This document shows, piece by piece, positions 1 through 64,000 of a stretch of DNA of 64,000 nucleotides (its first letter is position 1; the number at the start of each line of letters is the position of its first letter). Made by a program: the position numbers and the translations under genes. The DNA is from Calothrix sp. NIES-4101 (GTDB lineage: Bacteria > Cyanobacteriota > Cyanobacteriia > Cyanobacteriales > Nostocaceae), in contig AP018280.1 in assembly GCA_004296455.1 (NCBI GenBank), forward strand, positions 3,968,001-4,032,000. Direction: 5' to 3'. The notes beneath the pieces were generated by a model. The model did no database searches. It had not been told where the DNA came from and worked only from the letters and a program-made list of their open reading frames with translations.

Positions 1-1
1 A

Positions 2-604
2 ATTTTAAACCAAAAATCCGCCGATTTCCTCTATCAACAACTCGCGTTAAAGGGGAGAACAATCCAAGAATTAACTATTACCGGGACTGTTAACAAAGCT
101 CCCCCCAGTTATGCAGATATTACAATCGACCCAGATAGCGTTAAATTTCCTGAGTCTGCAACCTCAAATGCTGCGACTGTGCTGATTATTGACGGACTGG
201 TAGAACCAAGATATCAGGAGAGAACAAAGCAAGTTTTGCAGAATATGATTGAACGTGCGATCGCTCGTGCAGTGGAAAATGGTTTCGATAAAATACGGTT
301 TGTCGATATTTCCCCAAAACCTACACAAGAGATCGGAGAAACCCTACAACAGCTTTCAGAAGAGCAGAAGGATATTGAGATTGAGTTTATTGGTGCGAAG
401 TCACCGAAACAAGGAGCGAGATTATTGATCCAATCTTCAGATATTATTTTGGGGGTCAAAACTGCTGAAACGACTGAGATTATTGATTTTGTCGCTAGTC
501 AAGGGAAAGCTATAGCTACCTATATTCCAGAAACAGGAAGATTTAGAAGGCTGAATTTACCTGCGCTGCAAAAAACTAATCGAGATTTGCACACAGATTT
601 ATAG
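2..604 (+). CDS. 3' part of an unrecognised protein (5' end outside window)
   Basis: The reading frame is open from base 2 to the TAG at 602-604 with no internal stop, so the GTG at 179 is not needed as a start and the gene very probably begins upstream of the window. About 200 residues are visible. The last 140 read like an alternating alpha/beta fold: a hydrophobic strand (VLIIDGL), a long helix rich in charged residues, another strand (KIRFVDI), and a strand/helix unit near IEFIGAKSPKQGARLLI. I do not recognise the family and assign no function. It could be the C-terminal sensor or effector part of a larger multidomain protein. The HIP1 octamer at 257-264 lies inside the coding sequence. 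Confidence 0.6.
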   Translation: MLNQKSADFLYQQLALKGRTIQELTITGTVNKAPPSYADITIDPDSVKFPESATSNAATVLIIDGLVEPRYQERTKQVLQNMIERAIARAVENGFDKIRFVDISPKPTQEIGETLQQLSEEQKDIEIEFIGAKSPKQGARLLIQSSDIILGVKTAETTEIIDFVASQGKAIATYIPETGRFRRLNLPALQKTNRDLHTDL

Positions 605-605
605 T

Positions 606-813
606 GTTCATTATTGGTGTAATAGGGGCGATTCCGGAGGGAATAGCTAAGCGCAAGGCGCACGCTCCGCGAACGCTTACCGCCCTATTGTCTTCTTGTC
701 GAAAGTCCAAAAAAGTTTCAATACCTAATAATCCCTAATATTATTAGGTATTGCAACTTCATCAGAATTCGTAGCAGAGTTAAAAGCAAGTTATAGCAAT
801 TTTTTCAACAACA
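606..813. repeat. Intergenic region with palindromic repeat and hairpin
   Basis: Between the first gene and the convergent membrane-protein gene. At about 643-683 lies a small GC-rich palindromic repeat of the GCGCAAGGCGCACGC/GCGAACGC kind that is common between cyanobacterial genes. At 720-730 and 742-752 a perfect 11-bp inverted repeat (AATACCTAATA) surrounds an 11-nt loop. It may act as a bidirectional terminator for the two convergent genes, but no T-run follows. No gene seen. Confidence 0.5.
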
Positions 814-1266
814 CTAGATAATAGGCAAAAGGATCATCATAATGGATACAAATGCTAGGAGTATCAAGGTAAATTTATATGCAGTAAACACCCCTAATTC
901 ATATAAAACAACTGTTTTTATAGGTCTATCATCCTTGGGTAATTCAAGTTGCCTGTAAATTCCAATTTCATCATCAACAGCTTTTAATATATCTCTTGCT
1001 GCATTGAGTATACGATAAGTTGTTTTCAACCATGCAAAAGGATTGGCTGCAAGGGCAATGACTGCTATACATAAAAGTATGCGATTTAAAACCCCCAGAT
1101 TTTCCCTTTTTAGCACTACTGCCCCTGCAATACTACCAATGAGCAAGTTACTTGACCATGAAAATATATTCCACATTTTTTCGTTTATATAATCAATCTT
1201 ATTCTCTAGTGAAGCCTTTGCTATTTCAAGATTTTTACGCCTGTCATTTGGTTCGATAATTGCCAT
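814..1266 (-). CDS. Small integral membrane protein, function unknown
   Basis: 150 residues. Charged N-terminal 30 residues with a helical pattern are followed by three hydrophobic segments at about residues 36-53, 61-80 and 121-149, with a polar loop of about 40 residues (roughly 81-120) between the second and third. No signal peptide is evident. The layout (cytoplasmic helix, hairpin of two membrane helices, soluble loop, last helix at the very C-terminus) recalls small membrane partners in cyanobacterial accessory regions, but I do not recognise a named family. Start is the ATG at 1266. It faces the first gene tail to tail and probably has its own promoter in 1267-1435, where I see nothing definite apart from an imperfect HIP1 site. 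Confidence 0.6.
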   Translation of the reverse strand: MAIIEPNDRRKNLEIAKASLENKIDYINEKMWNIFSWSSNLLIGSIAGAVVLKRENLGVLNRILLCIAVIALAANPFAWLKTTYRILNAARDILKAVDDEIGIYRQLELPKDDRPIKTVVLYELGVFTAYKFTLILLAFVSIMMILLPII

Positions 1267-1435
1267 GATATGAAGTTTAATTATTAATAAAATTTACACC
1301 TGCTCTGGGCTGACAAGATGTACTAGAGTTCCTCCCCCCAGGTTGGCGCAAAATTCTGGCTGAATATAAAGTGCGATCGCCCACGCATGGTTAATTGATT
1401 GTGCGAGTAGAGTAATTGACCCGTAGTAATGTGAG

Positions 1436-2086
1436 CTATTTTTTCATTGAAGAGGAAATTTCGCTCGTTTTTTGCAAAAATTCTTCTCTAGTAATTTCAG
1501 AATTTTGCAACTTCTTGAAGTAAACCTGTAACGTGTTTTGAGCTTCAACATCAAAAATTTTGGTACTTCCTGGAGTTGTTATTCCAACTATACTATCTTC
1601 GTCATCAGGTAAGCTTCTGAGAAATTTTATATAATACTTAGATTGATGTTGTTTATCCCATTCATAAAGTGGGAAATTTCTAATCTTATTTAATATCCTG
1701 AGTGCAACTTTACGGGCATCTTCTTCCTTTATCCATACTGTTAAGCTGTCTATCCTTGTTGCCCCTGGCGGTACCGCCATTACAAGCCACTTTCCAGATA
1801 CCTCTGATTGTTTTACCCAGGTATAAGAAAAAGCTTCTTTTAAGGGAATATGCTGAGTAACTATACAGCAGCATCTATCATCAAAAACCTGAAAATGTAA
1901 ATTTGGATTGCGAACTGCTAAATCAAAAGCAACTTGTCTTAAAATTTCAAATCTTGTCTTAGTAGTTTCAAAAACAGGTATTGCATTTTTATCGCTTTTA
2001 TACTTGTTAATCAGTAGTCTTATTTGAGTTTTGATGCTGGAGTAAATTTTTCTTGAATTTGGATTTGGGTTATAGCCTTTAGACAT
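1436..2086 (-). CDS. Hypothetical protein, possible SHOCT-like C-terminus
   Basis: About 216 residues. The frame also opens with a GTG two codons earlier (2092), but the ATG at 2086 is the more usual choice. The middle part (about residues 25-110) has a restriction-endonuclease-like alternation of hydrophobic strands, but no catalytic triad can be pinned down. The last 35 residues (around LQVYFKKLQNSEITREEFLQK) look like a short helix-turn-helix of the SHOCT type (leucine, then K/E-rich helix, then EEF). This is a weak resemblance. No operon partner; a dispersed repeat lies directly upstream (2253-2388). Confidence 0.5.
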   Translation of the reverse strand: MSKGYNPNPNSRKIYSSIKTQIRLLINKYKSDKNAIPVFETTKTRFEILRQVAFDLAVRNPNLHFQVFDDRCCCIVTQHIPLKEAFSYTWVKQSEVSGKWLVMAVPPGATRIDSLTVWIKEEDARKVALRILNKIRNFPLYEWDKQHQSKYYIKFLRSLPDDEDSIVGITTPGSTKIFDVEAQNTLQVYFKKLQNSEITREEFLQKTSEISSSMKK

Positions 2087-2252
2087 AATCACTTACTACC
2101 AAATTTAACTACCATTACTTTATATTATCTAAGATTCACCCTTAATCTTTCCCAAACGGCTGTCCCAACCTCTCCCAGTTTTCCTTATTGAAGGGCGATC
2201 GCCACTTGAGTATCAAATATAATTCTAATTCCTGCCTAGCTTTCCGGCGTTG

Positions 2253-2388
2253 GGGAGTATGCAATAGGTATTGAGGTTAAGGATTTGAAACTTATTTCCT
2301 TGAATTTACAAAGTATACCTAATTTCTGTGGACTTGCTTATCGACTAAAAACTACATTTTACCGAACGGCAACTTTTGCCGTTCGGTA
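2253..2388. repeat. Dispersed repeat, copy A, with hairpin
   Basis: About 120 nt here are closely similar, in the same orientation, to 10549-10660. Shared blocks include TTATTTCCT, ACAAAGTATACCTA and CTTGCTTATCGACT. It ends in a perfect 12-bp stem (ACCGAACGGCAA / TTGCCGTTCGGT, loop of 3) at 2361-2387. In copy B the corresponding stem has changed sequence but stays paired. On the minus strand the block contains TATACT, a possible -10 box, ahead of the gene at 1436-2086. No coding potential seen in 2093-2479. Confidence 0.65.
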
Positions 2389-2479
2389 GCAGCAAGTTGT
2401 ATGGAACTCTTGAACTGATGAGGCAACGGGAGCAGTATCAAATATAAAGCTTGAGCAGATAACTTATCAGTTTTTCTAT

Positions 2480-3571
2480 CTAAACTAGAGCCGGATAATC
2501 CGTATATCCCCGTTCTAAATCCCGATCGCCTTTACCATAAACCGTTGCAAAATTCACCTCATTCAAAGGTGCATCGATCGCAAACCTCTGTGGTAAATCG
2601 GGGTTGGCAATAAATGGTCTGCCGAAGGATACTAAATCCGCTTCTTCACTTGCGATCGCCTGATTGCCTCTGGCTTTGTCGTAATTGCCATTGGTAATAA
2701 TTAAACCCGAATAAAAAGGGCGAAATGTTGCCAATACGGGGTTGATAACACCATCGGTTTTGAGGTCATCCTCGCTTGGTTCCATTAAGTGAACGTAAGC
2801 CAGATTGAAGCGATCGAGTTGTTGGATTGCGTAACTAAACGTTGCTACAGGATTGGAATCATGCATCCCGTAAAAAGTATTGCTGGGAGATAGTTTAATC
2901 CCCACTCGCTCTCCACCCCAGACCTGACAAACAGCTTCCACAACTTCCAAAAGGAAACGAGCGCGATTTTCCACCGAACCACCATAAATATCCGTTCGCT
3001 GATTCGAGCCATCTTGGAGGAATCGATCAATTAAATAGCCAAATGCCCCATGTAATTCCACCCCATCAAATCCAGCTTGCATCGCGTTTTTTGCAGCTTG
3101 GTGAAATTCTTCAACGATACCAGTGATTTCCTTAAGTTCCAAAGCGCGAGGAGTTTCGATCGTTATTTTCCCTGCTGGAGTATGGAGCGTTCCCACAGGT
3201 GCGATCGCGCTGGGAGCGACAGGTTGTTTGCCATCGAGTAAGGTTGGATGGGAAATTGGACCCGAATGCCAAAGTTGCAGAAAAATCTTGCCACCAGCTT
3301 GATGGACAGCATCAGTTACTACCTGCCAACCAGCAATTTGCTCTGGTGAGTAGATTCCCGGACAATTCATGTATCCATTACTCATTGGCGACACCATCGT
3401 ACATTCGGTAACAATCAATCCAGCCGATGCTCGTTGACGGTAATACTCCGCCATTATTTCATTGGGAATTCCCCCCACTGCTCGCAAGCGTGTCATGGGA
3501 GCCATCACGATCCGGTTTGGCAGATGATTGGCACCGAGTTGAATTTCGGAGAAGAGATTGCGAGCGCTCAT
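2480..3571 (-). CDS. Old Yellow Enzyme family alkene reductase (NADH:flavin oxidoreductase)
   Basis: 363 residues, the usual length of this FMN-binding TIM-barrel family, which reduces activated C=C bonds of enones and detoxifies electrophiles and nitro compounds in the cytoplasm. Visible family blocks: N-terminal NRIVMAPMTR (residues 19-28), LQLWHSGPISHP (98-109), VELHGAFGYLIDRFLQDGSN (171-190) and QRTDIYGGSVENRARF just after, and the C-terminal phosphate-binding segment around SFGRPFIANPDLP. The ligand-binding pair is usually H-x-x-N or H-x-x-H; here it is His174 and Phe177, so the second donor is absent. Divergent from an HxlR regulator, the common arrangement for such reductases; the regulator probably represses both genes through the palindrome between them. 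Confidence 0.93.
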   Translation of the reverse strand: MSARNLFSEIQLGANHLPNRIVMAPMTRLRAVGGIPNEIMAEYYRQRASAGLIVTECTMVSPMSNGYMNCPGIYSPEQIAGWQVVTDAVHQAGGKIFLQLWHSGPISHPTLLDGKQPVAPSAIAPVGTLHTPAGKITIETPRALELKEITGIVEEFHQAAKNAMQAGFDGVELHGAFGYLIDRFLQDGSNQRTDIYGGSVENRARFLLEVVEAVCQVWGGERVGIKLSPSNTFYGMHDSNPVATFSYAIQQLDRFNLAYVHLMEPSEDDLKTDGVINPVLATFRPFYSGLIITNGNYDKARGNQAIASEEADLVSFGRPFIANPDLPQRFAIDAPLNEVNFATVYGKGDRDLERGYTDYPALV

Positions 3572-3666
3572 GTATAAAACCTCGATTGCTTGGGAAGACT
3601 AATTTACAAGTGTTCGATTGACATTGCCTTAGCCGTGCATGGTTTAATTATCAAATCTGATATACA

Positions 3667-3699
3667 ACTTGACAAGTACAAACAAAAAACTGCTATACA
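3667..3699 (+). promoter_or_regulatory. Probable hxlR-type promoter with overlapping operator palindrome
   Basis: The palindrome ACTTG-A-CAAGT (3667-3677) overlaps a TTGACA -35 box (3669-3674). A -10-like TATACA begins at 3694 (19-nt spacer; GCTATA at 3692 would give 17). It sits between the divergent reductase and the HxlR gene, so it is the obvious place for autoregulation and for control of the reductase. Sequence-based inference only. Confidence 0.5.
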
Positions 3700-3737
3700 C
3701 ACATAAATGTATGTATGGAGAAGGATTGGTAAATTAA

Positions 3738-4115
3738 ATGTCGAAGGAAATCGTATCTGCAAATGTGCTAGACAGCCATCCTTTCTTACGGCAAACCCTG
3801 GAACTGGTAGCAGATAAATGGGTTGTGGCGGTTTTGTATATACTTTCGGGTGGGACAAAACGCTATGGAGAATTACAACGGGAAATTGGCGACATTTCCC
3901 AGCGAATGTTAACGAAAAGCCTGCGGGATTTGGAACGTAATGGTTTGGTAAACCGTAAAGTGTATCCTGTTGTACCACCAATGGTTGAGTATTCTTTAAC
4001 ACCATTAGGGGAAAGCTTAAACGGGGTACTTAAATCATTATGCGATTGGTCAAATCAAAACTTTGATGAGGTCGAAGTTGCCAGAGAGCAATACGATAGA
4101 CAGAACAAACGATGA
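3738..4115 (+). CDS. HxlR family winged-helix transcriptional regulator
   Basis: 125 residues. The whole protein is one winged-helix domain: HPFLRQTLELVADKWVV (helix 1), VLYILSGGTKRYGELQREI (helix 2 and 3 region), ISQRMLTKSLRDLERNGLV (recognition helix), then the wing with VPPMVEYSLTPLG, all hallmark HxlR blocks. Regulators of this family sense electrophiles or formaldehyde, often through a cysteine. Here the only cysteine is near the C-terminus (LCDWSNQ), so an N-terminal redox cysteine is missing and the signal is unclear. An SD-like GGAGAAGGA precedes the ATG. It is divergent from the Old Yellow Enzyme gene and probably regulates it. Confidence 0.92.
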   Translation: MSKEIVSANVLDSHPFLRQTLELVADKWVVAVLYILSGGTKRYGELQREIGDISQRMLTKSLRDLERNGLVNRKVYPVVPPMVEYSLTPLGESLNGVLKSLCDWSNQNFDEVEVAREQYDRQNKR

Positions 4116-4134
4116 ATTATTACCCAAATCTGTT

Positions 4135-4240
4135 TTACATATCAAAAGTGATTGCGACTTTTCCCCGCACTTGTCGCTGTTCCAAATGGTGGATTGCTGC
4201 TGAAACTTCGCTCAAAGGATAGACTTGATCGACATTACGT
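4135..4240 (-). pseudogene. Remnant of a zinc-type/quinone oxidoreductase (MDR family), C-terminus only
   Basis: On the minus strand the last about 30 codons before the stop at 4135-4137 read VDQVYPLSEVSAAIHHLEQ followed by RQVRGKVAIT, the classical C-terminal signature of NAD(P)H:quinone reductases of the medium-chain dehydrogenase/reductase superfamily. The frame meets a TGA just upstream, at about 4241, and nothing of the remaining 300 residues is present. It lies directly against a TetR remnant on the opposite strand. Confidence 0.7.
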
Positions 4241-4256
4241 CATCGAAGGTCGATAC

Positions 4257-4343
4257 GATGGCTTGCATGATTTTGAATTTGGATTGGATTTGATTCTCGA
4301 TGGTTTGGAACGGTTGCTAGAAAGGCAACAGGGCGAGAAATAG
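4257..4343 (+). pseudogene. Remnant of a TetR family regulator, C-terminus only
   Basis: The 28 codons before the TAG read DGLHDFEFGLDLILDGLERL and a short charged tail. FEFGLDLILDGLE is the typical end of the TetR C-terminal ligand domain. The upstream part of that reading frame (4152-4256) is antisense to the oxidoreductase remnant, so the 63-codon frame is a fusion of two relics and not a gene. Confidence 0.6.
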
Positions 4344-4395
4344 ACAAATCTTCGATACTATTTAGAAAACGATTTAATACCAGACCCATCCAGGT

Positions 4396-4902
4396 TTACT
4401 GTTTTCCAAGAAAGTCCATTTTACCTATCTCGACCCCACAATGTCTGAGAATATTATAGGCAGTCGTAACATGAAAATGGACGTTGGGCAGAACAAAGTA
4501 AAGGATGTAGGGCATTCCCTCAAAAGTCATAGTGTCTTTACCAACCGGAAGAGAAATCAATTTTTCTTCCGAACCATCAATTTGGTCGGGGGTGAAAGTT
4601 TTGAGGTAAGTGGTGGTATTGTGCAGTCGATCGCGAAATTGAGCAAAGGTTGTTTCATTATCCTCCATCTTGGGAGCTTCCAATCCAGCTAGTCTGGCAA
4701 TACTCCTTCTCGCGACATCTGAGGCAATTTGGACTTGCCGTCCCAAGGGAAACATATCGGGATACAAACGACTGGCTATCAGCACGGCAGGGTCAATTTT
4801 TTTGACTTCGGCATGGGCAGCACCCTTTTCAAGAATTGCCGCAAGATTATCCAGCGCTCGAATAAGTGTAGGTACTGAAACTTGATACATGGAAATCGTC
4901 AT
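4396..4902 (-). CDS. DUF1993 family protein
   Basis: 168 residues from the ATG at 4902 (MTISMYQVSVPTLIRALDNL). The frame extends 13 codons further upstream to 4941, but homologs of this family normally begin with the M-x-I-S-M-Y-x-x-S-V block. The rest matches the DUF1993 pattern: ALDNLAAILEKGAAHAE, SRLYPDMFPLGRQVQIASD, a central LISLPVGKDTMTFEGMPYI and a C-terminal FHVTTAYNILRHCGVEIGK. The family is a four-helix, DinB-like fold of unknown function. No clear operon partner. Confidence 0.85.
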   Translation of the reverse strand: MTISMYQVSVPTLIRALDNLAAILEKGAAHAEVKKIDPAVLIASRLYPDMFPLGRQVQIASDVARRSIARLAGLEAPKMEDNETTFAQFRDRLHNTTTYLKTFTPDQIDGSEEKLISLPVGKDTMTFEGMPYILYFVLPNVHFHVTTAYNILRHCGVEIGKMDFLGKQ

Positions 4903-4993
4903 GGGTTTTTTCCGATTTTTCCGATAATTATGGGACTTCACGCTTATTGTCCACGAAATGGGACATTCGCGATCGAAAATTGCTGCCAGGAGC

Positions 4994-6376
4994 CTATCCC
5001 ACTAAATTATTTAAGTCAATTTTCCAGAGATTTATACTCGATATTTGAATGGGAATTTCCCGACCCCAGGTGACAAGGGTATTCGTTTTCGGATTCCAAG
5101 AAACACTAAAAATACCACCACTATGACCAAATAAAGTTTGGAGTAGTTTGCCCGTAGCTACATCCCAAATTTTAATGGTACTATCCATTCCCACAGAAAA
5201 CAGAATTTTACCATCTTCACTCCAATCAAAATTACTAACAGATGAATCATGACCGTACAAAGTTTTAAGTAATTTACCCGTGGTGACATCCCAGATTTTG
5301 ATGTTTTGTTCCTGTCCTCCCATCGCAATACTTTTACCATCGGGACTCCAAACTGCGCTAGCAACATATAATCCAGGAAATTCTTGGAGCTTTTTACCCG
5401 TACTGACATCCCAGATAAACGTACCGGTAACACTTGTAGAGGCTATTTTTTTACTGTCGGGACTCCACTCAAAACCAGTTAATGACATGACTGAGGAAGT
5501 AAATTTATGGTCGAGGGTTTGCAATAATTTCCCCGTGGTGGCATCCCAAATTTTAATTGTATTTGAACTGGAAACTGGAGAGAGTGCGATCGCTTTGCCA
5601 TCGTGACTCCAAGACACACGATAGCTGCTATTACCCGGTTCGGCTAAGGTTTGTAGTAAATTTCCCGTATTCGTATTCCAAAGTTGAATTTTTCCATCCT
5701 GACTCCAAACAGCAAGCGCTTGAGCGTGAGGATTCCAACTCATCGTCGAAATTTTGCTTTTATTTCCAGTCAGGGTTTTAATTAGTTTACCTGTCTTCCC
5801 ATCCCAAAGTTTAATTGTGTTATCCAGATTTGCGTTCGCGAAGCGGCTCGAAAGGAGCATCGCAATGGTTTTACTGTCGCGACTCCAAACCCAAGCTAAA
5901 TCTGCGGCTTTACCACTGTAACCGCTAATAGTTGCGATTTGTTGACCGGTGCTAACGTTCCAAAGTTTAATTGTTTTGTCTCGACTTGCGGAAGCAAGGG
6001 TTTTACCATCGGTACTCCACTGGACAAGATTAACTAAACCTTGGTGTCCGCTCAAAGTTTTGATTAATTTATTAGTGCTGGTATCGCGAATTTGAATCGT
6101 ATTATCCGGACTTCCTAGTGCAAGGATTTGAAAATCGGGACTAATTGCAAGATTTGTTTTCGGATTCCCATTTTTGTCGGTGGTTTCGATCGTGATTGGT
6201 TTGATTGGTTGGGAATTATTTGTCATTATTTGGGAAGTTTGAGCGTGAAGACTTTTGTGCTTCTGGGAAATACCAGGCAACCGAGCGGCTCCGGCAAAAA
6301 TTACTAGTGTTAAACCAAGTCCGACAGCTAGGTTTTTGCGGGAGCGAATTAAATTAGTAAATTTATGTAGATTCAT
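4994..6376 (-). CDS. Membrane-anchored WD40 repeat protein
   Basis: 460 residues. A basic N-terminus is followed by one hydrophobic segment (about residues 15-33, AVGLGLTLVIFAGAARL) that works as signal anchor or signal peptide. From residue about 70 the protein consists of WD40 blades with repeated phrases such as DKTIKLWNVSTGQQ, NTIKIWDATTGKLLQTL and STIKIWDVATGKLLQTL, enough for a beta-propeller. It is probably periplasmic or attached to the membrane surface and acts as a protein-binding scaffold; no enzyme domain is present. Residues about 173-180 (LSSRFANAN) are encoded by a small palindromic repeat and interrupt a blade. Confidence 0.88.
   Translation of the reverse strand: MNLHKFTNLIRSRKNLAVGLGLTLVIFAGAARLPGISQKHKSLHAQTSQIMTNNSQPIKPITIETTDKNGNPKTNLAISPDFQILALGSPDNTIQIRDTSTNKLIKTLSGHQGLVNLVQWSTDGKTLASASRDKTIKLWNVSTGQQIATISGYSGKAADLAWVWSRDSKTIAMLLSSRFANANLDNTIKLWDGKTGKLIKTLTGNKSKISTMSWNPHAQALAVWSQDGKIQLWNTNTGNLLQTLAEPGNSSYRVSWSHDGKAIALSPVSSSNTIKIWDATTGKLLQTLDHKFTSSVMSLTGFEWSPDSKKIASTSVTGTFIWDVSTGKKLQEFPGLYVASAVWSPDGKSIAMGGQEQNIKIWDVTTGKLLKTLYGHDSSVSNFDWSEDGKILFSVGMDSTIKIWDVATGKLLQTLFGHSGGIFSVSWNPKTNTLVTWGREIPIQISSINLWKIDLNNLVG
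5829..5862. repeat. Small palindromic repeat inserted in frame in WD40 gene
   Basis: The stretch around TTCGCGAAGCGGCTCGAAAG is of the same palindromic family as the repeat at about 643-683. It adds roughly eight to ten residues to one WD40 blade without breaking the frame. Judged from the break in the otherwise regular blade pattern. Confidence 0.45.
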
Positions 6377-6674
6377 AGTTATTTGGGAATTGATGAATTT
6401 AGATAGAAATTGGTTATTAGTTAAGTGATAATATGGGCGATTTTGGGGATAGCTTTGCTTACTGCATTTTGGCTACATTTGCTTTAATTAACCGCTTACC
6501 GATATATATTTCCCTCGATATGAGGGGGTATGTAGATTTTTCCCGCTTTTCATTTTCAATTTTCCTGCATACCCCCTCGCCTACTGGGAAATATGTAAAG
6601 ATATTGGTGCCTTCCTCTCGATCGCGAAGGTGGAGTCAGCAGAGACAAAATTATAATTACAAACAAGAAAATAT
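6377..6674. promoter_or_regulatory. Divergent intergenic region with long-spaced inverted repeat
   Basis: Lies between the divergent WD40 and LRR genes. A perfect 11-bp inverted repeat GAGGGGGTATG / CATACCCCCTC is at 6522-6532 and 6568-6578, spaced 35 nt. It could be an operator shared by the two genes or the stem of a leader. An 85-codon frame across it (6433-6690) has no family features and overlaps the LRR start; I do not call it. Confidence 0.35.
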
Positions 6675-7955
6675 ATGCGAACAATATTGAATTCACTAAC
6701 CATCGCCTTTGCCAGTCTAATGCTATTTAGTAGTTATTCTTTTGCCAATACTCCAAATTTTTTAAACTCATGCCGTCAAAAGTCCCAGCTAGTCCCAGAA
6801 ACTAAACGCACAGTTGAAGCACTACTGAAAGAGGTAGGAGAAAAGGATTGTGTCAAAGCAAATAGAAAACTGAGTAACTTAACCAGGCTCTCTCTTAATA
6901 ATCAAAAAATCAGTGACATTAGATTGTTATCTCAATTTACAAAATTGACCGAACTCTTCTTAAGTTCAAATGCTATTAGCAATATCGAACCATTAGGGAA
7001 ATTAACAAACTTGACCAGTCTGCGAATAGAAGAGAATCAAATTAAAGATATTAAGCCCTTGTTTAAGCTATCCAAATTAACTTTTCTCGGATTAAATAAA
7101 AATAAAATCGTTGATATTGCACCGCTAGCCAAACTCGATCGATTAACGAATCTGCAATTAGAAGATAATCAAATCAGCAATATTCAAGCATTATCTGGGT
7201 TAACCAATTTACAGCGAATTAGATTGAACAATAATAAAATTACCGATATACAACCATTATCGAAATTAACAAACCTCACGGATTTATACTTGGGAGAAAA
7301 CCAAATTAGCAATCTTCAACCTCTAATGGGGTTAACAAACTTAACTAGTTTGAGTTTGAGAATCAATCAAATCGATAACATACAGCCAATATCGGGATTG
7401 CGAAACTTAAAATCACTCTGGCTCGACAAAAATAAAATAAAAAATATTCAACCCCTATCTGGATTAAAATCCTTGACGTTTCTTGGTTTGGAGGGTAATC
7501 AACTCAGCGATATTCAGGCGATCACGAATGTTCCAAACCTAATGTCGCTCAACCTCGCCAACAATAAAATTGCCAATCTTCAACCCCTATCTGCTCTCAA
7601 GGATTTGAGAACACTTTATCTAGAACAAAATCAAATTATTGATGTTAAACCACTGGCAGGATTAACAAGATTAGTGCGTCTTGTTTTGACAGATAATCAA
7701 ATTGTTGATACTCAACCCCTAGTATCGCTCAAAAGATTAGATACCCTGGAGTTGGATAACAATAAAATTATTGATATTATGCCCTTGACTCAATTGACAC
7801 AATTAGGTGTACTCTCCTTGAGAAATAACCAAATAGTTAATGTTGAGCCTTTATCAGCCTTGAAAAATTTAGTTTACCTACATCTAGGAAATAACCCGAT
7901 TCCAGACAATATTTGCCCTGTAGAAGTATATAAATGTACTTTTAAAAAAAATTGA
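6675..7955 (+). CDS. Secreted leucine-rich repeat protein (internalin-like LRR)
   Basis: 426 residues. Residues 1-25 form a signal peptide (MRTILNSLTIAFASLMLFSS, cleavage probably after SFA). A short cysteine-containing linker is followed by about 15 tandem 22-residue repeats of the pattern LTNLTxLxLxxNQIxDIxPL, the SDS22/internalin LRR type, up to the last about 12 residues, where two cysteines (ICPVEVYKC) probably cap the solenoid. No anchor or LPXTG motif, so periplasmic or released. LRR domains bind proteins; the partner is unknown. The 22-residue period makes the DNA internally repetitive, so copy number may vary between strains. Confidence 0.9.
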   Translation: MRTILNSLTIAFASLMLFSSYSFANTPNFLNSCRQKSQLVPETKRTVEALLKEVGEKDCVKANRKLSNLTRLSLNNQKISDIRLLSQFTKLTELFLSSNAISNIEPLGKLTNLTSLRIEENQIKDIKPLFKLSKLTFLGLNKNKIVDIAPLAKLDRLTNLQLEDNQISNIQALSGLTNLQRIRLNNNKITDIQPLSKLTNLTDLYLGENQISNLQPLMGLTNLTSLSLRINQIDNIQPISGLRNLKSLWLDKNKIKNIQPLSGLKSLTFLGLEGNQLSDIQAITNVPNLMSLNLANNKIANLQPLSALKDLRTLYLEQNQIIDVKPLAGLTRLVRLVLTDNQIVDTQPLVSLKRLDTLELDNNKIIDIMPLTQLTQLGVLSLRNNQIVNVEPLSALKNLVYLHLGNNPIPDNICPVEVYKCTFKKN

Positions 7956-7978
7956 TATTTGAGATGGGGAGTGGGGGA

Positions 7979-8647
7979 TTATTTTTGAGATTTTAATTTC
8001 TCCTGTCGATATTGTTTTAGCTGTTTTTGTAAATCTAGAGGAAATTTTTTGATCGCATAACGCAATCCCTCACTAGAGAAATGCGTAATATTCCCCTCAA
8101 TCCAATTAATAATTACCAAATCCCTGTCGCTCAAACCCAATTCCCGCAAACACCAACCAACCCCCGTTTGAGCAAACCGTTCGCTAGAACGCACTACCAC
8201 ACCGCAAGTATCGAGCAGCATTGGGGTAAAACTAGGAAAATTCTTGTCACCATGTTTGGCAATATTGACGAAACTAACAACGGACGCACGCTTTCTCCAC
8301 AAGTTTTCAGCTTCACACCATTGCATTACTGCTACAGCACAGTCTCTTCCCTGTTGTTTGATAAGAGGATTGAGAACTTTGACGCAAAACCAATCACAGG
8401 TATTCCACTCCTTGATGTAGCCTTCGTCGAATAAAGTCACGAATTTGGGTAAACCCAACTCCCAATTAATTAAATCCTGTTTGAGCAAAAACTCTTGCAG
8501 TAGCAGTATTCCCGCTAATTTATCTTCTCCCCAGGATTCTCTAATTAAAGCGATCGCAATATCGAATTGCTGCTCAGAGGGAAAGCTGGTAAACTCGGTC
8601 GTTTTTGCCCAGGAATGGAGGAGCGATCGCCTTTGAAACGATTTCAG
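7979..8647 (-). pseudogene. 5'-truncated DNA alkylation repair protein (AlkD-like)
   Basis: The minus-strand frame is open from 8647 to the stop at 7979 but contains no ATG or GTG start; a TTG lies at 8488. The visible sequence is the AlkD-type HEAT-repeat glycosylase fold: QRRSLLHSWAKT at the broken end, DWFCVKVLNPL in the middle, WRKRASVVSFVNIAK and TGVGWCLRELG toward the end. These enzymes remove alkylated bases with a tryptophan/aspartate/arginine site. The family normally has about 220-240 residues; the first helical repeats (about 40-50 residues) are missing because the frame ends in a TGA at 8648-8650. Translation from TTG 8488 would give only 169 residues. I read it as a relic cut at the border of the accessory block that begins here, although a functional short form cannot be excluded. 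Confidence 0.65.
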
Positions 8648-8699
8648 TCAGTTTGTAGGGTAGGGAATGTTTGAGGTGTTTTTAGCATAGTTTGATTGT

Positions 8700-8731
8700 G
8701 CGATGGACGAAGCCCAGTCTACGACCATCGC
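8700..8731. repeat. Dispersed palindromic repeat, copy 1
   Basis: The 32-nt sequence starts GCGATGGACGAAGCCCAG and ends CGACCATCGC, folding into a hairpin. The reverse-complement version occurs at 24268-24298, inside a gene. The rest of 8648-8916 shows no gene. Confidence 0.6.
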
Positions 8732-8916
8732 AGACTCGTTCGAGTTGTTGTTTGAGATTTTGCGATCGGTTTTTGGCGTTAATTCCTGTACTTGAATGTA
8801 TCGCGAGATAATGATGTGGGAAATTCCGCATAACACCTTCATTAGGCTTCTCACAACCATGAACTTACGTTATATTTGAAACCGTTGCAATCGACATACT
8901 ACAAATAGCAAACAAT

Positions 8917-9666
8917 ATGGACGAAGAGTTGCAATGGCGAATTACAGCTTTTTTTGATTATTGGAGACAAAGATACGAATTTATTTGTGATTTAGACTTT
9001 AAGAAGAACAATCACGAGGCTAATGTCTTGCTTTGGGCATCCCTTGATGCTCTTTCTAACTTGTGGGCAGAAAATATTGGGAAAAAGCAGTGTGGGAAGA
9101 AGGGAAAACGCCTTATCTTTGATGCTTTTCTTGCCAGTTACGGTGGGGAAATATTCCAAATTGTTTCATTACCTGATATTTGGAGTCGAGTAGACCGAGG
9201 AGACATTTGGACGGATCGGCAGAAGAAAGGGAAGTTACCTGAAGATGTATGCAAATTTCTCAGCACAATTGGAAATCGCAAAACACCTACGTTGATAGAA
9301 GAATATCAGCTTCGTCAAAGTTCCGCCGACTGGAGTTTAGATACAATTATCACTTCTACCTTGAGAGATTGTCCTGCAACAAATTCTACTGAGCTTGGAG
9401 AATGGCTGATTTTATCCCGCTATGGGGCAATTGCATACAAGCAAATGCGGTCTGCATACCTTCATGAGGGGAGGTCAGGGAAGGGGACGCATGGCTTTGA
9501 CTTGTATGAGTCTGCTATACGACCAACTTATCTTAGCGGCATCTATACTACACCTCCTAGAATTGGTTTCAAGGTTGAATTTATGTTGGATATATTGGCG
9601 CGCTGCATTGCCGCATTTGAGGCTGATGCACTAACATTGCAGCAAGACCCCGTTCCAGAAGAGTAA
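8917..9666 (+). CDS. Unrecognised protein with HEPN-like Rx4H motif
   Basis: 249 residues, predominantly helical. I do not recognise the family. Near the C-terminus (about residues 182-188) the sequence KQMRSAYLHEG gives R-x4-H, the hallmark of HEPN ribonuclease and HEPN-like domains, placed in a helix after a region of the right size (helices around residues 25-60 and 150-180). If it is a HEPN protein, an RNase or toxin role would be plausible, but no antitoxin or nucleotidyltransferase partner is next to it. Start ATG at 8917. It begins the accessory block that continues to 18 kb. Confidence 0.5.
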   Translation: MDEELQWRITAFFDYWRQRYEFICDLDFKKNNHEANVLLWASLDALSNLWAENIGKKQCGKKGKRLIFDAFLASYGGEIFQIVSLPDIWSRVDRGDIWTDRQKKGKLPEDVCKFLSTIGNRKTPTLIEEYQLRQSSADWSLDTIITSTLRDCPATNSTELGEWLILSRYGAIAYKQMRSAYLHEGRSGKGTHGFDLYESAIRPTYLSGIYTTPPRIGFKVEFMLDILARCIAAFEADALTLQQDPVPEE

Positions 9667-10012
9667 GTAGGATAAATTTATACCTAAGAAAATGTTTCAA
9701 TCTGTCTGTCGTCAGCGCAAAGCATAACAACCCCAATGCACGCCGACCGCCGAGAGGTTATTGATTTCGAGGTCATCTGCCGCAGGTAATTGGGAACGTT
9801 AAATCTAGCCATCGATCGCCTGTTGCATATTGCATATCGGACAAATCAAACCGATCGCCTATCCAACTCCACAGCAAAATACCCAGACGATAGCGATCGC
9901 ACACCTAAAAGCTAATACCGATTAATTCGAGCGATAACGAAGCTTATCGTAATCATGCGTATCGCAAAACTTATCCCTGTGTGAGTAAAGCTATTTATTG
10001 GAATTAAAATTG
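9667..10012. other. Intergenic region, no gene seen
   Basis: About 345 bases with several HIP1 or near-HIP1 sites (one complete octamer at about 9892-9899) and no open frame with coding character. No promoter or hairpin stands out. Confidence 0.5.
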
Positions 10013-10471
10013 TTACATTTTCAATCCCTTCAAAACTTGAGCCACTTCAACCGACTGCGATTCTAACTTGGCTCGAAGTTGCATCCTCAACACTGCCAAC
10101 TTCTGATATTTTCCATCAACGCGATCCGCAATCCCCAACCGTCGTGCTGCTGTACGTATTCGACCCTGGGGTAATTTTTGTATCAATTCTTCGAGCGACG
10201 CAGTATCAAAAGTCTCTACAATACTTAAAGAGACTTCAGCAATAGCATCTAGATTTTGTCCTATTTTGTTAGTTTCATCAAAATAAGGGAGTGTATTTTT
10301 GATACGTATCTCTGTTTGATTTACTCCTGTTTGCACCAAGGCATTTTGATGATTATCTAATTGCTGCCATAAATCAAATAACCCATTGATAAAATCGAAT
10401 ATCATCAAACTCACCATCGCCATTACAAGAGCAACGATGAGGATGTTTAACAAATCTTGAACATTTACCAT
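10013..10471 (-). CDS. Single-span membrane protein, function unknown
   Basis: About 152 residues from the ATG at 10471, which has GGAG nine bases upstream; a TTG two codons earlier is less likely. Residues about 8-30 (LLNILIVALVMAMVSLMIF) form one membrane helix at the N-terminus, so the remaining 120 residues are probably cytoplasmic. The middle is a charged helical stretch. The C-terminal part (SLEELIQKLPQGRIRTAARR, then LGIADRV) resembles a small DNA- or RNA-binding helix-extended-loop-helix of the Rho-N/SAP kind, though only loosely. A dispersed repeat lies directly upstream. Confidence 0.5.
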   Translation of the reverse strand: MVNVQDLLNILIVALVMAMVSLMIFDFINGLFDLWQQLDNHQNALVQTGVNQTEIRIKNTLPYFDETNKIGQNLDAIAEVSLSIVETFDTASLEELIQKLPQGRIRTAARRLGIADRVDGKYQKLAVLRMQLRAKLESQSVEVAQVLKGLKM

Positions 10472-10548
10472 TTTCAATATCTCCTATTGCCCAGCGTGAA
10501 GCGAATGCTGGTATTTCACATTTTTTCCCCGTAAGGGGATTGTAAATT

Positions 10549-10720
10549 GGGGAGGTAGGCAGTAGGTGTTGGGGCTAAGGATTTGATGCTTATTTCCTGA
10601 AGTTACAAAGTATACCTATTTCTGCTGGCTTGCTTATCGACTCGAAACCACATTTTACTGAAGTGCAACAGTTGCACTTCCGAGAGAATCTACCGAACGG
10701 AAAAAGTTTCCGTTCGATGG
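10549..10720. repeat. Dispersed repeat, copy B, with two hairpins
   Basis: Matches copy A at 2253-2388 in the same orientation. Two hairpins: GAAGTGCAAC-A-GTTGCACTTC (10660-10680), absent from copy A, and CGAACGGAAA-AAG-TTTCCGTTCG (about 10694-10716), which corresponds to the copy A hairpin with changes on both arms. Like copy A, it lies downstream of one minus-strand gene and upstream of another. Confidence 0.65.
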
Positions 10721-10768
10721 AAATGTACTCCATGCCGTAGGCAGCTTGATAATTATTCCTGTGTTGGT

Positions 10769-13297
10769 TCAAATCCGGCGCAAATCTTCCAATCGACAAC
10801 TAATTTCGGTTGCATTGAGATTCAACAAAGTTTTTCTTTCGGGATAATTAACATAGCAAACCTCTGGATTGGTGGGATGCATTCTCGTAATTCTGCCGCA
10901 CCAATGATATGCAGGGCTATCTGGCTTATTACTGGCAACCTTTTCGCCAACTTGAAAGTTTTCAGGATTGGGATTTTCGATAACTGGGGTTGGGGTATAT
11001 GCTGTCCTTTCGGGAAATATAGTTAAATTTGGTGGATGCATAACCTGGGCGGAATTCTCGCTATTTACCGCAGTATGTGTACGATTTCCCTCCCCATTTA
11101 AGATTTGGAATATTTTGTCTCGATTGATTCCATCATCACAATAATTTAGAGGTTTGACTTCCACTTTCGATATTGGATTTATCGCAGTTTGAGAAATATC
11201 CTCATCCTCTTTTAATTCCACACTATTATTTTCCTGCCATCGTCGATAGGCTAGTTTCTCAGCACGAGTTAATCCATTCCAAACTCTTAATTTAGCAGTT
11301 GAACTGAGCCGACCCACAAAGGATTTTACAAACGAAAAACTTTGATGTTGAATAGCATGTCGAATAGTCGCAATAGATTTTTCAATAACTTTTACATCCT
11401 GGGAGTGATATTCGAGTCCTTCGGCGATCGCAATACCAATTAATTCCATTTGAGCTAGCAAAACTTCTGGTTTGAGTGCAAACCGAGATTCATATTTAAA
11501 CCGACATTGCCGATAAGCAAAATCTAAATAATCGGCATCGGGAGGAGAATTTAATTCGAGAATTGTCCACCACGATTTATAACTAATTAAAGAAGAAATT
11601 CTCTCTGCAACTCGAAAATCTAATTCTTGAGGACTCAAACCGTCCTGAGCAAATAGTTTTTGAAAATGTTCTGTAGCGTCTTGTATTGCTGATTTGAATT
11701 CCCTTTTGATTAATCCTTGGATTTGTTCTCTGGCTGCTTTAGAACCAGGATTAGGAGTAATTTCTAACAAATATCGCCAATAATGTTGGACGTTAATTTC
11801 CCAGTTGATTGAATTATTCTCAAAAATTAACCCGTCATACCAATCAACCGGAGGATTGTAATTAAACTGCTCGTAAAACAAACCATCAAGATTATCAATC
11901 GATTTACACTTGTTGTAAGCATTGACCGCACGAACTTTCAGAAACCGAAACTGCTTCTGCTGTTCGGGGGATAAAATTTCCTCAAATTTACGTTTTGTAG
12001 CTTTGACTTTATTTTTATCCGAACCAAAAACATGCCCACAATGAGGACAAATTTTCTCGTAAGCAGCAACCCAAGATTTACACTCATCACATTCTTTCGT
12101 AGGAATTGGCTCTGGGGGTGTACCTTTGATTTTATTCCCCGGACATAAATCGATCGCAAACGTATCCGTCGGTAATCCCAAACGCTTGATATTGCCGCAG
12201 AAATCCAAAAACCAACAATCTTCTTTCCCCACAAATGGTCGTAATCCCCGACCGTTCATCTGTACCCACAACGCTTTGGATTTGACCGGACGACAAACTA
12301 ACACTGCGGATACGCTTGGCTCATCAAACCCTTCGCACAATACCCCAACACTGGAAATTAGTTGGATTTTGCCTTGGTTGTAATCTTGGAAAATGCGATC
12401 ACGCTCCTCTTCAGGTGTCTCTCCGACAATACATTCAGCCCTGACACCCGCGCTACAAAACTGTTCCGCTAAATTCCGAGCCTGTTCGACACTGGCACAA
12501 AAAGCAATTAATTTGCGCTCTAGTTGGGAATCCCGTTGCAGATATCTCTGGATAATTTCCTGGTTCAATGCAGGTGTACAAACCGATCGCATACTATCTT
12601 CTGTGAATTCTCCATCCACAACCCGCAATTTCGACTCATCGATTAACCCGGTGTAACCAAATTGACGCGCCCTACATAAATGACCCATCTCAATTAATTC
12701 CTTGGGATTGGGTGCGCGAATCACAGCTTGGAAAAACTGACAGTAACCTTGGTCTGTTTTGCTACGCCAAGGAGACGCAGATAATCCGAGAAATTTGGTC
12801 TTGCTGAGAGCAACTATGCCACCGGAATAACGCAGCATGATTTTTTGCCAAATTTTGTAATAGGAACCCGTGTGTGCTTCATCCAATATCACCAAATCTA
12901 TATCAGGTGGTAGCTCCCGATTTTGCAGGGTTTGCAGCATGGCAATTTGCACTCTTTTGGCATAGTCGGGTTGGAAAAAATCCCGCCAAATCACACTTGG
13001 TTCGATGCCGAAATAGGTGCTTAATTTTTCTCTGGTTTGATGAACTAATTTACCGCGATGAACCAAAAATAAAACCCGTTTCCCTTGATTTTCCCAGTCG
13101 GCGATTATTTTGGCTGCGATGATTGTTTTTCCCGCTCCCGTTGGTGCGTATAGCAAGACCGATACATTCCCAGAATCAAACCTGTTGTAAATCTGGGAAA
13201 TCACCCCAGATTGATAGTCTCTGAGGGTTAAATCCTTACTGTTACTGGCTTCTGGTTGTCCTCGGGTCAGCAATTTTCTTACCTGGAAATTTGGCAT
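10769..13297 (-). CDS. Superfamily 2 DNA/RNA helicase (DEAD/DEAH, type III Res-like) with zinc ribbon
   Basis: About 842 residues from the ATG at 13297 (a TTG lies two codons earlier). N-terminal helicase core: LRDYQSGVISQI (Q-motif-like), Walker A APTGAGKT (about residue 52-59), DEAH box VILDEAHTG, SASPWRS (motif III); C-terminal core: LIAFCASVEQARNLA, STEGF-like VLCEGFDEP and QMNGRGLRP (motif VI). It is followed by a CDEC...CPHCGH zinc ribbon at about 415-435 and a long helical C-terminal region. The last 60 residues look like a small beta barrel (KVASNKPDSPAYHWCGRI). It fits plasmid or phage replication helicases that act with the RecA-fold ATPase encoded next upstream; the two and the following gene form one minus-strand transcription unit that starts near the TATAGGCA motifs. 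Confidence 0.88.
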   Translation of the reverse strand: MPNFQVRKLLTRGQPEASNSKDLTLRDYQSGVISQIYNRFDSGNVSVLLYAPTGAGKTIIAAKIIADWENQGKRVLFLVHRGKLVHQTREKLSTYFGIEPSVIWRDFFQPDYAKRVQIAMLQTLQNRELPPDIDLVILDEAHTGSYYKIWQKIMLRYSGGIVALSKTKFLGLSASPWRSKTDQGYCQFFQAVIRAPNPKELIEMGHLCRARQFGYTGLIDESKLRVVDGEFTEDSMRSVCTPALNQEIIQRYLQRDSQLERKLIAFCASVEQARNLAEQFCSAGVRAECIVGETPEEERDRIFQDYNQGKIQLISSVGVLCEGFDEPSVSAVLVCRPVKSKALWVQMNGRGLRPFVGKEDCWFLDFCGNIKRLGLPTDTFAIDLCPGNKIKGTPPEPIPTKECDECKSWVAAYEKICPHCGHVFGSDKNKVKATKRKFEEILSPEQQKQFRFLKVRAVNAYNKCKSIDNLDGLFYEQFNYNPPVDWYDGLIFENNSINWEINVQHYWRYLLEITPNPGSKAAREQIQGLIKREFKSAIQDATEHFQKLFAQDGLSPQELDFRVAERISSLISYKSWWTILELNSPPDADYLDFAYRQCRFKYESRFALKPEVLLAQMELIGIAIAEGLEYHSQDVKVIEKSIATIRHAIQHQSFSFVKSFVGRLSSTAKLRVWNGLTRAEKLAYRRWQENNSVELKEDEDISQTAINPISKVEVKPLNYCDDGINRDKIFQILNGEGNRTHTAVNSENSAQVMHPPNLTIFPERTAYTPTPVIENPNPENFQVGEKVASNKPDSPAYHWCGRITRMHPTNPEVCYVNYPERKTLLNLNATEISCRLEDLRRI

Positions 13298-13490
13298 TTT
13301 CAAGTTTTAACAAATACCTGAATGTTCGATGAGTCCGAATGAGTAAAACAACTGAACTACTTTTCGTGTATTGTATCTTTCCATATTCAACTTGAGAATT
13401 ATTTATAACTATTGACGTATTTTTGAAATTTATAATATTAGTAGGTAAGGAGAAACACAAATTAAAAATCTATATTTCCCCTTGTAACGC

Positions 13491-14522
13491 TCATGCTATT
13501 TCAACTATTTCTGGTGTGGCGACATTTTCCATCCAAGATTGAATTGCTTCGATTTCCGGGATACCGCTATAAATAGCCTCAACTACGTTTCTTTGATAGG
13601 AATTAGTTGCATATCTGGGATGTTCAAATTTATCTTCTGCCCAAGATAAACACATTGTTTTAATTAATTCATCAATTTCTTTAGTCTCTAATTGATTGGG
13701 GCGCTCAACATTTTTGGACTGCAACCACTCCACAACTAATTCAACTGGATAATTGAGTAAAATTCTTACTTGCTTGACTCGTAAATCTTGATTTGGTTCA
13801 ATGTTTGGGTTTTGCTGTGCTGAATAATTATGATTGGAATAATGTTCTAAAATGCCTGGAGAATTGCTAGAAGTCTTTAACCAAGTTTTTAGTTCCTCAG
13901 CAAATTCCTTCCCAGGATTCAAGTAAGTTTTGTCGGTAATTGCTGGACAACGACTTTTACTAATAGTTAAAATATGCGTATAATCTAACTCTCCCGCGAC
14001 ATCAAACTCGAATTCAATTCCACTTGCTTGTATAGGCGATGTACCGATTTTCTTAGGAGAATAAGAGGCTTTTCCATTCTTTTGATTCTCTTCGATTAAC
14101 CATTCAGTTCTACTTCGCATTGTGGCGATGATATGACATTTGGAACCAATCATGGCATCCATTAATTTGCGTTCTAAAGGTCGAACTTTTGCCCAACCAT
14201 CAAATCGACCTCCTGCTAATTCGAGTTCGCTAAACCATGCATGGGATAGGGAATCTATGACAATTATTTCGTAACCCATTGTTTCGGCTGATTGAAGTGC
14301 TTCGATGTATTTTGCAGGATGATAATTGGTCAATTCGCAAGTATCGAAATTGAACAAGTCTGCGTATTTGCTAGCACTTCCTCTTTCCGTATCAATCAAC
14401 GCAATGCGCGAACCTAAATTTGACGCAATACTTAACGCGGAATATGTTTTACCTGAACCTGATGCACCACTCAAAGCTAGTCTCAGCTTGAGGTTTTCTT
14501 TCGTCGCTTTTTTGAATTGCAT
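13491..14522 (-). CDS. Phage/plasmid-type RecA-fold ATP-binding protein (Sak4-like)
   Basis: 343 residues from the ATG at 14522, preceded by AGGGGAAAATATC; the frame extends eight codons further. Walker A GASGSGKTYSAL (about residues 20-31), acidic IALIDTERGSASKYAD, Walker B EIIVIDSLSHAW, and sensor segment SKCHIIATMRSRTEW, typical of the short RecA-like ATPases in phages and plasmids used for single-strand annealing or recombination-dependent replication. The C-terminal third is an extra helical region. It belongs to the minus-strand unit with the helicase (13297) and the 223-residue gene (15301). Confidence 0.8.
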   Translation of the reverse strand: MQFKKATKENLKLRLALSGASGSGKTYSALSIASNLGSRIALIDTERGSASKYADLFNFDTCELTNYHPAKYIEALQSAETMGYEIIVIDSLSHAWFSELELAGGRFDGWAKVRPLERKLMDAMIGSKCHIIATMRSRTEWLIEENQKNGKASYSPKKIGTSPIQASGIEFEFDVAGELDYTHILTISKSRCPAITDKTYLNPGKEFAEELKTWLKTSSNSPGILEHYSNHNYSAQQNPNIEPNQDLRVKQVRILLNYPVELVVEWLQSKNVERPNQLETKEIDELIKTMCLSWAEDKFEHPRYATNSYQRNVVEAIYSGIPEIEAIQSWMENVATPEIVEIA

Positions 14523-14629
14523 GATATTTTCCCCTGAATTTTGCAACTGTGGTGGGTTGAATTCCCCACCACAAATACATTTCTCCTCGGCAAGAATGGG
14601 AGTGGTTCTAAAAACTCCCCTTTTGGTTT

Positions 14630-15301
14630 CTATGCGGCTACTTCTTCAATTTCTGGTAATAGCTCGTATCCTTTGACAAAAGCCCATTGCGAAGTCGTTA
14701 AAGTTTCAAAGGGCTGGTCTAACAATTGCTCTAAACTTGCATCGTCAATACTTAAGGGAATTTCTGTAGCCCATAATGACCAGACTGCATCAAAGGCAGA
14801 ATCACAGGGGACTTTTCTTGATGGACAAGATGCTCTAGTTACCCACCAATTTCCATTGCTACAACCAACTTCTCCAAGCTTTGTATCGTTGTAGTAAATA
14901 CCATCATTCAAAATATAGAACTCAAATTTCTCGCATTCGGTAGTGATTTGGGACATGATTTCATTGCCCGTTGTGGTTGGTTCGGGTTCTTGCTGTTGTT
15001 CGGGAAAAGTTCCCTGCTTGTAATGCCAACGAATGTAGCTGTGGCACTTAGCCCAAGTGTTGGAACGATAAATTTCCTGTCCGTTTACCATTACAACCCA
15101 ACGTTGGGTCACAAAATCATCGACATCGTGGGTAATGGTGGCGATGAGCTTGTTTTCTGCGTATATTTCGTGGTTGTAAAACGAGATTTCTACTGTTTTG
15201 AGGTTGTCACTTGCAAAAGCATTTTCAATTCCAATCTTTAAAGGGGAAATAGCCTTAGTTAATTGTTGGGGAATTTGCCCTATTTCAACGTTTTGCATCA
15301 T
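14630..15301 (-). CDS. Hypothetical protein with two similar beta-rich halves
   Basis: 223 residues. Two segments share a plan: an N-terminal one (about residues 45-100, ending WAKCHSYIRWHYKQGT) and a second (about 130-180, ending FDAVWSLWATE), each a short beta-meander followed by a tryptophan-rich helix, suggesting an internal duplication. The C-terminus (PFETLTTSQWAFVKGYEL) is a separate helix. I do not recognise the family. It is the first gene of the unit running to the helicase; its start region carries the TATAGGCA motifs upstream, so it is probably regulated together with them. Confidence 0.55.
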   Translation of the reverse strand: MMQNVEIGQIPQQLTKAISPLKIGIENAFASDNLKTVEISFYNHEIYAENKLIATITHDVDDFVTQRWVVMVNGQEIYRSNTWAKCHSYIRWHYKQGTFPEQQQEPEPTTTGNEIMSQITTECEKFEFYILNDGIYYNDTKLGEVGCSNGNWWVTRASCPSRKVPCDSAFDAVWSLWATEIPLSIDDASLEQLLDQPFETLTTSQWAFVKGYELLPEIEEVAA

Positions 15302-15400
15302 AATTTTTAGATGTCCTTACTCTTAGATGGGTGAGGTCTAAAAGAGGGCGATCGACAGTTTTCCAGACCAAGCGATCGCTCTCACTTTTGATTCCCTTAG

Positions 15401-15517
15401 TATAGGCAAAAAGATTTCCCAGGTCAAGTAATTGTATATCTTCCCGTATAGGCACGAAAAACCAAGTATTTTATGTTATAGGCAAAATCTAGGCTGAAGA
15501 GTAGAATTAGGCATAGA
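15401..15517. promoter_or_regulatory. Cluster of TATAGGCA motifs (operator or iteron field, left part)
   Basis: TATAGGCA at 15401-15408, 15447-15454 and 15477-15484, with degenerate forms CTAGGCT (about 15489) and TTAGGCA (about 15507). They occupy the region between the divergent 223-residue gene and the RHH gene. Related motifs continue on the other side of the RHH gene. Confidence 0.6.
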
Positions 15518-15552
15518 CGAGAAGCGATCGCAAAGGAACGAGAAACGAAAAT

Positions 15553-15801
15553 ATGCCAAGAAATCTAGCAGAAGGGGAAACCCAGATGAACTTTCGTATC
15601 CCGGAGGATAAGAAAATAGCTTTCCTGAAAAAGGCTAAAGCAAACGGAACCTCTGCCAGTAAGCTCCTACTCGAATTTATTGATAGCTATCTGGGGGTAT
15701 CACCAAAGAATGATGAGATTGATAGCATCAAGAGAAAAGTTGCCGAACTAGAGGAGTTCAAGGAACGTGCCGAAAAAATCCTGGGGGAATTAGCAGCCTG
15801 A
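15553..15801 (+). CDS. Ribbon-helix-helix DNA-binding protein
   Basis: 82 residues. The centre is a ribbon-helix-helix: strand QMNFRIPEDKK, helix A IAFLKKAKANG, turn, helix B SASKLLLEFIDSYLG. The last 35 residues form a charged, leucine-spaced helix (IKRKVAELEEFKERAEKILG), probably a coiled coil for oligomerisation. Proteins of this size act as plasmid copy-number or partition regulators and as antitoxins. No toxin gene is adjacent. It is flanked on both sides by TATAGGCA motifs, which are the natural candidates for its binding sites. A terminator-like hairpin follows. Confidence 0.8.
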   Translation: MPRNLAEGETQMNFRIPEDKKIAFLKKAKANGTSASKLLLEFIDSYLGVSPKNDEIDSIKRKVAELEEFKERAEKILGELAA

Positions 15802-15870
15802 GAAGCGCTTCGGAGCAACTCAGGCTATCTCGCGAGCGTATTCGCCATTTTTTAGAATCCGAAGAGAAAA

Positions 15871-15894
15871 CCCCTGAATCCTAGTATTCGGGGG
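15871..15894 (+). terminator. Hairpin after the RHH gene
   Basis: CCCCTGAAT / ATTCGGGG stem (one T-G pair) with a short loop, then CTTTGC. It lies 70 bases after the RHH stop. A further stem GCCTGAG / CTCAGGC is at about 15795-15824. The short T-run makes it a weak intrinsic terminator. Confidence 0.5.
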
Positions 15895-15924
15895 CTTTGC
15901 ATTTATAGAGACTATCATCGTTGC

Positions 15925-16044
15925 TAGGCATGATTCGTATCTATATACTATGACAAAGTAGCCTATAAAAATTATAGATATATTCTTGATTTTATGATGT
16001 TCTTTGTATAGGCTAAAGTTGTGCCTATATTCAAAAGCTAGGCA
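15925..16044. promoter_or_regulatory. Cluster of TATAGGCA motifs (right part)
   Basis: CTAGGCA (about 15924-15930), inverted TAGCCTATA (15959-15967), TATAGGCT (16007-16014), inverted TGCCTATA (16022-16029) and CTAGGCA (about 16038-16044). With the left cluster this gives some ten motif occurrences in about 650 bases, in both orientations, just ahead of the two putative replication genes. Confidence 0.6.
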
Positions 16045-16215
16045 AGATTTGGATAAACAGAACCAAGTTTTCCCTGGCTTTTAATTTTTGTTTATATTTT
16101 CCCTCGCAAGCAATAAAGAGTTTTCTCCCTAATGCTTGCCTTTACCAAAAATTTTGGTGGCAATCGAAAAGCGAATGCCCCTACTTTGTCCTGCGTCAAA
16201 AGTTTCGGAGGAAAT

Positions 16216-16989
16216 ATGGACGCGATTGACTGTCAAATTCAAGACAAGTTTGGATTTTATACCCGTACAACTGATGGAGTTAGCGGAATGACGGTGACAG
16301 CATTGGCTGATTTTTGTGGTGTTGAGCAGCCTGCGATTAGCCAAATGCTCAACAAGATACGCGATTTCGACCCCATAACGAAGGATTTACCAAAATGCCT
16401 GGAAAGCTTTGCTGGTAAAGAATGGAGGCTCATAACGAATGACGAACAAAATAGCTTGTTCGTAATTGACGAACTTTGCCACGCCATTCTCGAATATTAC
16501 GCGATCGATGCGAGAAAGTACAAAGGCAAGCAAATTGCAGTCAAAAATTATCGCACCATAGCCAAAGCTGGGTTAAGGGTATTTATTTGGTCACAAACTG
16601 GTTATTCTCCCCACTCCCTCAGCCAAGAACAATTTACACTACTGAATTCGATACCTGCGATGCAGAAAACTATCGCCCAACTCCAAGCGCAAGTACAAAA
16701 TTTACTGCCACCACCAGCAAATTTCATCCCACCCGGATGGGATGCGGATGTGTGGGAGAAATTACCACCTCAAGATAAACGTCACTTTTGCTATCTTCAC
16801 CGTCGTCGTAAATTCCGACCAGATAACCATAATGAGGATGATTCGGAGAATTTATCAGTACTGAAAGAACAGGTCAAACAGCGACAGAAAGACGAACTCA
16901 GAACAGTTATAGGACAAGTATCACCTGAAGAGAAAGAGCGGTTAGAAGCTGCCAAAAAACAAGCCTTGAAGTTATTTCGGGAGGCGTGA
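16216..16989 (+). CDS. HTH-containing putative replication/regulatory protein
   Basis: 257 residues from the ATG at 16216, which has GGAGG five bases upstream; an in-frame ATG at 16132 would add 28 residues containing a duplicated F-G-G-N phrase and is less likely. Residues about 20-45 (MTVTALADFCGVEQPAISQM) form a helix-turn-helix. A basic linker, a coiled region (MQKTIAQLQAQVQNL), a proline hinge (LPPPANFIPPGWD) and a charged C-terminal helix follow. I do not recognise a named family; the layout (HTH, then helices) is common for cyanobacterial plasmid and phage genes. The next gene starts three bases after its stop, so the two are an operon. Confidence 0.6.
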   Translation: MDAIDCQIQDKFGFYTRTTDGVSGMTVTALADFCGVEQPAISQMLNKIRDFDPITKDLPKCLESFAGKEWRLITNDEQNSLFVIDELCHAILEYYAIDARKYKGKQIAVKNYRTIAKAGLRVFIWSQTGYSPHSLSQEQFTLLNSIPAMQKTIAQLQAQVQNLLPPPANFIPPGWDADVWEKLPPQDKRHFCYLHRRRKFRPDNHNEDDSENLSVLKEQVKQRQKDELRTVIGQVSPEEKERLEAAKKQALKLFREA

Positions 16990-16992
16990 ACA

Positions 16993-18015
16993 ATGAGTAA
17001 ACTTCTACACCAAGCACCGCATTTGTTCTACTCAAAAGAGATAGCAGCTAAAATTGGTCGAAACGAAGCTATCTGCTTGCAGCAAATCTACTACTGGATG
17101 AGCATACCGGGAGGTAAAGTAGTTGATGGTATCAAATGGTTCTGGAAGACATATCAGCAGTGGTCAGAAGAACTGCAATTATCTTTAAGTACCGTCAGAA
17201 GAGTAATCAGTAGTCTCAAAAGGCTTGGGTTGATTGCTGTCGAAAGACTATCAGCGAAAACTTATTACCAAGCAAATTGGTACACACTCCAAACCGAGGC
17301 AGTGCAAGCACTTTGTCAAAATGAACAGATCGATGCGATCGCATTGAATAATTCGATCTGTTCAAAATCAGCAGATGATATCAAAGACTACCCTCCAGAA
17401 GAAAACTCTCCTCAGAAACACGCTGTGGCTGGGGAAAAAGAAGAAGTGGACTGGAATAAGTTAGCTCAACAAACCGAAGACTGGGAGCAGTCCGCGAATG
17501 TGCCGGGACAGAAGATTCTGTCCGGCAACTTCGCACAGATTACTCACTACGTTCAAGACATAGAACAGGATAATTCGATTAGCTCCAAAGATAGTCATGA
17601 GGACAATTTTTCCGGGGGCGCGGTGGAGGAAGTCGAAGTTGATATGACTTTGGATAAGCAAAATAAATCCGAAATTAGAGAAATATGTACTGAGTTAAAA
17701 AGATTACGAATTAACCCGGAGCCATGTTTGGGGGTGATTAAGAAACATTGGGAGAATGTGCAAGATGCGATCGCTCGTGTAAAAGAAGCGATAAACGAGG
17801 GATGGTGTAATAATCCGACTGGTTTGTTTATCAATAGCTGTAAAAGTGGCGAAAAACCCAAAAATACTGTGGATGCGGGGGTTAAAGACTGGTTTGAGTC
17901 TTTGCGGAGAGAGCGGATTGTAATTGCGATGTCGGCAGGTTTTGTGTATACGTCTGAGGGAGAAGCCGTGGAAATTGGGGAGATGATGCGACGGTGTCCT
18001 ATGGAGGGTGGGTAA
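16993..18015 (+). CDS. Replisome-organizer-like winged-helix protein, 3' end truncated
   Basis: 340 residues. The N-terminus (HLFYSKEIAAKIGRNEAICL, then QQIYYWM) and the following WSEELQLSLSTVRRVISSLK and LGLIAVER make a winged helix of the kind found in phage and plasmid replisome organizers (DnaD/O-like). A long acidic, low-complexity linker (about 130-225) leads to a C-terminal helical domain (EICTELKRLRINPEPCLGVI). A 559-nt segment (17455-18013) recurs at 28045-28692; that copy continues past this gene's stop with GLTEANSSARI before its own stop. The TAA at 18013-18015 therefore lies at a rearrangement junction: the true C-terminus is lost and the DNA switches to an acetyltransferase fragment. 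Confidence 0.7.
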   Translation: MSKLLHQAPHLFYSKEIAAKIGRNEAICLQQIYYWMSIPGGKVVDGIKWFWKTYQQWSEELQLSLSTVRRVISSLKRLGLIAVERLSAKTYYQANWYTLQTEAVQALCQNEQIDAIALNNSICSKSADDIKDYPPEENSPQKHAVAGEKEEVDWNKLAQQTEDWEQSANVPGQKILSGNFAQITHYVQDIEQDNSISSKDSHEDNFSGGAVEEVEVDMTLDKQNKSEIREICTELKRLRINPEPCLGVIKKHWENVQDAIARVKEAINEGWCNNPTGLFINSCKSGEKPKNTVDAGVKDWFESLRRERIVIAMSAGFVYTSEGEAVEIGEMMRRCPMEGG

Positions 18016-18242
18016 TATTGCGAGCAGTACTTCTCGACCGAGCATTATCTCATCTACGACACTTAGATGGTTTGCGGCAAATTATCCTCACAGTCACTGC
18101 AAGCAATTTAGCCGCATCTTCCCTTTACAAATCACGAGGGTTTGAGGTTTTTGGCTTGGAGTGCGATGCTTTATTTATTAATGGAAATTATTTCGATGAG
18201 GAACATTTAGTATTACGTTTGGTGGGTGAAAAGTCCGATTAA
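18014..18242 (+). pseudogene. GNAT acetyltransferase fragment (C-terminal half)
   Basis: From the junction at 18013 the plus strand reads LLDRALSHLRHLDGLRQIIL, TVTASNLAASSLYKSRGFEV and FGLECDAL to the stop at 18240-18242. N-x-x-A-x-x-L-Y-x-x-x-G-F is motif B of GNAT N-acetyltransferases; the N-terminal strands and the Q-x-x-G-x-G/A acetyl-CoA loop are absent. The fragment is fused to the end of the replication gene in another frame and has no start of its own. Confidence 0.75.
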
Positions 18243-18294
18243 TAAAGTAATTGGTGCAAATGGTTCCCGCATCAAATAGCGATCGCGAAGTGAC

Positions 18295-18368
18295 GTTGGT
18301 AAATAGTGAGATGAACACAGGCTTAAACTCTAGACGTTTCGTTAAAATTCATATGCTCACTTACCAAC
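18295..18368. repeat. Imperfect inverted repeat between genes
   Basis: GTTGGTAAATAGTGAG (18295-18310) pairs with CTCACTTACCAAC (18356-18368) apart from a three-base bulge; loop about 45 nt. May be a miniature element or a folded RNA. No other feature in 18243-18390. Confidence 0.4.
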
Positions 18369-18390
18369 ACCGAATTGTTCGACTGCGCTG

Positions 18391-19023
18391 CTATTGGCAA
18401 TCCTTCAGAGCTTCAATATCTGCGGCTACAATTTTCTCCAGATTGCGCGTAATTTTCTCGATGTCCCAATTCCACCAAGCGACTTCAAGTAGTACTTGGA
18501 TCGCATTATCATCAAAGCGCTGGCGTATAAACTTCGCTGGATTGCCACCAACAATGGTATAAGGTGCAACATTACTCACCACGACTGACTTTGCGGCAAT
18601 AATAGCTCCGTCTCCGACTTTTACTCCTGGCATAATCACCGCTTCATAGCCAATCCATACATCATTGCCAATCACCGTATCACCTTTGTAGGGTAGCTCA
18701 TCTGGTTGAGTATCTATTTTTTCCCAGCCATTACCAAAAATTTGAAACGGATAGGTTGAAAAACCATCCATTTTATGATGTGCCCCATTCATGATAAACT
18801 TCACGCCTCGCGCCAAGGCACAAAACTTGCCAATGATTAAGCGATCGCCAATAAAAGGAAAATGATACAAAACGTTGCGCTCAAAATTTTCTGAATCTTC
18901 TGGGTCATCGTAATAAGTGTAATCTCCAATAATAATGTTGGGATTCAACACCGTATTCTGAATGAAGCAGATTTGTGGAAATCCCTTCATCGGATGTTTA
19001 TCTTTGGGATTTGCTCCGTACAA
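18391..19023 (-). CDS. Vat-like streptogramin/xenobiotic O-acetyltransferase (left-handed beta-helix)
   Basis: 210 residues, the standard length of the Vat/CatB hexapeptide acetyltransferases that transfer acetyl from acetyl-CoA to a hydroxyl of streptogramin A or chloramphenicol. Near-complete family pattern: N-terminal GANPKDKHPMKG, IIIGDYTYYDD, LIIGKFCALARGVKFIMNGA, HHKMDGFSTYPF with the catalytic histidine (about residue 83), GNGWEKI, KGDTVIGNDVWIGYEAVIMP, VGDGAIIAAKSVV, GGNPAKFIRQRFDD and WWNWDIEKI. Closest by eye to Vat enzymes. It may act on a natural xenobiotic and need not give clinical-type resistance. Convergent with the GNAT fragment. Confidence 0.9.
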   Translation of the reverse strand: MYGANPKDKHPMKGFPQICFIQNTVLNPNIIIGDYTYYDDPEDSENFERNVLYHFPFIGDRLIIGKFCALARGVKFIMNGAHHKMDGFSTYPFQIFGNGWEKIDTQPDELPYKGDTVIGNDVWIGYEAVIMPGVKVGDGAIIAAKSVVVSNVAPYTIVGGNPAKFIRQRFDDNAIQVLLEVAWWNWDIEKITRNLEKIVAADIEALKDCQ

Positions 19024-19104
19024 AATCGATTACTCCCAACTTTCAAAATAGATGACATCTGTAATTGACTAAAAGCATTAAAGCAATGCGTTCGCCTCTG
19101 ACGC

Positions 19105-19584
19105 TCACAGCTTTTTAAAATATCTAGCAACGGGAAACAGTCCAAAACCAGCTTTTTCATAGGTATGACGGGCAGGTGCATGACCGGGATCGGCTCCCGT
19201 TTCCACCATTGCAACAACCATTCCCGCTTCCTTCATCCAATCGAGAGCAAATTTCAACAAAGCAGAACCAATACCGCGACCTTGAAAACCTGGATCGACT
19301 GCAATCATATAGATTTCGCCCATACTACTCTCGCAATCGAGTTTGACTGCGACAAAACCCACAGTCACATCAGTATCTATTGCAACCCAGATATGAGTAT
19401 CTTCCGCAGCACAAACATCCTCGACTACTTTTTGCTGGCTATTTCGCCAACCATCGGGATAAAAATGCTTGTATACCTCGGTGTCCAAGGCTTTCTGAAT
19501 TGAATCAAACACCGGACTCCACGATCGCAGGGAAAGACGAATAACTGTATCTAGATGCTGGGGATTGTAAGGTTCTATCTGCAT
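19105..19584 (-). CDS. GNAT family N-acetyltransferase
   Basis: 159 residues. GNAT fold complete: N-terminal IEPYNPQHLDTVIRLSLRSW, beta-4 region GEIYMIAVDP, acetyl-CoA loop FQGRGIGSALL (Q-x-x-G-x-G), helix FALDWMKEAGM and motif B ARHTYEKAGFGLFPVARYFK. Transfers acetyl from acetyl-CoA to an amine of an unknown small molecule or protein. It lies in a run of minus-strand acetyltransferases (Vat-like, this one, 19713 and 21309) without overlapping reading frames, so each may have its own promoter. Confidence 0.9.
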   Translation of the reverse strand: MQIEPYNPQHLDTVIRLSLRSWSPVFDSIQKALDTEVYKHFYPDGWRNSQQKVVEDVCAAEDTHIWVAIDTDVTVGFVAVKLDCESSMGEIYMIAVDPGFQGRGIGSALLKFALDWMKEAGMVVAMVETGADPGHAPARHTYEKAGFGLFPVARYFKKL

Positions 19585-19712
19585 ATTTGCTCCATGCGTT
19601 CGCGCAAGCGGACTAGAAGTCTATCGCTAAACTAGACTCTATTGTAATACGCATATTACATTTTTACTTTGTTCGCATTTATGCCGGAGAGGGACAAAAA
19701 CCGATTTCTAGT

Positions 19713-20168
19713 TCACAATTCACGTCGCATCACAAGTTCGCCATCCTCTTCTTTTCCGGTGTAAACAAAACCCATCTTCTCGTAGAAAGGACAGGGACCA
19801 CCTTCGGCTGGTACACAACTTGTTTCGACTGCATCTGCTCCAGGACGTGTTTTGAGGTGTGCGAAGAACAACTCCAGCGCCTTTTGCCCATACCCACACC
19901 CCTGGTATTTTTCGTCTATCATAAAGCGCCACAGAAAATATTCTTGTTGTGCTACGTTGTCCTCCAACATCAAAAACCCGACTGCCACATCGCCAGCGTA
20001 GATCGCGCGGAACCAAGCAACCTCTGGGTTGAAATGCGCTTCTGCGATCGACATAGCGTTGGATGCCACGAACTGCTCTTGGTGTGGGGCTACTTTTAAG
20101 CGGAGGATATCACGCCAGTTTTCCTTAGTAATCTCACGCAGCGTTACTTCGAGGTCGGATTTGGACAT
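19713..20168 (-). CDS. GNAT family N-acetyltransferase (spermine/spermidine-type)
   Basis: 151 residues. Starts VTLREITKENWRDILRLKVA, the pattern seen in BltD/PaiA-like polyamine acetyltransferases; then VAWFRAIYAGDVAVGFLMLE, YFLWRFMIDEKYQGCGYG (acetyl-CoA loop Q-x-x-G-x-G) and FYEKMGFVYTGKEEDGELVM. A substrate such as spermidine is suggested by family resemblance only. Start ATG at 20168. Confidence 0.9.
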   Translation of the reverse strand: MSKSDLEVTLREITKENWRDILRLKVAPHQEQFVASNAMSIAEAHFNPEVAWFRAIYAGDVAVGFLMLEDNVAQQEYFLWRFMIDEKYQGCGYGQKALELFFAHLKTRPGADAVETSCVPAEGGPCPFYEKMGFVYTGKEEDGELVMRREL

Positions 20169-20310
20169 ACAGAGTATTCTCCCTAAACCATGCCTTTTAA
20201 GAATAGTTTCTCACTCAGCAACACAAGCCACACCATATTCCCAAGGATAGGTGTATTCCCAAATTAGAGAAGGCAAAATAAATGATATCATCCCACCCAG
20301 GAGATAAATC

Positions 20311-21257
20311 ATGGCTTCGGGAATCATGGTTGCAGGTCAATGGATCGCGGACGGGAATCAGCGCACTCAAAATGGTGAGTTCCATGAGATACCCACTACA
20401 TTTCGCAGTTACATTACCGCAGATGGTGATTCTGGATTCAAAGCGGAAACTGGACGCTATCACCTCTATGTTGCTTTGGCTTGGCTTGTCCCTGGGCGCA
20501 TCGTACCCTAATTATGCGGGAACTCAAAGGGTTGCAGGATGTAATTTCGGTTGCGATTGTCGATCCAATTATGAGCGACAAGGGTTGGATGTTTTCGGAT
20601 GCTCCGGGAACGATTCCAGATACGGTTAATTACGCCCAATACTTGCAAGAAATTTATCTCAAAGCCAATCCCAAATTTACAGGACGAATTACAGTTCCAG
20701 TGTTGTGGGATAAGCAAACCCAAACCATCGTCAATAATGAATCCCGCGAAATTATGCGGATGTTTGATGTAGAATTTGCTTCTTTGGCAGCCCAGAAAAT
20801 AGATTTATATCCACCTGAATTACAACAGCAAATCGATGAAACTATCGATGCAATTTATATACCAATTAATCGAGGAGTATATCAAGCTGGTTTTGCGACT
20901 TCCCAAGTAGCATACGATCGAGCCGTGACAGAACTTTTCGAGAATTTAGATAAATGGGAAATAATCTTAGGTAAACAGCGTTATTTGTGTGGAGACAAGC
21001 TTACTGAAGCAGATATCTGCATGTTTGTTACCTTGTGTCGTTTCGACTCAGTATATTACGGTCTGTTCAAATGCAATTTACGCCGAATTATGGATTATCC
21101 TAATCTCTGGAATTATTTAAAAACTCTGTATCAAATTCCTGAGTTCAAAGTTACCTGTAACCTCGACCATATCAAGCGTGGCTATTACACGAGCATGACG
21201 GATATTAATCCCAATCGTATTGTACCCATCGGATCGATTGTTGATTTTGATAATTAA
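20311..21257 (+). pseudogene. Glutathionyl-hydroquinone reductase/omega-type GST, frameshifted
   Basis: Two overlapping frames together give one complete protein of the YqjG/ECM4-like family. Frame 1 from ATG 20311 (AGGAG seven bases upstream) reads MVAGQWIADGNQRTQNGEFH, TFRSYITADGDSGFKAETGR and YHLYVALAW, then runs out of frame. Frame 2 continues CPWAHRTLIMRELKGL to the stop at 21257 with the C-terminal helical domain, including KQRYLCGDKLTEADICMFVT. The break is a tandem TTGGC duplication (20476-20480 and 20481-20485): removing five bases restores ...YVALACPWAHRTLI. The catalytic cysteine of the CPWAH motif lies directly behind the break. The family reduces glutathionylated hydroquinones. 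Either a real pseudogene or a sequencing or assembly error. Confidence 0.85.
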
Positions 21258-21308
21258 AGATGGTTTATTTTTTAATTACAATTTCGCGATGAGCTACGTT
21301 CGATCCAA

Positions 21309-21776
21309 TTACGGGAACCATCTCAAGAAACATCGATTCCCTTGTCGATCGATAATTTCTGCACCCAATCGAGAATAAAAACTAAGTCCGCGAAGATTTC
21401 GAGCATCCGCATTCCAAGCAAGATGGCTACAATCGTTTTCCTTGGCAATTTCAGCTAGCTTATCCATCAGTGCAGTTCCCGCACCTTGGCTTCTGCTATT
21501 TTCATCTACGTACAAATCATCGAGCCAAATACTCGGTTGACCGATAAATGACGAATACCTGAATCCAAACAATGCAAATCCAATCTCATATCCCGAAGAT
21601 TCTGCGAGCAAAACATAAGCAAAAGGGTTTTTGCCAAAAAGCGTCTTGCTGATTTTCTCTGGGGAAACTTGCAACACTCCAGAAAATGCACCAATATCGT
21701 GATCGAATTCGGCTTTTTTCTGGATAAACGAGAAAATAAGTGAAATATCATTGGGATTTGCATGTCTGATTTTCAT
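21309..21776 (-). CDS. GNAT family N-acetyltransferase
   Basis: 155 residues from the ATG at 21776 (MKIRHANPNDISLIFSFIQK); the frame is open for 20 more codons, but they overlap the cupin gene and lack GNAT character. Features: ESSGYEIGFALFGFRYSSF, WLDDLYVDENSRSQGAGTAL with the acetyl-CoA loop R-S-Q-G-A-G, LAWNADARNLRGLSFYSRLG as motif B. The pattern is like diamine acetyltransferases (YhdJ/PaiA type). The start is four bases after the cupin stop, so the two genes are co-transcribed. Confidence 0.88.
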   Translation of the reverse strand: MKIRHANPNDISLIFSFIQKKAEFDHDIGAFSGVLQVSPEKISKTLFGKNPFAYVLLAESSGYEIGFALFGFRYSSFIGQPSIWLDDLYVDENSRSQGAGTALMDKLAEIAKENDCSHLAWNADARNLRGLSFYSRLGAEIIDRQGNRCFLRWFP

Positions 21777-21780
21777 TCGC

Positions 21781-22233
21781 TTACTGTTTTCCTTTCTCTG
21801 GATTGTAGGGGACAACTTTCTCCACCTCATCTGCATCGTTGCGAGCAGCTAACACATAAACAGGTTCCGTTGCGCTCAAATTTCGAGGTTGGTGGGGAAT
21901 ACCGGGAGGAGTGAAAATGAAATCTCCGGCTTCACAAATTTGAAATTGGCTGAGTCCTTCCCCATATCTGAGTTCGACTCGACCCTTAAGCAGATAAATT
22001 CCAGTTTCATGGTCTGGATGGAAATGGGGTTCAGCGATCGCTCCAGGAGGAATAATTGTTAGATACATGGCGATTCCCTTTGCTCCTACTGTGTTCGCAG
22101 AAATACCAACAAAATTAGATAAGCTGCTGCTATTTAAAGTTTCGCGATCGGGACGGATAACGATTAATTCAGTTAGTTTTTGAGGCAATTGCCGATCGAG
22201 TTGGGAATGGTTGGATATTGTTTCTTCGTTCAT
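21781..22233 (-). CDS. Cupin domain protein
   Basis: 150 residues. Cupin motif 1 PHFHPDHETGIYLLKGRVEL (about residues 68-87) with the metal-binding His-x-His...Glu, and motif 2 GDFIFTPPGIPHQPRN (about 103-118) with the last His. A small single-domain beta barrel, probably metal-binding; function cannot be assigned. First gene of a pair with the GNAT at 21776. TAGGAG precedes its ATG, and an inverted repeat lies upstream. Confidence 0.88.
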   Translation of the reverse strand: MNEETISNHSQLDRQLPQKLTELIVIRPDRETLNSSSLSNFVGISANTVGAKGIAMYLTIIPPGAIAEPHFHPDHETGIYLLKGRVELRYGEGLSQFQICEAGDFIFTPPGIPHQPRNLSATEPVYVLAARNDADEVEKVVPYNPEKGKQ

Positions 22234-22248
22234 TTCGATACTCCTAAT

Positions 22249-22294
22249 ATGTCTATAAATACAGACATGAGATAAATTTATTTTTAAATCTCAT
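22249..22294 (-). promoter_or_regulatory. Inverted repeats upstream of cupin gene
   Basis: ATGTCT / AGACAT (22249-22254 and 22263-22268) and ATGAGAT / ATCTCAT (22267-22273 and 22288-22294). They lie 16-60 bases upstream of the cupin start on the minus strand, the position expected of an operator. Possible -10 within TATTTATA. Inference. Confidence 0.35.
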
Positions 22295-22432
22295 CTTGAT
22301 ACTTTCAAACTAAAATTTTCATAATTAGTATTTAGTTAGCAACAGCTTTGGATTCGATAATTCCAGAAAAGTCGATCGGTAAAATCAAGAGATGCAATTG
22401 AGATGGTATATTCACGATTAAGCGCTCCAGAT

Positions 22433-22924
22433 TCAGCGTTTGATAACTTCAATCGCAAAACCCTCATCTGTAGATGGTGGTTGAAAGAAACTGGTGACAT
22501 GATGGAAAACTTCTTCCGTATCAAATTGCGATCGCTCTGGATTAGTTTCTCGCCGCTTGGCAATTTGTTCTAGGCAAGTTTTATCATCGACATCAAGATA
22601 AATTAACCGATGGGGAATGTCTTGATCGAAGAATATATCCTTGAACCATGCTCTTTGATTTTTCGTATTTGCGGGAAAATCCATAACAACAGAAATACCA
22701 GAATTAAGCATATTTATGATATGAGATTTTAATAATTGTTTGAGGCGATTTGCGTATTTCAAACAATCATCAAAATCCTGGATTTCTTCCGGGTAAAGAG
22801 TCGATAACCAATCATCTTCAGATAAGATAATTGCATTTAATTCCTGAGAAATTTGTCGAGATAAAGTTGATTTACCCGCACCCATTTTTCCGCAGAAAAA
22901 TATCAAAGTTCCTTTTGTTTTCAT
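22433..22924 (-). CDS. P-loop kinase, AAA_33/zeta-toxin-like
   Basis: 163 residues. Walker A CGKMGAGKSTLS (about 11-22), then SEDDWLSTLYP, a central helix, VVMDFPANTKNQRAWFKDIF (Walker B-like D-F-P-A-N) and LIYLDVDDKTCLEQIAKRRE, the lid arginines. The pattern is that of small P-loop kinases of the AAA_33 group, which includes chloramphenicol phosphotransferase, zeta toxins and tRNA/sugar kinases. Its substrate cannot be told. No epsilon-type antitoxin beside it. Starts 22 bases after the nucleotidyltransferase stop on the same strand, so likely its operon partner. Confidence 0.85.
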   Translation of the reverse strand: MKTKGTLIFFCGKMGAGKSTLSRQISQELNAIILSEDDWLSTLYPEEIQDFDDCLKYANRLKQLLKSHIINMLNSGISVVMDFPANTKNQRAWFKDIFFDQDIPHRLIYLDVDDKTCLEQIAKRRETNPERSQFDTEEVFHHVTSFFQPPSTDEGFAIEVIKR

Positions 22925-22945
22925 TTGCCCTATCCTGGATAAATA

Positions 22946-23797
22946 TTACATCTCTAAACAGCGATCGCCATACCATTGACTCAACTCAAGCTCAATTTCG
23001 TCCAAAATAGCTATAGCTTCCGCGATGGATTTTGTTGCTAACAAAGCAAAAGCTGACTCCACCCGTTGTTGATAGTTGTGCGGACGCATAGCAAAATTAT
23101 TTGCGATCGCTACTGCTCCTTTCTCATTCAGTAGGTACTCACAATTTAGTGCAAATAATACCTGATTCATACAAGCAATACTACGGAAACAACAGCCTGC
23201 TGCATAGGCGATATCGCCTCGTGCAATTGACTTTTTCCCAACTAACAGTGAAAAGCTAATTTCCCAAGCAAAGGTATCAACAGTTGCTTTTTGCAGTTCT
23301 GTCGGATAAGGCTTGGTTTTTGCTTGCAAAGCTGCGAGAACACCATGAGAATCAGCAAGTGGTAAAGAAATAGCAACTTCCCCCATATAAATTGAGGAGA
23401 CAAAACCGTGGGGATGTCCGGGTTGATAATCAATTGTAATTTTCCCAAGTCTGCAATCATCAATCACGCGATCGACCTGAGCAACATCACGATAGAGAAA
23501 ATCCACAGGTATATTTTTAATCTTGAGCCAACCACCACCATTAATCCATTTTCCCCATCCACCAATTGGTGTAATCAGATGGGTACGATGATTATCATCA
23601 AGTTCGCAAGCAAGTCGATCAAGAGCAATGACATCGATGGGATTGTCTGGTTGGTAATAAATTCCTAAATCTACATCTGACTTGGGGGTGTGATTACCTC
23701 TTGCGCGAGAACCTCCGAGTGCTACAGCTGCAATCCCTTCAATTGACTGCAAGCTTTCGACAACATCATAAATAAAGTCAGGTAATTGCTGATTCAT
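22946..23797 (-). CDS. Nucleotidyltransferase (aminoglycoside-adenylyltransferase-like)
   Basis: 283 residues. The catalytic core GGSRARGNHTPKSDVDLGIY (about residues 28-47) is the G-S-x-x-x-G...D-x-D motif of the DNA polymerase beta superfamily; the third acidic residue is likely in IPVDFLYRDV (about 100-108). The C-terminal 150 residues are helical, as in minimal aminoglycoside or streptomycin nucleotidyltransferases and in HI0073-type proteins. It would transfer AMP to a small-molecule hydroxyl; the substrate is unknown. Upstream of the P-loop kinase in the same unit. Confidence 0.85.
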   Translation of the reverse strand: MNQQLPDFIYDVVESLQSIEGIAAVALGGSRARGNHTPKSDVDLGIYYQPDNPIDVIALDRLACELDDNHRTHLITPIGGWGKWINGGGWLKIKNIPVDFLYRDVAQVDRVIDDCRLGKITIDYQPGHPHGFVSSIYMGEVAISLPLADSHGVLAALQAKTKPYPTELQKATVDTFAWEISFSLLVGKKSIARGDIAYAAGCCFRSIACMNQVLFALNCEYLLNEKGAVAIANNFAMRPHNYQQRVESAFALLATKSIAEAIAILDEIELELSQWYGDRCLEM

Positions 23798-23928
23798 ATT
23801 AGCTCTACCTCAATTGAGTATCGAGCGTTGAAATTATAATTGCATAACATTTGTATTACTTGCGTTCATTATTCTTGGAAACTGGGAATTAAATAGGGAA
23901 AATTCTTGTCCTACAATAATAAAAATGC

Positions 23929-24417
23929 TTACGGAATTCCACTGTGGGATGCTTGTATTGTCTCCCAAAGCAGCCATACTGATATTGCCAAACCGATCGC
24001 ACCACTAATTAATCCAGCCGATAGGGTTAGTAAATGCCGCGTATATCCGAGATAATAAACCCAAATACTTAAGGGAAATAGTAACAATAATCCAGTCAAA
24101 GTACCGGGACGAAGCTGTCGATATTTCCAACTTAAAAATAAATGGTCGAGTAGGGGATGGGTGAGACCAACAGCAGGTAAAATCATCCCTAGAATTTGCC
24201 ATTGCCACCCCGCAAAGGCTGTAACAATGGCAAAGAGAAATACAGGTATATTTTCCAGAAATAATGCGCGATGGTCGTAGACCGGGCTTTGCCCATCGAA
24301 GACAAGCAAATGCCAGTCGGGTTTAACTTTTGCGTAGGCTGGTAGCCATACTTCGGCAATTGTATGGAGGATTAGCGCGATCGCGAGTAACCAAATCGAT
24401 AAATTCTGTAATGTCAT
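23929..24417 (-). CDS. Multi-span membrane protein (HXXEE-like)
   Basis: 162 residues with four or five hydrophobic segments (about 5-20, 55-75, 75-92, 105-125, 130-150). An H-T-I-A-E sequence at the end of helix 1 (residues 18-22) and L-E-N before helix 2 recall the polar membrane motifs of HXXEE-type proteins, but the match is loose. Residues 40-49 (FDGQSPVYDH) are encoded by a dispersed palindromic repeat, so that loop is an insertion. Function unknown. Confidence 0.65.
   Translation of the reverse strand: MTLQNLSIWLLAIALILHTIAEVWLPAYAKVKPDWHLLVFDGQSPVYDHRALFLENIPVFLFAIVTAFAGWQWQILGMILPAVGLTHPLLDHLFLSWKYRQLRPGTLTGLLLLFPLSIWVYYLGYTRHLLTLSAGLISGAIGLAISVWLLWETIQASHSGIP
24268..24298. repeat. 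Dispersed palindromic repeat, copy 2 (inside a gene)
   Basis: GCGATGGTCGTAGACCGGGC continuing to GCCCATCG, the reverse-complement family member of 8700-8731. It lies within the membrane-protein gene and is read through in frame. Confidence 0.6.
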
Positions 24418-24607
24418 AATTTCTTGTAATTTAAGATTGCTGAAGTTTTTCTATTGAGAGGGCTTAAAAATTACTACATAAATACATTCATATTAGGTGT
24501 GAGTAATTCCAAGGATTTAGTCACACCCTATTCATGTATCACGAACTTTTCAGGATTTTATGCAACAGATATTTTGGTAAAAATTTTCCTGCAAACCCTT
24601 ATAAATC

Positions 24608-25672
24608 TCAGCCTTTCTGATAATTTCGCATTGATTTAGTTATCTTTTTCCATTTCTCCTTTTCGGCGATATACTCCCTTTGGTCTTGTTTTCTTTCCAT
24701 GTACTTAATTTCCTTCTGTAACTTTTGGTAATTCGCAAACCGCGATTCATCCAAACTCCCATCCTGCAAAGCTTGACGTACCGCGCAACCAGGTTCGCGT
24801 TCGTGTTGGCAGTCGCGAAAACGACATTGCCCTGCTAATTCTTCGATGTCTGCAAAGCTTCCCGATATTCCTTCCTCCCCACTCCATATCTGTAATTCCC
24901 GCATTCCTGGAGTGTCTATAATTAAACCTCCCGTGGGAAGTCGCATCAATTCTCGGTGGGTGGTGGTATGTTTACCGCGACTATCTCCCTGACGCACGGT
25001 TTGAACTGTTTGCACTGTTTCCCTCAGAAGTTGGTTGGTAATCGTCGATTTCCCGACCCCGGAAGAACCCAATAAAGCTACAGTTTGTCCGGGTTGTAAG
25101 TACGATCGCAGTGCTGCTAATTCTTGATCGATAGTCGCACTAATCGTAATAATTGGTACACCCAATGCAACTGACTCAACTTCCGTCAAACATTTCTCCA
25201 GGTTGGGACAAACATCGGCTTTGTTAAGAACAATTACGGGATTGGCACCGCTTTCCCATGCCAAAATTAGATAGCGTTCGATTCTTCGGGGATTAAAATC
25301 ACCGTCCAAACCGGAAACTAAAAATACCGTATCGATGTTGGTAGCTACTATTTGCTCTCTGGTTTCCGCACCAGCTGCTTTGCGGGAAAATTTGCTTTTG
25401 CGGGGTAAAATCTCGTGGATGGTTGCAGTTCCTCCCTTTTCCCTCGCACGGATAACAACCCAATCACCAACTGCGGGAAAATCTTGGCGAGCATCACTTG
25501 CACGGTAGCGGAGTTTACCTGAAATTTCCGCCGATAGTTCGGCATTTTCACTTTGCAGAATGTAACTATTTCTGCACTCAATTATAACCCTAGCCACCGA
25601 AAATCCTTGTTGACGGTAGGGTTCAAAGTGGTTGGCAAAAAAATCATTCCAACCCCATAATTCCAAATTCAT
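24608..25672 (-). CDS. rsgA: Ribosome small subunit-dependent GTPase A
   Basis: 354 residues from the ATG at 25672 with GAGG upstream (14 extra codons are open but unlikely). N-terminal OB-fold (about 25-100, with [20 protein letters not shown]), then the circularly permuted GTPase domain: G4 NKAD (150-153), G5-like TISAT, G1 GSSGVGKST (202-210), switch [15 protein letters not shown]3 DTPGMREL (253-260), and a C-terminal zinc module with C283, C288, H290 and C296. RsgA promotes late maturation of the 30S subunit. A short TVQTVQTV duplication follows G1. It is an odd core gene in this block of accessory enzymes; a second, standard copy elsewhere in the genome is possible. Confidence 0.95.
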
Positions 25673-25760
25673 TGTGATTTCCTCAATACGTGTTACTTGT
25701 GCGACACAAGGCACGCAGAAGAATCTATTAGTTCATTCCCAAGTGTTTAGGTCTAATTTT

Positions 25761-25889
25761 CTAGACTGGAACAGCAAAATTGAAAAATCTAGATGAAAAA
25801 GCGAGATAGGGAAAGCTGAACCAAGAATTCTGCTTCTTGCGTCGGTTTTGTGGCGATATTTCGACAGAGATGGCAGTAAATACAGTCAT
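25761..25889 (-). CDS. Possible 42-residue ORF with strong ribosome-binding site
   Basis: On the minus strand AGGAGG (in 25897-25903) is followed after seven bases by an ATG and 42 codons (start MTVFTAISVEISPQNRRKKQ) to a TAG at 25761-25763. It ends about 90 bases before rsgA on the same strand, so it may be a leader peptide or the 5' relic of a lost gene. No family recognised; called mainly for the unusually good Shine-Dalgarno sequence. Confidence 0.3.
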   Translation of the reverse strand: MTVFTAISVEISPQNRRKKQNSWFSFPYLAFSSRFFNFAVPV

Positions 25890-25957
25890 AGTTCAACCTC
25901 CTGATTAGTATTTTCAAAGAGAGATTTTTAAATCGATCGAAATCGAATCGGATATCA

Positions 25958-26006
25958 GTTGACTCAAAATGGCGAGTTACGTAGAATACCCACTACATTT
26001 CGTGAT
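25958..26006 (+). pseudogene. Short second remnant of the GST-like gene
   Basis: The plus strand reads LTQNGELRRIPTTFRDG here, matching RTQNGEFHEIPTTFRS of the gene at 20311 (DNA match also clear: ACTCAAAATGG and ATACCCACTACATTTCG in both). Nothing before or after continues the gene. A relic of a duplicate copy. Confidence 0.65.
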
Positions 26007-26112
26007 GGGCAAAACCTGGACTCCGACCATCGTATGTCTGACTCGAAAGACTTCGATCAAGTTAATTGTAATATAATTTGTAGCATAAAAGAAATATAGA
26101 TTGTGTACTTTC

Positions 26113-26976
26113 ATGTCCGCAAAATTTGACCGTTATGGTCTGACAACCCGCGCGATTTCGGCTTCCGTGGCTGTTGCAAAACAGTACGGTATCGAGGTTG
26201 ATGAGCCTAAAATTATTGCCGATGCCTATTCTGTGCGGGTTCATCTCCAACCTGCCCCAATTGCTGCTCGTGTGAGTACGATTACATCTATATTGCGTCA
26301 GCCAATTACGACATGGTTACAGCGCGAGCTTGCAGTGGTAGGATTTTTGCACTCCCAAGGTGTTCCTGTCGTTCCTGTTAGCGACCTTTTACCCGTCGAT
26401 GTCCACTGTCACGATGGGCTGTTTATGACCTTTTGGCAGTACATTAGTCCCCTAGATGTTGTTCCCGACTCGGAAACAGTTGGGAAAATGCTGGCTGAAT
26501 TGCATCCAGTTTTGCAGAACTATTCCGGTGATTTGCCCCTGCTAGCACCTCCGTTGAACGATATTCCCAGGGGAATCGCTCGCTTGCAAGAAATTGGTGA
26601 TATTTTGAATGCCGATGATTTGAATTTACTGAGGGAAACTTACGATCGCTTGTTACCAAGATTAGAAAATCCTGGAGGTTTGTTACAACCATTACACGGC
26701 GATGCTCATGCCGGAAATTTAATTGCAACGGCAAAAGGGTTTTTATGGAACGATTTTGAAGATACTTGCAGGGGTTTAGTCGAGTGGGATTTGGTAAATA
26801 TTGACGATGTAGGGAGAACAGCTTACGGAGAAATCGTCGAACCAGAAATGTTGGAAATATATCAACAATTGCGAAAGTTACACGGAATCGTTTGGGTATA
26901 TGCACTATCACCGGAATTTCCCGATTGGCTTGAGTATGTGCGATCGCTTCTTGATGATTTGCGTGGCGATCGATAG
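26113..26976 (+). CDS. Aminoglycoside phosphotransferase family (APH-like) kinase
   Basis: 287 residues from the ATG at 26113; an upstream TTG at 26101 is less likely. The catalytic loop LHGDAHAGNLI (about 194-204, Brenner motif with Asp and Asn) and the metal-binding DFED (214-217), followed by GLVEWDLVNI, are the hallmarks of APH/choline kinase folds. An N-terminal lysine and hydrophobic lobe (RELAVVGFLHSQGVPVVPV) are present. It would phosphorylate a small molecule such as an aminoglycoside, homoserine or choline; the substrate is not deducible. First plus-strand gene of the cluster. Confidence 0.88.
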   Translation: MSAKFDRYGLTTRAISASVAVAKQYGIEVDEPKIIADAYSVRVHLQPAPIAARVSTITSILRQPITTWLQRELAVVGFLHSQGVPVVPVSDLLPVDVHCHDGLFMTFWQYISPLDVVPDSETVGKMLAELHPVLQNYSGDLPLLAPPLNDIPRGIARLQEIGDILNADDLNLLRETYDRLLPRLENPGGLLQPLHGDAHAGNLIATAKGFLWNDFEDTCRGLVEWDLVNIDDVGRTAYGEIVEPEMLEIYQQLRKLHGIVWVYALSPEFPDWLEYVRSLLDDLRGDR

Positions 26977-27098
26977 GATAATTTTGCGCTCGACAGATTC
27001 TAGAAAGAGTGCTTGAATATCTGTGACATTGTTACTGTGGGAATATATGGGTAGAGCAATTTCTATCTTGCCATAATCGTGATATCTCTTGCGTAGTT

Positions 27099-27653
27099 AT
27101 GAAAACTCAGTATTATACTGCAACGAGTTTGGATGGATTTATTGCCGACGATCGCAATTCCCTCGATTGGCTATTTCAATTTGGTGAGATGGAAGGGGAT
27201 AGCTATGGCAATTTTCTTCGAGATGTTGGGGCGATCGCTATGGGTTCGACTACCTACGAATGGATTTTGGCTCACCATATTAACGAAGATGCCGAAAAGC
27301 CACAAAAATGGATGTACGAACAGCCTGCTTGGGTTTTTTCTTCTCGCAATTTACCAGCAATTGAGGGAGCAGATATTCGATTTGTCAGTGGAGATGTGCG
27401 AGCGGTACATCAACAAATGGTTACAGCAGCAGGGGATAAGAATATTTGGTTGGTGGGTGGAGGTGATTTAGTTGGGCAATTTTACGATCACGGTTTGCTG
27501 GATGAGATAATTGTGACGGTGGCATCGGTAACTCTTGGTAGTGGGGCACCTTTATTACCAAGAAAAATTATCACACCTCCACTCAAGTTACTGTCAGCGA
27601 CAACTTATGGAGATAGTTTTGTCGAGCTTTGCTATCAAGTTCGCGATCGATAA
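27099..27653 (+). CDS. Dihydrofolate reductase family protein (RibD C-terminal fold)
   Basis: 184 residues. N-terminal YYTATSLDGFIADDRNSLDW and the MGSTTYEWI block, a central PAWVFSSRNLP, NIWLVGGGDLVGQFYDHGLL and the C-terminal strand TVASVTLGSGAPLLP. This is the YyaP/YwjB-type DHFR-like/RibD-C family of NADPH-dependent reductases, usually of unknown substrate and not the trimethoprim target FolA. About 120 bases after the phosphotransferase; probably its own promoter. Confidence 0.9.
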   Translation: MKTQYYTATSLDGFIADDRNSLDWLFQFGEMEGDSYGNFLRDVGAIAMGSTTYEWILAHHINEDAEKPQKWMYEQPAWVFSSRNLPAIEGADIRFVSGDVRAVHQQMVTAAGDKNIWLVGGGDLVGQFYDHGLLDEIIVTVASVTLGSGAPLLPRKIITPPLKLLSATTYGDSFVELCYQVRDR

Positions 27654-27679
27654 AAAAATAGAAATTTACTTCGCAAGCT

Positions 27680-28044
27680 ATGGAAATTGCAGCTATCCCA
27701 TTTGAATTAGACCATTTATTTGTTTTGACCGAAATTGGTGCCCCGGAAGCTGAGGAATTGTGAGTCAGTGCGTTGCGCGGGTTCCCCGCGTTGAAGCAAC
27801 TGACGAACCCGTAAGGGATAGCATTTGGATTGGTGGAGGGAACATCGAATACCCATCCCGGTCAAGGTACAGCCAATCGTCGCTTCTTTTTTCATAATGC
27901 GATGTTGGAATTGCTGTGGGTTCATGCTCCCGCAGAAGCAAAATCTGAGGTTGTTTCTCCCACTCATCTGTGGGAATGTTGGGAACATCGCCACAATAGA
28001 ACCTGTCCGTTCGGGATTATTGTACGTCCGTCCAGCAGCAGTGC
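27680..28044 (+). pseudogene. Glyoxalase-like (VOC) gene, interrupted by a repeat and cut at 3' end
   Basis: From ATG 27680 the frame reads MEIAAIPFELDHLFVLTEIG, APEAEEL and a TGA at 27761. After about 60 bases of a palindromic repeat (GCGTTGCGCGGGTTCCCCGC and flanks) a frame resumes AFGLVEGTSNTHPGQGTANR, RFFFHNAMLELLWVH, matching the glyoxalase-like pattern (His near the N-terminus, F-G-L-x-E-G, G-T-x-N). At 28044/28045 it is joined to the replication-gene copy and the C-terminus is lost. Confidence 0.7.
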
Positions 28045-28724
28045 AATAAGTTAGCTCAACAAACCGAAGACTGGGAGCAGTCCGCGAATGTGCCGGGACA
28101 GAAGATTCTGTCCGGCAACTTCGCAAAGATTAATCGCTACGTTGAAGACATAGAACAAGTTAACTCGATTAGTCTTGAAGATAGTCATGAGGACAATTTT
28201 TCCGGGGGAGCGGCAGAGGAAGTCGAAGTTGTATCAACTTCGGATAAGCAAAATAAATCCGAAATTAGAGAAATATGTACTGAGTTAAAACGATTACGAA
28301 TTAATCCGGAGCAATGTTTGGGGGTGATTAAGAAACATTGGGAGAATGTTGCTGGGGCACTTGCTCGTGTAAAAGAAGCGATAAACGAGGGATGGTGTAA
28401 TAATCCGACTGGTTTGTTTAAGCTAAAACGTACTTACTTTGTAAGCCCGAAAACGTTACAGCAAGACTTTTAGGTTCCAAAAGATGTCACTTAGATGCGT
28501 CCAAGCTTATCAATAGCTGTAAAAGTGGCGAAAAACCCAAAAATACTGTGGATGCGGGGGTTAAAGACTGGTTTGAGTCTTTGCGGAGGGAACGGATTGT
28601 AATTGCGATGTCGGCAGGTTTTGTTTATACGTCTGAGGGAGAAGCGGTGGAAATTGGGGAGATGATGCGACGGTATCCTCTGGAGGGTGGGTTAACAGAG
28701 GCAAATTCATCAGCAAGGATTTAG
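28045..28724 (+). pseudogene. Second, partial copy of the replisome-organizer-like gene
   Basis: Matches 17455-18013 base for base in length once an 89-nt insertion (28421-28509) is removed, with scattered substitutions. It begins abruptly inside the gene's acidic linker and extends beyond the other copy's end, finishing PLEGGLTEANSSARI and a TAG at 28722-28724, which is probably the natural C-terminus. The insertion introduces a stop, so it is non-functional. Confidence 0.85.
28421..28507. mobile_element. 87-bp miniature inverted-repeat element (MITE)
   Basis: Inserted between the TTTA and TCAA of the replication-gene copy, whose intact counterpart is known at 17830 or so. Ends AGCTAAAACGTAC and, on the other strand, AGCTTGGACGCAT (8-9 of 13 matching), flanked by a duplicated TA. 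This is the pattern of MITEs mobilised by IS630/Tc1-type transposases. Confidence 0.65.
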
Positions 28725-28870
28725 TCTTTAGACATCTCCAACAATTAATAAAAAGGCGGTTGAAATGCTTATTCTACCGTACCAAAATGAGAGTTTATGG
28801 AGAGGTCTTTTAACTCTGGCGAACTGTATACTGTTGTTTAAGGCAGTATTTGCGTACTATCAAAAAGACT

Positions 28871-29383
28871 ATGCTGGACTTAATAAGAATTCAAACACTT
28901 GCCCAAACCTATTCTCCCCAGGAAATGTTTGCAGCTTTGGTTTGGCAGCGTCGTTTTAATAATTTTTATGGTGACAGGGTAATTACTGACCTTTTTCAAA
29001 ATCCCCATTTATGGTGTAGTTTTTTGTTTACCAAGCCGATTTTCGCCCCAGATGAAAATGGTTTGAGTTTTGGTGGTGTAATTGATACTCTCTTGGCAAT
29101 GGCAAATTATCGACCGATGCCAGAAGATAGCATTATTCATTTTGTTAATTATCCCGCAGATACTCTACATATACTCACGGAAAATCAAGATACAAAGGTA
29201 TCTCAATTAGTAAATTTTGGTAAGAAATGGCGGGCTGATTCAGTAGATGTCACCGATGGGACAGATGAGAATTATGCTTACCGACTCAAGCGACAATTGA
29301 GATATCGGCTTGAAGAAGCTTTATGGGAAGAAGAGAGTTTTGCTGGTAAAGATGCGGTGGTTATTTCTTACTGGTGGGATTAA
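28871..29383 (+). CDS. Hypothetical protein
   Basis: 170 residues from the ATG at 28871 (MLDLIRIQTLAQTYSPQEMF); a TTG seven codons earlier is less likely. Mixed helical and strand content with recurring aromatic pairs and a C-terminal VVISYWWD. I do not recognise the family. It is followed by the DUF1186 gene 80 bases later on the same strand. Confidence 0.55.
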   Translation: MLDLIRIQTLAQTYSPQEMFAALVWQRRFNNFYGDRVITDLFQNPHLWCSFLFTKPIFAPDENGLSFGGVIDTLLAMANYRPMPEDSIIHFVNYPADTLHILTENQDTKVSQLVNFGKKWRADSVDVTDGTDENYAYRLKRQLRYRLEEALWEEESFAGKDAVVISYWWD

Positions 29384-29463
29384 TTTTCATCAACATCTGA
29401 GATTTAGTAATATCTCGGCATGGGAAGATACATAATTGCTAGCAATAAAACGCAATCAGTCCT

Positions 29464-30351
29464 ATGGAAGTAGCAGAAATTATCAAACAACTGGAATATA
29501 ACGACACTGGAATTTTTCCCCGCGAGGCTTTGGAAAGTGCGATCGCGGCACAATCTGCCATTACACCTGTATTAATACAAACATTAAAAGATTGTAAAAA
29601 TAACCTGGATGAATTACTCGATGATTCCAGTTATTTCTTGAATATATATGCACTATATTTATTGGCAAAATTTCGGGAAAAAGAAGCTTATCCAGCTATC
29701 ATAGATTTTTTCTCCACCCCAGGAGATGCAGCAATAGATTCGACTGGAGATGTCGTTACCGAAGATTTGGGGAGAATTATTGCTTCGGTATTCGATGGTA
29801 ATCTCGAACCGATTAAACAACTAATCGAAAATCGGGAAGCGAATGAGTATATTCGAGGTGCTGCATTAGATTCATTAATAACTTTGATTGCTCAAAATAT
29901 GATAGAGAGGGAGCAAGTTGTTGAGTATTTCGCAGAACTTTTTCAAGGCAAAATTGAAAGGATTCCAGAAGATTATCTTATCAATAAATTAGTTGTAGAT
30001 GCTTGTGATTTATGCCCGATAGAACTTAAATCACATGTTGAACAAGTTTTTGAAGATGGTTTAATAGATCAGATGTTTATCGGTAGGGAAGAGGTTGATG
30101 AAGCTATAGAATTGGGAATAGAAACATCTTTAAAAAAGCTTCGTCAGGATTCACATCATACTTTCGTTGATGATGTAATTGAAGAAATGGAATGGTGGGC
30201 TTGTTTTCATCAAGCAAATACTAAAAAAAGTTATCAGCCTTTTTCCATTACAGAAGAACTAACAAAATCGCCTCATCGCAAAAAATCTCAAGGGGCTAAA
30301 AAGAAGAAGATGCAGAAGCAATCCCGTCGCCAAAATCGAAAGAAAAAATGA
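29464..30351 (+). CDS. DUF1186 domain protein
   Basis: 295 residues. MEVAEIIKQLEYNDTGIFPR opens the domain and LNIYALYLLAKFREKEAYPA, IIDFFSTPGD, EDLGRIIASVFDGNLEPIKQ and IRGAALDSLITL are typical DUF1186 phrases. The fold is an alpha-solenoid resembling HEAT repeats. The C-terminal 40 residues are lysine/arginine-rich (KKKKMQKQSRRQNRKKK), which suggests nucleic-acid contact. The usual SEC-C zinc motif at the end of related proteins is missing. Function unknown. Confidence 0.85.
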   Translation: MEVAEIIKQLEYNDTGIFPREALESAIAAQSAITPVLIQTLKDCKNNLDELLDDSSYFLNIYALYLLAKFREKEAYPAIIDFFSTPGDAAIDSTGDVVTEDLGRIIASVFDGNLEPIKQLIENREANEYIRGAALDSLITLIAQNMIEREQVVEYFAELFQGKIERIPEDYLINKLVVDACDLCPIELKSHVEQVFEDGLIDQMFIGREEVDEAIELGIETSLKKLRQDSHHTFVDDVIEEMEWWACFHQANTKKSYQPFSITEELTKSPHRKKSQGAKKKKMQKQSRRQNRKKK

Positions 30352-30484
30352 AAGCAATGAGCAGATTTGAATATTATGAGAGCATCACAATAGCAAAAAC
30401 AGCATTCAAATAAACTTGCAGGCATCGGATGTAACAGCGTTTATACTGAATCTGGTGTTACATGATTACAGGTTTTTACATCCA

Positions 30485-31393
30485 ATGGCTCTTCCCGACT
30501 ATCAGGAAATCATGCTTCCTTTACTAGGTTTTGTTGCCGATGGAGGGGAACATTCTTCTCGTGAGTCTGTTGAGCGGATGGCTGAATATTTTACCCTGAC
30601 GGAACAAGAACGGCGAGAATTACTACCTAGTGGTCGTCAGTATACTTTTGATAATCGGGTTGGTTGGGCACGCACTTACCTCAAGAAAGCCGGTTTGTTA
30701 GAATCGACCCGTCGAGGGTATTTTCGCATCACGCAACGAGGTCAAGAAGTTCTCAAGCAGAATCCCACACGAATTGATGCTCGCTTTCTGGAGAAATTCC
30801 CGGAATTTATTGATTTTCGCAACAGCAAACCCGAATCTGGAACCGTGGGAGTGGATGAAAATGCCACTAACAGCCAAACCCCGGAAGAACTGATTGAAGC
30901 AGCAATCCAGCAGTTAAATCAGGAATTAGCAATAGAGATTTTGGACGCAATTAAGGCTTGTTCGCCAGCGTTTTTTGAGAAGTTGGTGGTCGAGCTATTA
31001 CTAAAAATGGGGTATGGTGGGACACGTAAGGATGCTGGGCAGACTGTTGGGCAAAGTGGTGATGGTGGGGTAGACGGTATTATCAATGAGGATCGATTGG
31101 GGCTAGATGTAATTTATATTCAGGCAAAGCGTTGGGACAATTCTGTCAGTCGTCCAGAGGTGCAGAAGTTTGCTGGTAGTTTGCAGGGTTTGCGCGCACG
31201 CAAGGGGATTTTCATCACGACTTCTAGTTTTACTAGGGAAGCCAAGGATTTTGTGGAAAAAATTGATAGTCGGATTATTCTGATTGATGGCGATCGCCTT
31301 ACCAAATTGATGATTGAAAATAATGTTGGTGTGACAGCACTTGCGGCTTATGAAATCAAGAAAATCGATAGCGATTTTTTTAGCGATACTTGA
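30485..31393 (+). CDS. mrr: Mrr-type restriction endonuclease
   Basis: 302 residues from the ATG at 30485 (MALPDYQEIMLPLLGFVADG), where Mrr proteins normally begin; the frame is open for 23 codons more upstream. N-terminal Mrr_N winged helix (HSSRESVERMAEYFTLTEQE, VGWARTYLKKAGLLESTRRG), linker, and a C-terminal PD-(D/E)XK domain: FFEKLVVELLLKMGYGG, GDGGVDGIINED and DVIYIQAKRWD with the D...Q-A-K active site. Mrr is a type IV enzyme that cuts DNA carrying foreign methylation. It sits at the head of the defence island and is a restriction partner candidate for the methylase at 34757. Confidence 0.93.
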   Translation: MALPDYQEIMLPLLGFVADGGEHSSRESVERMAEYFTLTEQERRELLPSGRQYTFDNRVGWARTYLKKAGLLESTRRGYFRITQRGQEVLKQNPTRIDARFLEKFPEFIDFRNSKPESGTVGVDENATNSQTPEELIEAAIQQLNQELAIEILDAIKACSPAFFEKLVVELLLKMGYGGTRKDAGQTVGQSGDGGVDGIINEDRLGLDVIYIQAKRWDNSVSRPEVQKFAGSLQGLRARKGIFITTSSFTREAKDFVEKIDSRIILIDGDRLTKLMIENNVGVTALAAYEIKKIDSDFFSDT

Positions 31394-31769
31394 ATATTAA
31401 ATCTCTAGCTTCATTTCCTTCAAGGAAGATAGTTTGAATTGATGTTAAATATTGATTTTGGTTTTATTTAGTAGTACTTTTGTCCTGTAAATCAAATGAT
31501 TTGGTTTTGCGAATTTCCCAAAAATCCCCACATAAAACAACTTCGCAAAAATGCTGAAAGCACGTAACTGACAAATGAAAAATCGTCAGTGATAACCATC
31601 ACTATTTATTTCCCAAAAAATCACATCTGGTAATCATTATTTTTTCCGGACGTTTTGTTAAAGATATGTTAAAAACAGTAAAACAACTTACGTGATTTTA
31701 CTGTGGCTTCGAGTGAGTTAGAAAACATTATAGTTTTTCTGCTACTTTGGGCTGCTGTTGTATCCACCT
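31394..31769 (+). promoter_or_regulatory. Upstream region of the defence operon with two inverted repeats
   Basis: ACTGAC / GTCAGT at 31567-31572 and 31585-31590, and a perfect 9-bp inverted repeat ACAGTAAAA / TTTTACTGT at 31675-31683 and 31696-31704, 66-95 bases before the helicase start. The second is a good operator candidate. No regulator gene is encoded in the operon, so the controlling protein must lie elsewhere. No gene in the 375 bases. Confidence 0.45.
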
Positions 31770-34661
31770 ATGACAGACACCCTTGATCGAAAAGAGAAGC
31801 AAACAATACAACCAGGTTCCATTGTGCGTTGCCGCGATCGCCAATGGGTAGTTTTGCCTTCAGAAAATTTAGATGTAGTGCGGTTGCGTTCTTTATCTGG
31901 GAATGAGGACGAAATTACAGGTATTTACCGACATTTATTGGAGACGAATCTGGAAGCGATCGCATCTGCAAGTTTTCCCTTGCCATCAGCGAATCAAGTT
32001 AAAGATCATGCCGCAGCACATGTGTTGATGGATGCAGCGCGGTTGTTGCTGCGAAGCGGTGCGGGACCTTTTCGCTGTTTAGGACGGTTATCGCTGCGTC
32101 CTCGTCCCTATCAATTAGTGCCGTTGTTAATGGCATTGCGGTTGGAAACGCTGCGGTTATTGATTGCAGACGATGTTGGCATCGGTAAAACTATTGAAGC
32201 TGGATTAATCGCCCGTGAATTTTTAGACCGGGGTGAGGTGAAGCGAATAGCAGTTTTGTGTCCGCCCCATTTATGTGACCAGTGGCAGCAGGAACTTAGG
32301 GAGAACTTTCATATTGATGCGGTGGTAATTCGCTCTGGGACAGCTTCTAAATTAGAGCGGGTGGTGCCGGGGGATGAGCATATTTTTAGTTATTACCGCC
32401 ATATTATTGTGAGTTTGGACTACGCCAAAGCTGACCGGAGAAAGGCAAGTTTTATTACTCATTGCCCAGATTTGGTGATTGTGGATGAAGCCCACACCTG
32501 TGCTAATGGAAATAAGAAAAGTACATCTCAACAGCAACGACATCAATTAATCCAAGAAATCGCTGCAAAAGCTGACAGAAATCTACTTTTACTTACCGCA
32601 ACACCCCACAGTGGGATTGAAGAGGCGTTTTTATCGTTGTTGGGATTGTTGAAACCAGAGTTTGGGCAATTGTCGTTGGATTTTCTCACAGAGGAGCAGC
32701 GTAAAACCTTAGCCCAACACTTTATCCAGCGACGACGGGCTGATGTTAAGTTGTGGTTGGGGAATGAAACGCCTTTCCCAGAGCGGGAATCTGCGGAAAT
32801 GCCTTATAAACTCTCGAAGGAGTATAAAAGTTTATTTGAGGATGTTTATAACTTTGCGCGGGGATTAGTAAAAACTACTACTAGTGACATGAGTTATGCC
32901 CAGCGTCGGGGTAGATATTGGTCGGCTTTGGCGTTGATTCGTTGTGTGATGTCTTCACCTGCGGCAGCTATTGCTACTTTAAGCAAAAAGGGAAATCGGG
33001 AGTCGGGAATGGGTATTGGGGAAGATTCTCCAGTAATAGATGAAGATTTAATGAGTTCCTATGTTTATGACCCAGCCGATAGAGAGCAGGCAACAGACGC
33101 AGCTCCAACTATGGTTGTAGAACAGGGGCAAGAAAGCTACGGTGAGAAAGAAAGGCGTAAATTAAGAGAGTTTGTCAAAGCTGCTGAGGCTTTGCAAGGT
33201 AAAAAGGATTCTAAGTTACAAGCTTGTATTGAAACGGTGGAATCTTTGCTTCAGGATGGTCACAATCCGATTCTCTGGTGTCGTTACATTGCAACGGCTA
33301 ATTATGTGGCTGAAGCTTTGCGGCAAAAGTTGGAGAAGAAAAAAGGAGAAATTCGGGTAATTGCGATTACTGGGGAACAGTCAGAAGACGAGCGAGAAAT
33401 TCGTCTGGAAGAATTAAAATCCTATCCACAAAGGATATTAGTTGCGACTGATTGTTTAAGTGAAGGTGTTAACCTCCAATCCCACTTTAATGCTGTCCTC
33501 CACTACGATTTACCCTGGAACCCCAACCGTTTAGAGCAACGGGAAGGTCGTGTAGATAGATATGGACAACCCGCAGAAAAGATAAAAACTTTTTTACTCT
33601 TAGGACAAGATAATCCTGTTGATGGTGCGGTGATGGATGTGTTGGTGCGGAAAGCTGTACAGATTCACAAGACTTTGGGGATTACTGTTCCTGTACCAAT
33701 GGATAGTACTAATGTTTCGGAAGCGGTATTTAAATCGCTGTTTGATAAAGCTACAGATGTGGTACAGCTATCGTTGTTAGATTTACTCGATGGGGAAGAA
33801 TCTGCGGTGGAGTTGGTTCATAGCAGTTGGGATAAAGCCGTCGAGAGAGAAAAAATCAGTCGCACTCGGTTTGCACAGCGCAGTATTAAACCGGAGGAAG
33901 TTCAGCAGGAATTGATGGATTCTGACCAAATTTTAGGTTCCCAAGAAGATGTGGAAAGGTTCGTCAAGTCAGCTTGCGATCGCTTAAATTGTTCTCTCAT
34001 CAATAAGAAACTTGGGAAATGGCTATTACCTTCGATTCCCAACTTCCTAAAATCTGGGTTGGGAGAAAAACCCTTATTGCTGACTTTTACCCATCCCGCA
34101 CCGTCTGGGGTGGAATATATCGGACGCAATCACCCATTAGTGGAAGGATTAGCGCGTCATATCCTTGAGGATGCGTTGGTAAACCAAGATAATCCCATTG
34201 CTGCAAGATGTGGTTACACCGTCACGGATGCTGTGGAGAAGCGGACGACGTTGTTATTGGTGAGGTTGCGTCATCTATTAGAAGCAAAAAGCTCCAAACA
34301 GCAACGCACTGGCTCAACATTACTAGCGGAAGAGTGCGCTGTAATTGGGTTTACAGGTTCTCCTTCTCAACCAAAATGGTTAGAACCGGAGATAGCCAAC
34401 GATTTATTACAACAATCCTCACCAGTTAGTGATACTCCCAAAGTTATCAAGCAGGAAGAAATCGGAGAATTGCTAGAAGATATTGGCGAGTTAGAGGGTG
34501 ATTTAGAGAAATTTGCCATAGAGCGATCGCATAAACTTTCCCAAAGCCACAAACGAGTTCGCTCCATCACCAAAGAAGGAGCAATTCAAGTACAACCCCA
34601 ATTACCTCTTGACATTTTAGGAGTATATATTCTCCAACCCGGAGGGAAAAAAGGCTCGTAG
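31770..34661 (+). CDS. drmD: SNF2-type helicase, DrmD-like
   Basis: 963 residues from the ATG at 31770 (a TTG is four codons upstream). It opens with a small beta domain (PGSIVRCRDRQWVVLPSENL) typical of DISARM-type SNF2 helicases. Helicase motifs: RPRPYQLVPLLMALR, Walker A ADDVGIGKTIEAGLIAREF (about 133-151), Walker B/DEAH VIVDEAHTC (about 236-244), LLLTATPHSG, then the second RecA domain with ILVATDCLSEGVNLQSHFNA and QREGRVDRYGQ (about 589-600). RapA/HepA-like second half. In DISARM class 1 this helicase partners an adenine methylase, as here (34757, 95 bases downstream). It may translocate on incoming DNA. The whole-operon context is the main support for the Drm name; plain RapA-like helicase is the alternative. 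Confidence 0.75.
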   Translation: MTDTLDRKEKQTIQPGSIVRCRDRQWVVLPSENLDVVRLRSLSGNEDEITGIYRHLLETNLEAIASASFPLPSANQVKDHAAAHVLMDAARLLLRSGAGPFRCLGRLSLRPRPYQLVPLLMALRLETLRLLIADDVGIGKTIEAGLIAREFLDRGEVKRIAVLCPPHLCDQWQQELRENFHIDAVVIRSGTASKLERVVPGDEHIFSYYRHIIVSLDYAKADRRKASFITHCPDLVIVDEAHTCANGNKKSTSQQQRHQLIQEIAAKADRNLLLLTATPHSGIEEAFLSLLGLLKPEFGQLSLDFLTEEQRKTLAQHFIQRRRADVKLWLGNETPFPERESAEMPYKLSKEYKSLFEDVYNFARGLVKTTTSDMSYAQRRGRYWSALALIRCVMSSPAAAIATLSKKGNRESGMGIGEDSPVIDEDLMSSYVYDPADREQATDAAPTMVVEQGQESYGEKERRKLREFVKAAEALQGKKDSKLQACIETVESLLQDGHNPILWCRYIATANYVAEALRQKLEKKKGEIRVIAITGEQSEDEREIRLEELKSYPQRILVATDCLSEGVNLQSHFNAVLHYDLPWNPNRLEQREGRVDRYGQPAEKIKTFLLLGQDNPVDGAVMDVLVRKAVQIHKTLGITVPVPMDSTNVSEAVFKSLFDKATDVVQLSLLDLLDGEESAVELVHSSWDKAVEREKISRTRFAQRSIKPEEVQQELMDSDQILGSQEDVERFVKSACDRLNCSLINKKLGKWLLPSIPNFLKSGLGEKPLLLTFTHPAPSGVEYIGRNHPLVEGLARHILEDALVNQDNPIAARCGYTVTDAVEKRTTLLLVRLRHLLEAKSSKQQRTGSTLLAEECAVIGFTGSPSQPKWLEPEIANDLLQQSSPVSDTPKVIKQEEIGELLEDIGELEGDLEKFAIERSHKLSQSHKRVRSITKEGAIQVQPQLPLDILGVYILQPGGKKGS

Positions 34662-34756
34662 TAGCGTTACCCTTCGGGAAGCTTCGCAAACAGCGCACTT
34701 TCTCAAATATCTCCTCAACTATTTTCTCCAACATCTACTAATTATATTTTCTAGCT

Positions 34757-37700
34757 ATGAATACAGTTTTAACAGCCATACAAATCGAAGGGAATATACT
34801 AGCTGCTGATATCACTTCTTTACTATCAACAGGTAGTATTAAAGGGCAACAATCAGAGGATTTTGGATTAGCAAAAACCGACAAGTTAGCAGATGAAATT
34901 GCTACAGCTTGGGGTGATGCTAAAGCTTATTGGGCTGCATTTCAACGCAAATTAGCCCGACTCCCGGAAGACGACACCGCAACCACAATTACCCGCGAAT
35001 GGGGTGTTTCATTGTTAGAAAGTCTCGGTTATAAACCTGTTTTGACTCGTCAAGCTGAAGATGTGGACGGACAAAGTTATGCAATTTCTCACCGCGCTCT
35101 AACTCCAAAAGATTCAATTACGAATTACGTTAGCGAAGCTCCTCCGCAAGAGGCATTACGAACTACGAATTGCGAATTGCGAATTACGAATTATCCCCCC
35201 ATTCATATTGTTGGTTGTCGGTTGAAATTAGACCAACGTCCACCAAGTGGAATACCGAGATTATCAGCGCATGGTTTGGTACAGGAATATTTAAATAAAA
35301 CCGAACATTTATGGGCGATTACTACTAATGGTTATCGTTGGCGATTGTTGCGTGATTCATCTTTAATGACGCGATTATCCTATGTTGAATTTGATTTAGA
35401 ACAAATTCTCAATGGTGAAAACTTTGCCGAATTTGGCATATTTTATCGGCTGTTTCATCGCTCCCGTCTCCCGGAAGATGTGGACGATGCTGATAAATGT
35501 TTGTTGGAATTTTACCATCAAGAAACCCTGCAACAAGGTGGACGGGTACGGGATAAATTGCGGGATGGGGTGGAAGAAGCATTACGAATTTTCGGTAATG
35601 GCTTTATTCAACATCCTGATAACGAGCATTTACGCCAAAAATTCTCAGATAATTACGAACTACGAATTACGAATTACGAATTAAAATTTTATCGTCAGTT
35701 ATTGCGTCTAATTTATCGATTGCTATTTTTAATGGTGGCAGAAGCACGGGAGTTATTATTAATTGGAGAGGATGTTGAGAAAGGGCGAATTTATCGAGAA
35801 TATTATAGTGTGGAACGGTTGCGGCGATTGGCAGAAAAACCGAGTTATCGACGGGAAGGTTTTCAAGATTTATGGCGGGGTTTGTGTGTTACTTTCAAAT
35901 TATTTGATGAAAATTGGCGCGGACAAGTATTAGGTTTGTCTCCGTTGAATGGGGATTTATTTGGTAGTAATACTTTACCCGATATTGATAATTGTGCCAT
36001 TGATAATTATGATTTACTGCAAGCGATTAAACATTTATCTTTGTATGTTGATAAAAATGGCTTGCGACGGGTTAATTACGCAAGTCTAGACGTTGAAGAA
36101 TTAGGTAGTGTCTATGAAAGTTTACTTGATTTTCATCCCCAAGTAAGAGTTAATCAAGAAATATATGAATTTGTTTTGGTTTATGGAAGTGACAGAAAAA
36201 CCACAGGTTCATTTTACACCCCTCCACAACTGGTACAGCAATTAATTAAAACTGCCCTAGAACCAGTAATTCAGGAGCGCTTATCTCGTTCCCAGTCTGC
36301 GGCTGGGAATGCATCCCCAGAGGCTCTGCCTCCTGGTAAAATTGAGGTAGAGCCTCAGAAATTGCGTTACCATGCAGGGTCTAGTAACGAGGATAAAGAA
36401 AAAGCATTATTGTCACTAAAAATAGTCGATCCAGCCTGCGGTTCGGGACACTTCTTATTAGCAGCAGCGCGTCGCATTGGTAAAGAACTAGCACGGGTTC
36501 GTACGGGGGAAACTGAACCAGGAAAGGAACCTTTAAATCTAGCGATTCGTGATGTAATTCAAAACTGTATTTATGGCGTAGATTTAAACCCTTTGGCTGT
36601 GGATTTGTGTAAGGTTGCGCTATGGATTGAGGGCTTTTATAGCGGAATGCCTTTGAATTTTTTAGACCACCGAATTAAATGTGGTAATTCCCTTGTCGGT
36701 GTGTTGGATTTGGAGGTTTTAAAAGAGGGAATACCCGATGAAGCTTACAAAGCTGTGACGGGGGATAATAAGACTTTATCGACACAGTTGAAAAAGCGGA
36801 ATAAAAAGGAACGGGAAAATCAAGGACAATTAACAATATTTGATAATTTGGAAACCGAACGTAGCGAGTATATTGAAAATGCGCGGGTATTGGGAGAAAT
36901 AGCGGAAACGACACCGCAAGAGGTGAGGGAAAAGCAAGCAAGATATAAACAAAGTCGCAATCAAGAAAAAAATCCGGGATGGTGGCGAGATTTTTCGGCT
37001 TGTAATTTGTGGACTGCGGCGTTTTTTATGGGGTTGACTGAGGAAAATTTGCAGTTATTACCCACAAGTGCAGCGTTAAGTCAGCTTTTACGGGGTAATT
37101 CGTCAACGCAAAAAGTTGTAGATGCTGCGAATAAGTTAGCGGAAGAGAAGCGGTTTTTCCATTGGTGTTTAGAGTTTTCCGAAGTATTTGAGCAAGGTGG
37201 CTTTGATTGCGTGTTGGGGAATCCACCTTGGGAAAGGATTAAATTACAAGAAAAGGAGTTTTTCGCTTCTCGTAGTGCGGATATTGCGAATGCTGCGAAT
37301 AAAGCTGCGCGGGAGAAGTTGATTAAGGAATTAGCAAAGAAAAATCCTGAGTTAGCACAAGCTTTTGATGATGCGAAACATGATGCGGAAGCACAGAGTA
37401 AGTTTATCCGCGAGTCTGCAAGATTTCCGTTGACTGCGGTAGGGGATATCAATACTTATGCTGTGTTTGCGGAGACTACGAGAAATCTGATTTCAACTGA
37501 GGGGAGAGTAGGTGTAATTGTTCCTACGGGAATTGCGACTGATGATACTTGTAAAAAGTTTTTTGGAGATTTGACGCAAAAGCAAGCTTTAGCAAGTTTG
37601 TATGATTTTGAAAATAAAGAAAACTTATTTCCTGGTGTTGGGCACGGTAGATATAAATTTTCGTTAATATCTATATCTGGGAAAGCTGTAAAAGTAGCTG

Positions 37701-38785
37701 ATTTAGCTTTCTTTCTTACTCAACCCAGACAGCTAGAAAATCAAGTAAGGATTTTCCAGCTTTCATCTAAAGATATTGCATTAATGAATCCAAATACTCT
37801 TACTTGTCCAGTCCTTCGTACCAGTACGGATGCTGAATTAACCAAAAAAATTTACCAGCATGTACCTGTTGTCGAAAATGAACGTACAGGTAAAAATTCT
37901 TGGAGTATTTCATTTATGCGTATGTTTGACATGGCTAATGATAGCGGGTTGTTTAAAAATGAAGATGGTGAAAATTTATTACCACTTTACGAAGCGAAGA
38001 TGTTTTGGTATTATAATCACCGCTTCGGTGATTATGCAGATTATCCAAAAGGCGCTTTGACTTCTCATTTACCAGATATACCAGAAAAACGTTTTGAAAA
38101 TTTAAATTACTACATAAAACCTCGTTATTGGGTAAGTAAGGCGGAAGTAGAAAATAGATTAGCTAGTAATTGGAATTATAACTGGTTGATTGCCTTTAGA
38201 AATATTAGTAATGCAACTAATGAGAGAACCGCTATTTTTAGCATTTTGCCGAAGGTGGCTTTAGCTCATAGTTCAACAGTATTAACTATAGCGCAAGAAA
38301 AAGTTGTTGTAGTCTCATGCTTACTCGGTAATTTTAGTAGTTTAGTTTTTGATTTTGTAACTCGCCAAAAAATGGGAGGAACAAATTTTAGCAACTTTAT
38401 TTTAAAACAACTTCCCCTCCTTCCTCCTGAATTTTACACCCAAGAAAATATCCAATTTATCACCCCCCGCGTCTTAGAACTAGTCTACACTGCATGGGAT
38501 ATGCAACCCTTTGCCAAAGACATGGGATACGACGGCGAACCATTTATTTGGAACAGTAACCGACGGGCAATATTAAGAGCAGAATTAGACGCATATTACG
38601 CCAAACTTTACGGACTTACCCGCGATGAATTGCGATATATCCTCGACCCTGCGGATGTCTATGGTGCAGATTTTCCTAGCGAAACATTCCGTGTATTAAA
38701 GAATAATGAAATTAAACAATTTGGCGAATATCGCACCCAAAGATTAGTCCTTGAAGCCTGGGATAGAATAATTCGTAATTCGTAA
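34757..38785 (+). CDS. N6-adenine DNA methylase, Eco57I/DrmMI/PglX-like
   Basis: 1342 residues. SAM-binding motif I DPACGSGHFLLAA (about 558-570) and catalytic motif IV GNPPWERI (about 820-827) with the spacing of group gamma/type IIG adenine methylases; YTPPQLVQQLI precedes motif I. The C-terminal part is a target recognition region (ISFMRMFDMANDSGLF to LPLLPPEFYT). Size and order fit DrmMI (DISARM class 1) and PglX (BREX). Two STRR insertions, in frame, give peptides with E-L-R-I-T-N-Y (residues 121-146 and about 298-309), and the gene's stop codon is formed by a third repeat (38770-38805). These add low-complexity loops and may affect activity. It probably modifies self DNA so that the helicases act only on foreign DNA. 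Confidence 0.88.
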   Translation: MNTVLTAIQIEGNILAADITSLLSTGSIKGQQSEDFGLAKTDKLADEIATAWGDAKAYWAAFQRKLARLPEDDTATTITREWGVSLLESLGYKPVLTRQAEDVDGQSYAISHRALTPKDSITNYVSEAPPQEALRTTNCELRITNYPPIHIVGCRLKLDQRPPSGIPRLSAHGLVQEYLNKTEHLWAITTNGYRWRLLRDSSLMTRLSYVEFDLEQILNGENFAEFGIFYRLFHRSRLPEDVDDADKCLLEFYHQETLQQGGRVRDKLRDGVEEALRIFGNGFIQHPDNEHLRQKFSDNYELRITNYELKFYRQLLRLIYRLLFLMVAEARELLLIGEDVEKGRIYREYYSVERLRRLAEKPSYRREGFQDLWRGLCVTFKLFDENWRGQVLGLSPLNGDLFGSNTLPDIDNCAIDNYDLLQAIKHLSLYVDKNGLRRVNYASLDVEELGSVYESLLDFHPQVRVNQEIYEFVLVYGSDRKTTGSFYTPPQLVQQLIKTALEPVIQERLSRSQSAAGNASPEALPPGKIEVEPQKLRYHAGSSNEDKEKALLSLKIVDPACGSGHFLLAAARRIGKELARVRTGETEPGKEPLNLAIRDVIQNCIYGVDLNPLAVDLCKVALWIEGFYSGMPLNFLDHRIKCGNSLVGVLDLEVLKEGIPDEAYKAVTGDNKTLSTQLKKRNKKERENQGQLTIFDNLETERSEYIENARVLGEIAETTPQEVREKQARYKQSRNQEKNPGWWRDFSACNLWTAAFFMGLTEENLQLLPTSAALSQLLRGNSSTQKVVDAANKLAEEKRFFHWCLEFSEVFEQGGFDCVLGNPPWERIKLQEKEFFASRSADIANAANKAAREKLIKELAKKNPELAQAFDDAKHDAEAQSKFIRESARFPLTAVGDINTYAVFAETTRNLISTEGRVGVIVPTGIATDDTCKKFFGDLTQKQALASLYDFENKENLFPGVGHGRYKFSLISISGKAVKVADLAFFLTQPRQLENQVRIFQLSSKDIALMNPNTLTCPVLRTSTDAELTKKIYQHVPVVENERTGKNSWSISFMRMFDMANDSGLFKNEDGENLLPLYEAKMFWYYNHRFGDYADYPKGALTSHLPDIPEKRFENLNYYIKPRYWVSKAEVENRLASNWNYNWLIAFRNISNATNERTAIFSILPKVALAHSSTVLTIAQEKVVVVSCLLGNFSSLVFDFVTRQKMGGTNFSNFILKQLPLLPPEFYTQENIQFITPRVLELVYTAWDMQPFAKDMGYDGEPFIWNSNRRAILRAELDAYYAKLYGLTRDELRYILDPADVYGADFPSETFRVLKNNEIKQFGEYRTQRLVLEAWDRIIRNS
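35115..35193. repeat. STRR insertion 1 inside the methylase gene
   Basis: Heptamer repeats AATTACG / AATTGCG / AACTACG flank a core TTAGCGAAGCTCCTCCGCAA. About 78 nt, a multiple of three, so the frame continues. A related core, inverted, is at about 38807-38850. Confidence 0.75.
35650..35682. repeat. STRR insertion 2 inside the methylase gene
   Basis: Tandem heptamers of AATTACG and AACTACG type (about four and a half units) encoding NYELRITNYEL. In frame. Confidence 0.75.
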
Positions 38786-38850
38786 TTCGTAATTCGTAAT
38801 TCGTAATGCCTCCTGTGGAGGAAATGAGTCGCAAAGAGACAAGCTAACGT
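38770..38850. repeat. STRR at the 3' end of the methylase gene
   Basis: AATTCGT repeated five times (38770-38805) supplies the last codons and the TAA stop, followed by an inverted relative of the core of insertion 1 (GAGGAAATGAGTCGC to CTAACGTAATGC). Confidence 0.75.
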
Positions 38851-38885
38851 AATGCATAATTTTTTATTTGTGATTGGGGGGATAA

Positions 38886-39236
38886 ATGGAAAATAATGTA
38901 GCTATAACAGATAGAACAAAGCTATTTGCCATTAGAATCATTAAAGCTTGTTGTTTTTTGGATGAAAAACCGGGTGTCTATCGTACATTATCAAAACAAC
39001 TATTAAGTTCTGGTACTTCTGTCGGTGCGAATGTTAGAGAGGCTCAATCTGCTCAATCAGACAAAGACTTTCTGCACAAGCTAGAAATAGCCTTAAAAGA
39101 AGCGAGGGAAACACAATATTGGTTGGAAATATTGATTGAATCGGATTTAATAGACAAGCCTAAGTTTGAACCATTGCTCCAAGAAGCAAATGAAATCGGC
39201 AAAATCTTAGTAACTTCAACAAAAAACTCAAACTAA
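38886..39236 (+). CDS. Four-helix-bundle protein (S23/IVP family)
   Basis: 116 residues. FAIRIIKACCFLDEKPGVYR, LSKQLLSSGTSVGANVREAQ and SAQSDKDFLHKLEIALKEAR, ETQYWLEILIESDLI are the family signature. The bundle is homologous to 23S rRNA intervening-sequence proteins and to Avd proteins of diversity-generating retroelements. No reverse transcriptase or variable repeat is nearby, so the Avd role is unlikely. It is flanked on both sides by STRRs and frequently rides with such repeats in cyanobacterial genomes. Function unknown. Confidence 0.9.
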   Translation: MENNVAITDRTKLFAIRIIKACCFLDEKPGVYRTLSKQLLSSGTSVGANVREAQSAQSDKDFLHKLEIALKEARETQYWLEILIESDLIDKPKFEPLLQEANEIGKILVTSTKNSN

Positions 39237-39239
39237 AAT

Positions 39240-39410
39240 AATTACGCAGCTAACGACTCCACAAACTAAAAACGAAGAATTAGCTACCTTGCTTCCGCAT
39301 AGCGTTACTACAAACTAAAAACCACGAACTACGAACTACGAATTACCTACCTTGCTTCCGCCTAGCGTTACTACAAATTACGAATTACGAATTACGAACT
39401 ACAAATTATT
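39240..39410. repeat. STRR array with a tandemly repeated 45-nt unit
   Basis: Heptamers of CGAATTA, CGAACTA and similar fill 39240-39410. A unit with CTACCTTGCTTCCGC and TAGCGTTACTACAAA occurs twice (about 39281-39320 and 39346-39385). No gene. Confidence 0.7.
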
Positions 39411-39422
39411 ATGTGGACATTA
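39411..39422 (+). pseudogene. First four codons of the IS-split RelE-UvrD gene
   Basis: ATG TGG ACA TTA, directly joined in the ancestral sequence to TCA GTA ACA GAT at 40453. Removing the insertion sequence and one TA copy restores MWTLSVTDTFLNELLNLPQS, a normal start of a RelE-like domain. Confidence 0.75.
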
Positions 39423-40450
39423 TAGCGTTTCCTATGCTAGTGAGGTACAGTAACAGCAATGAGTAAACCAATTACGAATTTCATTTAAAGAGACTTTATT
39501 AAAAGCTATTTCAATAGCTTGTGCCAAATCTGGGTAAGTTCGGGCACCAATAGAACGTAGTGTCTCTTTAATTTTTGACCAGCAATTTTCAATTGGTGAA
39601 AACTCAGGAGAGTATGGTGGTAAATAAATTAATATAGCTCCTGCATCTTCAATCAATTTCTCAATATCTTTACCTAGATGAATAGAGCAATTATCCATAA
39701 CAACACAAGCACCCTTCCAAAGTTTTGGGACTAATTTTTGAGAAATAAAAGCTTCAAATGTTAATCCATCAGTTGCACCCAAAATACTATATTGAGCAAT
39801 GAGACCTCTCATACCTATTGCACCAATTAAAGAAACATTTTTGCTACGTTTATGGGGACGTTTACTATACGCCCTTTTTCCTTTACGGGCACGAGCATTT
39901 TTTCTTATTAAAGACAAATTAACACCTGCTTCATCAATAAATATAAGGTTTTCAGGCAAAATGGCTTGAATTCTTAACCAAAACTCTACTCTTAACTTCT
40001 GAACTCTTTCAGTTTCTTTTTCCGAAGCGTGCAATGTTTTTTTTTACCGTGATGCCTATCTTCTTTAACATTCTATCGACTGTTGAGCGACCGATAAGAA
40101 CACCTGTTTTTTGTTCTAAAGAAATACGAATTTCTGCCAACGTAGCATCATTATTTGCTTCTACAATTTCTTCAAGAATTTTTAATTGCTGTTCGTTTAA
40201 TTTCGGTGGAGTTTGCTCTTCCCTCACTTTCGGAGCAATATTTCCTGTTTCTCGATATTGTTTGAGTATTTTTTGAACAAAGCTTAAAGCAACTTTAAAT
40301 CGAGTTGCAAGCTCGCGTTGTGATATTTTATCTTCGAGATAGGTATCAACTATCTTCTGGCGTAAGTCAATTGAGTATGGTTTCATTTAGAATTTTTACC
40401 AGATGCACTACCTGATTAAATATCGTACCTCATCAGACTGAGAAGCGCTA
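39423..40450 (-). mobile_element. IS630 family insertion sequence, complete
   Basis: 1028 bp with 26-bp imperfect terminal inverted repeats: the left end begins TAGCGTTTCC and ends in TGAGGTAC; the right end, read inward, begins TAGCGCTTCT and ends in TGAGGTAC. Flanked by the TA duplication (39421-39422 and 40451-40452) of this family. It contains a transposase in two overlapping frames. The complete ends and intact DDE residues suggest a recent insertion. Confidence 0.9.
39432..40386 (-). CDS. IS630 transposase, two frames joined by probable frameshift
   Basis: The first frame (40386-40009, 125 residues) has the N-terminal paired HTH (DKISQRELATRFKVALSFVQ, TLAEIRISLEQKTGVLIGRS). The second (40034-39432) carries the DDE core: NLIFIDEAGVNLS (first Asp), CVVMDNCSIH (second Asp) and LPPYSPEFSPIENCW (Glu). 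The overlap includes a run of nine A on the coding strand (plus-strand T-run 40037-40045), a classical slippery site; shifting there gives the expected K-K-T-L-H-A-S-E junction of the family. So this is one programmed-frameshift gene, not a broken one. Confidence 0.88.
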
Positions 40451-40452
40451 TA

Positions 40453-42558
40453 TCAGTAACAGATACATTTCTAAACGAACTCCTAAATTTACCCCAAAGT
40501 ATCAGCAAAAAAGTTACCAAAGCCATAAAAATTCTGGAAAAAGACCCAATTTCCGCACAAGGTAACGCGAAAAAGCTCAAAGGATATCAAAATAATATCT
40601 ATCGCATTCGCATCGCTGATTACCGGGTTTTTTACAGCTTCGGACAGGGTTGGGTAAAACTTCTCAGCGTTCGCAAACGGGACGAAAGAACCTATGAAAC
40701 CGAAATTCCCCAATTTGATATTCCATCCCCACCACCGGATGAAGTGATAATTGAGGAAGAAATTGTTAGCATTCCGGTTATTCCTCCTTCAGAAAATACT
40801 TCAAGAAATATCAATGATTCCCCAAACCTCATATCTAATTCCTTCCTAACTACTCCACTTCCCCTCAAATTCAATCCTTCCCTTTTGCAACAATGGAGAA
40901 TTCCATCAGAATATTGGCAGGATATTCTCAAAGTTGAAAATGCAGAGGCAATTTTAGAATTACCAATTCCCGATCGACTAATTGCTCGGATTCTCGATAA
41001 TCTGTATCCTCGTCCCATTGAAGAAATCGCAGAACAACCGGAATATTTACTCGCAGATGTGGAGGATTTAGATAAATTCTTTACAGGTGATATTACAGCC
41101 TTTTTATTAAAACTCGATCCAGAACAGGAAAAATTACTAGATTTTCGTCGTGATAGTGCGGTGCTTGTCAAAGGTGGTCCAGGTACGGGAAAATCAACCC
41201 TGGCACTATATCGGGTCAAAAAGCTGGTGGATAGTGGTTGCAGTGCGATTTTATTTACAACCTACACCAACGCTTTAGTCACCTATTCCCAACAACTGCT
41301 AACCCAACTATTAGGACAAGCACCAGAAACATTGGGAGTTGAAGTCAGTACGGTTGATTCGCTAATTTATTCCTTCTATATCCAAAAATATAAAAATCAA
41401 AAATATAAAAAACCTAAATTTGCCAGCGAACAAGATTGCTTGAAATATCTCCAAGCAGCAATTTCTCAAACCAAAATCCCCACAAAAAATGTCTTTGAAA
41501 GTCGAGTCATCGCTCAAACCTTAGAAAAATTGGGTGTAAATTACCTGCTTCAGGAAATCCAAACTGTAATTCAAGCTTGGGGAATTTCCTCCGTCGAAGC
41601 GTACATGCAAACACCACGACAGGGAAGGGGAACACCTCTAAAAACAAATATTCGCAAAGTGATTTGGTTAATTTATCAAACTTGGATAGCTTTGATGGCA
41701 CAAAATGGACTAACTACTTGGGAACAAGTGCGATCGCAAGCTTTAACATTGGCTTTAGAGAGTAGCACCAAACCCTACCAAGCAATTATCATCGACGAAG
41801 CACAGGATTTATCACCAGTTGCATTAAGGTTTTTACTCACCCTCACCAGCAATTTAAACGGAGTCTATTTTACTGCGGATGCATCCCAATCCCTGTATCA
41901 AAGGGGTTTTAATTGGAAACAAATCCACAGCGAACTCAAATTTACCGGACGAACTCTAGTCCTCAAGCGCAACTACCGCAATACACCACAAATTATCAAC
42001 GCTTGTACAAACATCCTTGCAGATACGGAAGCAGGAGATAGGGAATCTCTCCATCAAGAACCTTCACCCCACCAGGGTGATTTACCAACTCTATTATTAG
42101 TTGATAGTTGTGACGAAGAAATTCAAAAAATCCGCGAATTTTTTATTCGTTACGCACAAAAATTCCGCCTTCCCCTCCACGGAGGTGCAGTATTATGTAC
42201 GACAAACTATGCGGGAAAAACCTACGCGGAAAAATTAACTCAATTAGGTCTGAAAGCCGAGTTTGTCACTGGTAAAAACATCGATATAAAAGCCCACCAC
42301 ATCAAAGTTTTAACCCTCCATTCCGCCAAAGGATTGGAATTTCCCTTTGTGGTCATTGTCGGATTAGAACGGGATAACATCCCTTGTATTAATAAAAACT
42401 TACAGCCCGAAGAAATTACCGCTACAATTAACGAACAAAGGCGATTATTTTACGTTGGCTGTTCCCGTGCAATGCGTGCATTAATGGTGTGCGCTTCCCA
42501 ATCCAATCCCTCAGAATTTGTTGATTCTCTCAAAAGAGAAAATTGGCTCTCAATATAA
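40453..42558 (+). CDS. RelE/ParE-like domain fused to UvrD-type helicase, start removed by IS630
   Basis: 702 codons in frame from the end of the IS630; with the displaced first four codons (39411-39422) the gene would encode 705 residues. Residues about 1-80 are RelE-like (LPQSISKKVTKAIKILEKDP, LKGYQNNIYRIRIADYRVFY, WVKLLSVRKRDERTY). A proline-rich linker leads to a superfamily 1 helicase: Walker A GGPGTGKSTLALYRV (about residue 242), IIIDEAQDLSPVALRF, LVLKRNYRNTPQI, VLTLHSAKGLEFPFVVIVG and RRLFYVGCSRAM, all motifs complete. The RelE part has no start codon now; the first good in-frame start is GTG 40744, so only the helicase part may be made unless a promoter and start are supplied by the IS end. 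Sits in the defence operon; an RNA-cleaving or DNA-processing role coupled to a helicase is inferred. Confidence 0.85.
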   Translation, partial: SVTDTFLNELLNLPQSISKKVTKAIKILEKDPISAQGNAKKLKGYQNNIYRIRIADYRVFYSFGQGWVKLLSVRKRDERTYETEIPQFDIPSPPPDEVIIEEEIVSIPVIPPSENTSRNINDSPNLISNSFLTTPLPLKFNPSLLQQWRIPSEYWQDILKVENAEAILELPIPDRLIARILDNLYPRPIEEIAEQPEYLLADVEDLDKFFTGDITAFLLKLDPEQEKLLDFRRDSAVLVKGGPGTGKSTLALYRVKKLVDSGCSAILFTTYTNALVTYSQQLLTQLLGQAPETLGVEVSTVDSLIYSFYIQKYKNQKYKKPKFASEQDCLKYLQAAISQTKIPTKNVFESRVIAQTLEKLGVNYLLQEIQTVIQAWGISSVEAYMQTPRQGRGTPLKTNIRKVIWLIYQTWIALMAQNGLTTWEQVRSQALTLALESSTKPYQAIIIDEAQDLSPVALRFLLTLTSNLNGVYFTADASQSLYQRGFNWKQIHSELKFTGRTLVLKRNYRNTPQIINACTNILADTEAGDRESLHQEPSPHQGDLPTLLLVDSCDEEIQKIREFFIRYAQKFRLPLHGGAVLCTTNYAGKTYAEKLTQLGLKAEFVTGKNIDIKAHHIKVLTLHSAKGLEFPFVVIVGLERDNIPCINKNLQPEEITATINEQRRLFYVGCSRAMRALMVCASQSNPSEFVDSLKRENWLSI

Positions 42559-42604
42559 TTCGTAATTTCTAGTTCGTAATTTTTAGTTCTTCATTCTTAT
42601 TACT

Positions 42605-45600
42605 ATGAAAATTCCAGTTAAATTACAAGAATTATTACAACAACCAGAAACTGCCATTACTTCCATTAGTGCATTAATAGGGCAGGGATTGGCTTTAGTT
42701 GATTGTTCTGGTGTTGACACTGTGACACTGGAATTTTTAGATTTATTATTTGCCAATATTCCCCAGGATTGGGATTTTATGCAAATCGCAGAAGTTATCG
42801 ATTCCACGACCTTGATCGATACTTTTGCCCTACAATTATCAGATTACATCGATAGGCGATCGGGGCGAACACCAGATAATACGATAAATAGGGATGGTGG
42901 AGCGATCGCTTCCCGTGGGGTAGAAACACTACAAACTACAAATTACCTCGATATTTTTCAATTTCGCAACGAAGTCATCGGTGATTATCGTCAATATATC
43001 GAAAGCTTTCTGAAAATTCGCAACCAAAAAGTAAAAGAATTTGTTGATAAAGAATTAGATAAAGGACAACTTTGGACTGACCCTTTAGTACAATTAAATC
43101 CCAAATATAAAGCAGGTGCAACTGTCAGGGAATTAGTCAAACAAAATATTCTCCATCAAGATAGCGAAAAGTATTTTTGCACCAAAGAGGGAAAACCTTT
43201 CACTTTTCACTACCATCAAAAACAAGCTTTTGAAACTGCTAAAAGTCAACAACCTTATGTAGTTACCACTGGAACTGGTTCGGGTAAAAGTTTAACTTAC
43301 GTTGTCCCGATTATTAACGATTTACTCCACAACCCAGATATTAGAGGTGTGAGAGCGATTCTGGTTTATCCCATGAACGCTTTAATTAATTCCCAGGAAC
43401 AAGAACTGCGAAAATTCCTCGATAATGTCCCCAATACTCATATCCGTGTCGAAAAATATACCGGGCAGGAAAGCTTAGAGCGGAAAACCCAAATTCAAAA
43501 TAATCCACCGCAGATATTGCTTACCAATTATGTGATGCTGGAGCTAATGCTAACGCGATCGCACGAAGATATATTAGTCGCTTCTCCCCATCTCAAGTTT
43601 CTCGTACTCGATGAATTACATACCTATCGGGGAAGACAAGGTGCAGATGTCTCGATATTAATTCGTAAACTCCGTCAACGCAGCCAAAAATTACGCGCTA
43701 CCGATAACAAATTACTCTGCATTGGTACAAGTGCCACAATGTCATCAAAGGGTACTCGTCAGGAACGTCGTCAAGTTGTCGCGGAAGTTGCAAGTAAGCT
43801 GTTTGGTGTAGAAATTCAGGTCAGTAATGTCATTGATGAAACCTTGGAACCTTCCATACAACGTTCTGAACCAAGCATTGAAGAATTGCGAGAATGTTTA
43901 GAAAAAGGTTTACCTCCTGAGTCGGAACGTAGTTTGGAGGAGTTTGAAAAACATCCCCTCGCTGCTTGGATTGAGATGAATTTCGGTTTGGAACGGGAAG
44001 AGGAGAAAAGGAGGGAGGGACAAGGGGAAGTTTACGATATTTCCACAAAGCGATCGCTTAATTATTTGCGTCGTCAACCAATTACTTTGGAAGAAGGTGC
44101 AGAAAAATTGGCTCAGATTTTGAGTCAAGGGGATGTAGATGCGCTAAAGCGCTACTACGAACAATCCTTAAATATCCTCAAGCAGATGTTTTTGTGGGGA
44201 AGTAAAACCAAAGGGTTAGCGTTTCGTTTACACCAGTTTGTTTCCCAAGGAGGTAGCGTTTATGCCACTATCGAACCCCATGATATACGGTCATTAACCC
44301 TAGATGGACAATATTCAACAACTAATAACCGCTTGTTATTTCCCTTGGTGTTTTGTCGGGAATGCGGACATGACTATTATGTGGTGCGATACGATGCCAA
44401 TAACCATACTGTAGTTCCCCAACTACCGACGATGTTGGAAGCTCCTGATGATGATGAAAATGTCCAAGATGGTTATCTCAGTCTCGATGAAACCGGACTT
44501 TGGGATTATAATGACGAAGAACGACTTCCTGATAGTTGGTTCCGGGAAACGAAGAGACAAGGACGGGTAGTTAAGAAAGAATATGAGAGATTTATCCCCC
44601 GCAAAATCTATGTTCTGGCTAACGGTAAAGTTTCCACTTCTCCCTTAGAAGGTACACCATGCTGGTTTATTCCCAAACCTTTCCGCACCTGTTTAAATTG
44701 TGGTGTGTTGCATGATGCAAAGAAAAACGAGTTTTCAAAACTATCACGCTTGAGTAGCGAAGGTAGAAGCACGGCAACAACTTTACTCAGTCTTTCCACC
44801 GTTAATCGTCTCAAACAAGTATATACGGATGAAAAAGCTCAAGCGGCGAAGATTCTCAGCTTTACCGATAACCGTCAGGATGCATCTCTGCAAGCGGGAC
44901 ATTTTAACGATTTTGTTCAAACCAGTTTTCTCCGTGCTGCTTTAAACCGTGCAATCCAGGAAAACCAAGAATTAACCCACAAACAACTGGCTACAACAGT
45001 AGTGCAGTATATGGGTTTATCCCAGTCTGATTATGCTTCTACACCTGCGGAGGTGGGAATTGGGAAACGCAATAACGAAAATGCCTTTCGAGATTTAATC
45101 GAATATCGTCTCTATGAAGATTTACGTAGGGGATGGCGAATTATTCAGCCAAATTTAGAACAGTGTGGTTTGCTGACAATGAAATATATGGAACTGGAGG
45201 AGGTTTGTCAAAATGATAAAATCTGGCAAAAATATCGCCATCCAATTTTACTCCAAGCTACACCGAGCGATCGCTACAACGCAGCAAAAATATTTCTCGA
45301 CCAGTTACGGAAGGAACTAGCTATTGATGCGGAGATTTTACAACCCGAAGGTATCGAACAGTTACGCCGGGAAGTTACCCAAGCCCTCAAAGAACCTTGG
45401 AAAGTCGAGAGATATGAATACTTACATAGTGCCAAGTGGGCAACTACTGATACTAAAAACAACAAATACAATAAATTCAGCATCATCAAACTCACAGCCC
45501 GGAGTAAGATTGGTAGATTTTTGCGATCGCACTCTGCTTGGGATTGGTTGCTGCAACCTTTAACTGAGGAACAGTACAACGAATTAATTGCAGCCTTAAT

Positions 45601-48073
45601 TGGCGTATTGAAGGATGCTGGTTACTTATCCGAGCAACCCCAGGGAGTACAATTAAAAATAAATGCCCTAGCATGGATAGCTTCCCAACTCCAACAAATA
45701 CCCGCAGACCCCCTAACATCGAAACGTTTACAAGGGGATGAAAATACCGATATCCCCATCAATAGCTTTTTCCAAAACTTCTATCAAAATAATGCCCACA
45801 GCATCAAATCGATGGAAGGACGGGAACATACCGGACAGGTGAGCAGTAAGGATAGGCAAGAACGGGAAGATGATTTTCGTAACGGTAAACTTGCTGCATT
45901 ATTTTGCTCTCCCACAATGGAACTAGGTATCGATATTTCCGACCTCAGCGTCGTTCATATGCGTAACGTTCCCCCCAGTCCCGCCAATTATGCCCAACGG
46001 AGCGGACGTGCAGGGAGAAGCGGGCAAGAAGCATTAGTATTTACCTACGCCTCTATTGGTAGCGGTCACGATCAGTATTTTTTCAAACGCCAAAATCAAA
46101 TGGTAGCGGGGGTTGTTGCTGCACCTAAACTCGAACTTGCCAACCAGGATTTAATTAAATCACACATCTATTCAGTTTGGTTAGCACGTACTGGGATGCA
46201 GTTTGGCGAATCAATGAACCAAATTCTTGACTTGGAAGTGGAAGGTTATCCCCTTAAAGGGAGCATTCGCACCCAGCTAACCTTGACACAGCATCAGCTA
46301 GATGAATGTTTAGAAGCGATCGCATCAATTCTGGAAGATAAATTTTGTACCGATGACCTGAAAAAAGTATCCTGGTATTCCCCAGACTGGTTAAAATTCA
46401 CCCTTGATAATGCGATCGCAGCATTTGATCGAGCTTGCGATCGCTGGCGAAAACTTTATAGTGATGGAGTCAGCCAACTAGAAAAATCCCGGTTAATTAT
46501 CGATCGCTCTGCACGGGGAAATAGTACCCAAGAAGAACGGGACAAAGCAGATGCAGAACAAAAGGAAGCTCAACGCCAAATCGATTTACTCGTCGGTAAC
46601 TTACAAACCAAAAATCAAACTCAATTTGAATTTTACCCCTACCGCTACTTTGCTGCCGAAGGATTTTTACCAGGCTTTAACTTCCCCCGTCTTCCCGTTC
46701 GTGCCTATATCCGCACCAGTCCCGACAGTGGTGAATTTATTTCCCGTCCCCGTAGTGTAGCTTTACGGGAATTTGCCCCTAATAACATCGTTTACTACGA
46801 AGGTAGTAAATTCATGGTGACAAAAACTAAAATAGCCGTTGGTGGCATCGAAAACCAATATAACCGAGTTAGCGTCTGTTTTAACTGCGGCTACTTCCAT
46901 CCTAGCGATGACCGGGATATCTGCGAAAATTGTGGTGTGCAAATCAAACCCGACATTAACGGTAACATTGCCAAAATTAGCCGCTTGCTACCAATGGAAA
47001 CCGCAATTACCCAAAGACGCGATCGCATTACCTGTGATGAAGAAGAACGCCTCAAATATGGTTACAATATCACCACCCACTACCGCTATAGCGAACAAAA
47101 ACGCAAAACTGCCATAGTCCACACCTCAAGCGGACAAGCTTTCCTGCGTTTAACCTACAGTCCTACAGCAAATTTATGGCGGATTAATCGCGGTTTGAAG
47201 AAAAACCGAGACGAACGTGGATTTAAACTGGATATTAAAACTGGAGAATGGGGAGATAATGGCAATAACCAATCTTCAGAAAATATCCACTCTGAAGTCC
47301 ATATTTTAGTAGAAGATACCAGCAATATTTTACTGGTGGAACCTATTGGTATTGATGGTGAAAAAAACGAAGCCTTAATTACCACCTTCCAATTTGTATT
47401 GGAAACAGCTATTCAAGCCGTTTATAAACTAGAACCCGATGAACTCGATTCCGAACGACTGGGACAAGGCAAATATTTACTATTTTGGGAGGCAGCAGAA
47501 GGAGGTGCGGGAGTACTTTCCCAACTCATCGAACAACCCAACGCTTTCCAAAAAATTGCCGATGCAGCGTTAGATATTTGCCATTTTAAAGAACCTAAAG
47601 ATAGTTGTGTTCAAGCTTGCTATGAATGTTTGCTATCTTACCGCAATCAATTCGACCACCCTTTAATAAATCGCCATTTAGTAAAACCTTGGCTGGAGGA
47701 ATTACTAGAAAGTAGCGTCATTTGGGAAATTGACGAAGCAGTACGCCAACAACAATATCAACAATTACTCGCATTAACAGACCCAAAATCAGATTTAGAA
47801 AGACTCGTCTTAGCAGAAATTTACCACAAAGGCTACAAACTACCCGATACAGCCCAAAAACTAATTCCCGAAGCAAACATCAAACCCGATTTCCTCTATC
47901 AAAAAGAGAAAATTGCTATTTTTTGCGACGGTTCGGTACACGATAGTCCAGAAAAGAAAAAACAAGATAAAATCGAACGAAACAATCTCAAATATAGCCA
48001 TAATTATCAAATTTTGATTTTACGATATGATGAAGAATGGGTAAATAAATTAGCCATTTTTGCTAGCTTATAA
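42605..48073 (+). CDS. Giant DEAD-box helicase with DUF1998 and nuclease-like C-terminus (DruE/DrmA-like)
   Basis: 1822 residues. N-terminal unknown region, then SF2 helicase domain 1 with FHYHQKQAFETAKSQQPYVV, Walker A TGTGSGKSLTYVV (about 221-233) and DELHTYRGRQGADVSILIRK (about 335). A long insert holds zinc knuckles (CRECGHDY about 583, CLNCG about 696). Helicase domain 2 has LFCSPTMELGIDISDLSVVH and RSGRAGRSGQ (about 1095-1140) and ends SGHDQYFFKRQNQMVAG. Zinc ribbon CFNCGYFH...CENCG (about 1422-1440), the DUF1998/MZB block EAAEGGAGVLSQLIE (about 1629) with CVQACYECLLSYRNQFDH (about 1668). The last 65 residues (PDFLYQKEKIAIFCDGSVHD, then KKKQDKIERNNLK) look like a DUF559/Vsr-type nuclease fold. 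Size and domain order match the DruE signature protein of Druantia; it may also do the job of DrmA plus DrmB. Confidence 0.85.
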   Translation: MKIPVKLQELLQQPETAITSISALIGQGLALVDCSGVDTVTLEFLDLLFANIPQDWDFMQIAEVIDSTTLIDTFALQLSDYIDRRSGRTPDNTINRDGGAIASRGVETLQTTNYLDIFQFRNEVIGDYRQYIESFLKIRNQKVKEFVDKELDKGQLWTDPLVQLNPKYKAGATVRELVKQNILHQDSEKYFCTKEGKPFTFHYHQKQAFETAKSQQPYVVTTGTGSGKSLTYVVPIINDLLHNPDIRGVRAILVYPMNALINSQEQELRKFLDNVPNTHIRVEKYTGQESLERKTQIQNNPPQILLTNYVMLELMLTRSHEDILVASPHLKFLVLDELHTYRGRQGADVSILIRKLRQRSQKLRATDNKLLCIGTSATMSSKGTRQERRQVVAEVASKLFGVEIQVSNVIDETLEPSIQRSEPSIEELRECLEKGLPPESERSLEEFEKHPLAAWIEMNFGLEREEEKRREGQGEVYDISTKRSLNYLRRQPITLEEGAEKLAQILSQGDVDALKRYYEQSLNILKQMFLWGSKTKGLAFRLHQFVSQGGSVYATIEPHDIRSLTLDGQYSTTNNRLLFPLVFCRECGHDYYVVRYDANNHTVVPQLPTMLEAPDDDENVQDGYLSLDETGLWDYNDEERLPDSWFRETKRQGRVVKKEYERFIPRKIYVLANGKVSTSPLEGTPCWFIPKPFRTCLNCGVLHDAKKNEFSKLSRLSSEGRSTATTLLSLSTVNRLKQVYTDEKAQAAKILSFTDNRQDASLQAGHFNDFVQTSFLRAALNRAIQENQELTHKQLATTVVQYMGLSQSDYASTPAEVGIGKRNNENAFRDLIEYRLYEDLRRGWRIIQPNLEQCGLLTMKYMELEEVCQNDKIWQKYRHPILLQATPSDRYNAAKIFLDQLRKELAIDAEILQPEGIEQLRREVTQALKEPWKVERYEYLHSAKWATTDTKNNKYNKFSIIKLTARSKIGRFLRSHSAWDWLLQPLTEEQYNELIAALIGVLKDAGYLSEQPQGVQLKINALAWIASQLQQIPADPLTSKRLQGDENTDIPINSFFQNFYQNNAHSIKSMEGREHTGQVSSKDRQEREDDFRNGKLAALFCSPTMELGIDISDLSVVHMRNVPPSPANYAQRSGRAGRSGQEALVFTYASIGSGHDQYFFKRQNQMVAGVVAAPKLELANQDLIKSHIYSVWLARTGMQFGESMNQILDLEVEGYPLKGSIRTQLTLTQHQLDECLEAIASILEDKFCTDDLKKVSWYSPDWLKFTLDNAIAAFDRACDRWRKLYSDGVSQLEKSRLIIDRSARGNSTQEERDKADAEQKEAQRQIDLLVGNLQTKNQTQFEFYPYRYFAAEGFLPGFNFPRLPVRAYIRTSPDSGEFISRPRSVALREFAPNNIVYYEGSKFMVTKTKIAVGGIENQYNRVSVCFNCGYFHPSDDRDICENCGVQIKPDINGNIAKISRLLPMETAITQRRDRITCDEEERLKYGYNITTHYRYSEQKRKTAIVHTSSGQAFLRLTYSPTANLWRINRGLKKNRDERGFKLDIKTGEWGDNGNNQSSENIHSEVHILVEDTSNILLVEPIGIDGEKNEALITTFQFVLETAIQAVYKLEPDELDSERLGQGKYLLFWEAAEGGAGVLSQLIEQPNAFQKIADAALDICHFKEPKDSCVQACYECLLSYRNQFDHPLINRHLVKPWLEELLESSVIWEIDEAVRQQQYQQLLALTDPKSDLERLVLAEIYHKGYKLPDTAQKLIPEANIKPDFLYQKEKIAIFCDGSVHDSPEKKKQDKIERNNLKYSHNYQILILRYDEEWVNKLAIFASL

Positions 48074-48139
48074 ACAAGTATTAAAAAATATAGATTTGCA
48101 ATAGCTCATATTTGCAATTAGCTATTGGAATCCCATACC

Positions 48140-48545
48140 ATGCATAATTTACCAAATTCTCCTGTTTTACGTCTGAACTTAACTAATACAGTTAAACTTT
48201 TAACAACTTTCCTATCTCTTGTTCCCCAGAAAGACCCTGATTCAATAGAAAAACGAATTGAAAAAGGACAAAATCCCTTGGGGAACTGCCCAACTTGCAA
48301 CGGAGCAATGTGGTTAAATCAAGAAAAATATGGCACTTACATTGCATGTAAGTAAAAACCCTGCTCACCACAAACGTAAAGTTACCCCTCAAGATGGAAC
48401 ATTGCTGGCAAGACTCATGAAAATAACTTGCCCTCAATGTCAACAACAAATGAAGGGTGTAATAAACAATACAAATGGAATGGTTTATTTACGCTGTACA
48501 AAGCAGAGTTGTAAAGGTGGGTGTTCATTAGAGAAATATCTCTGA
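48140..48545 (+). pseudogene. Zinc-ribbon protein, frameshifted
   Basis: Frame 1 from ATG 48140 (MHNLPNSPVLRLNLTNTVKL) ends CPTCNGAMWLNQEKYGTYIA-C-K-stop at 48355. Frame 2, one base later, continues KNPAHHKRKVTPQDGTLLAR and CPQCQQQMKG, LRCTKQSC to the stop at 48545. Dropping one base in the GTAAAAA stretch near 48350 would give one protein of about 135 residues with two topoisomerase-like zinc ribbons. Small zinc-ribbon partner of the helicase is possible; no proof. Confidence 0.55.
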
Positions 48546-48588
48546 ACAAGAAATCTTCGCTTGCAAAATACATCACATGATGATTAAT

Positions 48589-48852
48589 TCACGCTGTAAT
48601 ATACCGAGTCAAAATGCTCATAACCTCTCCTGGATTCTCAGTCGCTAACAATGGACTCCAATTTTGTATATCTGCATATCCAAGCTGCTGTAAAACTTGC
48701 ATTGTAGTGGTTACAGTTTTGGGTGAGCCAATGAGAATGTGTTTTATTATCTCCGGTTCTTGTAGTTGTGAGGAAATGGGTTGAACTTCGGGAGTTTGTG
48801 TTTTATTAATACTAATATCACCCACAAAACTACGGTATTTTAACTGCATCAA
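48589..48852 (-). CDS. Hypothetical protein
   Basis: 87 residues. Proline-rich N-terminal half and a helical C-terminal half (EIIKHILIGSPKTVTTTMQV, LQQLGYADIQNWSPL). I do not recognise it. ATGA overlap with the gene upstream (48849-49139) shows translational coupling. Belongs to the minus-strand phage/plasmid-like block. Confidence 0.6.
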   Translation of the reverse strand: MMQLKYRSFVGDISINKTQTPEVQPISSQLQEPEIIKHILIGSPKTVTTTMQVLQQLGYADIQNWSPLLATENPGEVMSILTRYITA

Positions 48853-49139
48853 GATTTCTCCTTGTTTTCAGAAATACTTTTCTCCATGAGAGCATTTACT
48901 AATCGAAAATATTCCCTTTCCCAGGAATTAACTACCCGAAAATATAATCGAAACGAGCCATCAGCATACTGTTTTACATCCGCCTCATTAAACAATATTT
49001 CCTGTTGTTGTAACCATTGAGTAACACATTCATGAAACTCTGCCAAAAACAAAGCTGGAAAATAAATCCTTCCTGTTTTCTCACCAGTATATTGATGAGT
49101 TAATACTTGAAATTGCGGTGTACTCAAAACTTCCGCCAT
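48849..49139 (-). CDS. Hypothetical protein
   Basis: 96 residues, no membrane segment. Beta-strand-rich centre (IYFPALFLAEFHECVTQWLQ, DVKQYADGSFRLYFRVV) followed by a charged tail. No family recognised. Stop overlaps the start of the next gene by four bases, so they form an operon. Confidence 0.6.
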   Translation of the reverse strand: MAEVLSTPQFQVLTHQYTGEKTGRIYFPALFLAEFHECVTQWLQQQEILFNEADVKQYADGSFRLYFRVVNSWEREYFRLVNALMEKSISENKEKS

Positions 49140-49240
49140 AATGTTCGCTCCCGATCACTTTTTTATAACTATTGCCATGAGGCTAATAATTGAAAAAGGC
49201 AGAAATGATTTTACCTGCTTTCATCCCTGCCTTTCCTGGA

Positions 49241-49827
49241 TTAATTTGATGTTGATTCAAGATATTTGAGAAAGTTTGACACTTTCCAATTCAATCCATG
49301 AGCTTTGTCAGCAATATTTGGTTTAGATGATTTCCCATCACACAGGAGACAAGCACTACATTGCACGCGGTCATCTTCTGTGTGTCGGCAAAGTATTTCG
49401 TTATCGCTCAATGGTGTATCGGGAGCGATAATTCTAAAAGTTCTCCATCCTAAATTTTGCGATTGTTTCGCATCAGCTTCGGTTTCAACAGAAGCCATGA
49501 GATATTTCTGCCACCGGCGATCGCAACTTTTATGCCGATGCGTGTATCCTGTATGCTTACCCGATGCCAAAATAATCGGCTCCCAAACTTCTAACGGTAC
49601 TGCTGTCGGGTCGCCGTAGGAACCCAATCTAATGGGATAGCGATAGTGTTGTAAAAGTGCTAATTATTTCTCACTAAATTGAGGATAATTGCCAGCAAGA
49701 TAGGAGCGATAAATATTATTTGGAGTGAGAATATTAACGTAGCAACTACCAGTTCTGCTCAACTTTAACGGACAATTACCACAAATCGAATTATCCAAAC
49801 CATGTTTTGCTGCATATGTTGGTACGT
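49241..49827 (-). pseudogene. C-terminal part of a phage-type protein, split by the Tn7-like element
   Basis: Minus strand, reading away from the transposon end: VPTYAAKHGLDNSICGNCPL, GSCYVNILTPNNIYRSYLAG, then an in-frame TAA (49664-49666), then LALLQHYRYPIRLGSYGDPT, GYTHRHKSCDRRWQKYLMAS and RVQCSACLLCDGKSS to the stop at 49241. These cysteine-rich blocks (CGNCPL, CSACLLC) belong to a widespread phage hypothetical family. The N-terminal part is at 56143-56293 and the two join as QNY-VPTY. Only the region after the stop (49627-49241) would still be translatable. Confidence 0.85.
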
Positions 49828-49901
49828 TGCGACAACAATCATAAGTTGTCCAAAATGTACATTTAATGCTTGTATTTACTTATGGTCAACTAATGCTTGT
49901 C
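49828..49901 (+). repeat. Left transposon end with probable TnsB-binding repeats
   Basis: The terminal 24-mer ends in CATAAGTTGTCC; further in, TAATGCTTGT occurs at about 49864 and 49891, and ATGGTCAACTAATGCTTGTC at 49882-49901. The last differs by one base from 56094-56113. Confidence 0.6.
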
Positions 49902-49974
49902 TAAATCTTCATTGTATATTGACCTTGGGTCTAAATATCAAAACCCCGGTTTTGTAAATAATCCAGAAAATATT

Positions 49975-51543
49975 TTATTTATAACCCAACTCGTGCAATA
50001 TTTCAGACAATGTTATTTGAGCAGTTTTCTTGAACATATATCCTGGATTATTTAAAAATTGATTAATTTTTGCGGAGGTAGGTTTAATACTCTGATTATG
50101 GAGTTGTAAAGCAGCAAAACGAACCTGTTGCCGGATTTCTTCTCGCTTTTGAAGCGCAGATTCAAGTTTGTACTTAGCATACTTTTCAGCAATTTCATAG
50201 CACTTTTCGGGAAAATGTTCGTATAATGCTCGGATGCCTATTCCTATCCTTTTAGAAACTTCTGTCAAACTAGAGGGAGGATACTCATCCTGATAATTTT
50301 GAGAAAAAAGTGCATTTTCTATTTGCTGATGTTTATCATTTTTACGGTATAAAGCATAGTTTGCAGAAATTTGACGACTAATTTCAGGAAAGTAGTAATA
50401 GAAAGTTGAATTGGCTTTTAGTCCCAAACGTTTCCGAATGTCTGTTACAGATTTTGGAGGATACTCTTTCAAAGCCTTTAACAGTTCTTGCTTAATTTTA
50501 CGCAAACCCAGAGGTTTTCTTTTAGGCTTTTCTTCATATTGCCTAATTTTTGATTGTTGATGAGATGTTAATAGACTAACTATTATATCATTAGATAATT
50601 CGCAAATCTGTCCATTCAAGAAATCTATTAGTTCTATATTTAAACAGGCACAAATTTGCAACGCTTTAGTTAATGTAGGAATTGAGTTACCCGTAATCCA
50701 CTTAAATAGTCCTCCATGAGATATCCCACAAATTTGAGCAAAAGCAGTTTGATTGGCTGGAGTTAATTGATTAATATAATCATTTATTGATTTGGCAATT
50801 ATTTCTCTTTTAGGGGTAAAAGACAAATTAGGAACTGTTGCTATTAACTTTCCAACATTTCTGATTATCCAAAGTTGCGATTCTATTTCTTTTTCAGGCA
50901 ATCCTTGAGTTTCTGATATCAAAGGAGTTCCAAGCCATCCTCCGCACTTAGAACAGTATCCAGGTCGAGAATGGAATTCTATAAAGTACATCCGTTTCTG
51001 ACAATGAGGACAATTAGTTTGCAATGATTGGAGATGGTGCTGACAAATAGTAACTTGATTCAATGACCAAATTAAAGGCTCAAATAATACTTGCCCTGTC
51101 ATCTGCCACTGTTGATAACAAATTGGGCACCAGGCTTTAAAAGGTCGGAACAAATCCTTTGGATACAAAACTTCTCTAAATGCCAATAGTGTTAAAAATT
51201 GTAATTGATTGCACCCGGTTAAAGTCTGACAGGCATTAACAACATTACTTGCCATCAAACCTGTACCATTATATGCTCTACTTTCTTTTTCACTAAGAAA
51301 GTTTTTATATATATCCGTGATATCAGACGCATATTCTGGCTTTAACATTGGCATCACTTCCCGACATATTAACTGTCCAGTAGACATACAATGTGTTTGA
51401 GCTAAACGAGCAATGTAACCAGTTAAGCTTTCGACATCAGGCGTTGAAATCCCGATAGGCTTTAGGTGATATAAGTGACTACGTTTGGGAATATCAGGTA
51501 AGCCTAAATCGTATATTTCTAATGGTTTAAATTTCAATATCAT
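49975..51543 (-). CDS. tniQ: TniQ/TnsD-type target-selection protein
   Basis: 522 residues. TniQ domain with ESLTGYIARLAQTHCMSTGQ near residue 38 and zinc-binding pairs CPIC (139-142), CQHH (167-170), CPHC (178-181) and CSKC (197-200). About residues 255-310 are an XRE-like HTH (NQTAFAQICGISHGGLFKWI, TLTKALQICACLNIELIDFL). The C-terminal part has two or more tandem units of the kind RKRLGLKANSTFYYYFPEIS and SKRIGIGIRALYEHFPEKCY, so it is the long, DNA-reading TnsD type and not a short Cascade-binding TniQ. It should choose the attachment site and recruit TnsC. Confidence 0.93.
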   Translation of the reverse strand: MILKFKPLEIYDLGLPDIPKRSHLYHLKPIGISTPDVESLTGYIARLAQTHCMSTGQLICREVMPMLKPEYASDITDIYKNFLSEKESRAYNGTGLMASNVVNACQTLTGCNQLQFLTLLAFREVLYPKDLFRPFKAWCPICYQQWQMTGQVLFEPLIWSLNQVTICQHHLQSLQTNCPHCQKRMYFIEFHSRPGYCSKCGGWLGTPLISETQGLPEKEIESQLWIIRNVGKLIATVPNLSFTPKREIIAKSINDYINQLTPANQTAFAQICGISHGGLFKWITGNSIPTLTKALQICACLNIELIDFLNGQICELSNDIIVSLLTSHQQSKIRQYEEKPKRKPLGLRKIKQELLKALKEYPPKSVTDIRKRLGLKANSTFYYYFPEISRQISANYALYRKNDKHQQIENALFSQNYQDEYPPSSLTEVSKRIGIGIRALYEHFPEKCYEIAEKYAKYKLESALQKREEIRQQVRFAALQLHNQSIKPTSAKINQFLNNPGYMFKKTAQITLSEILHELGYK

Positions 51544-51600
51544 ATATTTTTCCTCATGTTTATTTAAATGCTTGAAACTTTTTTGAAGAGATATAAACCA

Positions 51601-51736
51601 ATTCGCAATTCGTAATTCGCAATTCGCAATTACGTTTTGTCACAGGGTTTTAACTCCGTGACAAAACTGTTCGCCTTAAAAGGCGAGGTTTTAGACCCGA
51701 TTGTTTCGATAATTGAGATATTCTCGTGACAAAATA
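51601..51736. other. Structured intergenic region inside the transposon
   Basis: STRR of AATTCGC/AATTCGT heptamers (51600-51633), then a perfect 10-bp hairpin GTTTTGTCAC / GTGACAAAAC (51634-51643, 51658-51667), a second hairpin TCGCCTT / AAGGCGA with a two-base loop (51671-51686), and another CGTGACAAAA at 51725. Lies between tnsC and tniQ. May be an attenuator or a processed RNA, or repeats bound by TnsB. Confidence 0.5.
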
Positions 51737-51742
51737 ATTTAT

Positions 51743-52939
51743 TTATGATTTTTCTGATTCGCGAATTCCAACTTTATCGCGTTTGGGATTACGTTGAAAT
51801 GGTTTTCTTTTTTGTCTGGACTTGTAATTATTAACTTGTTGATTATCGTCACTATTTAACCCATCATGCTTATGCATTTTAGTCTGACTATTATCAAATC
51901 CAAGAATGGCACGTAGATTCTTATTTATATATTTATTATCTATCAGTTTTTCTTCCCCTTGGATTGCTTCGGATGCCATTTGCTCACATTCACGAGCCGA
52001 TTTAGCTGTTTCTTGAAGATGTTCAAATGTTAGAGTCGTTGCATTTTCAGAAATACATAGGTCATAAGCGTCTGTTAGCCAACCAATAAGAGTGCCAATA
52101 TTTCCAATACTGCGTTCGTAACAAAATTCCCAGTATTTCTGTCGCAAAGGTGGAGTTTGCACAAGTGGCATTTTCAATTGAAGATGTTCCAACACTCTTA
52201 AAAATTCATTAATATCTTTATCACAATCCAGACTATAGCGTGGAAAATGGATAATTTTAGTGCGTCGTGAAAGTTGTGGACTTAACTCCAAAAAATTCAG
52301 TAACTGATAAGTACCAAATCCAGTCCAAGGAACCTTAGTTAGATTGACTGCCGACTTTACACAGTCCATATGTGCTTGTAGAAGTTCTGCACCTGCCATC
52401 TTACCGATGTGCTGAAATTCATCAACTGCTAAGGTATAAGGGTGACGATGAATCAACGCTTTTTCCATAGAAAAACGTAAAGAATCCTCCGTTGCTTTCA
52501 AACCTATCATCAATCTTCCCTGATGATTTCGACTAATACCATCTGATTCGTAATCAATTTTTTGCTCAATACCTGGTTCATCAACCGCTAATAATATGGT
52601 TTTGTAAAAATTTTTCCAGCGAAAAGTTCCTTTTCCTGGTGCAAGTGCTTCAACACGAACAATTGGAACCCAGCCAGGGTCAGCGGACATTTGTTGTATG
52701 CTCTCAAGCAATATCTTCTTTTCGAGCAGAGATAGCAAGGTTGATTTTCCAACACCTGATGGACCAATTACTAGAATGATTGAGGCTCCTGCTGGTTCAT
52801 GAATAGTACGAAAAACCTTGTTAAAGGCTATTTTTAATTTTTGGTGCATAATTGCAACATTGGGATTTTTAAAATAAAGCAATCTTTGCTCCAGTGGTGC
52901 CTCAAGAAGAGATGGTGGGAATCCATATTCATTAGTCAT
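51743..52939 (-). CDS. tnsC: Transposition AAA+ ATPase TnsC
   Basis: 398 residues from the ATG at 52939, which overlaps the tnsAB stop in TAATG and has GGAGG seven bases upstream (two more codons are open). Walker A GPSGVGKSTLLSLL (about 59-72), Walker B YTLAVDEFQHIGKM, sensor-1-like WTGFGTYQLLNFLEL and an arginine-rich tail (SRQKRKPFQRNPKRDK). TnsC links target selection by TniQ to the TnsAB transposase. Translationally coupled to tnsAB. Confidence 0.93.
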   Translation of the reverse strand: MTNEYGFPPSLLEAPLEQRLLYFKNPNVAIMHQKLKIAFNKVFRTIHEPAGASIILVIGPSGVGKSTLLSLLEKKILLESIQQMSADPGWVPIVRVEALAPGKGTFRWKNFYKTILLAVDEPGIEQKIDYESDGISRNHQGRLMIGLKATEDSLRFSMEKALIHRHPYTLAVDEFQHIGKMAGAELLQAHMDCVKSAVNLTKVPWTGFGTYQLLNFLELSPQLSRRTKIIHFPRYSLDCDKDINEFLRVLEHLQLKMPLVQTPPLRQKYWEFCYERSIGNIGTLIGWLTDAYDLCISENATTLTFEHLQETAKSARECEQMASEAIQGEEKLIDNKYINKNLRAILGFDNSQTKMHKHDGLNSDDNQQVNNYKSRQKRKPFQRNPKRDKVGIRESEKS

Positions 52940-55704
52940 TACCATTCCTCCAAAGGTTCAAAAGTTTCGTTTATGACTTCAGACACAACAACTTCAGAAA
53001 GTTGTACTTTGGTTTCTGTTGCGAGCAATGTCGGTTGTTGTTCTGGATGAATCGGATTTTCTGAGACAAATGCAATTACTTGTTTTAGTTCTGCATCTTT
53101 TAGATGCTGCTGTTGTACAGCTTTTTTAGCTTGAAGCCAAGCTGGGGTGAGCAAACTCTCTTCCATTTCAATACGTTTGAAGAATCCAGCCAGTTTTTTA
53201 GCCGTGACATCACCAAACTGATAATTTTGAAGTTTGTTAAGCTTTCTAAGTTCGGAAGCAGCTATCATCAATTCTCGTACTGAGTGTCCAGACAACTCCC
53301 AGATGTAGCGAGATTGACATTGCACCCACTCACCTTGTACGTAAGCATAGGCTACTGTGATGTCGAATGGATCGTACTTAACATCTACTTTTTTTCCGCG
53401 AATCAAGCTGAATGACGAATGCCAGTAGTATATATAGTTAACTTTTACACCATCCTGTGTTACTTTTCTTTTACCAGCAAGGGTAGTCACAGATGGTAGT
53501 GCCACTAATTTAAATTCTTCAGAATTAACCAAAGTCTGTTCTCGATTACCTGCATTTGCGTTTCCAATATTAAAAGCTTCCCGTGGACTCATTCTCAATC
53601 CTGGGTGCGGACAATTATCATATACTTCATAACAATACTCACAGAAGTATGCGTACAACTTCGGTAATGTCCAAATTGCATTATTCTTGGGATTTACTGA
53701 GCTTGTGACTTGGCGAACATTTTTCATAATTTGGGTATTCCCCATCAGATTATGCCAAAATTCTTTGTCCGCTACTCCAAAAAAAGACTCAATTACTGAA
53801 CCATAGCGAGGTTTAGCTGGGGGTCTTTGCTTTTTGGTAATCCCAAAATAAGCTAAAAGGGTTTCAAAATCAGTACTGTCAAAATCTGTTCCACAGTCCA
53901 CCACGATAATTTGAGGCAGTTTTCCATATCTGGCAACGCAGATTCTCAAAACCATCATATTAGAACGATAAGAAGGTGGGTCAAAAGTCATGTAGACTGC
54001 AAGTATTCGTCGGGAGTAAGCATCAATCATTAATGTTGCCCAAGCTCTTCCCATATTGATTTGTTCGAGTTGTTCAGATTCAGATAAAGATGACTCGCAC
54101 ACACCATATTTCAACATAATTGAACTCAGTAATTCCACATCTACTTCTGTATGGTCGATGTGGCAAATTTCAAATGGACGGTCTCCGTGAGTTGGTGTTC
54201 CTTCGAGATGCATATACCAGTAAAATGGTTCTTCTTTATAAGCTGCTCGGCTACCCATACGTTTGCTTTGAAGCTGATGTTGGGGTCGTTTTCTCACTGT
54301 TAGCCGATATGTTTCTTTTGATGGAGCTTTAAATCCATTCGCAATGCATTTTTCTTTGAAAGATTCGTATGCATGGCGAATTGAAGGTTGTTTGATGTTT
54401 TCATAATTTTCTTCAATGTCTGATAACATCAGTTCAAATACTTCTTGTTCGAGACTTTTCCTACGCCATCCTTTATTGTGATGTTTGGGAATTAGCCCAA
54501 GCAGACCTCTACCGTAAATTCTTTGTGCAGTTTGATAATTTTTTATCCAACGTCTTTGTGTACGAGTGGTTGACTTAGAAGTAATACCGCTGAGGAATTG
54601 CTCGATTTCTTGAAAACGTTTATTAGCTGTTTTGAGGTCTTCTTTACTTGCTTTTTTGAGTATTTCCTCGATGTCTGTTTTGGTCATTAATTTTTCTGTA
54701 TTTGCAACTCCATGTATTTTCCGTGATTTCACTAAATTTTCAAAAATATTGTTGGGTAGTTCAATAAAATTTCCATTATCTCCCAGTAATCCAATTGATT
54801 TATTTCCGGGGTTAACTATTTCCCATTTGATACCATCCCAATCAATATATGTTCCAATAGCTACTTTAATTGAAGTATCTCCTCCAGTCGCTATTATTTG
54901 GCTTGAAGCCAAATTTTTGTAAATCAAAGCTTCTTCTGGGTCCAGATATACTCTTACCTGTTCTGGTTGACCCAAAAAAGCACTTTGCAAGTCAACATAC
55001 ACTTGATTCGTTGCAATCAAAATATTTAAATCATCAATACTAGCAATTTCCTGCTTAATTATTTGTGCTAATGTAATTTCTGGTTTTTGGCTGATAAGAG
55101 TACGAACATTTTGAATTACTTCATCTACAACTGATAACTGTTTTCTGTTATAAAAATAATCAGATAACCAAATAAAATTGCGTAGAAATATCGAGTTTAT
55201 TTCAGATGACGAACGAACAATATAGTAAAGCCCTAATTGAGAAGCTACTTCTGAGCCTGGTGGGCATAGCCATTTACCATCCTGTGTTTTTTGCCAACGG
55301 TTAGGACTTTCTTGAGCTTTTTTGATTAATTCTTTCTCTGTTTTGTATTCTTCCCAACCGGCAGAATCTTTTCTAATTACAAAAGTATCTGGTGTATGTC
55401 TATGGTAATTTCTTCGCCCATTTTTACTGAGGTAATCTAAGAAAATTGGCGGTGGCTGGTCATAATATTCAAGTACGTTTTCATCGTATTCTAGCTGGTA
55501 GATATGTGCTAATTCGTTACGGTGTGATTCAAATTGAATAGTTACTCCCATTTTTTGACTGGGGTAACGACCACAAACATTATTTATGCCTCCACCAACT
55601 CGACGTGATGGTTCTGACGAGCGAATCTGCTCTATTTGCTTTTTTGCTTGCTCATTTAACTTTAGTCTCGTACACCAAATGTCAAATCCAACAGAAGTCA
55701 TCAT
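52939..55704 (-). CDS. tnsAB: TnsA-TnsB fusion transposase
   Basis: 921 residues from the ATG at 55704, nine bases after AGGAGG; 26 upstream codons are open but lack a good site. Residues about 50-130 are a TnsA-type endonuclease: IQFESHRNELAHIYQLEYDE, YYDQPPPIFLDY, HTPDTFVI and WEEYKTEKELIKKA, so E59, D106 and E-Y-K (119-121). Then TnsB: HTH regions, an rve/DDE integrase core with CHIDHTEVDVELL (first Asp), IIVVDCGTDFDSTDFETLLA (second Asp) and RYGSVIESFFGVADKEFWHN (Glu), and a C-terminal Mu-type beta barrel. The TnsA part cuts the 5' ends, so cut-and-paste rather than cointegrate transposition is predicted. Confidence 0.93.
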   Translation of the reverse strand: MMTSVGFDIWCTRLKLNEQAKKQIEQIRSSEPSRRVGGGINNVCGRYPSQKMGVTIQFESHRNELAHIYQLEYDENVLEYYDQPPPIFLDYLSKNGRRNYHRHTPDTFVIRKDSAGWEEYKTEKELIKKAQESPNRWQKTQDGKWLCPPGSEVASQLGLYYIVRSSSEINSIFLRNFIWLSDYFYNRKQLSVVDEVIQNVRTLISQKPEITLAQIIKQEIASIDDLNILIATNQVYVDLQSAFLGQPEQVRVYLDPEEALIYKNLASSQIIATGGDTSIKVAIGTYIDWDGIKWEIVNPGNKSIGLLGDNGNFIELPNNIFENLVKSRKIHGVANTEKLMTKTDIEEILKKASKEDLKTANKRFQEIEQFLSGITSKSTTRTQRRWIKNYQTAQRIYGRGLLGLIPKHHNKGWRRKSLEQEVFELMLSDIEENYENIKQPSIRHAYESFKEKCIANGFKAPSKETYRLTVRKRPQHQLQSKRMGSRAAYKEEPFYWYMHLEGTPTHGDRPFEICHIDHTEVDVELLSSIMLKYGVCESSLSESEQLEQINMGRAWATLMIDAYSRRILAVYMTFDPPSYRSNMMVLRICVARYGKLPQIIVVDCGTDFDSTDFETLLAYFGITKKQRPPAKPRYGSVIESFFGVADKEFWHNLMGNTQIMKNVRQVTSSVNPKNNAIWTLPKLYAYFCEYCYEVYDNCPHPGLRMSPREAFNIGNANAGNREQTLVNSEEFKLVALPSVTTLAGKRKVTQDGVKVNYIYYWHSSFSLIRGKKVDVKYDPFDITVAYAYVQGEWVQCQSRYIWELSGHSVRELMIAASELRKLNKLQNYQFGDVTAKKLAGFFKRIEMEESLLTPAWLQAKKAVQQQHLKDAELKQVIAFVSENPIHPEQQPTLLATETKVQLSEVVVSEVINETFEPLEEW

Positions 55705-56118
55705 TAATTGATTCCTCCTATTTTTATGGCTGATTATTCTTGCAATTAATATTCTAAAGCTTGAAGAACGAGAATTAACCACTATTTGAAATGGCTGTGC
55801 TTGTTAGAAATGTCTATCTACAATACTTTAGCCAATTGTTTTTCGCCTTGAGTTGTTCTTGTTGAACACACGATGCTTAATATTTTGTCTTCCACACTAC
55901 CTACATAATGCTATAAAAAATGCAATAACTTTGTGAAAGAACTTCATAAAAGTTATTTAAACAAATATTTCTTTCTATTCCATCGAGAGGACAACTTATG
56001 GAATATCAATTAATCTTTTGGTCATCTTTTGGTTGTTAAAATATTTTTTAACAACATGATTTATCTATTTAAAAGTATTTCTCAAAGCTATTAATGGTCA
56101 ACTATTGCTTGTCATTAC
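55705..56118. other. Right-end region of the transposon
   Basis: Non-coding. On the strand reading inward from the right end there are GACAAGCAATAGTTGACCAT (56113-56094) and CATAAGTTGTCC (about 56001-55990), which repeats the end of the left terminal 24-mer. A hairpin GTTGTTAAA / TTTAACAAC is at about 56032-56055. These are candidate TnsB sites and the tnsAB promoter region. Confidence 0.5.
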
Positions 56119-56142
56119 GGACACATAATAATTGTTGTCGCA

Positions 56143-56293
56143 GAACATAATTTTGTGAGAGAATCCATGATTGAAGTTGCCTCCCAGTTTTGCGGTTAGA
56201 TGTGGGGTTCACAAAACCAGTTAATATCAAAACGATGGGAGAGCCATCAATTAAGGATGCACCTTCCCAGACGACATAACCATTTCGTAGCAT
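56143..56293 (-). pseudogene. N-terminal part of the transposon-split phage-type gene
   Basis: Minus strand from ATG 56293: MLRNGYVVWEGASLIDGSPI, VLTGFVNPTSNRKTGRQLQS and WILSQNYV, after which the reading frame enters the transposon end and stops at 56102. NGYVVWEGxSLIDGSPI and N-R-K-T-G are the N-terminal signature of the same phage family whose C-terminal part is at 49241-49827. Confidence 0.85.
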
Positions 56294-56436
56294 ATTCCTA
56301 GTAGATGAATAATTTTGTCAAAATTTGGGTTCGGATAAAAAGCACACTATTTGAAGCGGAAATGTGCCTTTAATCAAAATCCTCCAGCATCGATAATGCC
56401 AGAGGATTTATAGGTTTGATTGGATTTGATTTGGAG

Positions 56437-56826
56437 TTAGTAGTTGGTACTTTCTGCAACTACTTCTGTTTGAATATCAACCTGGTTCCGCTCCATATAT
56501 TCGCGTCTGCGTTGCCAGGATATATCATGTTCGGTAAGTAAATCTTCCAAGGTTTTACCAAACTTACGATTAGCATATTCCAATAATTGTTCTAGGGAAT
56601 ATCGCTTTTCTTCCACTTTCCCGAAATCATTAGCAAATCGTTCTTTGAATTCATCCCAGCTAAAGGTTTCCTTCAGGCTGCGTTTGGCTACTAACCCACA
56701 CAGAGAACGAATGGAATAGTAGACTTTGGAATATACACGTTCGGAATAATCGCTGACGGCATATTCGCCCAAAATTGAGTTATCTATGGTTTGGAAATTC
56801 GTTGTTGATTGTTTACGTGTAGCCAT
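56437..56826 (-). CDS. Hypothetical protein
   Basis: 129 residues from the ATG at 56826 (MATRKQSTTNFQTIDNSIL); four more codons are open upstream. Helical, charged C-terminal half (WDEFKERFANDFGKVEEKRY, LEQLLEYANRKFGKTLEDLL, WQRRREYMERNQ). No family recognised. Part of the minus-strand block of small phage/plasmid-like genes and separated from the split gene by only about 140 bases. Confidence 0.6.
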   Translation of the reverse strand: MATRKQSTTNFQTIDNSILGEYAVSDYSERVYSKVYYSIRSLCGLVAKRSLKETFSWDEFKERFANDFGKVEEKRYSLEQLLEYANRKFGKTLEDLLTEHDISWQRRREYMERNQVDIQTEVVAESTNY

Positions 56827-56874
56827 AATTTGACTCACCTTTACTTCTTCATCTCCCCATAGGCGTTAGCCTTT

Positions 56875-57120
56875 TCAAAACCAGCTAGTATCGTCGCAGT
56901 CTGAAAACAAGTCTGCTCTTTCTCGATAATTTTGATACTCTATTTCCAACTGCTGCAAATCTGTATCTGATACCAAATTTTGCAATTCTCGCACTATTTC
57001 TCGAACATGTTTTTCTTGGTTGATGCCTGAGTAGTAGGTTTTGATAAATTTGTCAGCTTTGCTTACGAATAGTTCGAGATTTGTCACAAATGTTTGCTCA
57101 TTGCTAATTGCTTGCACCAT
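56875..57120 (-). CDS. Small hypothetical protein
   Basis: 81 residues from the ATG at 57120. Almost all helical and acidic (ELFVSKADKFIKTYYSGINQ, VREIVRELQNLVSDTDLQQL). No family recognised. Same strand as, and 36 bases downstream of, the DUF6876-like gene. Confidence 0.55.
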   Translation of the reverse strand: MVQAISNEQTFVTNLELFVSKADKFIKTYYSGINQEKHVREIVRELQNLVSDTDLQQLEIEYQNYRERADLFSDCDDTSWF

Positions 57121-57155
57121 AATTATTCCCACAATGTTTATGACTTTGATGCAGA

Positions 57156-57518
57156 TTAGTATTCACTTGGGAGTATGAGAACTGTTTCTACCAAATAAAG
57201 CTTGATGTGACTGATGGGGAAATCTGTGTATTCGATTTCTTGGCGCAATACTTCTTGATTTGTATCCCACTCGCAAATCAAGATGCCTGAATTATTCTCA
57301 ACTCGTAAATGCCAAATTTGGAATTCTCGCAGGTTGGGATTGGAGAGAAGTTGTTTTGTTTGATGGGAGAATATTGCATCGAGTAACCAATAGCAGTTTG
57401 TTTCGTCTGCTAGATATTTAATGCCTTCGGTATATTTCAAGCCAAGCCAGTGTCTGTAGAGAACTGTCGAACCAGTAAATTGGTCGAGTGCGGCTTTTAT
57501 TTGGGATGGTGTTTTCAT
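57156..57518 (-). CDS. DUF6876-like protein
   Basis: 120 residues. FTGSTVLYRHWLGLKYTEGI, KYLADETNCYWLLDAIFSHQ and ILICEWDTNQEVLRQEIEYT, DFPISHIKLYLVE fit a small family that is common on cyanobacterial plasmids and phages (I believe DUF6876). Function unknown. First gene of a two- or three-gene minus-strand operon. Confidence 0.7.
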   Translation of the reverse strand: MKTPSQIKAALDQFTGSTVLYRHWLGLKYTEGIKYLADETNCYWLLDAIFSHQTKQLLSNPNLREFQIWHLRVENNSGILICEWDTNQEVLRQEIEYTDFPISHIKLYLVETVLILPSEY

Positions 57519-57767
57519 TGTTGTGAATCTCTGGATTTGATAGATTTCACAATTTCCAAGGCGTGAGCCGTTAAAATAAAGAATGCTGGCAATTTACCAG
57601 CAGTAAAGAGCTATATTCATTTTTTTGTTGAGGAAACGGTTAAGGAAAATTTTCCTGGAGCGTCCTTGGAAACACTTCTCACTCAGGAAATTTTGCCGCC
57701 TTCCCATCTGGCTGTAACGCTAAAGCAATGTTTATAATGATTAACTTATTTTTATATTTGTGGCTTA

Positions 57768-58070
57768 TTAATTAGAGAAATTATCGACTCGAATATCTCT
57801 CCAAATATCCGAAACTTGCCATCCTGAGTTTCCGACTGATTGTACTAAAGGATTGTCCCTGGCTGGAATATATTGAGATTGATTCCTTTGGACAATTACG
57901 GGTTTTGATTCCGGAATCGCTTCTGAAATATCCTCGTTCTCCGGTTTAATATTTTGTTCTTCGTCTTCTATTTTTTTTATTTTTAGCAGGAGTAGCTGTT
58001 CGGATTTTTTGATTAATGTCATATTTAGGTTTGAGAGGAAAACTAAAATATTATCGCCAAGCAAATACAC
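57768..58070 (-). CDS. Possible small hypothetical protein
   Basis: 100 codons; the internal ATG at 58022 (MTLIKKSEQLLLLKIKK) may be the start instead. Hydrophilic, acidic middle and a C-terminal ARDNPLVQSVGNSGWQVSDI. No family and no good ribosome-binding site; it ends close to the IS605 boundary. Low confidence. The preceding 57519-57767 shows no gene. Confidence 0.35.
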   Translation of the reverse strand: MYLLGDNILVFLSNLNMTLIKKSEQLLLLKIKKIEDEEQNIKPENEDISEAIPESKPVIVQRNQSQYIPARDNPLVQSVGNSGWQVSDIWRDIRVDNFSN

Positions 58071-58104
58071 ATAGATTTATCATCTTACAATTGAATAATG
58101 AACT

Positions 58105-58133
58105 ACCAGCCCTTACTTCGTTGAAGGAGTGGT
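58105..58133. repeat. Subterminal hairpin at the tnpB end
   Basis: ACCA...CCTT loop AAGG...TGGT, overlapping the last codons of tnpB. It is the expected right-end hairpin and the 3' part of the omega RNA. Confidence 0.5.
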
Positions 58134-59489
58134 ATCTACATCCAGTCCGGTAGGGGTTGATTTTTGACGTTTCACTTGACCTAGTTGCTTCATGCTTCCA
58201 GCTTGCTTACGCTTGCCAGTGCTTGAAGTAGAGCTACAATCATCTACGTCTGAGACGCTAGTTCCTAACGCCTGTAGATTATTTAAGTGCCAAAGTAACA
58301 TTACCTCTGCGGAGGCGATATCTCGCTGTTGAGTGTATCCGCAGTTATTACAAGCGTGAGTTCTTTGTCCTAAATCTTTCTTTTCTTGATGTCCGCACTT
58401 TGGACAAGTCTGAGATGGTTTTACTTTTTTAGTCGGAACCTCAACAAATAAACCACCAATGTCTGATAATTTTGCCTTTAGAGCATCTTTTATCATGCCC
58501 ATTCCAACATCAAGAATTGATTTATTTAGTCCGGATTTTTGTTTTTTACGCTTGCCTTTTTTGGCTTTAGCACTCATGTTTTTTACTTCTAGTTTTTCAG
58601 TTACTACCGTGCTGTTACTGCTAATTATCCGTGTAGTTTCCTGATGGACAAAATTTTGACGTTGATTAGCAACTTTACGATTCAAATTACTAACCAATGA
58701 CTGCACTTTTTTCCATCTTCTAGAAGCGCTAACTGGGCGGTGTCGGTTTCCGTCCCGTCCAAGTTCGTAAGAAGCTTTTGTTTTATTTTTGAAATTAGGA
58801 GAGCGTTTGCGACGCTTTGCTTTACCTAATTGCTTGTTTCTTTGTTCTGCTTTCCTAAAAAATCTTGGTGCAGGGATTAATCCACCATCGGTTCCGTTAG
58901 TCCAAGCAATTGCATCATTACAACCTAAATCAATTGCAACAGTGCCACCTTCGGACGGACGACTATTTTTTAGCAAAGTATCATCAACATCTAAAATTAT
59001 GGAAGCATACCATTTGCCATTACGGTTCACAATATCTAAAGCTTTAGGATGTCCCCAAAGTCTAGCTTTACCACGTATCTGAATTTGACCTATTTTTGCT
59101 AATTCTAAATAGCCATTATCACCAGTGCTATGGACTTTCCAGCCAGTGAATGATGGATAAGTCCATCCAGAGTAATGCCTAATTGATTTGAATTTAGGGT
59201 ATGCACCAAGTCCTTTTAAAAAGCGTTGGAATGCATAATCTACACGCTTTAATGTCGCTTGTAATGCTTGAGAATTTATTTGCTTGTACTCTGTCCAAAC
59301 TTCTTTGAAATCAGGTAAACAATTTTGTTGTTCAAAGTAGGTAACAGACTTGCCAAATTTTTTGTACGAAGTAATCCTGTTAGACACTGCGGCATTGTAC
59401 AAATCTTTGTGTAGTTTGCGATGGTAGCACAACTTTTCATTGACTTGCTTTGTTGGATATAGTCTGAAAGTTGCCCTACGTAACGCCAT
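58113..59489 (-). CDS. tnpB: RNA-guided endonuclease TnpB
   Basis: 458 residues from the ATG at 59489 (a GTG two codons earlier is possible). N-terminal helix-turn-helix/wedge (RRATFRLYPTKQVNEKLCYH), RuvC catalytic residues in VAIDLGCNDAIAW (Asp), VVTEKLEVKNM (Glu) and QRDIASAEVML (Asp), and a zinc ribbon CPKCGH...CNNCGY between the last two. The set D-E-D is complete. An unusual 50-residue serine/threonine-rich and basic tail follows the last RuvC motif. TnpB cuts DNA guided by the omega RNA made from the element's right end and helps retain the element. Confidence 0.95.
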   Translation of the reverse strand: MALRRATFRLYPTKQVNEKLCYHRKLHKDLYNAAVSNRITSYKKFGKSVTYFEQQNCLPDFKEVWTEYKQINSQALQATLKRVDYAFQRFLKGLGAYPKFKSIRHYSGWTYPSFTGWKVHSTGDNGYLELAKIGQIQIRGKARLWGHPKALDIVNRNGKWYASIILDVDDTLLKNSRPSEGGTVAIDLGCNDAIAWTNGTDGGLIPAPRFFRKAEQRNKQLGKAKRRKRSPNFKNKTKASYELGRDGNRHRPVSASRRWKKVQSLVSNLNRKVANQRQNFVHQETTRIISSNSTVVTEKLEVKNMSAKAKKGKRKKQKSGLNKSILDVGMGMIKDALKAKLSDIGGLFVEVPTKKVKPSQTCPKCGHQEKKDLGQRTHACNNCGYTQQRDIASAEVMLLWHLNNLQALGTSVSDVDDCSSTSSTGKRKQAGSMKQLGQVKRQKSTPTGLDVDTTPSTK

Positions 59490-59557
59490 AATCACTCACC
59501 TTCTGTTCAGTTGCTTAACCTATGTTATACTAGCACCACAATAATTCAGTTTTCAAT

Positions 59558-59980
59558 ATGAAAACGCAACTAAGAAAAGGCTCTCATGCCGTTTTCAAGA
59601 TTCAGTTGCATATAGTTTTTGTAACAAAGTACCGCAAGAATGTTATCAATCAAGCTATTCTGACTAAATTGGGTGAGGTATTTAGTCGTGTCTGTGAGAA
59701 AAGAAAATGTGAATTATTAGAATTCAATGGTGAAGAGAATCACGTACATTTATTAGTGGATGTTCATCCAGACAATAATATTTCTCAAATGATTAGTTCA
59801 CTAAAGTCAGCATCCAGTCGAATTATTAGAAAAGAATTTGAAGATTATCTAAAACAATATTATTGGAAGAAAGAAGACCCTAGTTTTTGGACTGATGCGT
59901 ATTGTGTCCTTTCTGCTGGTGGCGCACCACCAGAAATAGTGAAGGAATATATTAAGGGGCAAAACAAACCAGAAATATAA
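59558..59980 (+). CDS. tnpA: IS200/IS605 Y1 transposase TnpA
   Basis: 140 residues, complete. HUH motif HVHLLVD (about 63-69), N-terminal AVFKIQLHIVFVTKYRKNVI and the catalytic tyrosine in EIVKEYIKGQ (about 132). Single-strand DNA transposase that recognises the subterminal hairpins. Its ATG is 68 bases from that of tnpB, on the other strand. Confidence 0.95.
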   Translation: MKTQLRKGSHAVFKIQLHIVFVTKYRKNVINQAILTKLGEVFSRVCEKRKCELLEFNGEENHVHLLVDVHPDNNISQMISSLKSASSRIIRKEFEDYLKQYYWKKEDPSFWTDAYCVLSAGGAPPEIVKEYIKGQNKPEI

Positions 59981-59983
59981 TTA

Positions 59984-60037
59984 GATGCTGCTTCGAGCAT
60001 CTGCTGCTATCCATCCCCAGCTTGTAGAAGCATGGGG
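59984..60037. repeat. Subterminal hairpins at the tnpA end
   Basis: GATGCT-GCTTCG-AGCATC (59984-60001) and CCCCAGCTT-GTAG-AAGCATGGGG (60015-60037, one bulged A). The second is the typical TnpA recognition hairpin. Confidence 0.65.
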
Positions 60038-60040
60038 AAT

Positions 60041-60530
60041 TCCGCAACTAAGAAGTTAAAAAATAGTACTAATTAAGAAATATAAAATTATAGATATGAT
60101 TGTAATTTATCTGGTATCAGCAAATTCAACAACGCGGGTTTGTCTGATGCACCCGATAGATAACCAAAGCTTCGCGACACGCGAGGTGTAAAGCCGATCG
60201 CTTATCACAACGCAATACTAAATGCTCAAACCGCAAGACACGATATTTGACGACGAGCAAACATTTGGTTACCCAATCAATTGATTAATTTACTACAACC
60301 TGCGTAAAACCCTCTTTCCCCATTCGTATAAGAAATTAAAGGAGAAGGAGAGGCTATGAATTACATTCTGGATTCTAGTTTTGATTTTAGTTTCGATTCT
60401 AATTTGGTGCGATCGCGTCCCAGACTGTACCCCAGGTATTTTAAAATACCTAAAGGGCTTAATTGAATATTTTTTTATCAAAGAATTATTATCGAGCGTC
60501 TACTAGATATACGAATAGATATAGAAAAAC
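60041..60530. other. Intergenic region, no gene called
   Basis: About 490 bases with a HIP1 site at 60411-60418 and AACCAAA / TTTGGTT arms about 100 bases apart (near 60166 and 60263). A stretch of TTTTGATTTTAG-like near-repeats (60372-60400) gives a spurious 62-codon frame on the minus strand. No promoter can be named with confidence for the gene starting at 60531. Confidence 0.45.
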
Positions 60531-63500
60531 ATGAAAAAATTAGTCATCCTGCAATTTGATGGTGATTTTTCTACGGGGTATCAAGTAACCTTGGAAGTTG
60601 GTGATGAAGGTAAGCGTCCTCATGTGCGTATCCGGGGAGCATTACCAACTGGTAGTAGTATAATCTCAGCTTTTCGGGATTGGCGTAGTTGTTATCGCAG
60701 TATATATAGTAGCGATCGCAGTATATATGAACAATCTCGCATTAAAACGAGCGGTGGAAGAAATATTAATCTTGCCAGTTTTACTCAGCAATGTAACGAA
60801 TCTGCCGAGAGATTATTATTTGAGTTTAATTCCTGGTTGGAGTCGCCATCATTTGAGGAGATTCGTAATTGTTTATTGGCATTACATCCAAATCAAGAAT
60901 TAATCAATCAAGAATTAATCAATCAAAAACAAATAAAGCCCAAACAGGAAATACGCATTATTCTGAGTAGTGACTGTCCAGAATTGCGTAAATTACCTTG
61001 GCATTTGTGGAATTTATGGTTGGGGAATGAAGTTGCTTTGAGTGCAACAAATGCGGTAAAGAGGGAAAGACCATATCGGGAAAAGATTCGGATTTTGATT
61101 GTGTTGGGTGATAGTACGGGGATAAATATTAAACGCGATCGCGCTTTCTTGGAGCAATACTGTCGGGATGCGGAAATCGTCACACTTGTCCAACCAGAGC
61201 GGGATGAGTTAAATCGTTATTTGCAGGATGAAATTGGTTGGGATATTCTCTCTTTTTCGGGACATTCGCACACTCAAGATAGTCAGGGACGAATATTTAT
61301 CAATCAACATGATAGTTTAACGATGGGAGAACTACGGGATAGTTTGCAAGTTGCGATTCAACAAAGGTTGCAATTAGCTATTTTTAATTCCTGCGATGGT
61401 TTGGGAATTGCCTATGAATTGGAAAGCTTGCATATTCCCCAAGTAATTGTCATGCGCGAACCCGTTCCCGACTTGGTAGCACAGGAGTTTTTAAAGTATT
61501 TTTTGGAAGCGTTTACGGGTGGTAGTTATTTGGGTGTTTCTGTTGGATATGCACGCAAAAAGTTAGCGCTGTTGGAAGATGATTTTCCCTGTGCTAGTTG
61601 GCTTCCTGTTATTATCCAAAATCAATTAGAAATCCCTCCAACTTGGCAAAGTTTGGGAATTACAACCAGTCCCTATCGGGGTTTGATGGCTTTTCGGGAA
61701 GAGGATGCGGAGAATTTCTTTGGACGGGAAACGTTTATCGAGCAGTTGGTAATTGATGTGAACCGCAAACCTTTGGTGACGGTAATTGGTGCTTCCGGTA
61801 GTGGGAAATCATCGGTGGTGTTTGCTGGGTTGATTCCCCAATTGCGTCGGGATGAAAATTCCCAATGGCGGATTATTTGCTTTCGTCCGGGGAAAAATCC
61901 CTTTGAATCTTTGGCTGTAGCTTTGATGGGGGATGGGGAAATCGGAGAAAATAGCCGTTACCAAGAATTGGAGTTGGAAGTTGAGTTAAAGCAAGACATG
62001 TCTGCGTTAGGAAATATAATTGCAGAGATGTCTGGGGATGTTTGCCGGGTTTTGCTAGTAGTTGACCAATTCGAGGAGATTTACACGCTTTGCTCGAATT
62101 TGAAAGAGCGGCAAATTTTGATTGATGGGTTGTTGAATGTTTGCAGAGATGAACGGTTTTCTGCCACGGTGGTGATGACATTACGGGCGGATTTTTTGGG
62201 TAAAGCGATGTCCTATCAAACACTAGGTAAAGCTTTGCAGGATTTTCCCCCGTCTTTGCTGGTACCGATGAGTCGCGCAGAATTGGAAAGGGCAATTATT
62301 CAACCTGCGGCTAGGTATTCGGTGGAGTTGGAGGAGGGTTTGGTTAATAAGTTGATTGATGATGTGGGTTCGGGGGAGGGTAGTTTACCGTTGCAGCAGT
62401 TTGCTTTGACGCAGTTGTGGGGGAAACAACGTCCAGGATTGTTGACGCATCAAGCTTATATCGAAATTGGTGGGGTAACGCAGGCTGTAGCAAATCATGC
62501 GAAAGCTGTTTATGCTGGGTTGAGTGAGGAGCAACAAAAAAGAGCGCAACGGCTGTTTATTCAGTTGGTGCAACCGGGGGAAGGTACGGAGGATACCCGG
62601 AGGTTAGCAACTCGTGATGAGGTGGGGGATTATTGGGATTTGGTGACGTTGTTGGCTAACGAGCGCTTGTTGGTGACGAACCGTAATGAGTTGGTTGAGG
62701 ATACAGTGGAGGTTGTGCATGAGGCTTTGATTCGGAATTGGGGACGGTTGCGGGGGTGGATGGATGATAATCGGGAGTTTCGTGTTTGGCAAGAACGGTT
62801 GAAGGTGGCTTTGCAGCAATGGGTGGATAGTAATAAAGATGATGGGGGTTTGTTGCGGGGTGCGACTTTGGCTGTGGCTGAGGATTGGTTGCAGAAGCGG
62901 GGGGAGGAAGTTAGTAAAGCGCAGCGATGGTTTATTGAGAAGGGCGTGGAATTGCGGGAGCGGGAGAAGAAGCAGAAGGAGAGATTACGACGACGGGTTA
63001 TTGGTGGGTTGGCTACTGGTTTGGTTTTGGCTTTGAGTTTGGCTGGTTTTGCAGGTTGGCAATGGCGAGAAGTACAAGTTCGTGAAACAAATGCTCAGTT
63101 AATTGCTGGTAGTTTATCTGCACAAAAACTCTTGGAATCTAAATCGAATGACTTAGAAGCTTTAGTTGAGGCTGTTAAGACAGGCAAAAGTTTGCGGCAT
63201 TCGTTGGGTGTGCAGCCTGAGATCAAAATGCAAACTTTAGCAACATTGAACCAAGTCGTTTATGGTGTGAAAGAGCATAACCGTTTACCAAGTGGGGCTA
63301 TAAGCGTTTGTTTTAGCCCAGATGGCAATATTATTGCTTCTAGTGGATTGGATGGGATAATAAAACTTTGGAGCAAAAACGGTAAACTACTGCAATCTTT
63401 CAAAGGTCATGAGGGGATAGTTTACAGTATTCGTTTCAGTCCTAACGGCAATACTATTGCTTCTGGTGGATCGGATGGGATAATAAAACTTTGGAGCAAA

Positions 63501-64000
63501 TATGGTAAACCACTGCAAGCTTTCAAAGGTAATAACACTCAGGTTATGAGTGTTCGTTTTAGCCCAGATGGCGAAACCATTGCTTCTGCTGGAGTTGATG
63601 GAGTAATCGAATTTTGGAGCAAAGATGGTAAACCACTAAAAAGTATTGAAGCTAATCGTGGAGAAGTTTCAAGTATTAGTTTTAGTATTGACAGCAACAC
63701 TATTGCCTCTGCTGACGGGACAGTTGATGACCAGAACACGAATATCAAACTTTGGAGTAAAGATGGTAAACTACTGCAAAGCCTTGAAGGTCATAAAGGT
63801 GGAATTACAAGTGTTAATTTCAGTCCTGACGGCAACACTATTGCTTCTGGTGGATGGGATGAAACAATCAAACTTTGGAGCAAAGAGGGTAAATTACTGC
63901 GAACCCTCGAAGGTCATCGTAACCCCAAAGGTGCTCGAAATTCTGTTTGGAGTGTTAGCTTCAGTCCTGATGGTAGTAATTTAGTTTCTGTCGGTTCCCC
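60531..64000 (+). CDS. CHAT protease-STAND ATPase-transmembrane-WD40 protein (3' end outside window)
   Basis: The frame is open from ATG 60531 to the window edge (1156 codons visible). Order: N-terminal domain (about 1-130) with a short duplication NQELINQELINQ; CHAT caspase-like domain (about 130-370) with histidine in DILSFSGHSHTQD and cysteine in LAIFNSCDGLGIAYELE; STAND NTPase beginning PYRGLMAFREEDAENFFGRE with Walker A GASGSGKSS (about 423) and Walker B LLVVDQFEE; helical domain; a membrane helix (VIGGLATGLVLALSLAGFAG, about 824-843); and WD40 blades (DGIIKLWSKNGKLLQSFKGH, repeated) from about 920. Such proteins sense a trigger through the propeller and release a protease; a role in cell death or phage defence is inferred. 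Confidence 0.92.
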   Translation, partial: MKKLVILQFDGDFSTGYQVTLEVGDEGKRPHVRIRGALPTGSSIISAFRDWRSCYRSIYSSDRSIYEQSRIKTSGGRNINLASFTQQCNESAERLLFEFNSWLESPSFEEIRNCLLALHPNQELINQELINQKQIKPKQEIRIILSSDCPELRKLPWHLWNLWLGNEVALSATNAVKRERPYREKIRILIVLGDSTGINIKRDRAFLEQYCRDAEIVTLVQPERDELNRYLQDEIGWDILSFSGHSHTQDSQGRIFINQHDSLTMGELRDSLQVAIQQRLQLAIFNSCDGLGIAYELESLHIPQVIVMREPVPDLVAQEFLKYFLEAFTGGSYLGVSVGYARKKLALLEDDFPCASWLPVIIQNQLEIPPTWQSLGITTSPYRGLMAFREEDAENFFGRETFIEQLVIDVNRKPLVTVIGASGSGKSSVVFAGLIPQLRRDENSQWRIICFRPGKNPFESLAVALMGDGEIGENSRYQELELEVELKQDMSALGNIIAEMSGDVCRVLLVVDQFEEIYTLCSNLKERQILIDGLLNVCRDERFSATVVMTLRADFLGKAMSYQTLGKALQDFPPSLLVPMSRAELERAIIQPAARYSVELEEGLVNKLIDDVGSGEGSLPLQQFALTQLWGKQRPGLLTHQAYIEIGGVTQAVANHAKAVYAGLSEEQQKRAQRLFIQLVQPGEGTEDTRRLATRDEVGDYWDLVTLLANERLLVTNRNELVEDTVEVVHEALIRNWGRLRGWMDDNREFRVWQERLKVALQQWVDSNKDDGGLLRGATLAVAEDWLQKRGEEVSKAQRWFIEKGVELREREKKQKERLRRRVIGGLATGLVLALSLAGFAGWQWREVQVRETNAQLIAGSLSAQKLLESKSNDLEALVEAVKTGKSLRHSLGVQPEIKMQTLATLNQVVYGVKEHNRLPSGAISVCFSPDGNIIASSGLDGIIKLWSKNGKLLQSFKGHEGIVYSIRFSPNGNTIASGGSDGIIKLWSKYGKPLQAFKGNNTQVMSVRFSPDGETIASAGVDGVIEFWSKDGKPLKSIEANRGEVSSISFSIDSNTIASADGTVDDQNTNIKLWSKDGKLLQSLEGHKGGITSVNFSPDGNTIASGGWDETIKLWSKEGKLLRTLEGHRNPKGARNSVWSVSFSPDGSNLVSVGS

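Follow-up and report, generated by a model that had tools for sequence, protein, structure and literature searches.

What kind of system is formed by a run of defence-like genes in the cyanobacterium Calothrix sp. NIES-4101? The window (the whole 64,000-nt stretch of contig AP018280.1 that was analysed) carries genes for Mrr, an SNF2 helicase, a 1342-residue methylase, a four-helix-bundle protein, a UvrD-family protein and an 1822-residue DEAD/MZB helicase, all on the + strand, as the original prediction had described. That prediction took them for a hybrid of parts from class 1 DISARM and Druantia that could be a distinct system. ARMADA, published in September 2025 by Bell et al. (PMC12458937), comprises ArmA, ArmB and ArmC, with a RelE-UvrD protein, ArmD, in Type II. 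As far as that account goes, the combination belongs to this one described system, and the claim of a new hybrid falls. We consider it likely that the locus is an anti-phage operon of ARMADA Type I in which RelE-UvrD (ArmD) is an added, optional subunit encoded directly upstream of ArmC. The features of the region are as follows.

30416/30485-31393, + strand: Mrr, a separate neighbour of the operon
31758..34661, + strand: armA, SNF2/RapA-like (BrxHII-like) helicase, 967 aa from a TTG, with an in-frame ATG at 31770
34757..38785, + strand: armB, PglX/DrmMI-like N6-adenine DNA methyltransferase, 1342 aa; Eco57I and N6_Mtase domains, matches to DrmMI and type IIG models
37776..38523, + strand: putative target-recognition region of armB, diverged in a DNA alignment to Calothrix CSU_2_0 (L126)
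38886..39236, + strand: four-helix-bundle (23S rRNA IVP-family) protein, an optional neighbour; PF05635, TIGR02436
39411..39422, + strand: beginning of armD, four codons including the start, severed by the insertion; the same bases open an uninterrupted gene in L114 and L117
39423..40450, - strand: IS630-family insertion with its transposase in two ORFs; DDE_3, HTH_Tnp_IS630, terminal sequences, TA on both sides
40453..40743, + strand: RelE-fold domain of armD, an open frame without its original start; model mean pLDDT 71
40744..42558, + strand: UvrD/GajB-like helicase part of armD, a 604-aa ORF; UvrD-helicase, UvrD_C, GajB models, tree
42605..48073, + strand: armC, YprA/DruE-like DEAD helicase with an MZB (DUF1998) domain, 1822 aa; DEAD, Helicase_C, MZB, DruE models, tree
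47672..48070, + strand: predicted Vsr-like PD-(D/E)xK nuclease domain at the ArmC C terminus; structure model pLDDT 85
49975-55782, - strand: Tn7-like module downstream of ARMADA, with TniQ, TniB and a TnsA-TnsB fusion

The ArmA protein matches Helicase_C and SNF2-rel_dom in Pfam as well as DpdE, DrmD and BrxH models, and its orthologs in other cyanobacterial A-B-C loci are 60-77% identical. The SNF2 assignment was confirmed, while the earlier label "DrmD-like" did not hold up: the PADLOC DpdE model scores 689 bits against 330 bits for the best DrmD model, and the NCBIfam DrmD equivalog gives 370.9 bits, under its cut-off of 610. ArmB, with orthologs at about 40-75% identity, carries an NPPW motif at residue 822; mutation of the counterpart residue in E. 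coli ArmB, N971, abolished protection (PMC12458937). The putative target-recognition region shares 66% DNA identity with Calothrix CSU_2_0, compared with 86-94% for the other aligned pieces of the armA end, armB and armD. Copies of the four-helix-bundle gene lie between armA and armB in four other genomes (83-88%), and L115 holds an 85% copy.

ArmC ends in a Vsr-like domain, as expected of the YprA homolog in ARMADA. A DF and FxDGxxH pattern is present in 15 of 16 alignment rows (the end of L048 ArmC is unalignable), and the best match of the C-terminal model is the homing endonuclease I-Bth0305I (3r3p), with a probability of 1.00 but a weak E value of 0.015. In a FastTree phylogeny, in which long branches are flagged and which was built without BRIGADE, TALON or Type I rows named by Bell et al., the ArmC of the locus falls inside a 67-row cyanobacterial clade (100*) adjoining loci of order C-A-B. 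It stands apart from a 5-row Type II clade (100*) that holds the ArmC of E. coli ATCC 8739, and apart from E. coli DruE3, which is the sole Druantia row and the row on which the root was set.

Gene order points the same way. In the account of Bell et al. (PMC12458937), Type I is usually C-A-B, with A-B-C stated for cyanobacteria, and Type II is strictly A-B-C followed by RelE-UvrD. We found A-B-C order repeated across cyanobacteria, in agreement with their statement on cyanobacterial Type I. The set is therefore not a chance grouping of DISARM and Druantia genes: many cyanobacteria have the same genes together. The proposal of one operon, in which a helicase and a methylase resembling those of DISARM are linked to a DruE-like helicase, was right. 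With A and B before C, and ArmC outside the Type II clade, the locus is placed in Type I, on the grounds of its gene order and of its separation from Type II in a tree that holds no Type I representative of Bell et al. It shares with Type I as published the ArmA-ArmB-ArmC set, the cyanobacterial A-B-C order, the Vsr-like ArmC end and a non-Type II ArmC, and differs in having RelE-UvrD directly upstream of ArmC, with the armD start severed by an IS630-family element.

We next considered how this operon might act. In E. coli, Type II has anti-phage activity that requires all four genes, and protection is non-abortive; the activity assays in the text of Bell et al. concern Type II (PMC12458937). 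By analogy, Type I may work like E. coli Type II. Set beside the gene content, domains, clade, recurring order and IS insertion observed at the locus, the likely function is an attack on phage DNA that is guided by methylation and in which ArmD is an optional helicase-RNase subunit. ArmB would methylate adenines in a short host motif, marking self DNA; ArmA and ArmC would bind and travel along unmarked DNA, and the Vsr-like end of ArmC would cut it. Gene adjacency, tight spacing and parallel divergence suggest that ArmD works with ArmC. Its UvrD motor would unwind or track the DNA on which ArmC acts, and the RelE fold probably serves to cleave mRNA. For the RelE domain, the best Foldseek match of the model is M. 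jannaschii RelE (3bpq), and ArmD orthologs give ParE_toxin/RelE matches.

Does RelE-UvrD belong to the operon at all? Its membership, proposed earlier, was upheld by the relatives, several of which have it adjoined to ArmC. Conservation of the neighbourhood likewise held: across cyanobacteria the gene set is repeated as a unit, with ArmD in 17 of the 50 loci that have ArmB in view, and D lies immediately before C in all 17 loci with both. The other 33 lack ArmD, which is thus no general requirement of Type I. A survey made without ArmC as bait recovered 31 RelE-UvrD genes in the host's order. Twenty-one are followed directly by the gene of a YprA-family helicase (12 in ARMADA Type I, 7 in DISARM, where that gene is drmA, and 2 in a third YprA lineage), 9 have no YprA neighbour (5 adjoin a PD-T4-6-type kinase-like gene and 4 adjoin no gene of either kind) and 1 is at a contig edge. 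Loci of the third lineage are L094, L186 and L192. Counting carriers only, eight cyanobacterial DISARM loci have RelE-UvrD directly before drmA (L100, L102, L198-L202 and L204). The gap to the next gene runs from -106 to 195 before ArmC-type genes and from -145 to 158 before DrmA genes, and the two genes often overlap. Distances between ArmD proteins correlate with those between the ArmC proteins (r=0.914, n=21, 0/2000 permutations), a correlation for which shared species history may account in part.

The same neighbourhoods offer another explanation, that RelE-UvrD is free-standing, as a module for defence or a toxin module, and simply occupies a variable armB-armC slot. That slot is a cargo site, with other ORFs in 40 of 50 loci (uncurated, with a minimum length of 70-80 aa) that include PIN, HepT/MNT, Uma2, PtuA with HNH, and ParA with a ParB-like protein; ArmD presence or absence changes at least 13 times on the ArmC tree, and nine of the surveyed genes, as noted, lie away from YprA genes. 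Yet the other cargo, such as PIN, the HepT toxin-antitoxin pair and Septu, differs in kind, strand and place, whereas RelE-UvrD shares the strand of the YprA gene and immediately precedes it in cyanobacterial A-B-C, third-lineage and DISARM loci with both. It also diverges in parallel with ArmC and is required in E. coli Type II (PMC12458937), and we regard the free-standing reading as unlikely. We favor ArmD as an optional subunit of the operon, and Type I loci with and without it are natural pairs for asking what RelE-UvrD contributes; the slot itself is a useful place to hunt further defence genes.

In their main text, Bell et al. give RelE-UvrD for Type II alone, and its occurrence upstream of ArmC in Type I and in DISARM is new relative to that text. 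Among the papers listed in our literature search for RelE-UvrD in Type I ARMADA or in DISARM, theirs alone was pertinent, and its supplementary tables may hold cases (PMC12458937). A broader idea, which we put forward tentatively and hold to be possible rather than probable, is that RelE-UvrD partners immune helicases of the YprA family in general (ARMADA I, ARMADA II, DISARM and the third lineage), acting as a DNA-tethered RNase. RelE-UvrD would travel with the helicase on foreign DNA, bringing its RNase near ribosomes translating nascent phage mRNA, and phage transcripts would be cut locally during the attack on DNA. If true, this could account for protection without cell killing. What ARMADA and DISARM have in common would then go beyond the helicase core, and a single ArmD experiment would inform several systems.

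We then examined the state of armD. The RelE-UvrD fusion was correctly read in that both the UvrD ORF and the RelE frame are present; the gene itself is interrupted after its fourth codon by the 1028-bp IS630-family element. This element is missing at the same site in L114 (Cyanocohniella), L117 (Nostoc FACHB-892) and Calothrix CSU_2_0. Because it parts the armD start from the remainder, this copy of the operon probably functions with A-B-C alone or weakly makes a truncated ArmD. The insertion could instead signal ongoing loss of the system and make the locus a decaying relic, and decayed ARMADA loci are known in relatives (G284, G595 and the second G054 copy). Against this, armA, armB, armC and the RelE-UvrD frame past the element are otherwise open and full length, and many relatives hold A-B-C without D, so that loss of D need not end function. 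A relic is, in our judgment, decidedly improbable, and we retain the reading of a Type I operon with an interrupted optional subunit.

The presence of RelE-UvrD also raises the question of whether this is Type II with an altered gene order, as in L093 and L096, a closely related pair of Type II loci from cyanobacteria with the order C-D-A-B. Compared with Type II of E. coli NCTC 12900 and ATCC 8739, the locus has the same kinds of A, B, C and RelE-UvrD D proteins and the NPPW methylase motif, but its order is A-B-D-C rather than A-B-C-D, and neither its ArmC nor its ArmD lies within the supported clades of Type II. Separate cyanobacterial Type II loci exist (L092 and L095, 32-49% identical to E. 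coli Arm proteins), and we give a Type II assignment very little credence.

Other known systems resemble the locus in part. With class 1 DISARM the locus shares an SNF2 helicase, a DrmMI-like methylase and, relative to some cyanobacterial DISARM loci, RelE-UvrD directly before the large helicase gene (there drmA); it differs in having no split DrmA/DrmB and no PLD DrmC, and its helicase is of the DruE-like branch. MZB is fused within the 1822-aa protein rather than forming a separate DrmB. As first reported, neither a separate DrmB nor DrmC is among the matches listed for the seven proteins scanned at 29.4-48.1 kb. Druantia III has a similar giant DruE-like helicase, to which the locus adds a methylase and an SNF2 helicase; its DruE partner, DruH, is absent from the matches listed for these seven proteins. 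The likeness to Dpd is that DpdE is the top PADLOC model for the SNF2 protein, but the helicase here retains an MZB domain and no deazaguanine-synthesis protein was found among the seven. Gabija GajB shares the UvrD-type helicase part of ArmD, which here is fused to a RelE domain, and GajA was not found among the scanned proteins. The PADLOC check (2023 models) labelled the genes DpdE/DrmD, DrmMI and DruE and called no single system. These labels, and Mrr-like proteins near ArmC in two distant C-A-B loci (L167, 32% identity, just before ArmC; L176, 30%, downstream), are what speaks for a new mosaic system built from parts of Druantia and class 1 DISARM and including Mrr, a reading that is scarcely tenable given that the same gene set is already in print as ARMADA (PMC12458937), recurs as a unit in cyanobacteria and lacks Mrr at the locus in all 14 other genomes with an Mrr match.

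The Mrr count is as follows: of 30 genomes, 15 give an Mrr match, and in none of the 14 besides this one does the match lie at the ARMADA locus (two genomes, G048 and G101, are split between contigs). We therefore rejected Mrr, once listed as a component, as an ARMADA member. The Tn7-like module was also rejected as part of the system, because its region is repeated elsewhere in the genome in stretches without ARMADA and no TniQ or TniB match was found at 1e-6 among the loci compared; three of these loci (L111, L130 and L170) give a weak TnsAB match (22-25%). No tRNA was found within the window. In this one genome, ARMADA may be cargo of the Tn7-like element.

ORF and profile searches of the window defined a single plus-strand gene run, from 31.8 to 48.1 kb. 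It encodes an SNF2-type helicase and an adenine methylase, then a four-helix-bundle protein, and finally two more helicases, one UvrD-type and one a giant DEAD/MZB protein; an Mrr gene lies upstream. This bears out the one-strand gene set of the original prediction, which had proposed a distinct hybrid of DISARM and Druantia. Among the PADLOC 2023 matches listed for the window proteins, those of the run were divided over DpdE/DrmD, DrmMI, GajB, and DruE models and none was to an ARMADA model; among the NCBIfam matches listed, no defence-family cut-off was met. ARMADA members are described in the main text of Bell et al. (PMC12458937, September 2025) as ArmA (BrxHII-like), ArmB (PglX-like), and ArmC (YprA/DruE-like, with a Vsr-type nuclease end), to which Type II adds ArmD, in which RelE is joined to a UvrD helicase resembling GajB. 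All four protein kinds were found in the window. As far as that text describes the system, the gene set is that of ARMADA; the window system is thus an already known one and not the new system envisaged.

For comparison, we used the Type II operon and Druantia III of Escherichia coli ATCC 8739 as references. In a 97-row FastTree phylogeny of ArmC, with long branches flagged and without the Type I representatives named by Bell et al. among its rows, the window fell inside a 67-row cyanobacterial clade (support 100), while the 5-row Type II clade that includes E. coli was separate (support 100). The neighbours of the window's clade are loci mostly ordered C-A-B, the usual Type I order according to the main text of PMC12458937, which also states that A-B precede C in many cyanobacterial Type I loci, an arrangement shared by the window. 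Type II loci in cyanobacteria were ordered A-B-C-D in L092 and L095. The order C-D-A-B was seen in L093 and its near twin L096, where ArmC and ArmD are broken; the Type II order, printed as strictly A-B-C-D in the main text of PMC12458937, is therefore not strict in cyanobacteria. Three further loci (L094, L186, and L192) form a third ARMADA-like lineage outside both clades, with an SNF2 helicase and/or a DrmMI-like methylase and a 1,910-aa DruE-like helicase 25 to 26% identical to the window ArmC; two of the three carry RelE-UvrD.

ArmB matches (E ≤ 0.001) were obtained in 163 of 386 cyanobacterial genomes, most of them distant methylases, and the strongest 30 genomes, including the window's own, were followed up. 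ArmA-, ArmB-, and ArmC-like genes lay together in 21 of these 30 gene maps, a count that takes in a decayed locus (G284), a truncated-ArmA locus (G056), and C-A-B loci. In the remaining nine, the genes were on separate contigs, widely spaced along a single contig (G019), present as fragments, or in part absent. Mrr, originally counted as part of the operon, matched in 15 of the 30 genomes and was at the ARMADA locus in none of the 14 apart from the window; it was therefore rejected as a linked component. Two distant loci, L167 and L176, do have an Mrr-like protein (30 to 32% identity) in the vicinity of ArmC. The four-helix-bundle protein (window 38886-39236) lies between armA and armB in four other genomes (loci L036, L038, L039, and L056), at 83 to 88% identity across genera compared with 71 to 74% for the adjoining ArmA, and in one further locus at 44% identity on the other strand.

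The window armD gene is interrupted by an insertion:

39423-40450: IS630-family element, 1,028 bp, after the fourth codon of the UvrD gene, flanked on each side by TA

The RelE part is the open frame that resumes beyond this element. The armD start is uninterrupted in the Cyanocohniella (L114) and Nostoc FACHB-892 (L117) relatives, and the element is missing at this position in the close relative Calothrix sp. CSU_2_0 (L126), whose armD region is 94% identical to the window's in DNA and whose low-coverage assembly has armD and armC each in two pieces.

A search for RelE-UvrD without ArmC as bait in 388 genomes of the order (E ≤ 1e-60) gave 32 places in 30 genomes, corresponding to 31 genes (one is split in two). 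According to gene maps, 12 of the 31, counting the window, adjoin ArmC (three decayed or truncated: G595, G548, and G488), 2 adjoin the third YprA lineage, 7 lie immediately upstream of drmA in DISARM, and 5 adjoin a PD-T4-6-type kinase; one is at a contig edge (G153), and four have no such neighbour (G516, G002, G400, and G621, the last with just 809 bases of sequence beyond the gene). A separate search added another DISARM-linked case, L100. DISARM was called from model matches to DrmA, DrmB, and DrmC in L100, DrmA in L102, and DrmMI in L103, and by similarity to the proteins of these loci elsewhere. In the window operon, RelE-UvrD precedes armC. Among 45 RelE-UvrD proteins of at least 590 aa, not an unbiased sample, the next gene was ArmC or third-lineage YprA in 22, DrmA in 8, and the kinase in 5; 3 follow a Type II ArmC, 2 are in C-A-B loci (L048 and L180), and 5 are elsewhere. 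The genes are tightly spaced: gaps, taken from first possible ORF starts, ranged from −106 to 195 bases to ArmC-type genes and from −145 to 158 to DrmA. In two Pseudanabaena plasmid records, a RelE-UvrD homolog (59% and 56%; annotated "3'-5' exonuclease") is followed directly by a giant helicase ("DEAD/DEAH box helicase"). The kinase-like gene directly follows or overlaps RelE-UvrD in L052/L098, L099, L196, L203, and L206 (two scanned proteins match PD-T4-6 models; the others were assigned by similarity), and the pair is possibly a separate two-gene defence module.

In a quick RelE-UvrD tree with several long branches flagged, the window belonged to a 25-row set (support 95), in which 21 rows are ARMADA Type I, 2 come from the third lineage, and 2 are others. 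DISARM-linked proteins formed a 9-row set (support 99; eight DISARM and one contig-edge case), and four Type II ArmD rows stood apart across a long branch (support 95). ArmD and ArmC distances correlated at 0.914 in the 21 loci with both, a value reached by none of 2,000 permutations; shared species history can contribute to this correlation. Scored on 63 rows of the ArmC tree, the presence of D underwent 13 or more changes. Among the best 80 of 490 loci in a genome scan, 48 were cyanobacterial with ArmC of at least 1,400 aa after duplicates from other searches were dropped; D was found in 17 of the 40 with adequate upstream sequence or a D, and in 11 of 34 once ArmB had to be in view. Wherever it is retained, D therefore tracks C, and its loss or regain is frequent. 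Three points are new relative to the main text of PMC12458937: RelE-UvrD upstream of ArmC in Type I, the repeated placement of RelE-UvrD in front of drmA in DISARM, and ArmD/ArmC co-divergence. No earlier account of these findings turned up among papers listed in literature searches.

The slot between armB and armC was surveyed in 50 loci from all sources, some fetched for holding D, leaving out those with no ArmB in view or with more than eight intervening ORFs (uncurated, 70 to 80 aa or more). It held cargo only in 27, cargo plus D in 13, D only in 4, and nothing in 6; D adjoins C in all 17 loci having it. Scans of about 24 slot proteins, several without a match, showed that the cargo includes toxin-antitoxin genes (PIN and HepT/MNT), a nuclease of the Uma2 kind, a radical SAM plus kinase-like combination, HEC-05, PtuA with an HNH protein, and a ParA/ParB-like pair. 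The Septu-like PtuA-HNH pair (L046:9345-11456) is nested between armB and armD in a Synechocystis salina ARMADA operon; L046 and L178 are the same contig. Four loci (L123, L128, L141, and L149) have paired ORFs of about 285 to 290 and 240 to 261 aa, located either in the armB-armD interval or on the upstream side of armD; the first is ParA-like in the scanned L123 and L149, the second ParB_N-like in the scanned L123, and the L128 and L141 pairs were assigned on size only.

The modelled RelE part of the window (mean pLDDT 71) gave Methanocaldococcus jannaschii RelE 3bpq as its best Foldseek match (6.7e-5), and ParE_toxin/RelE sequence matches of orthologs back this fold. Arg51, Arg53, Tyr57, and Arg58 are invariant in seven of seven sequences, one of them Type II; basic residues in this region serve catalysis in E. 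coli RelE. The C-terminal 133 residues of ArmC (pLDDT 85) best matched the homing endonuclease I-Bth0305I (probability 1.00, E 0.015), a Vsr-like enzyme, and a DF + FxDGxxH pattern is present there in 15 of 16 rows, the L048 end failing to align. Window ArmB carries an NPPW motif at residue 822, loss of which in ArmB abolished protection in E. coli according to the main text of PMC12458937. Aligned pieces of armB are 86 to 94% identical in DNA to those of L126, compared with just 66% at 37776-38523, as expected if a target-recognition region had been exchanged. Together, these features support a scheme in which ArmB would mark the host's own DNA, ArmA and ArmC would attack DNA without the mark, and ArmD may be an optional helicase-RNase subunit.

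Beside the operon lies a Tn7-like module (48836-57575, minus strand):

49975-51543, minus strand: TniQ
51743-52945, minus strand: TniB-like protein
52939-55782, minus strand: TnsA-TnsB fusion

Repeats in this region are direct at 49884 and 56096, with inverted arms at 49828 and 56113. The region recurs in the window's own genome at G000:C1:684000-703500 (95%) and in part at G000:C1:4244000-4263500 (97%).
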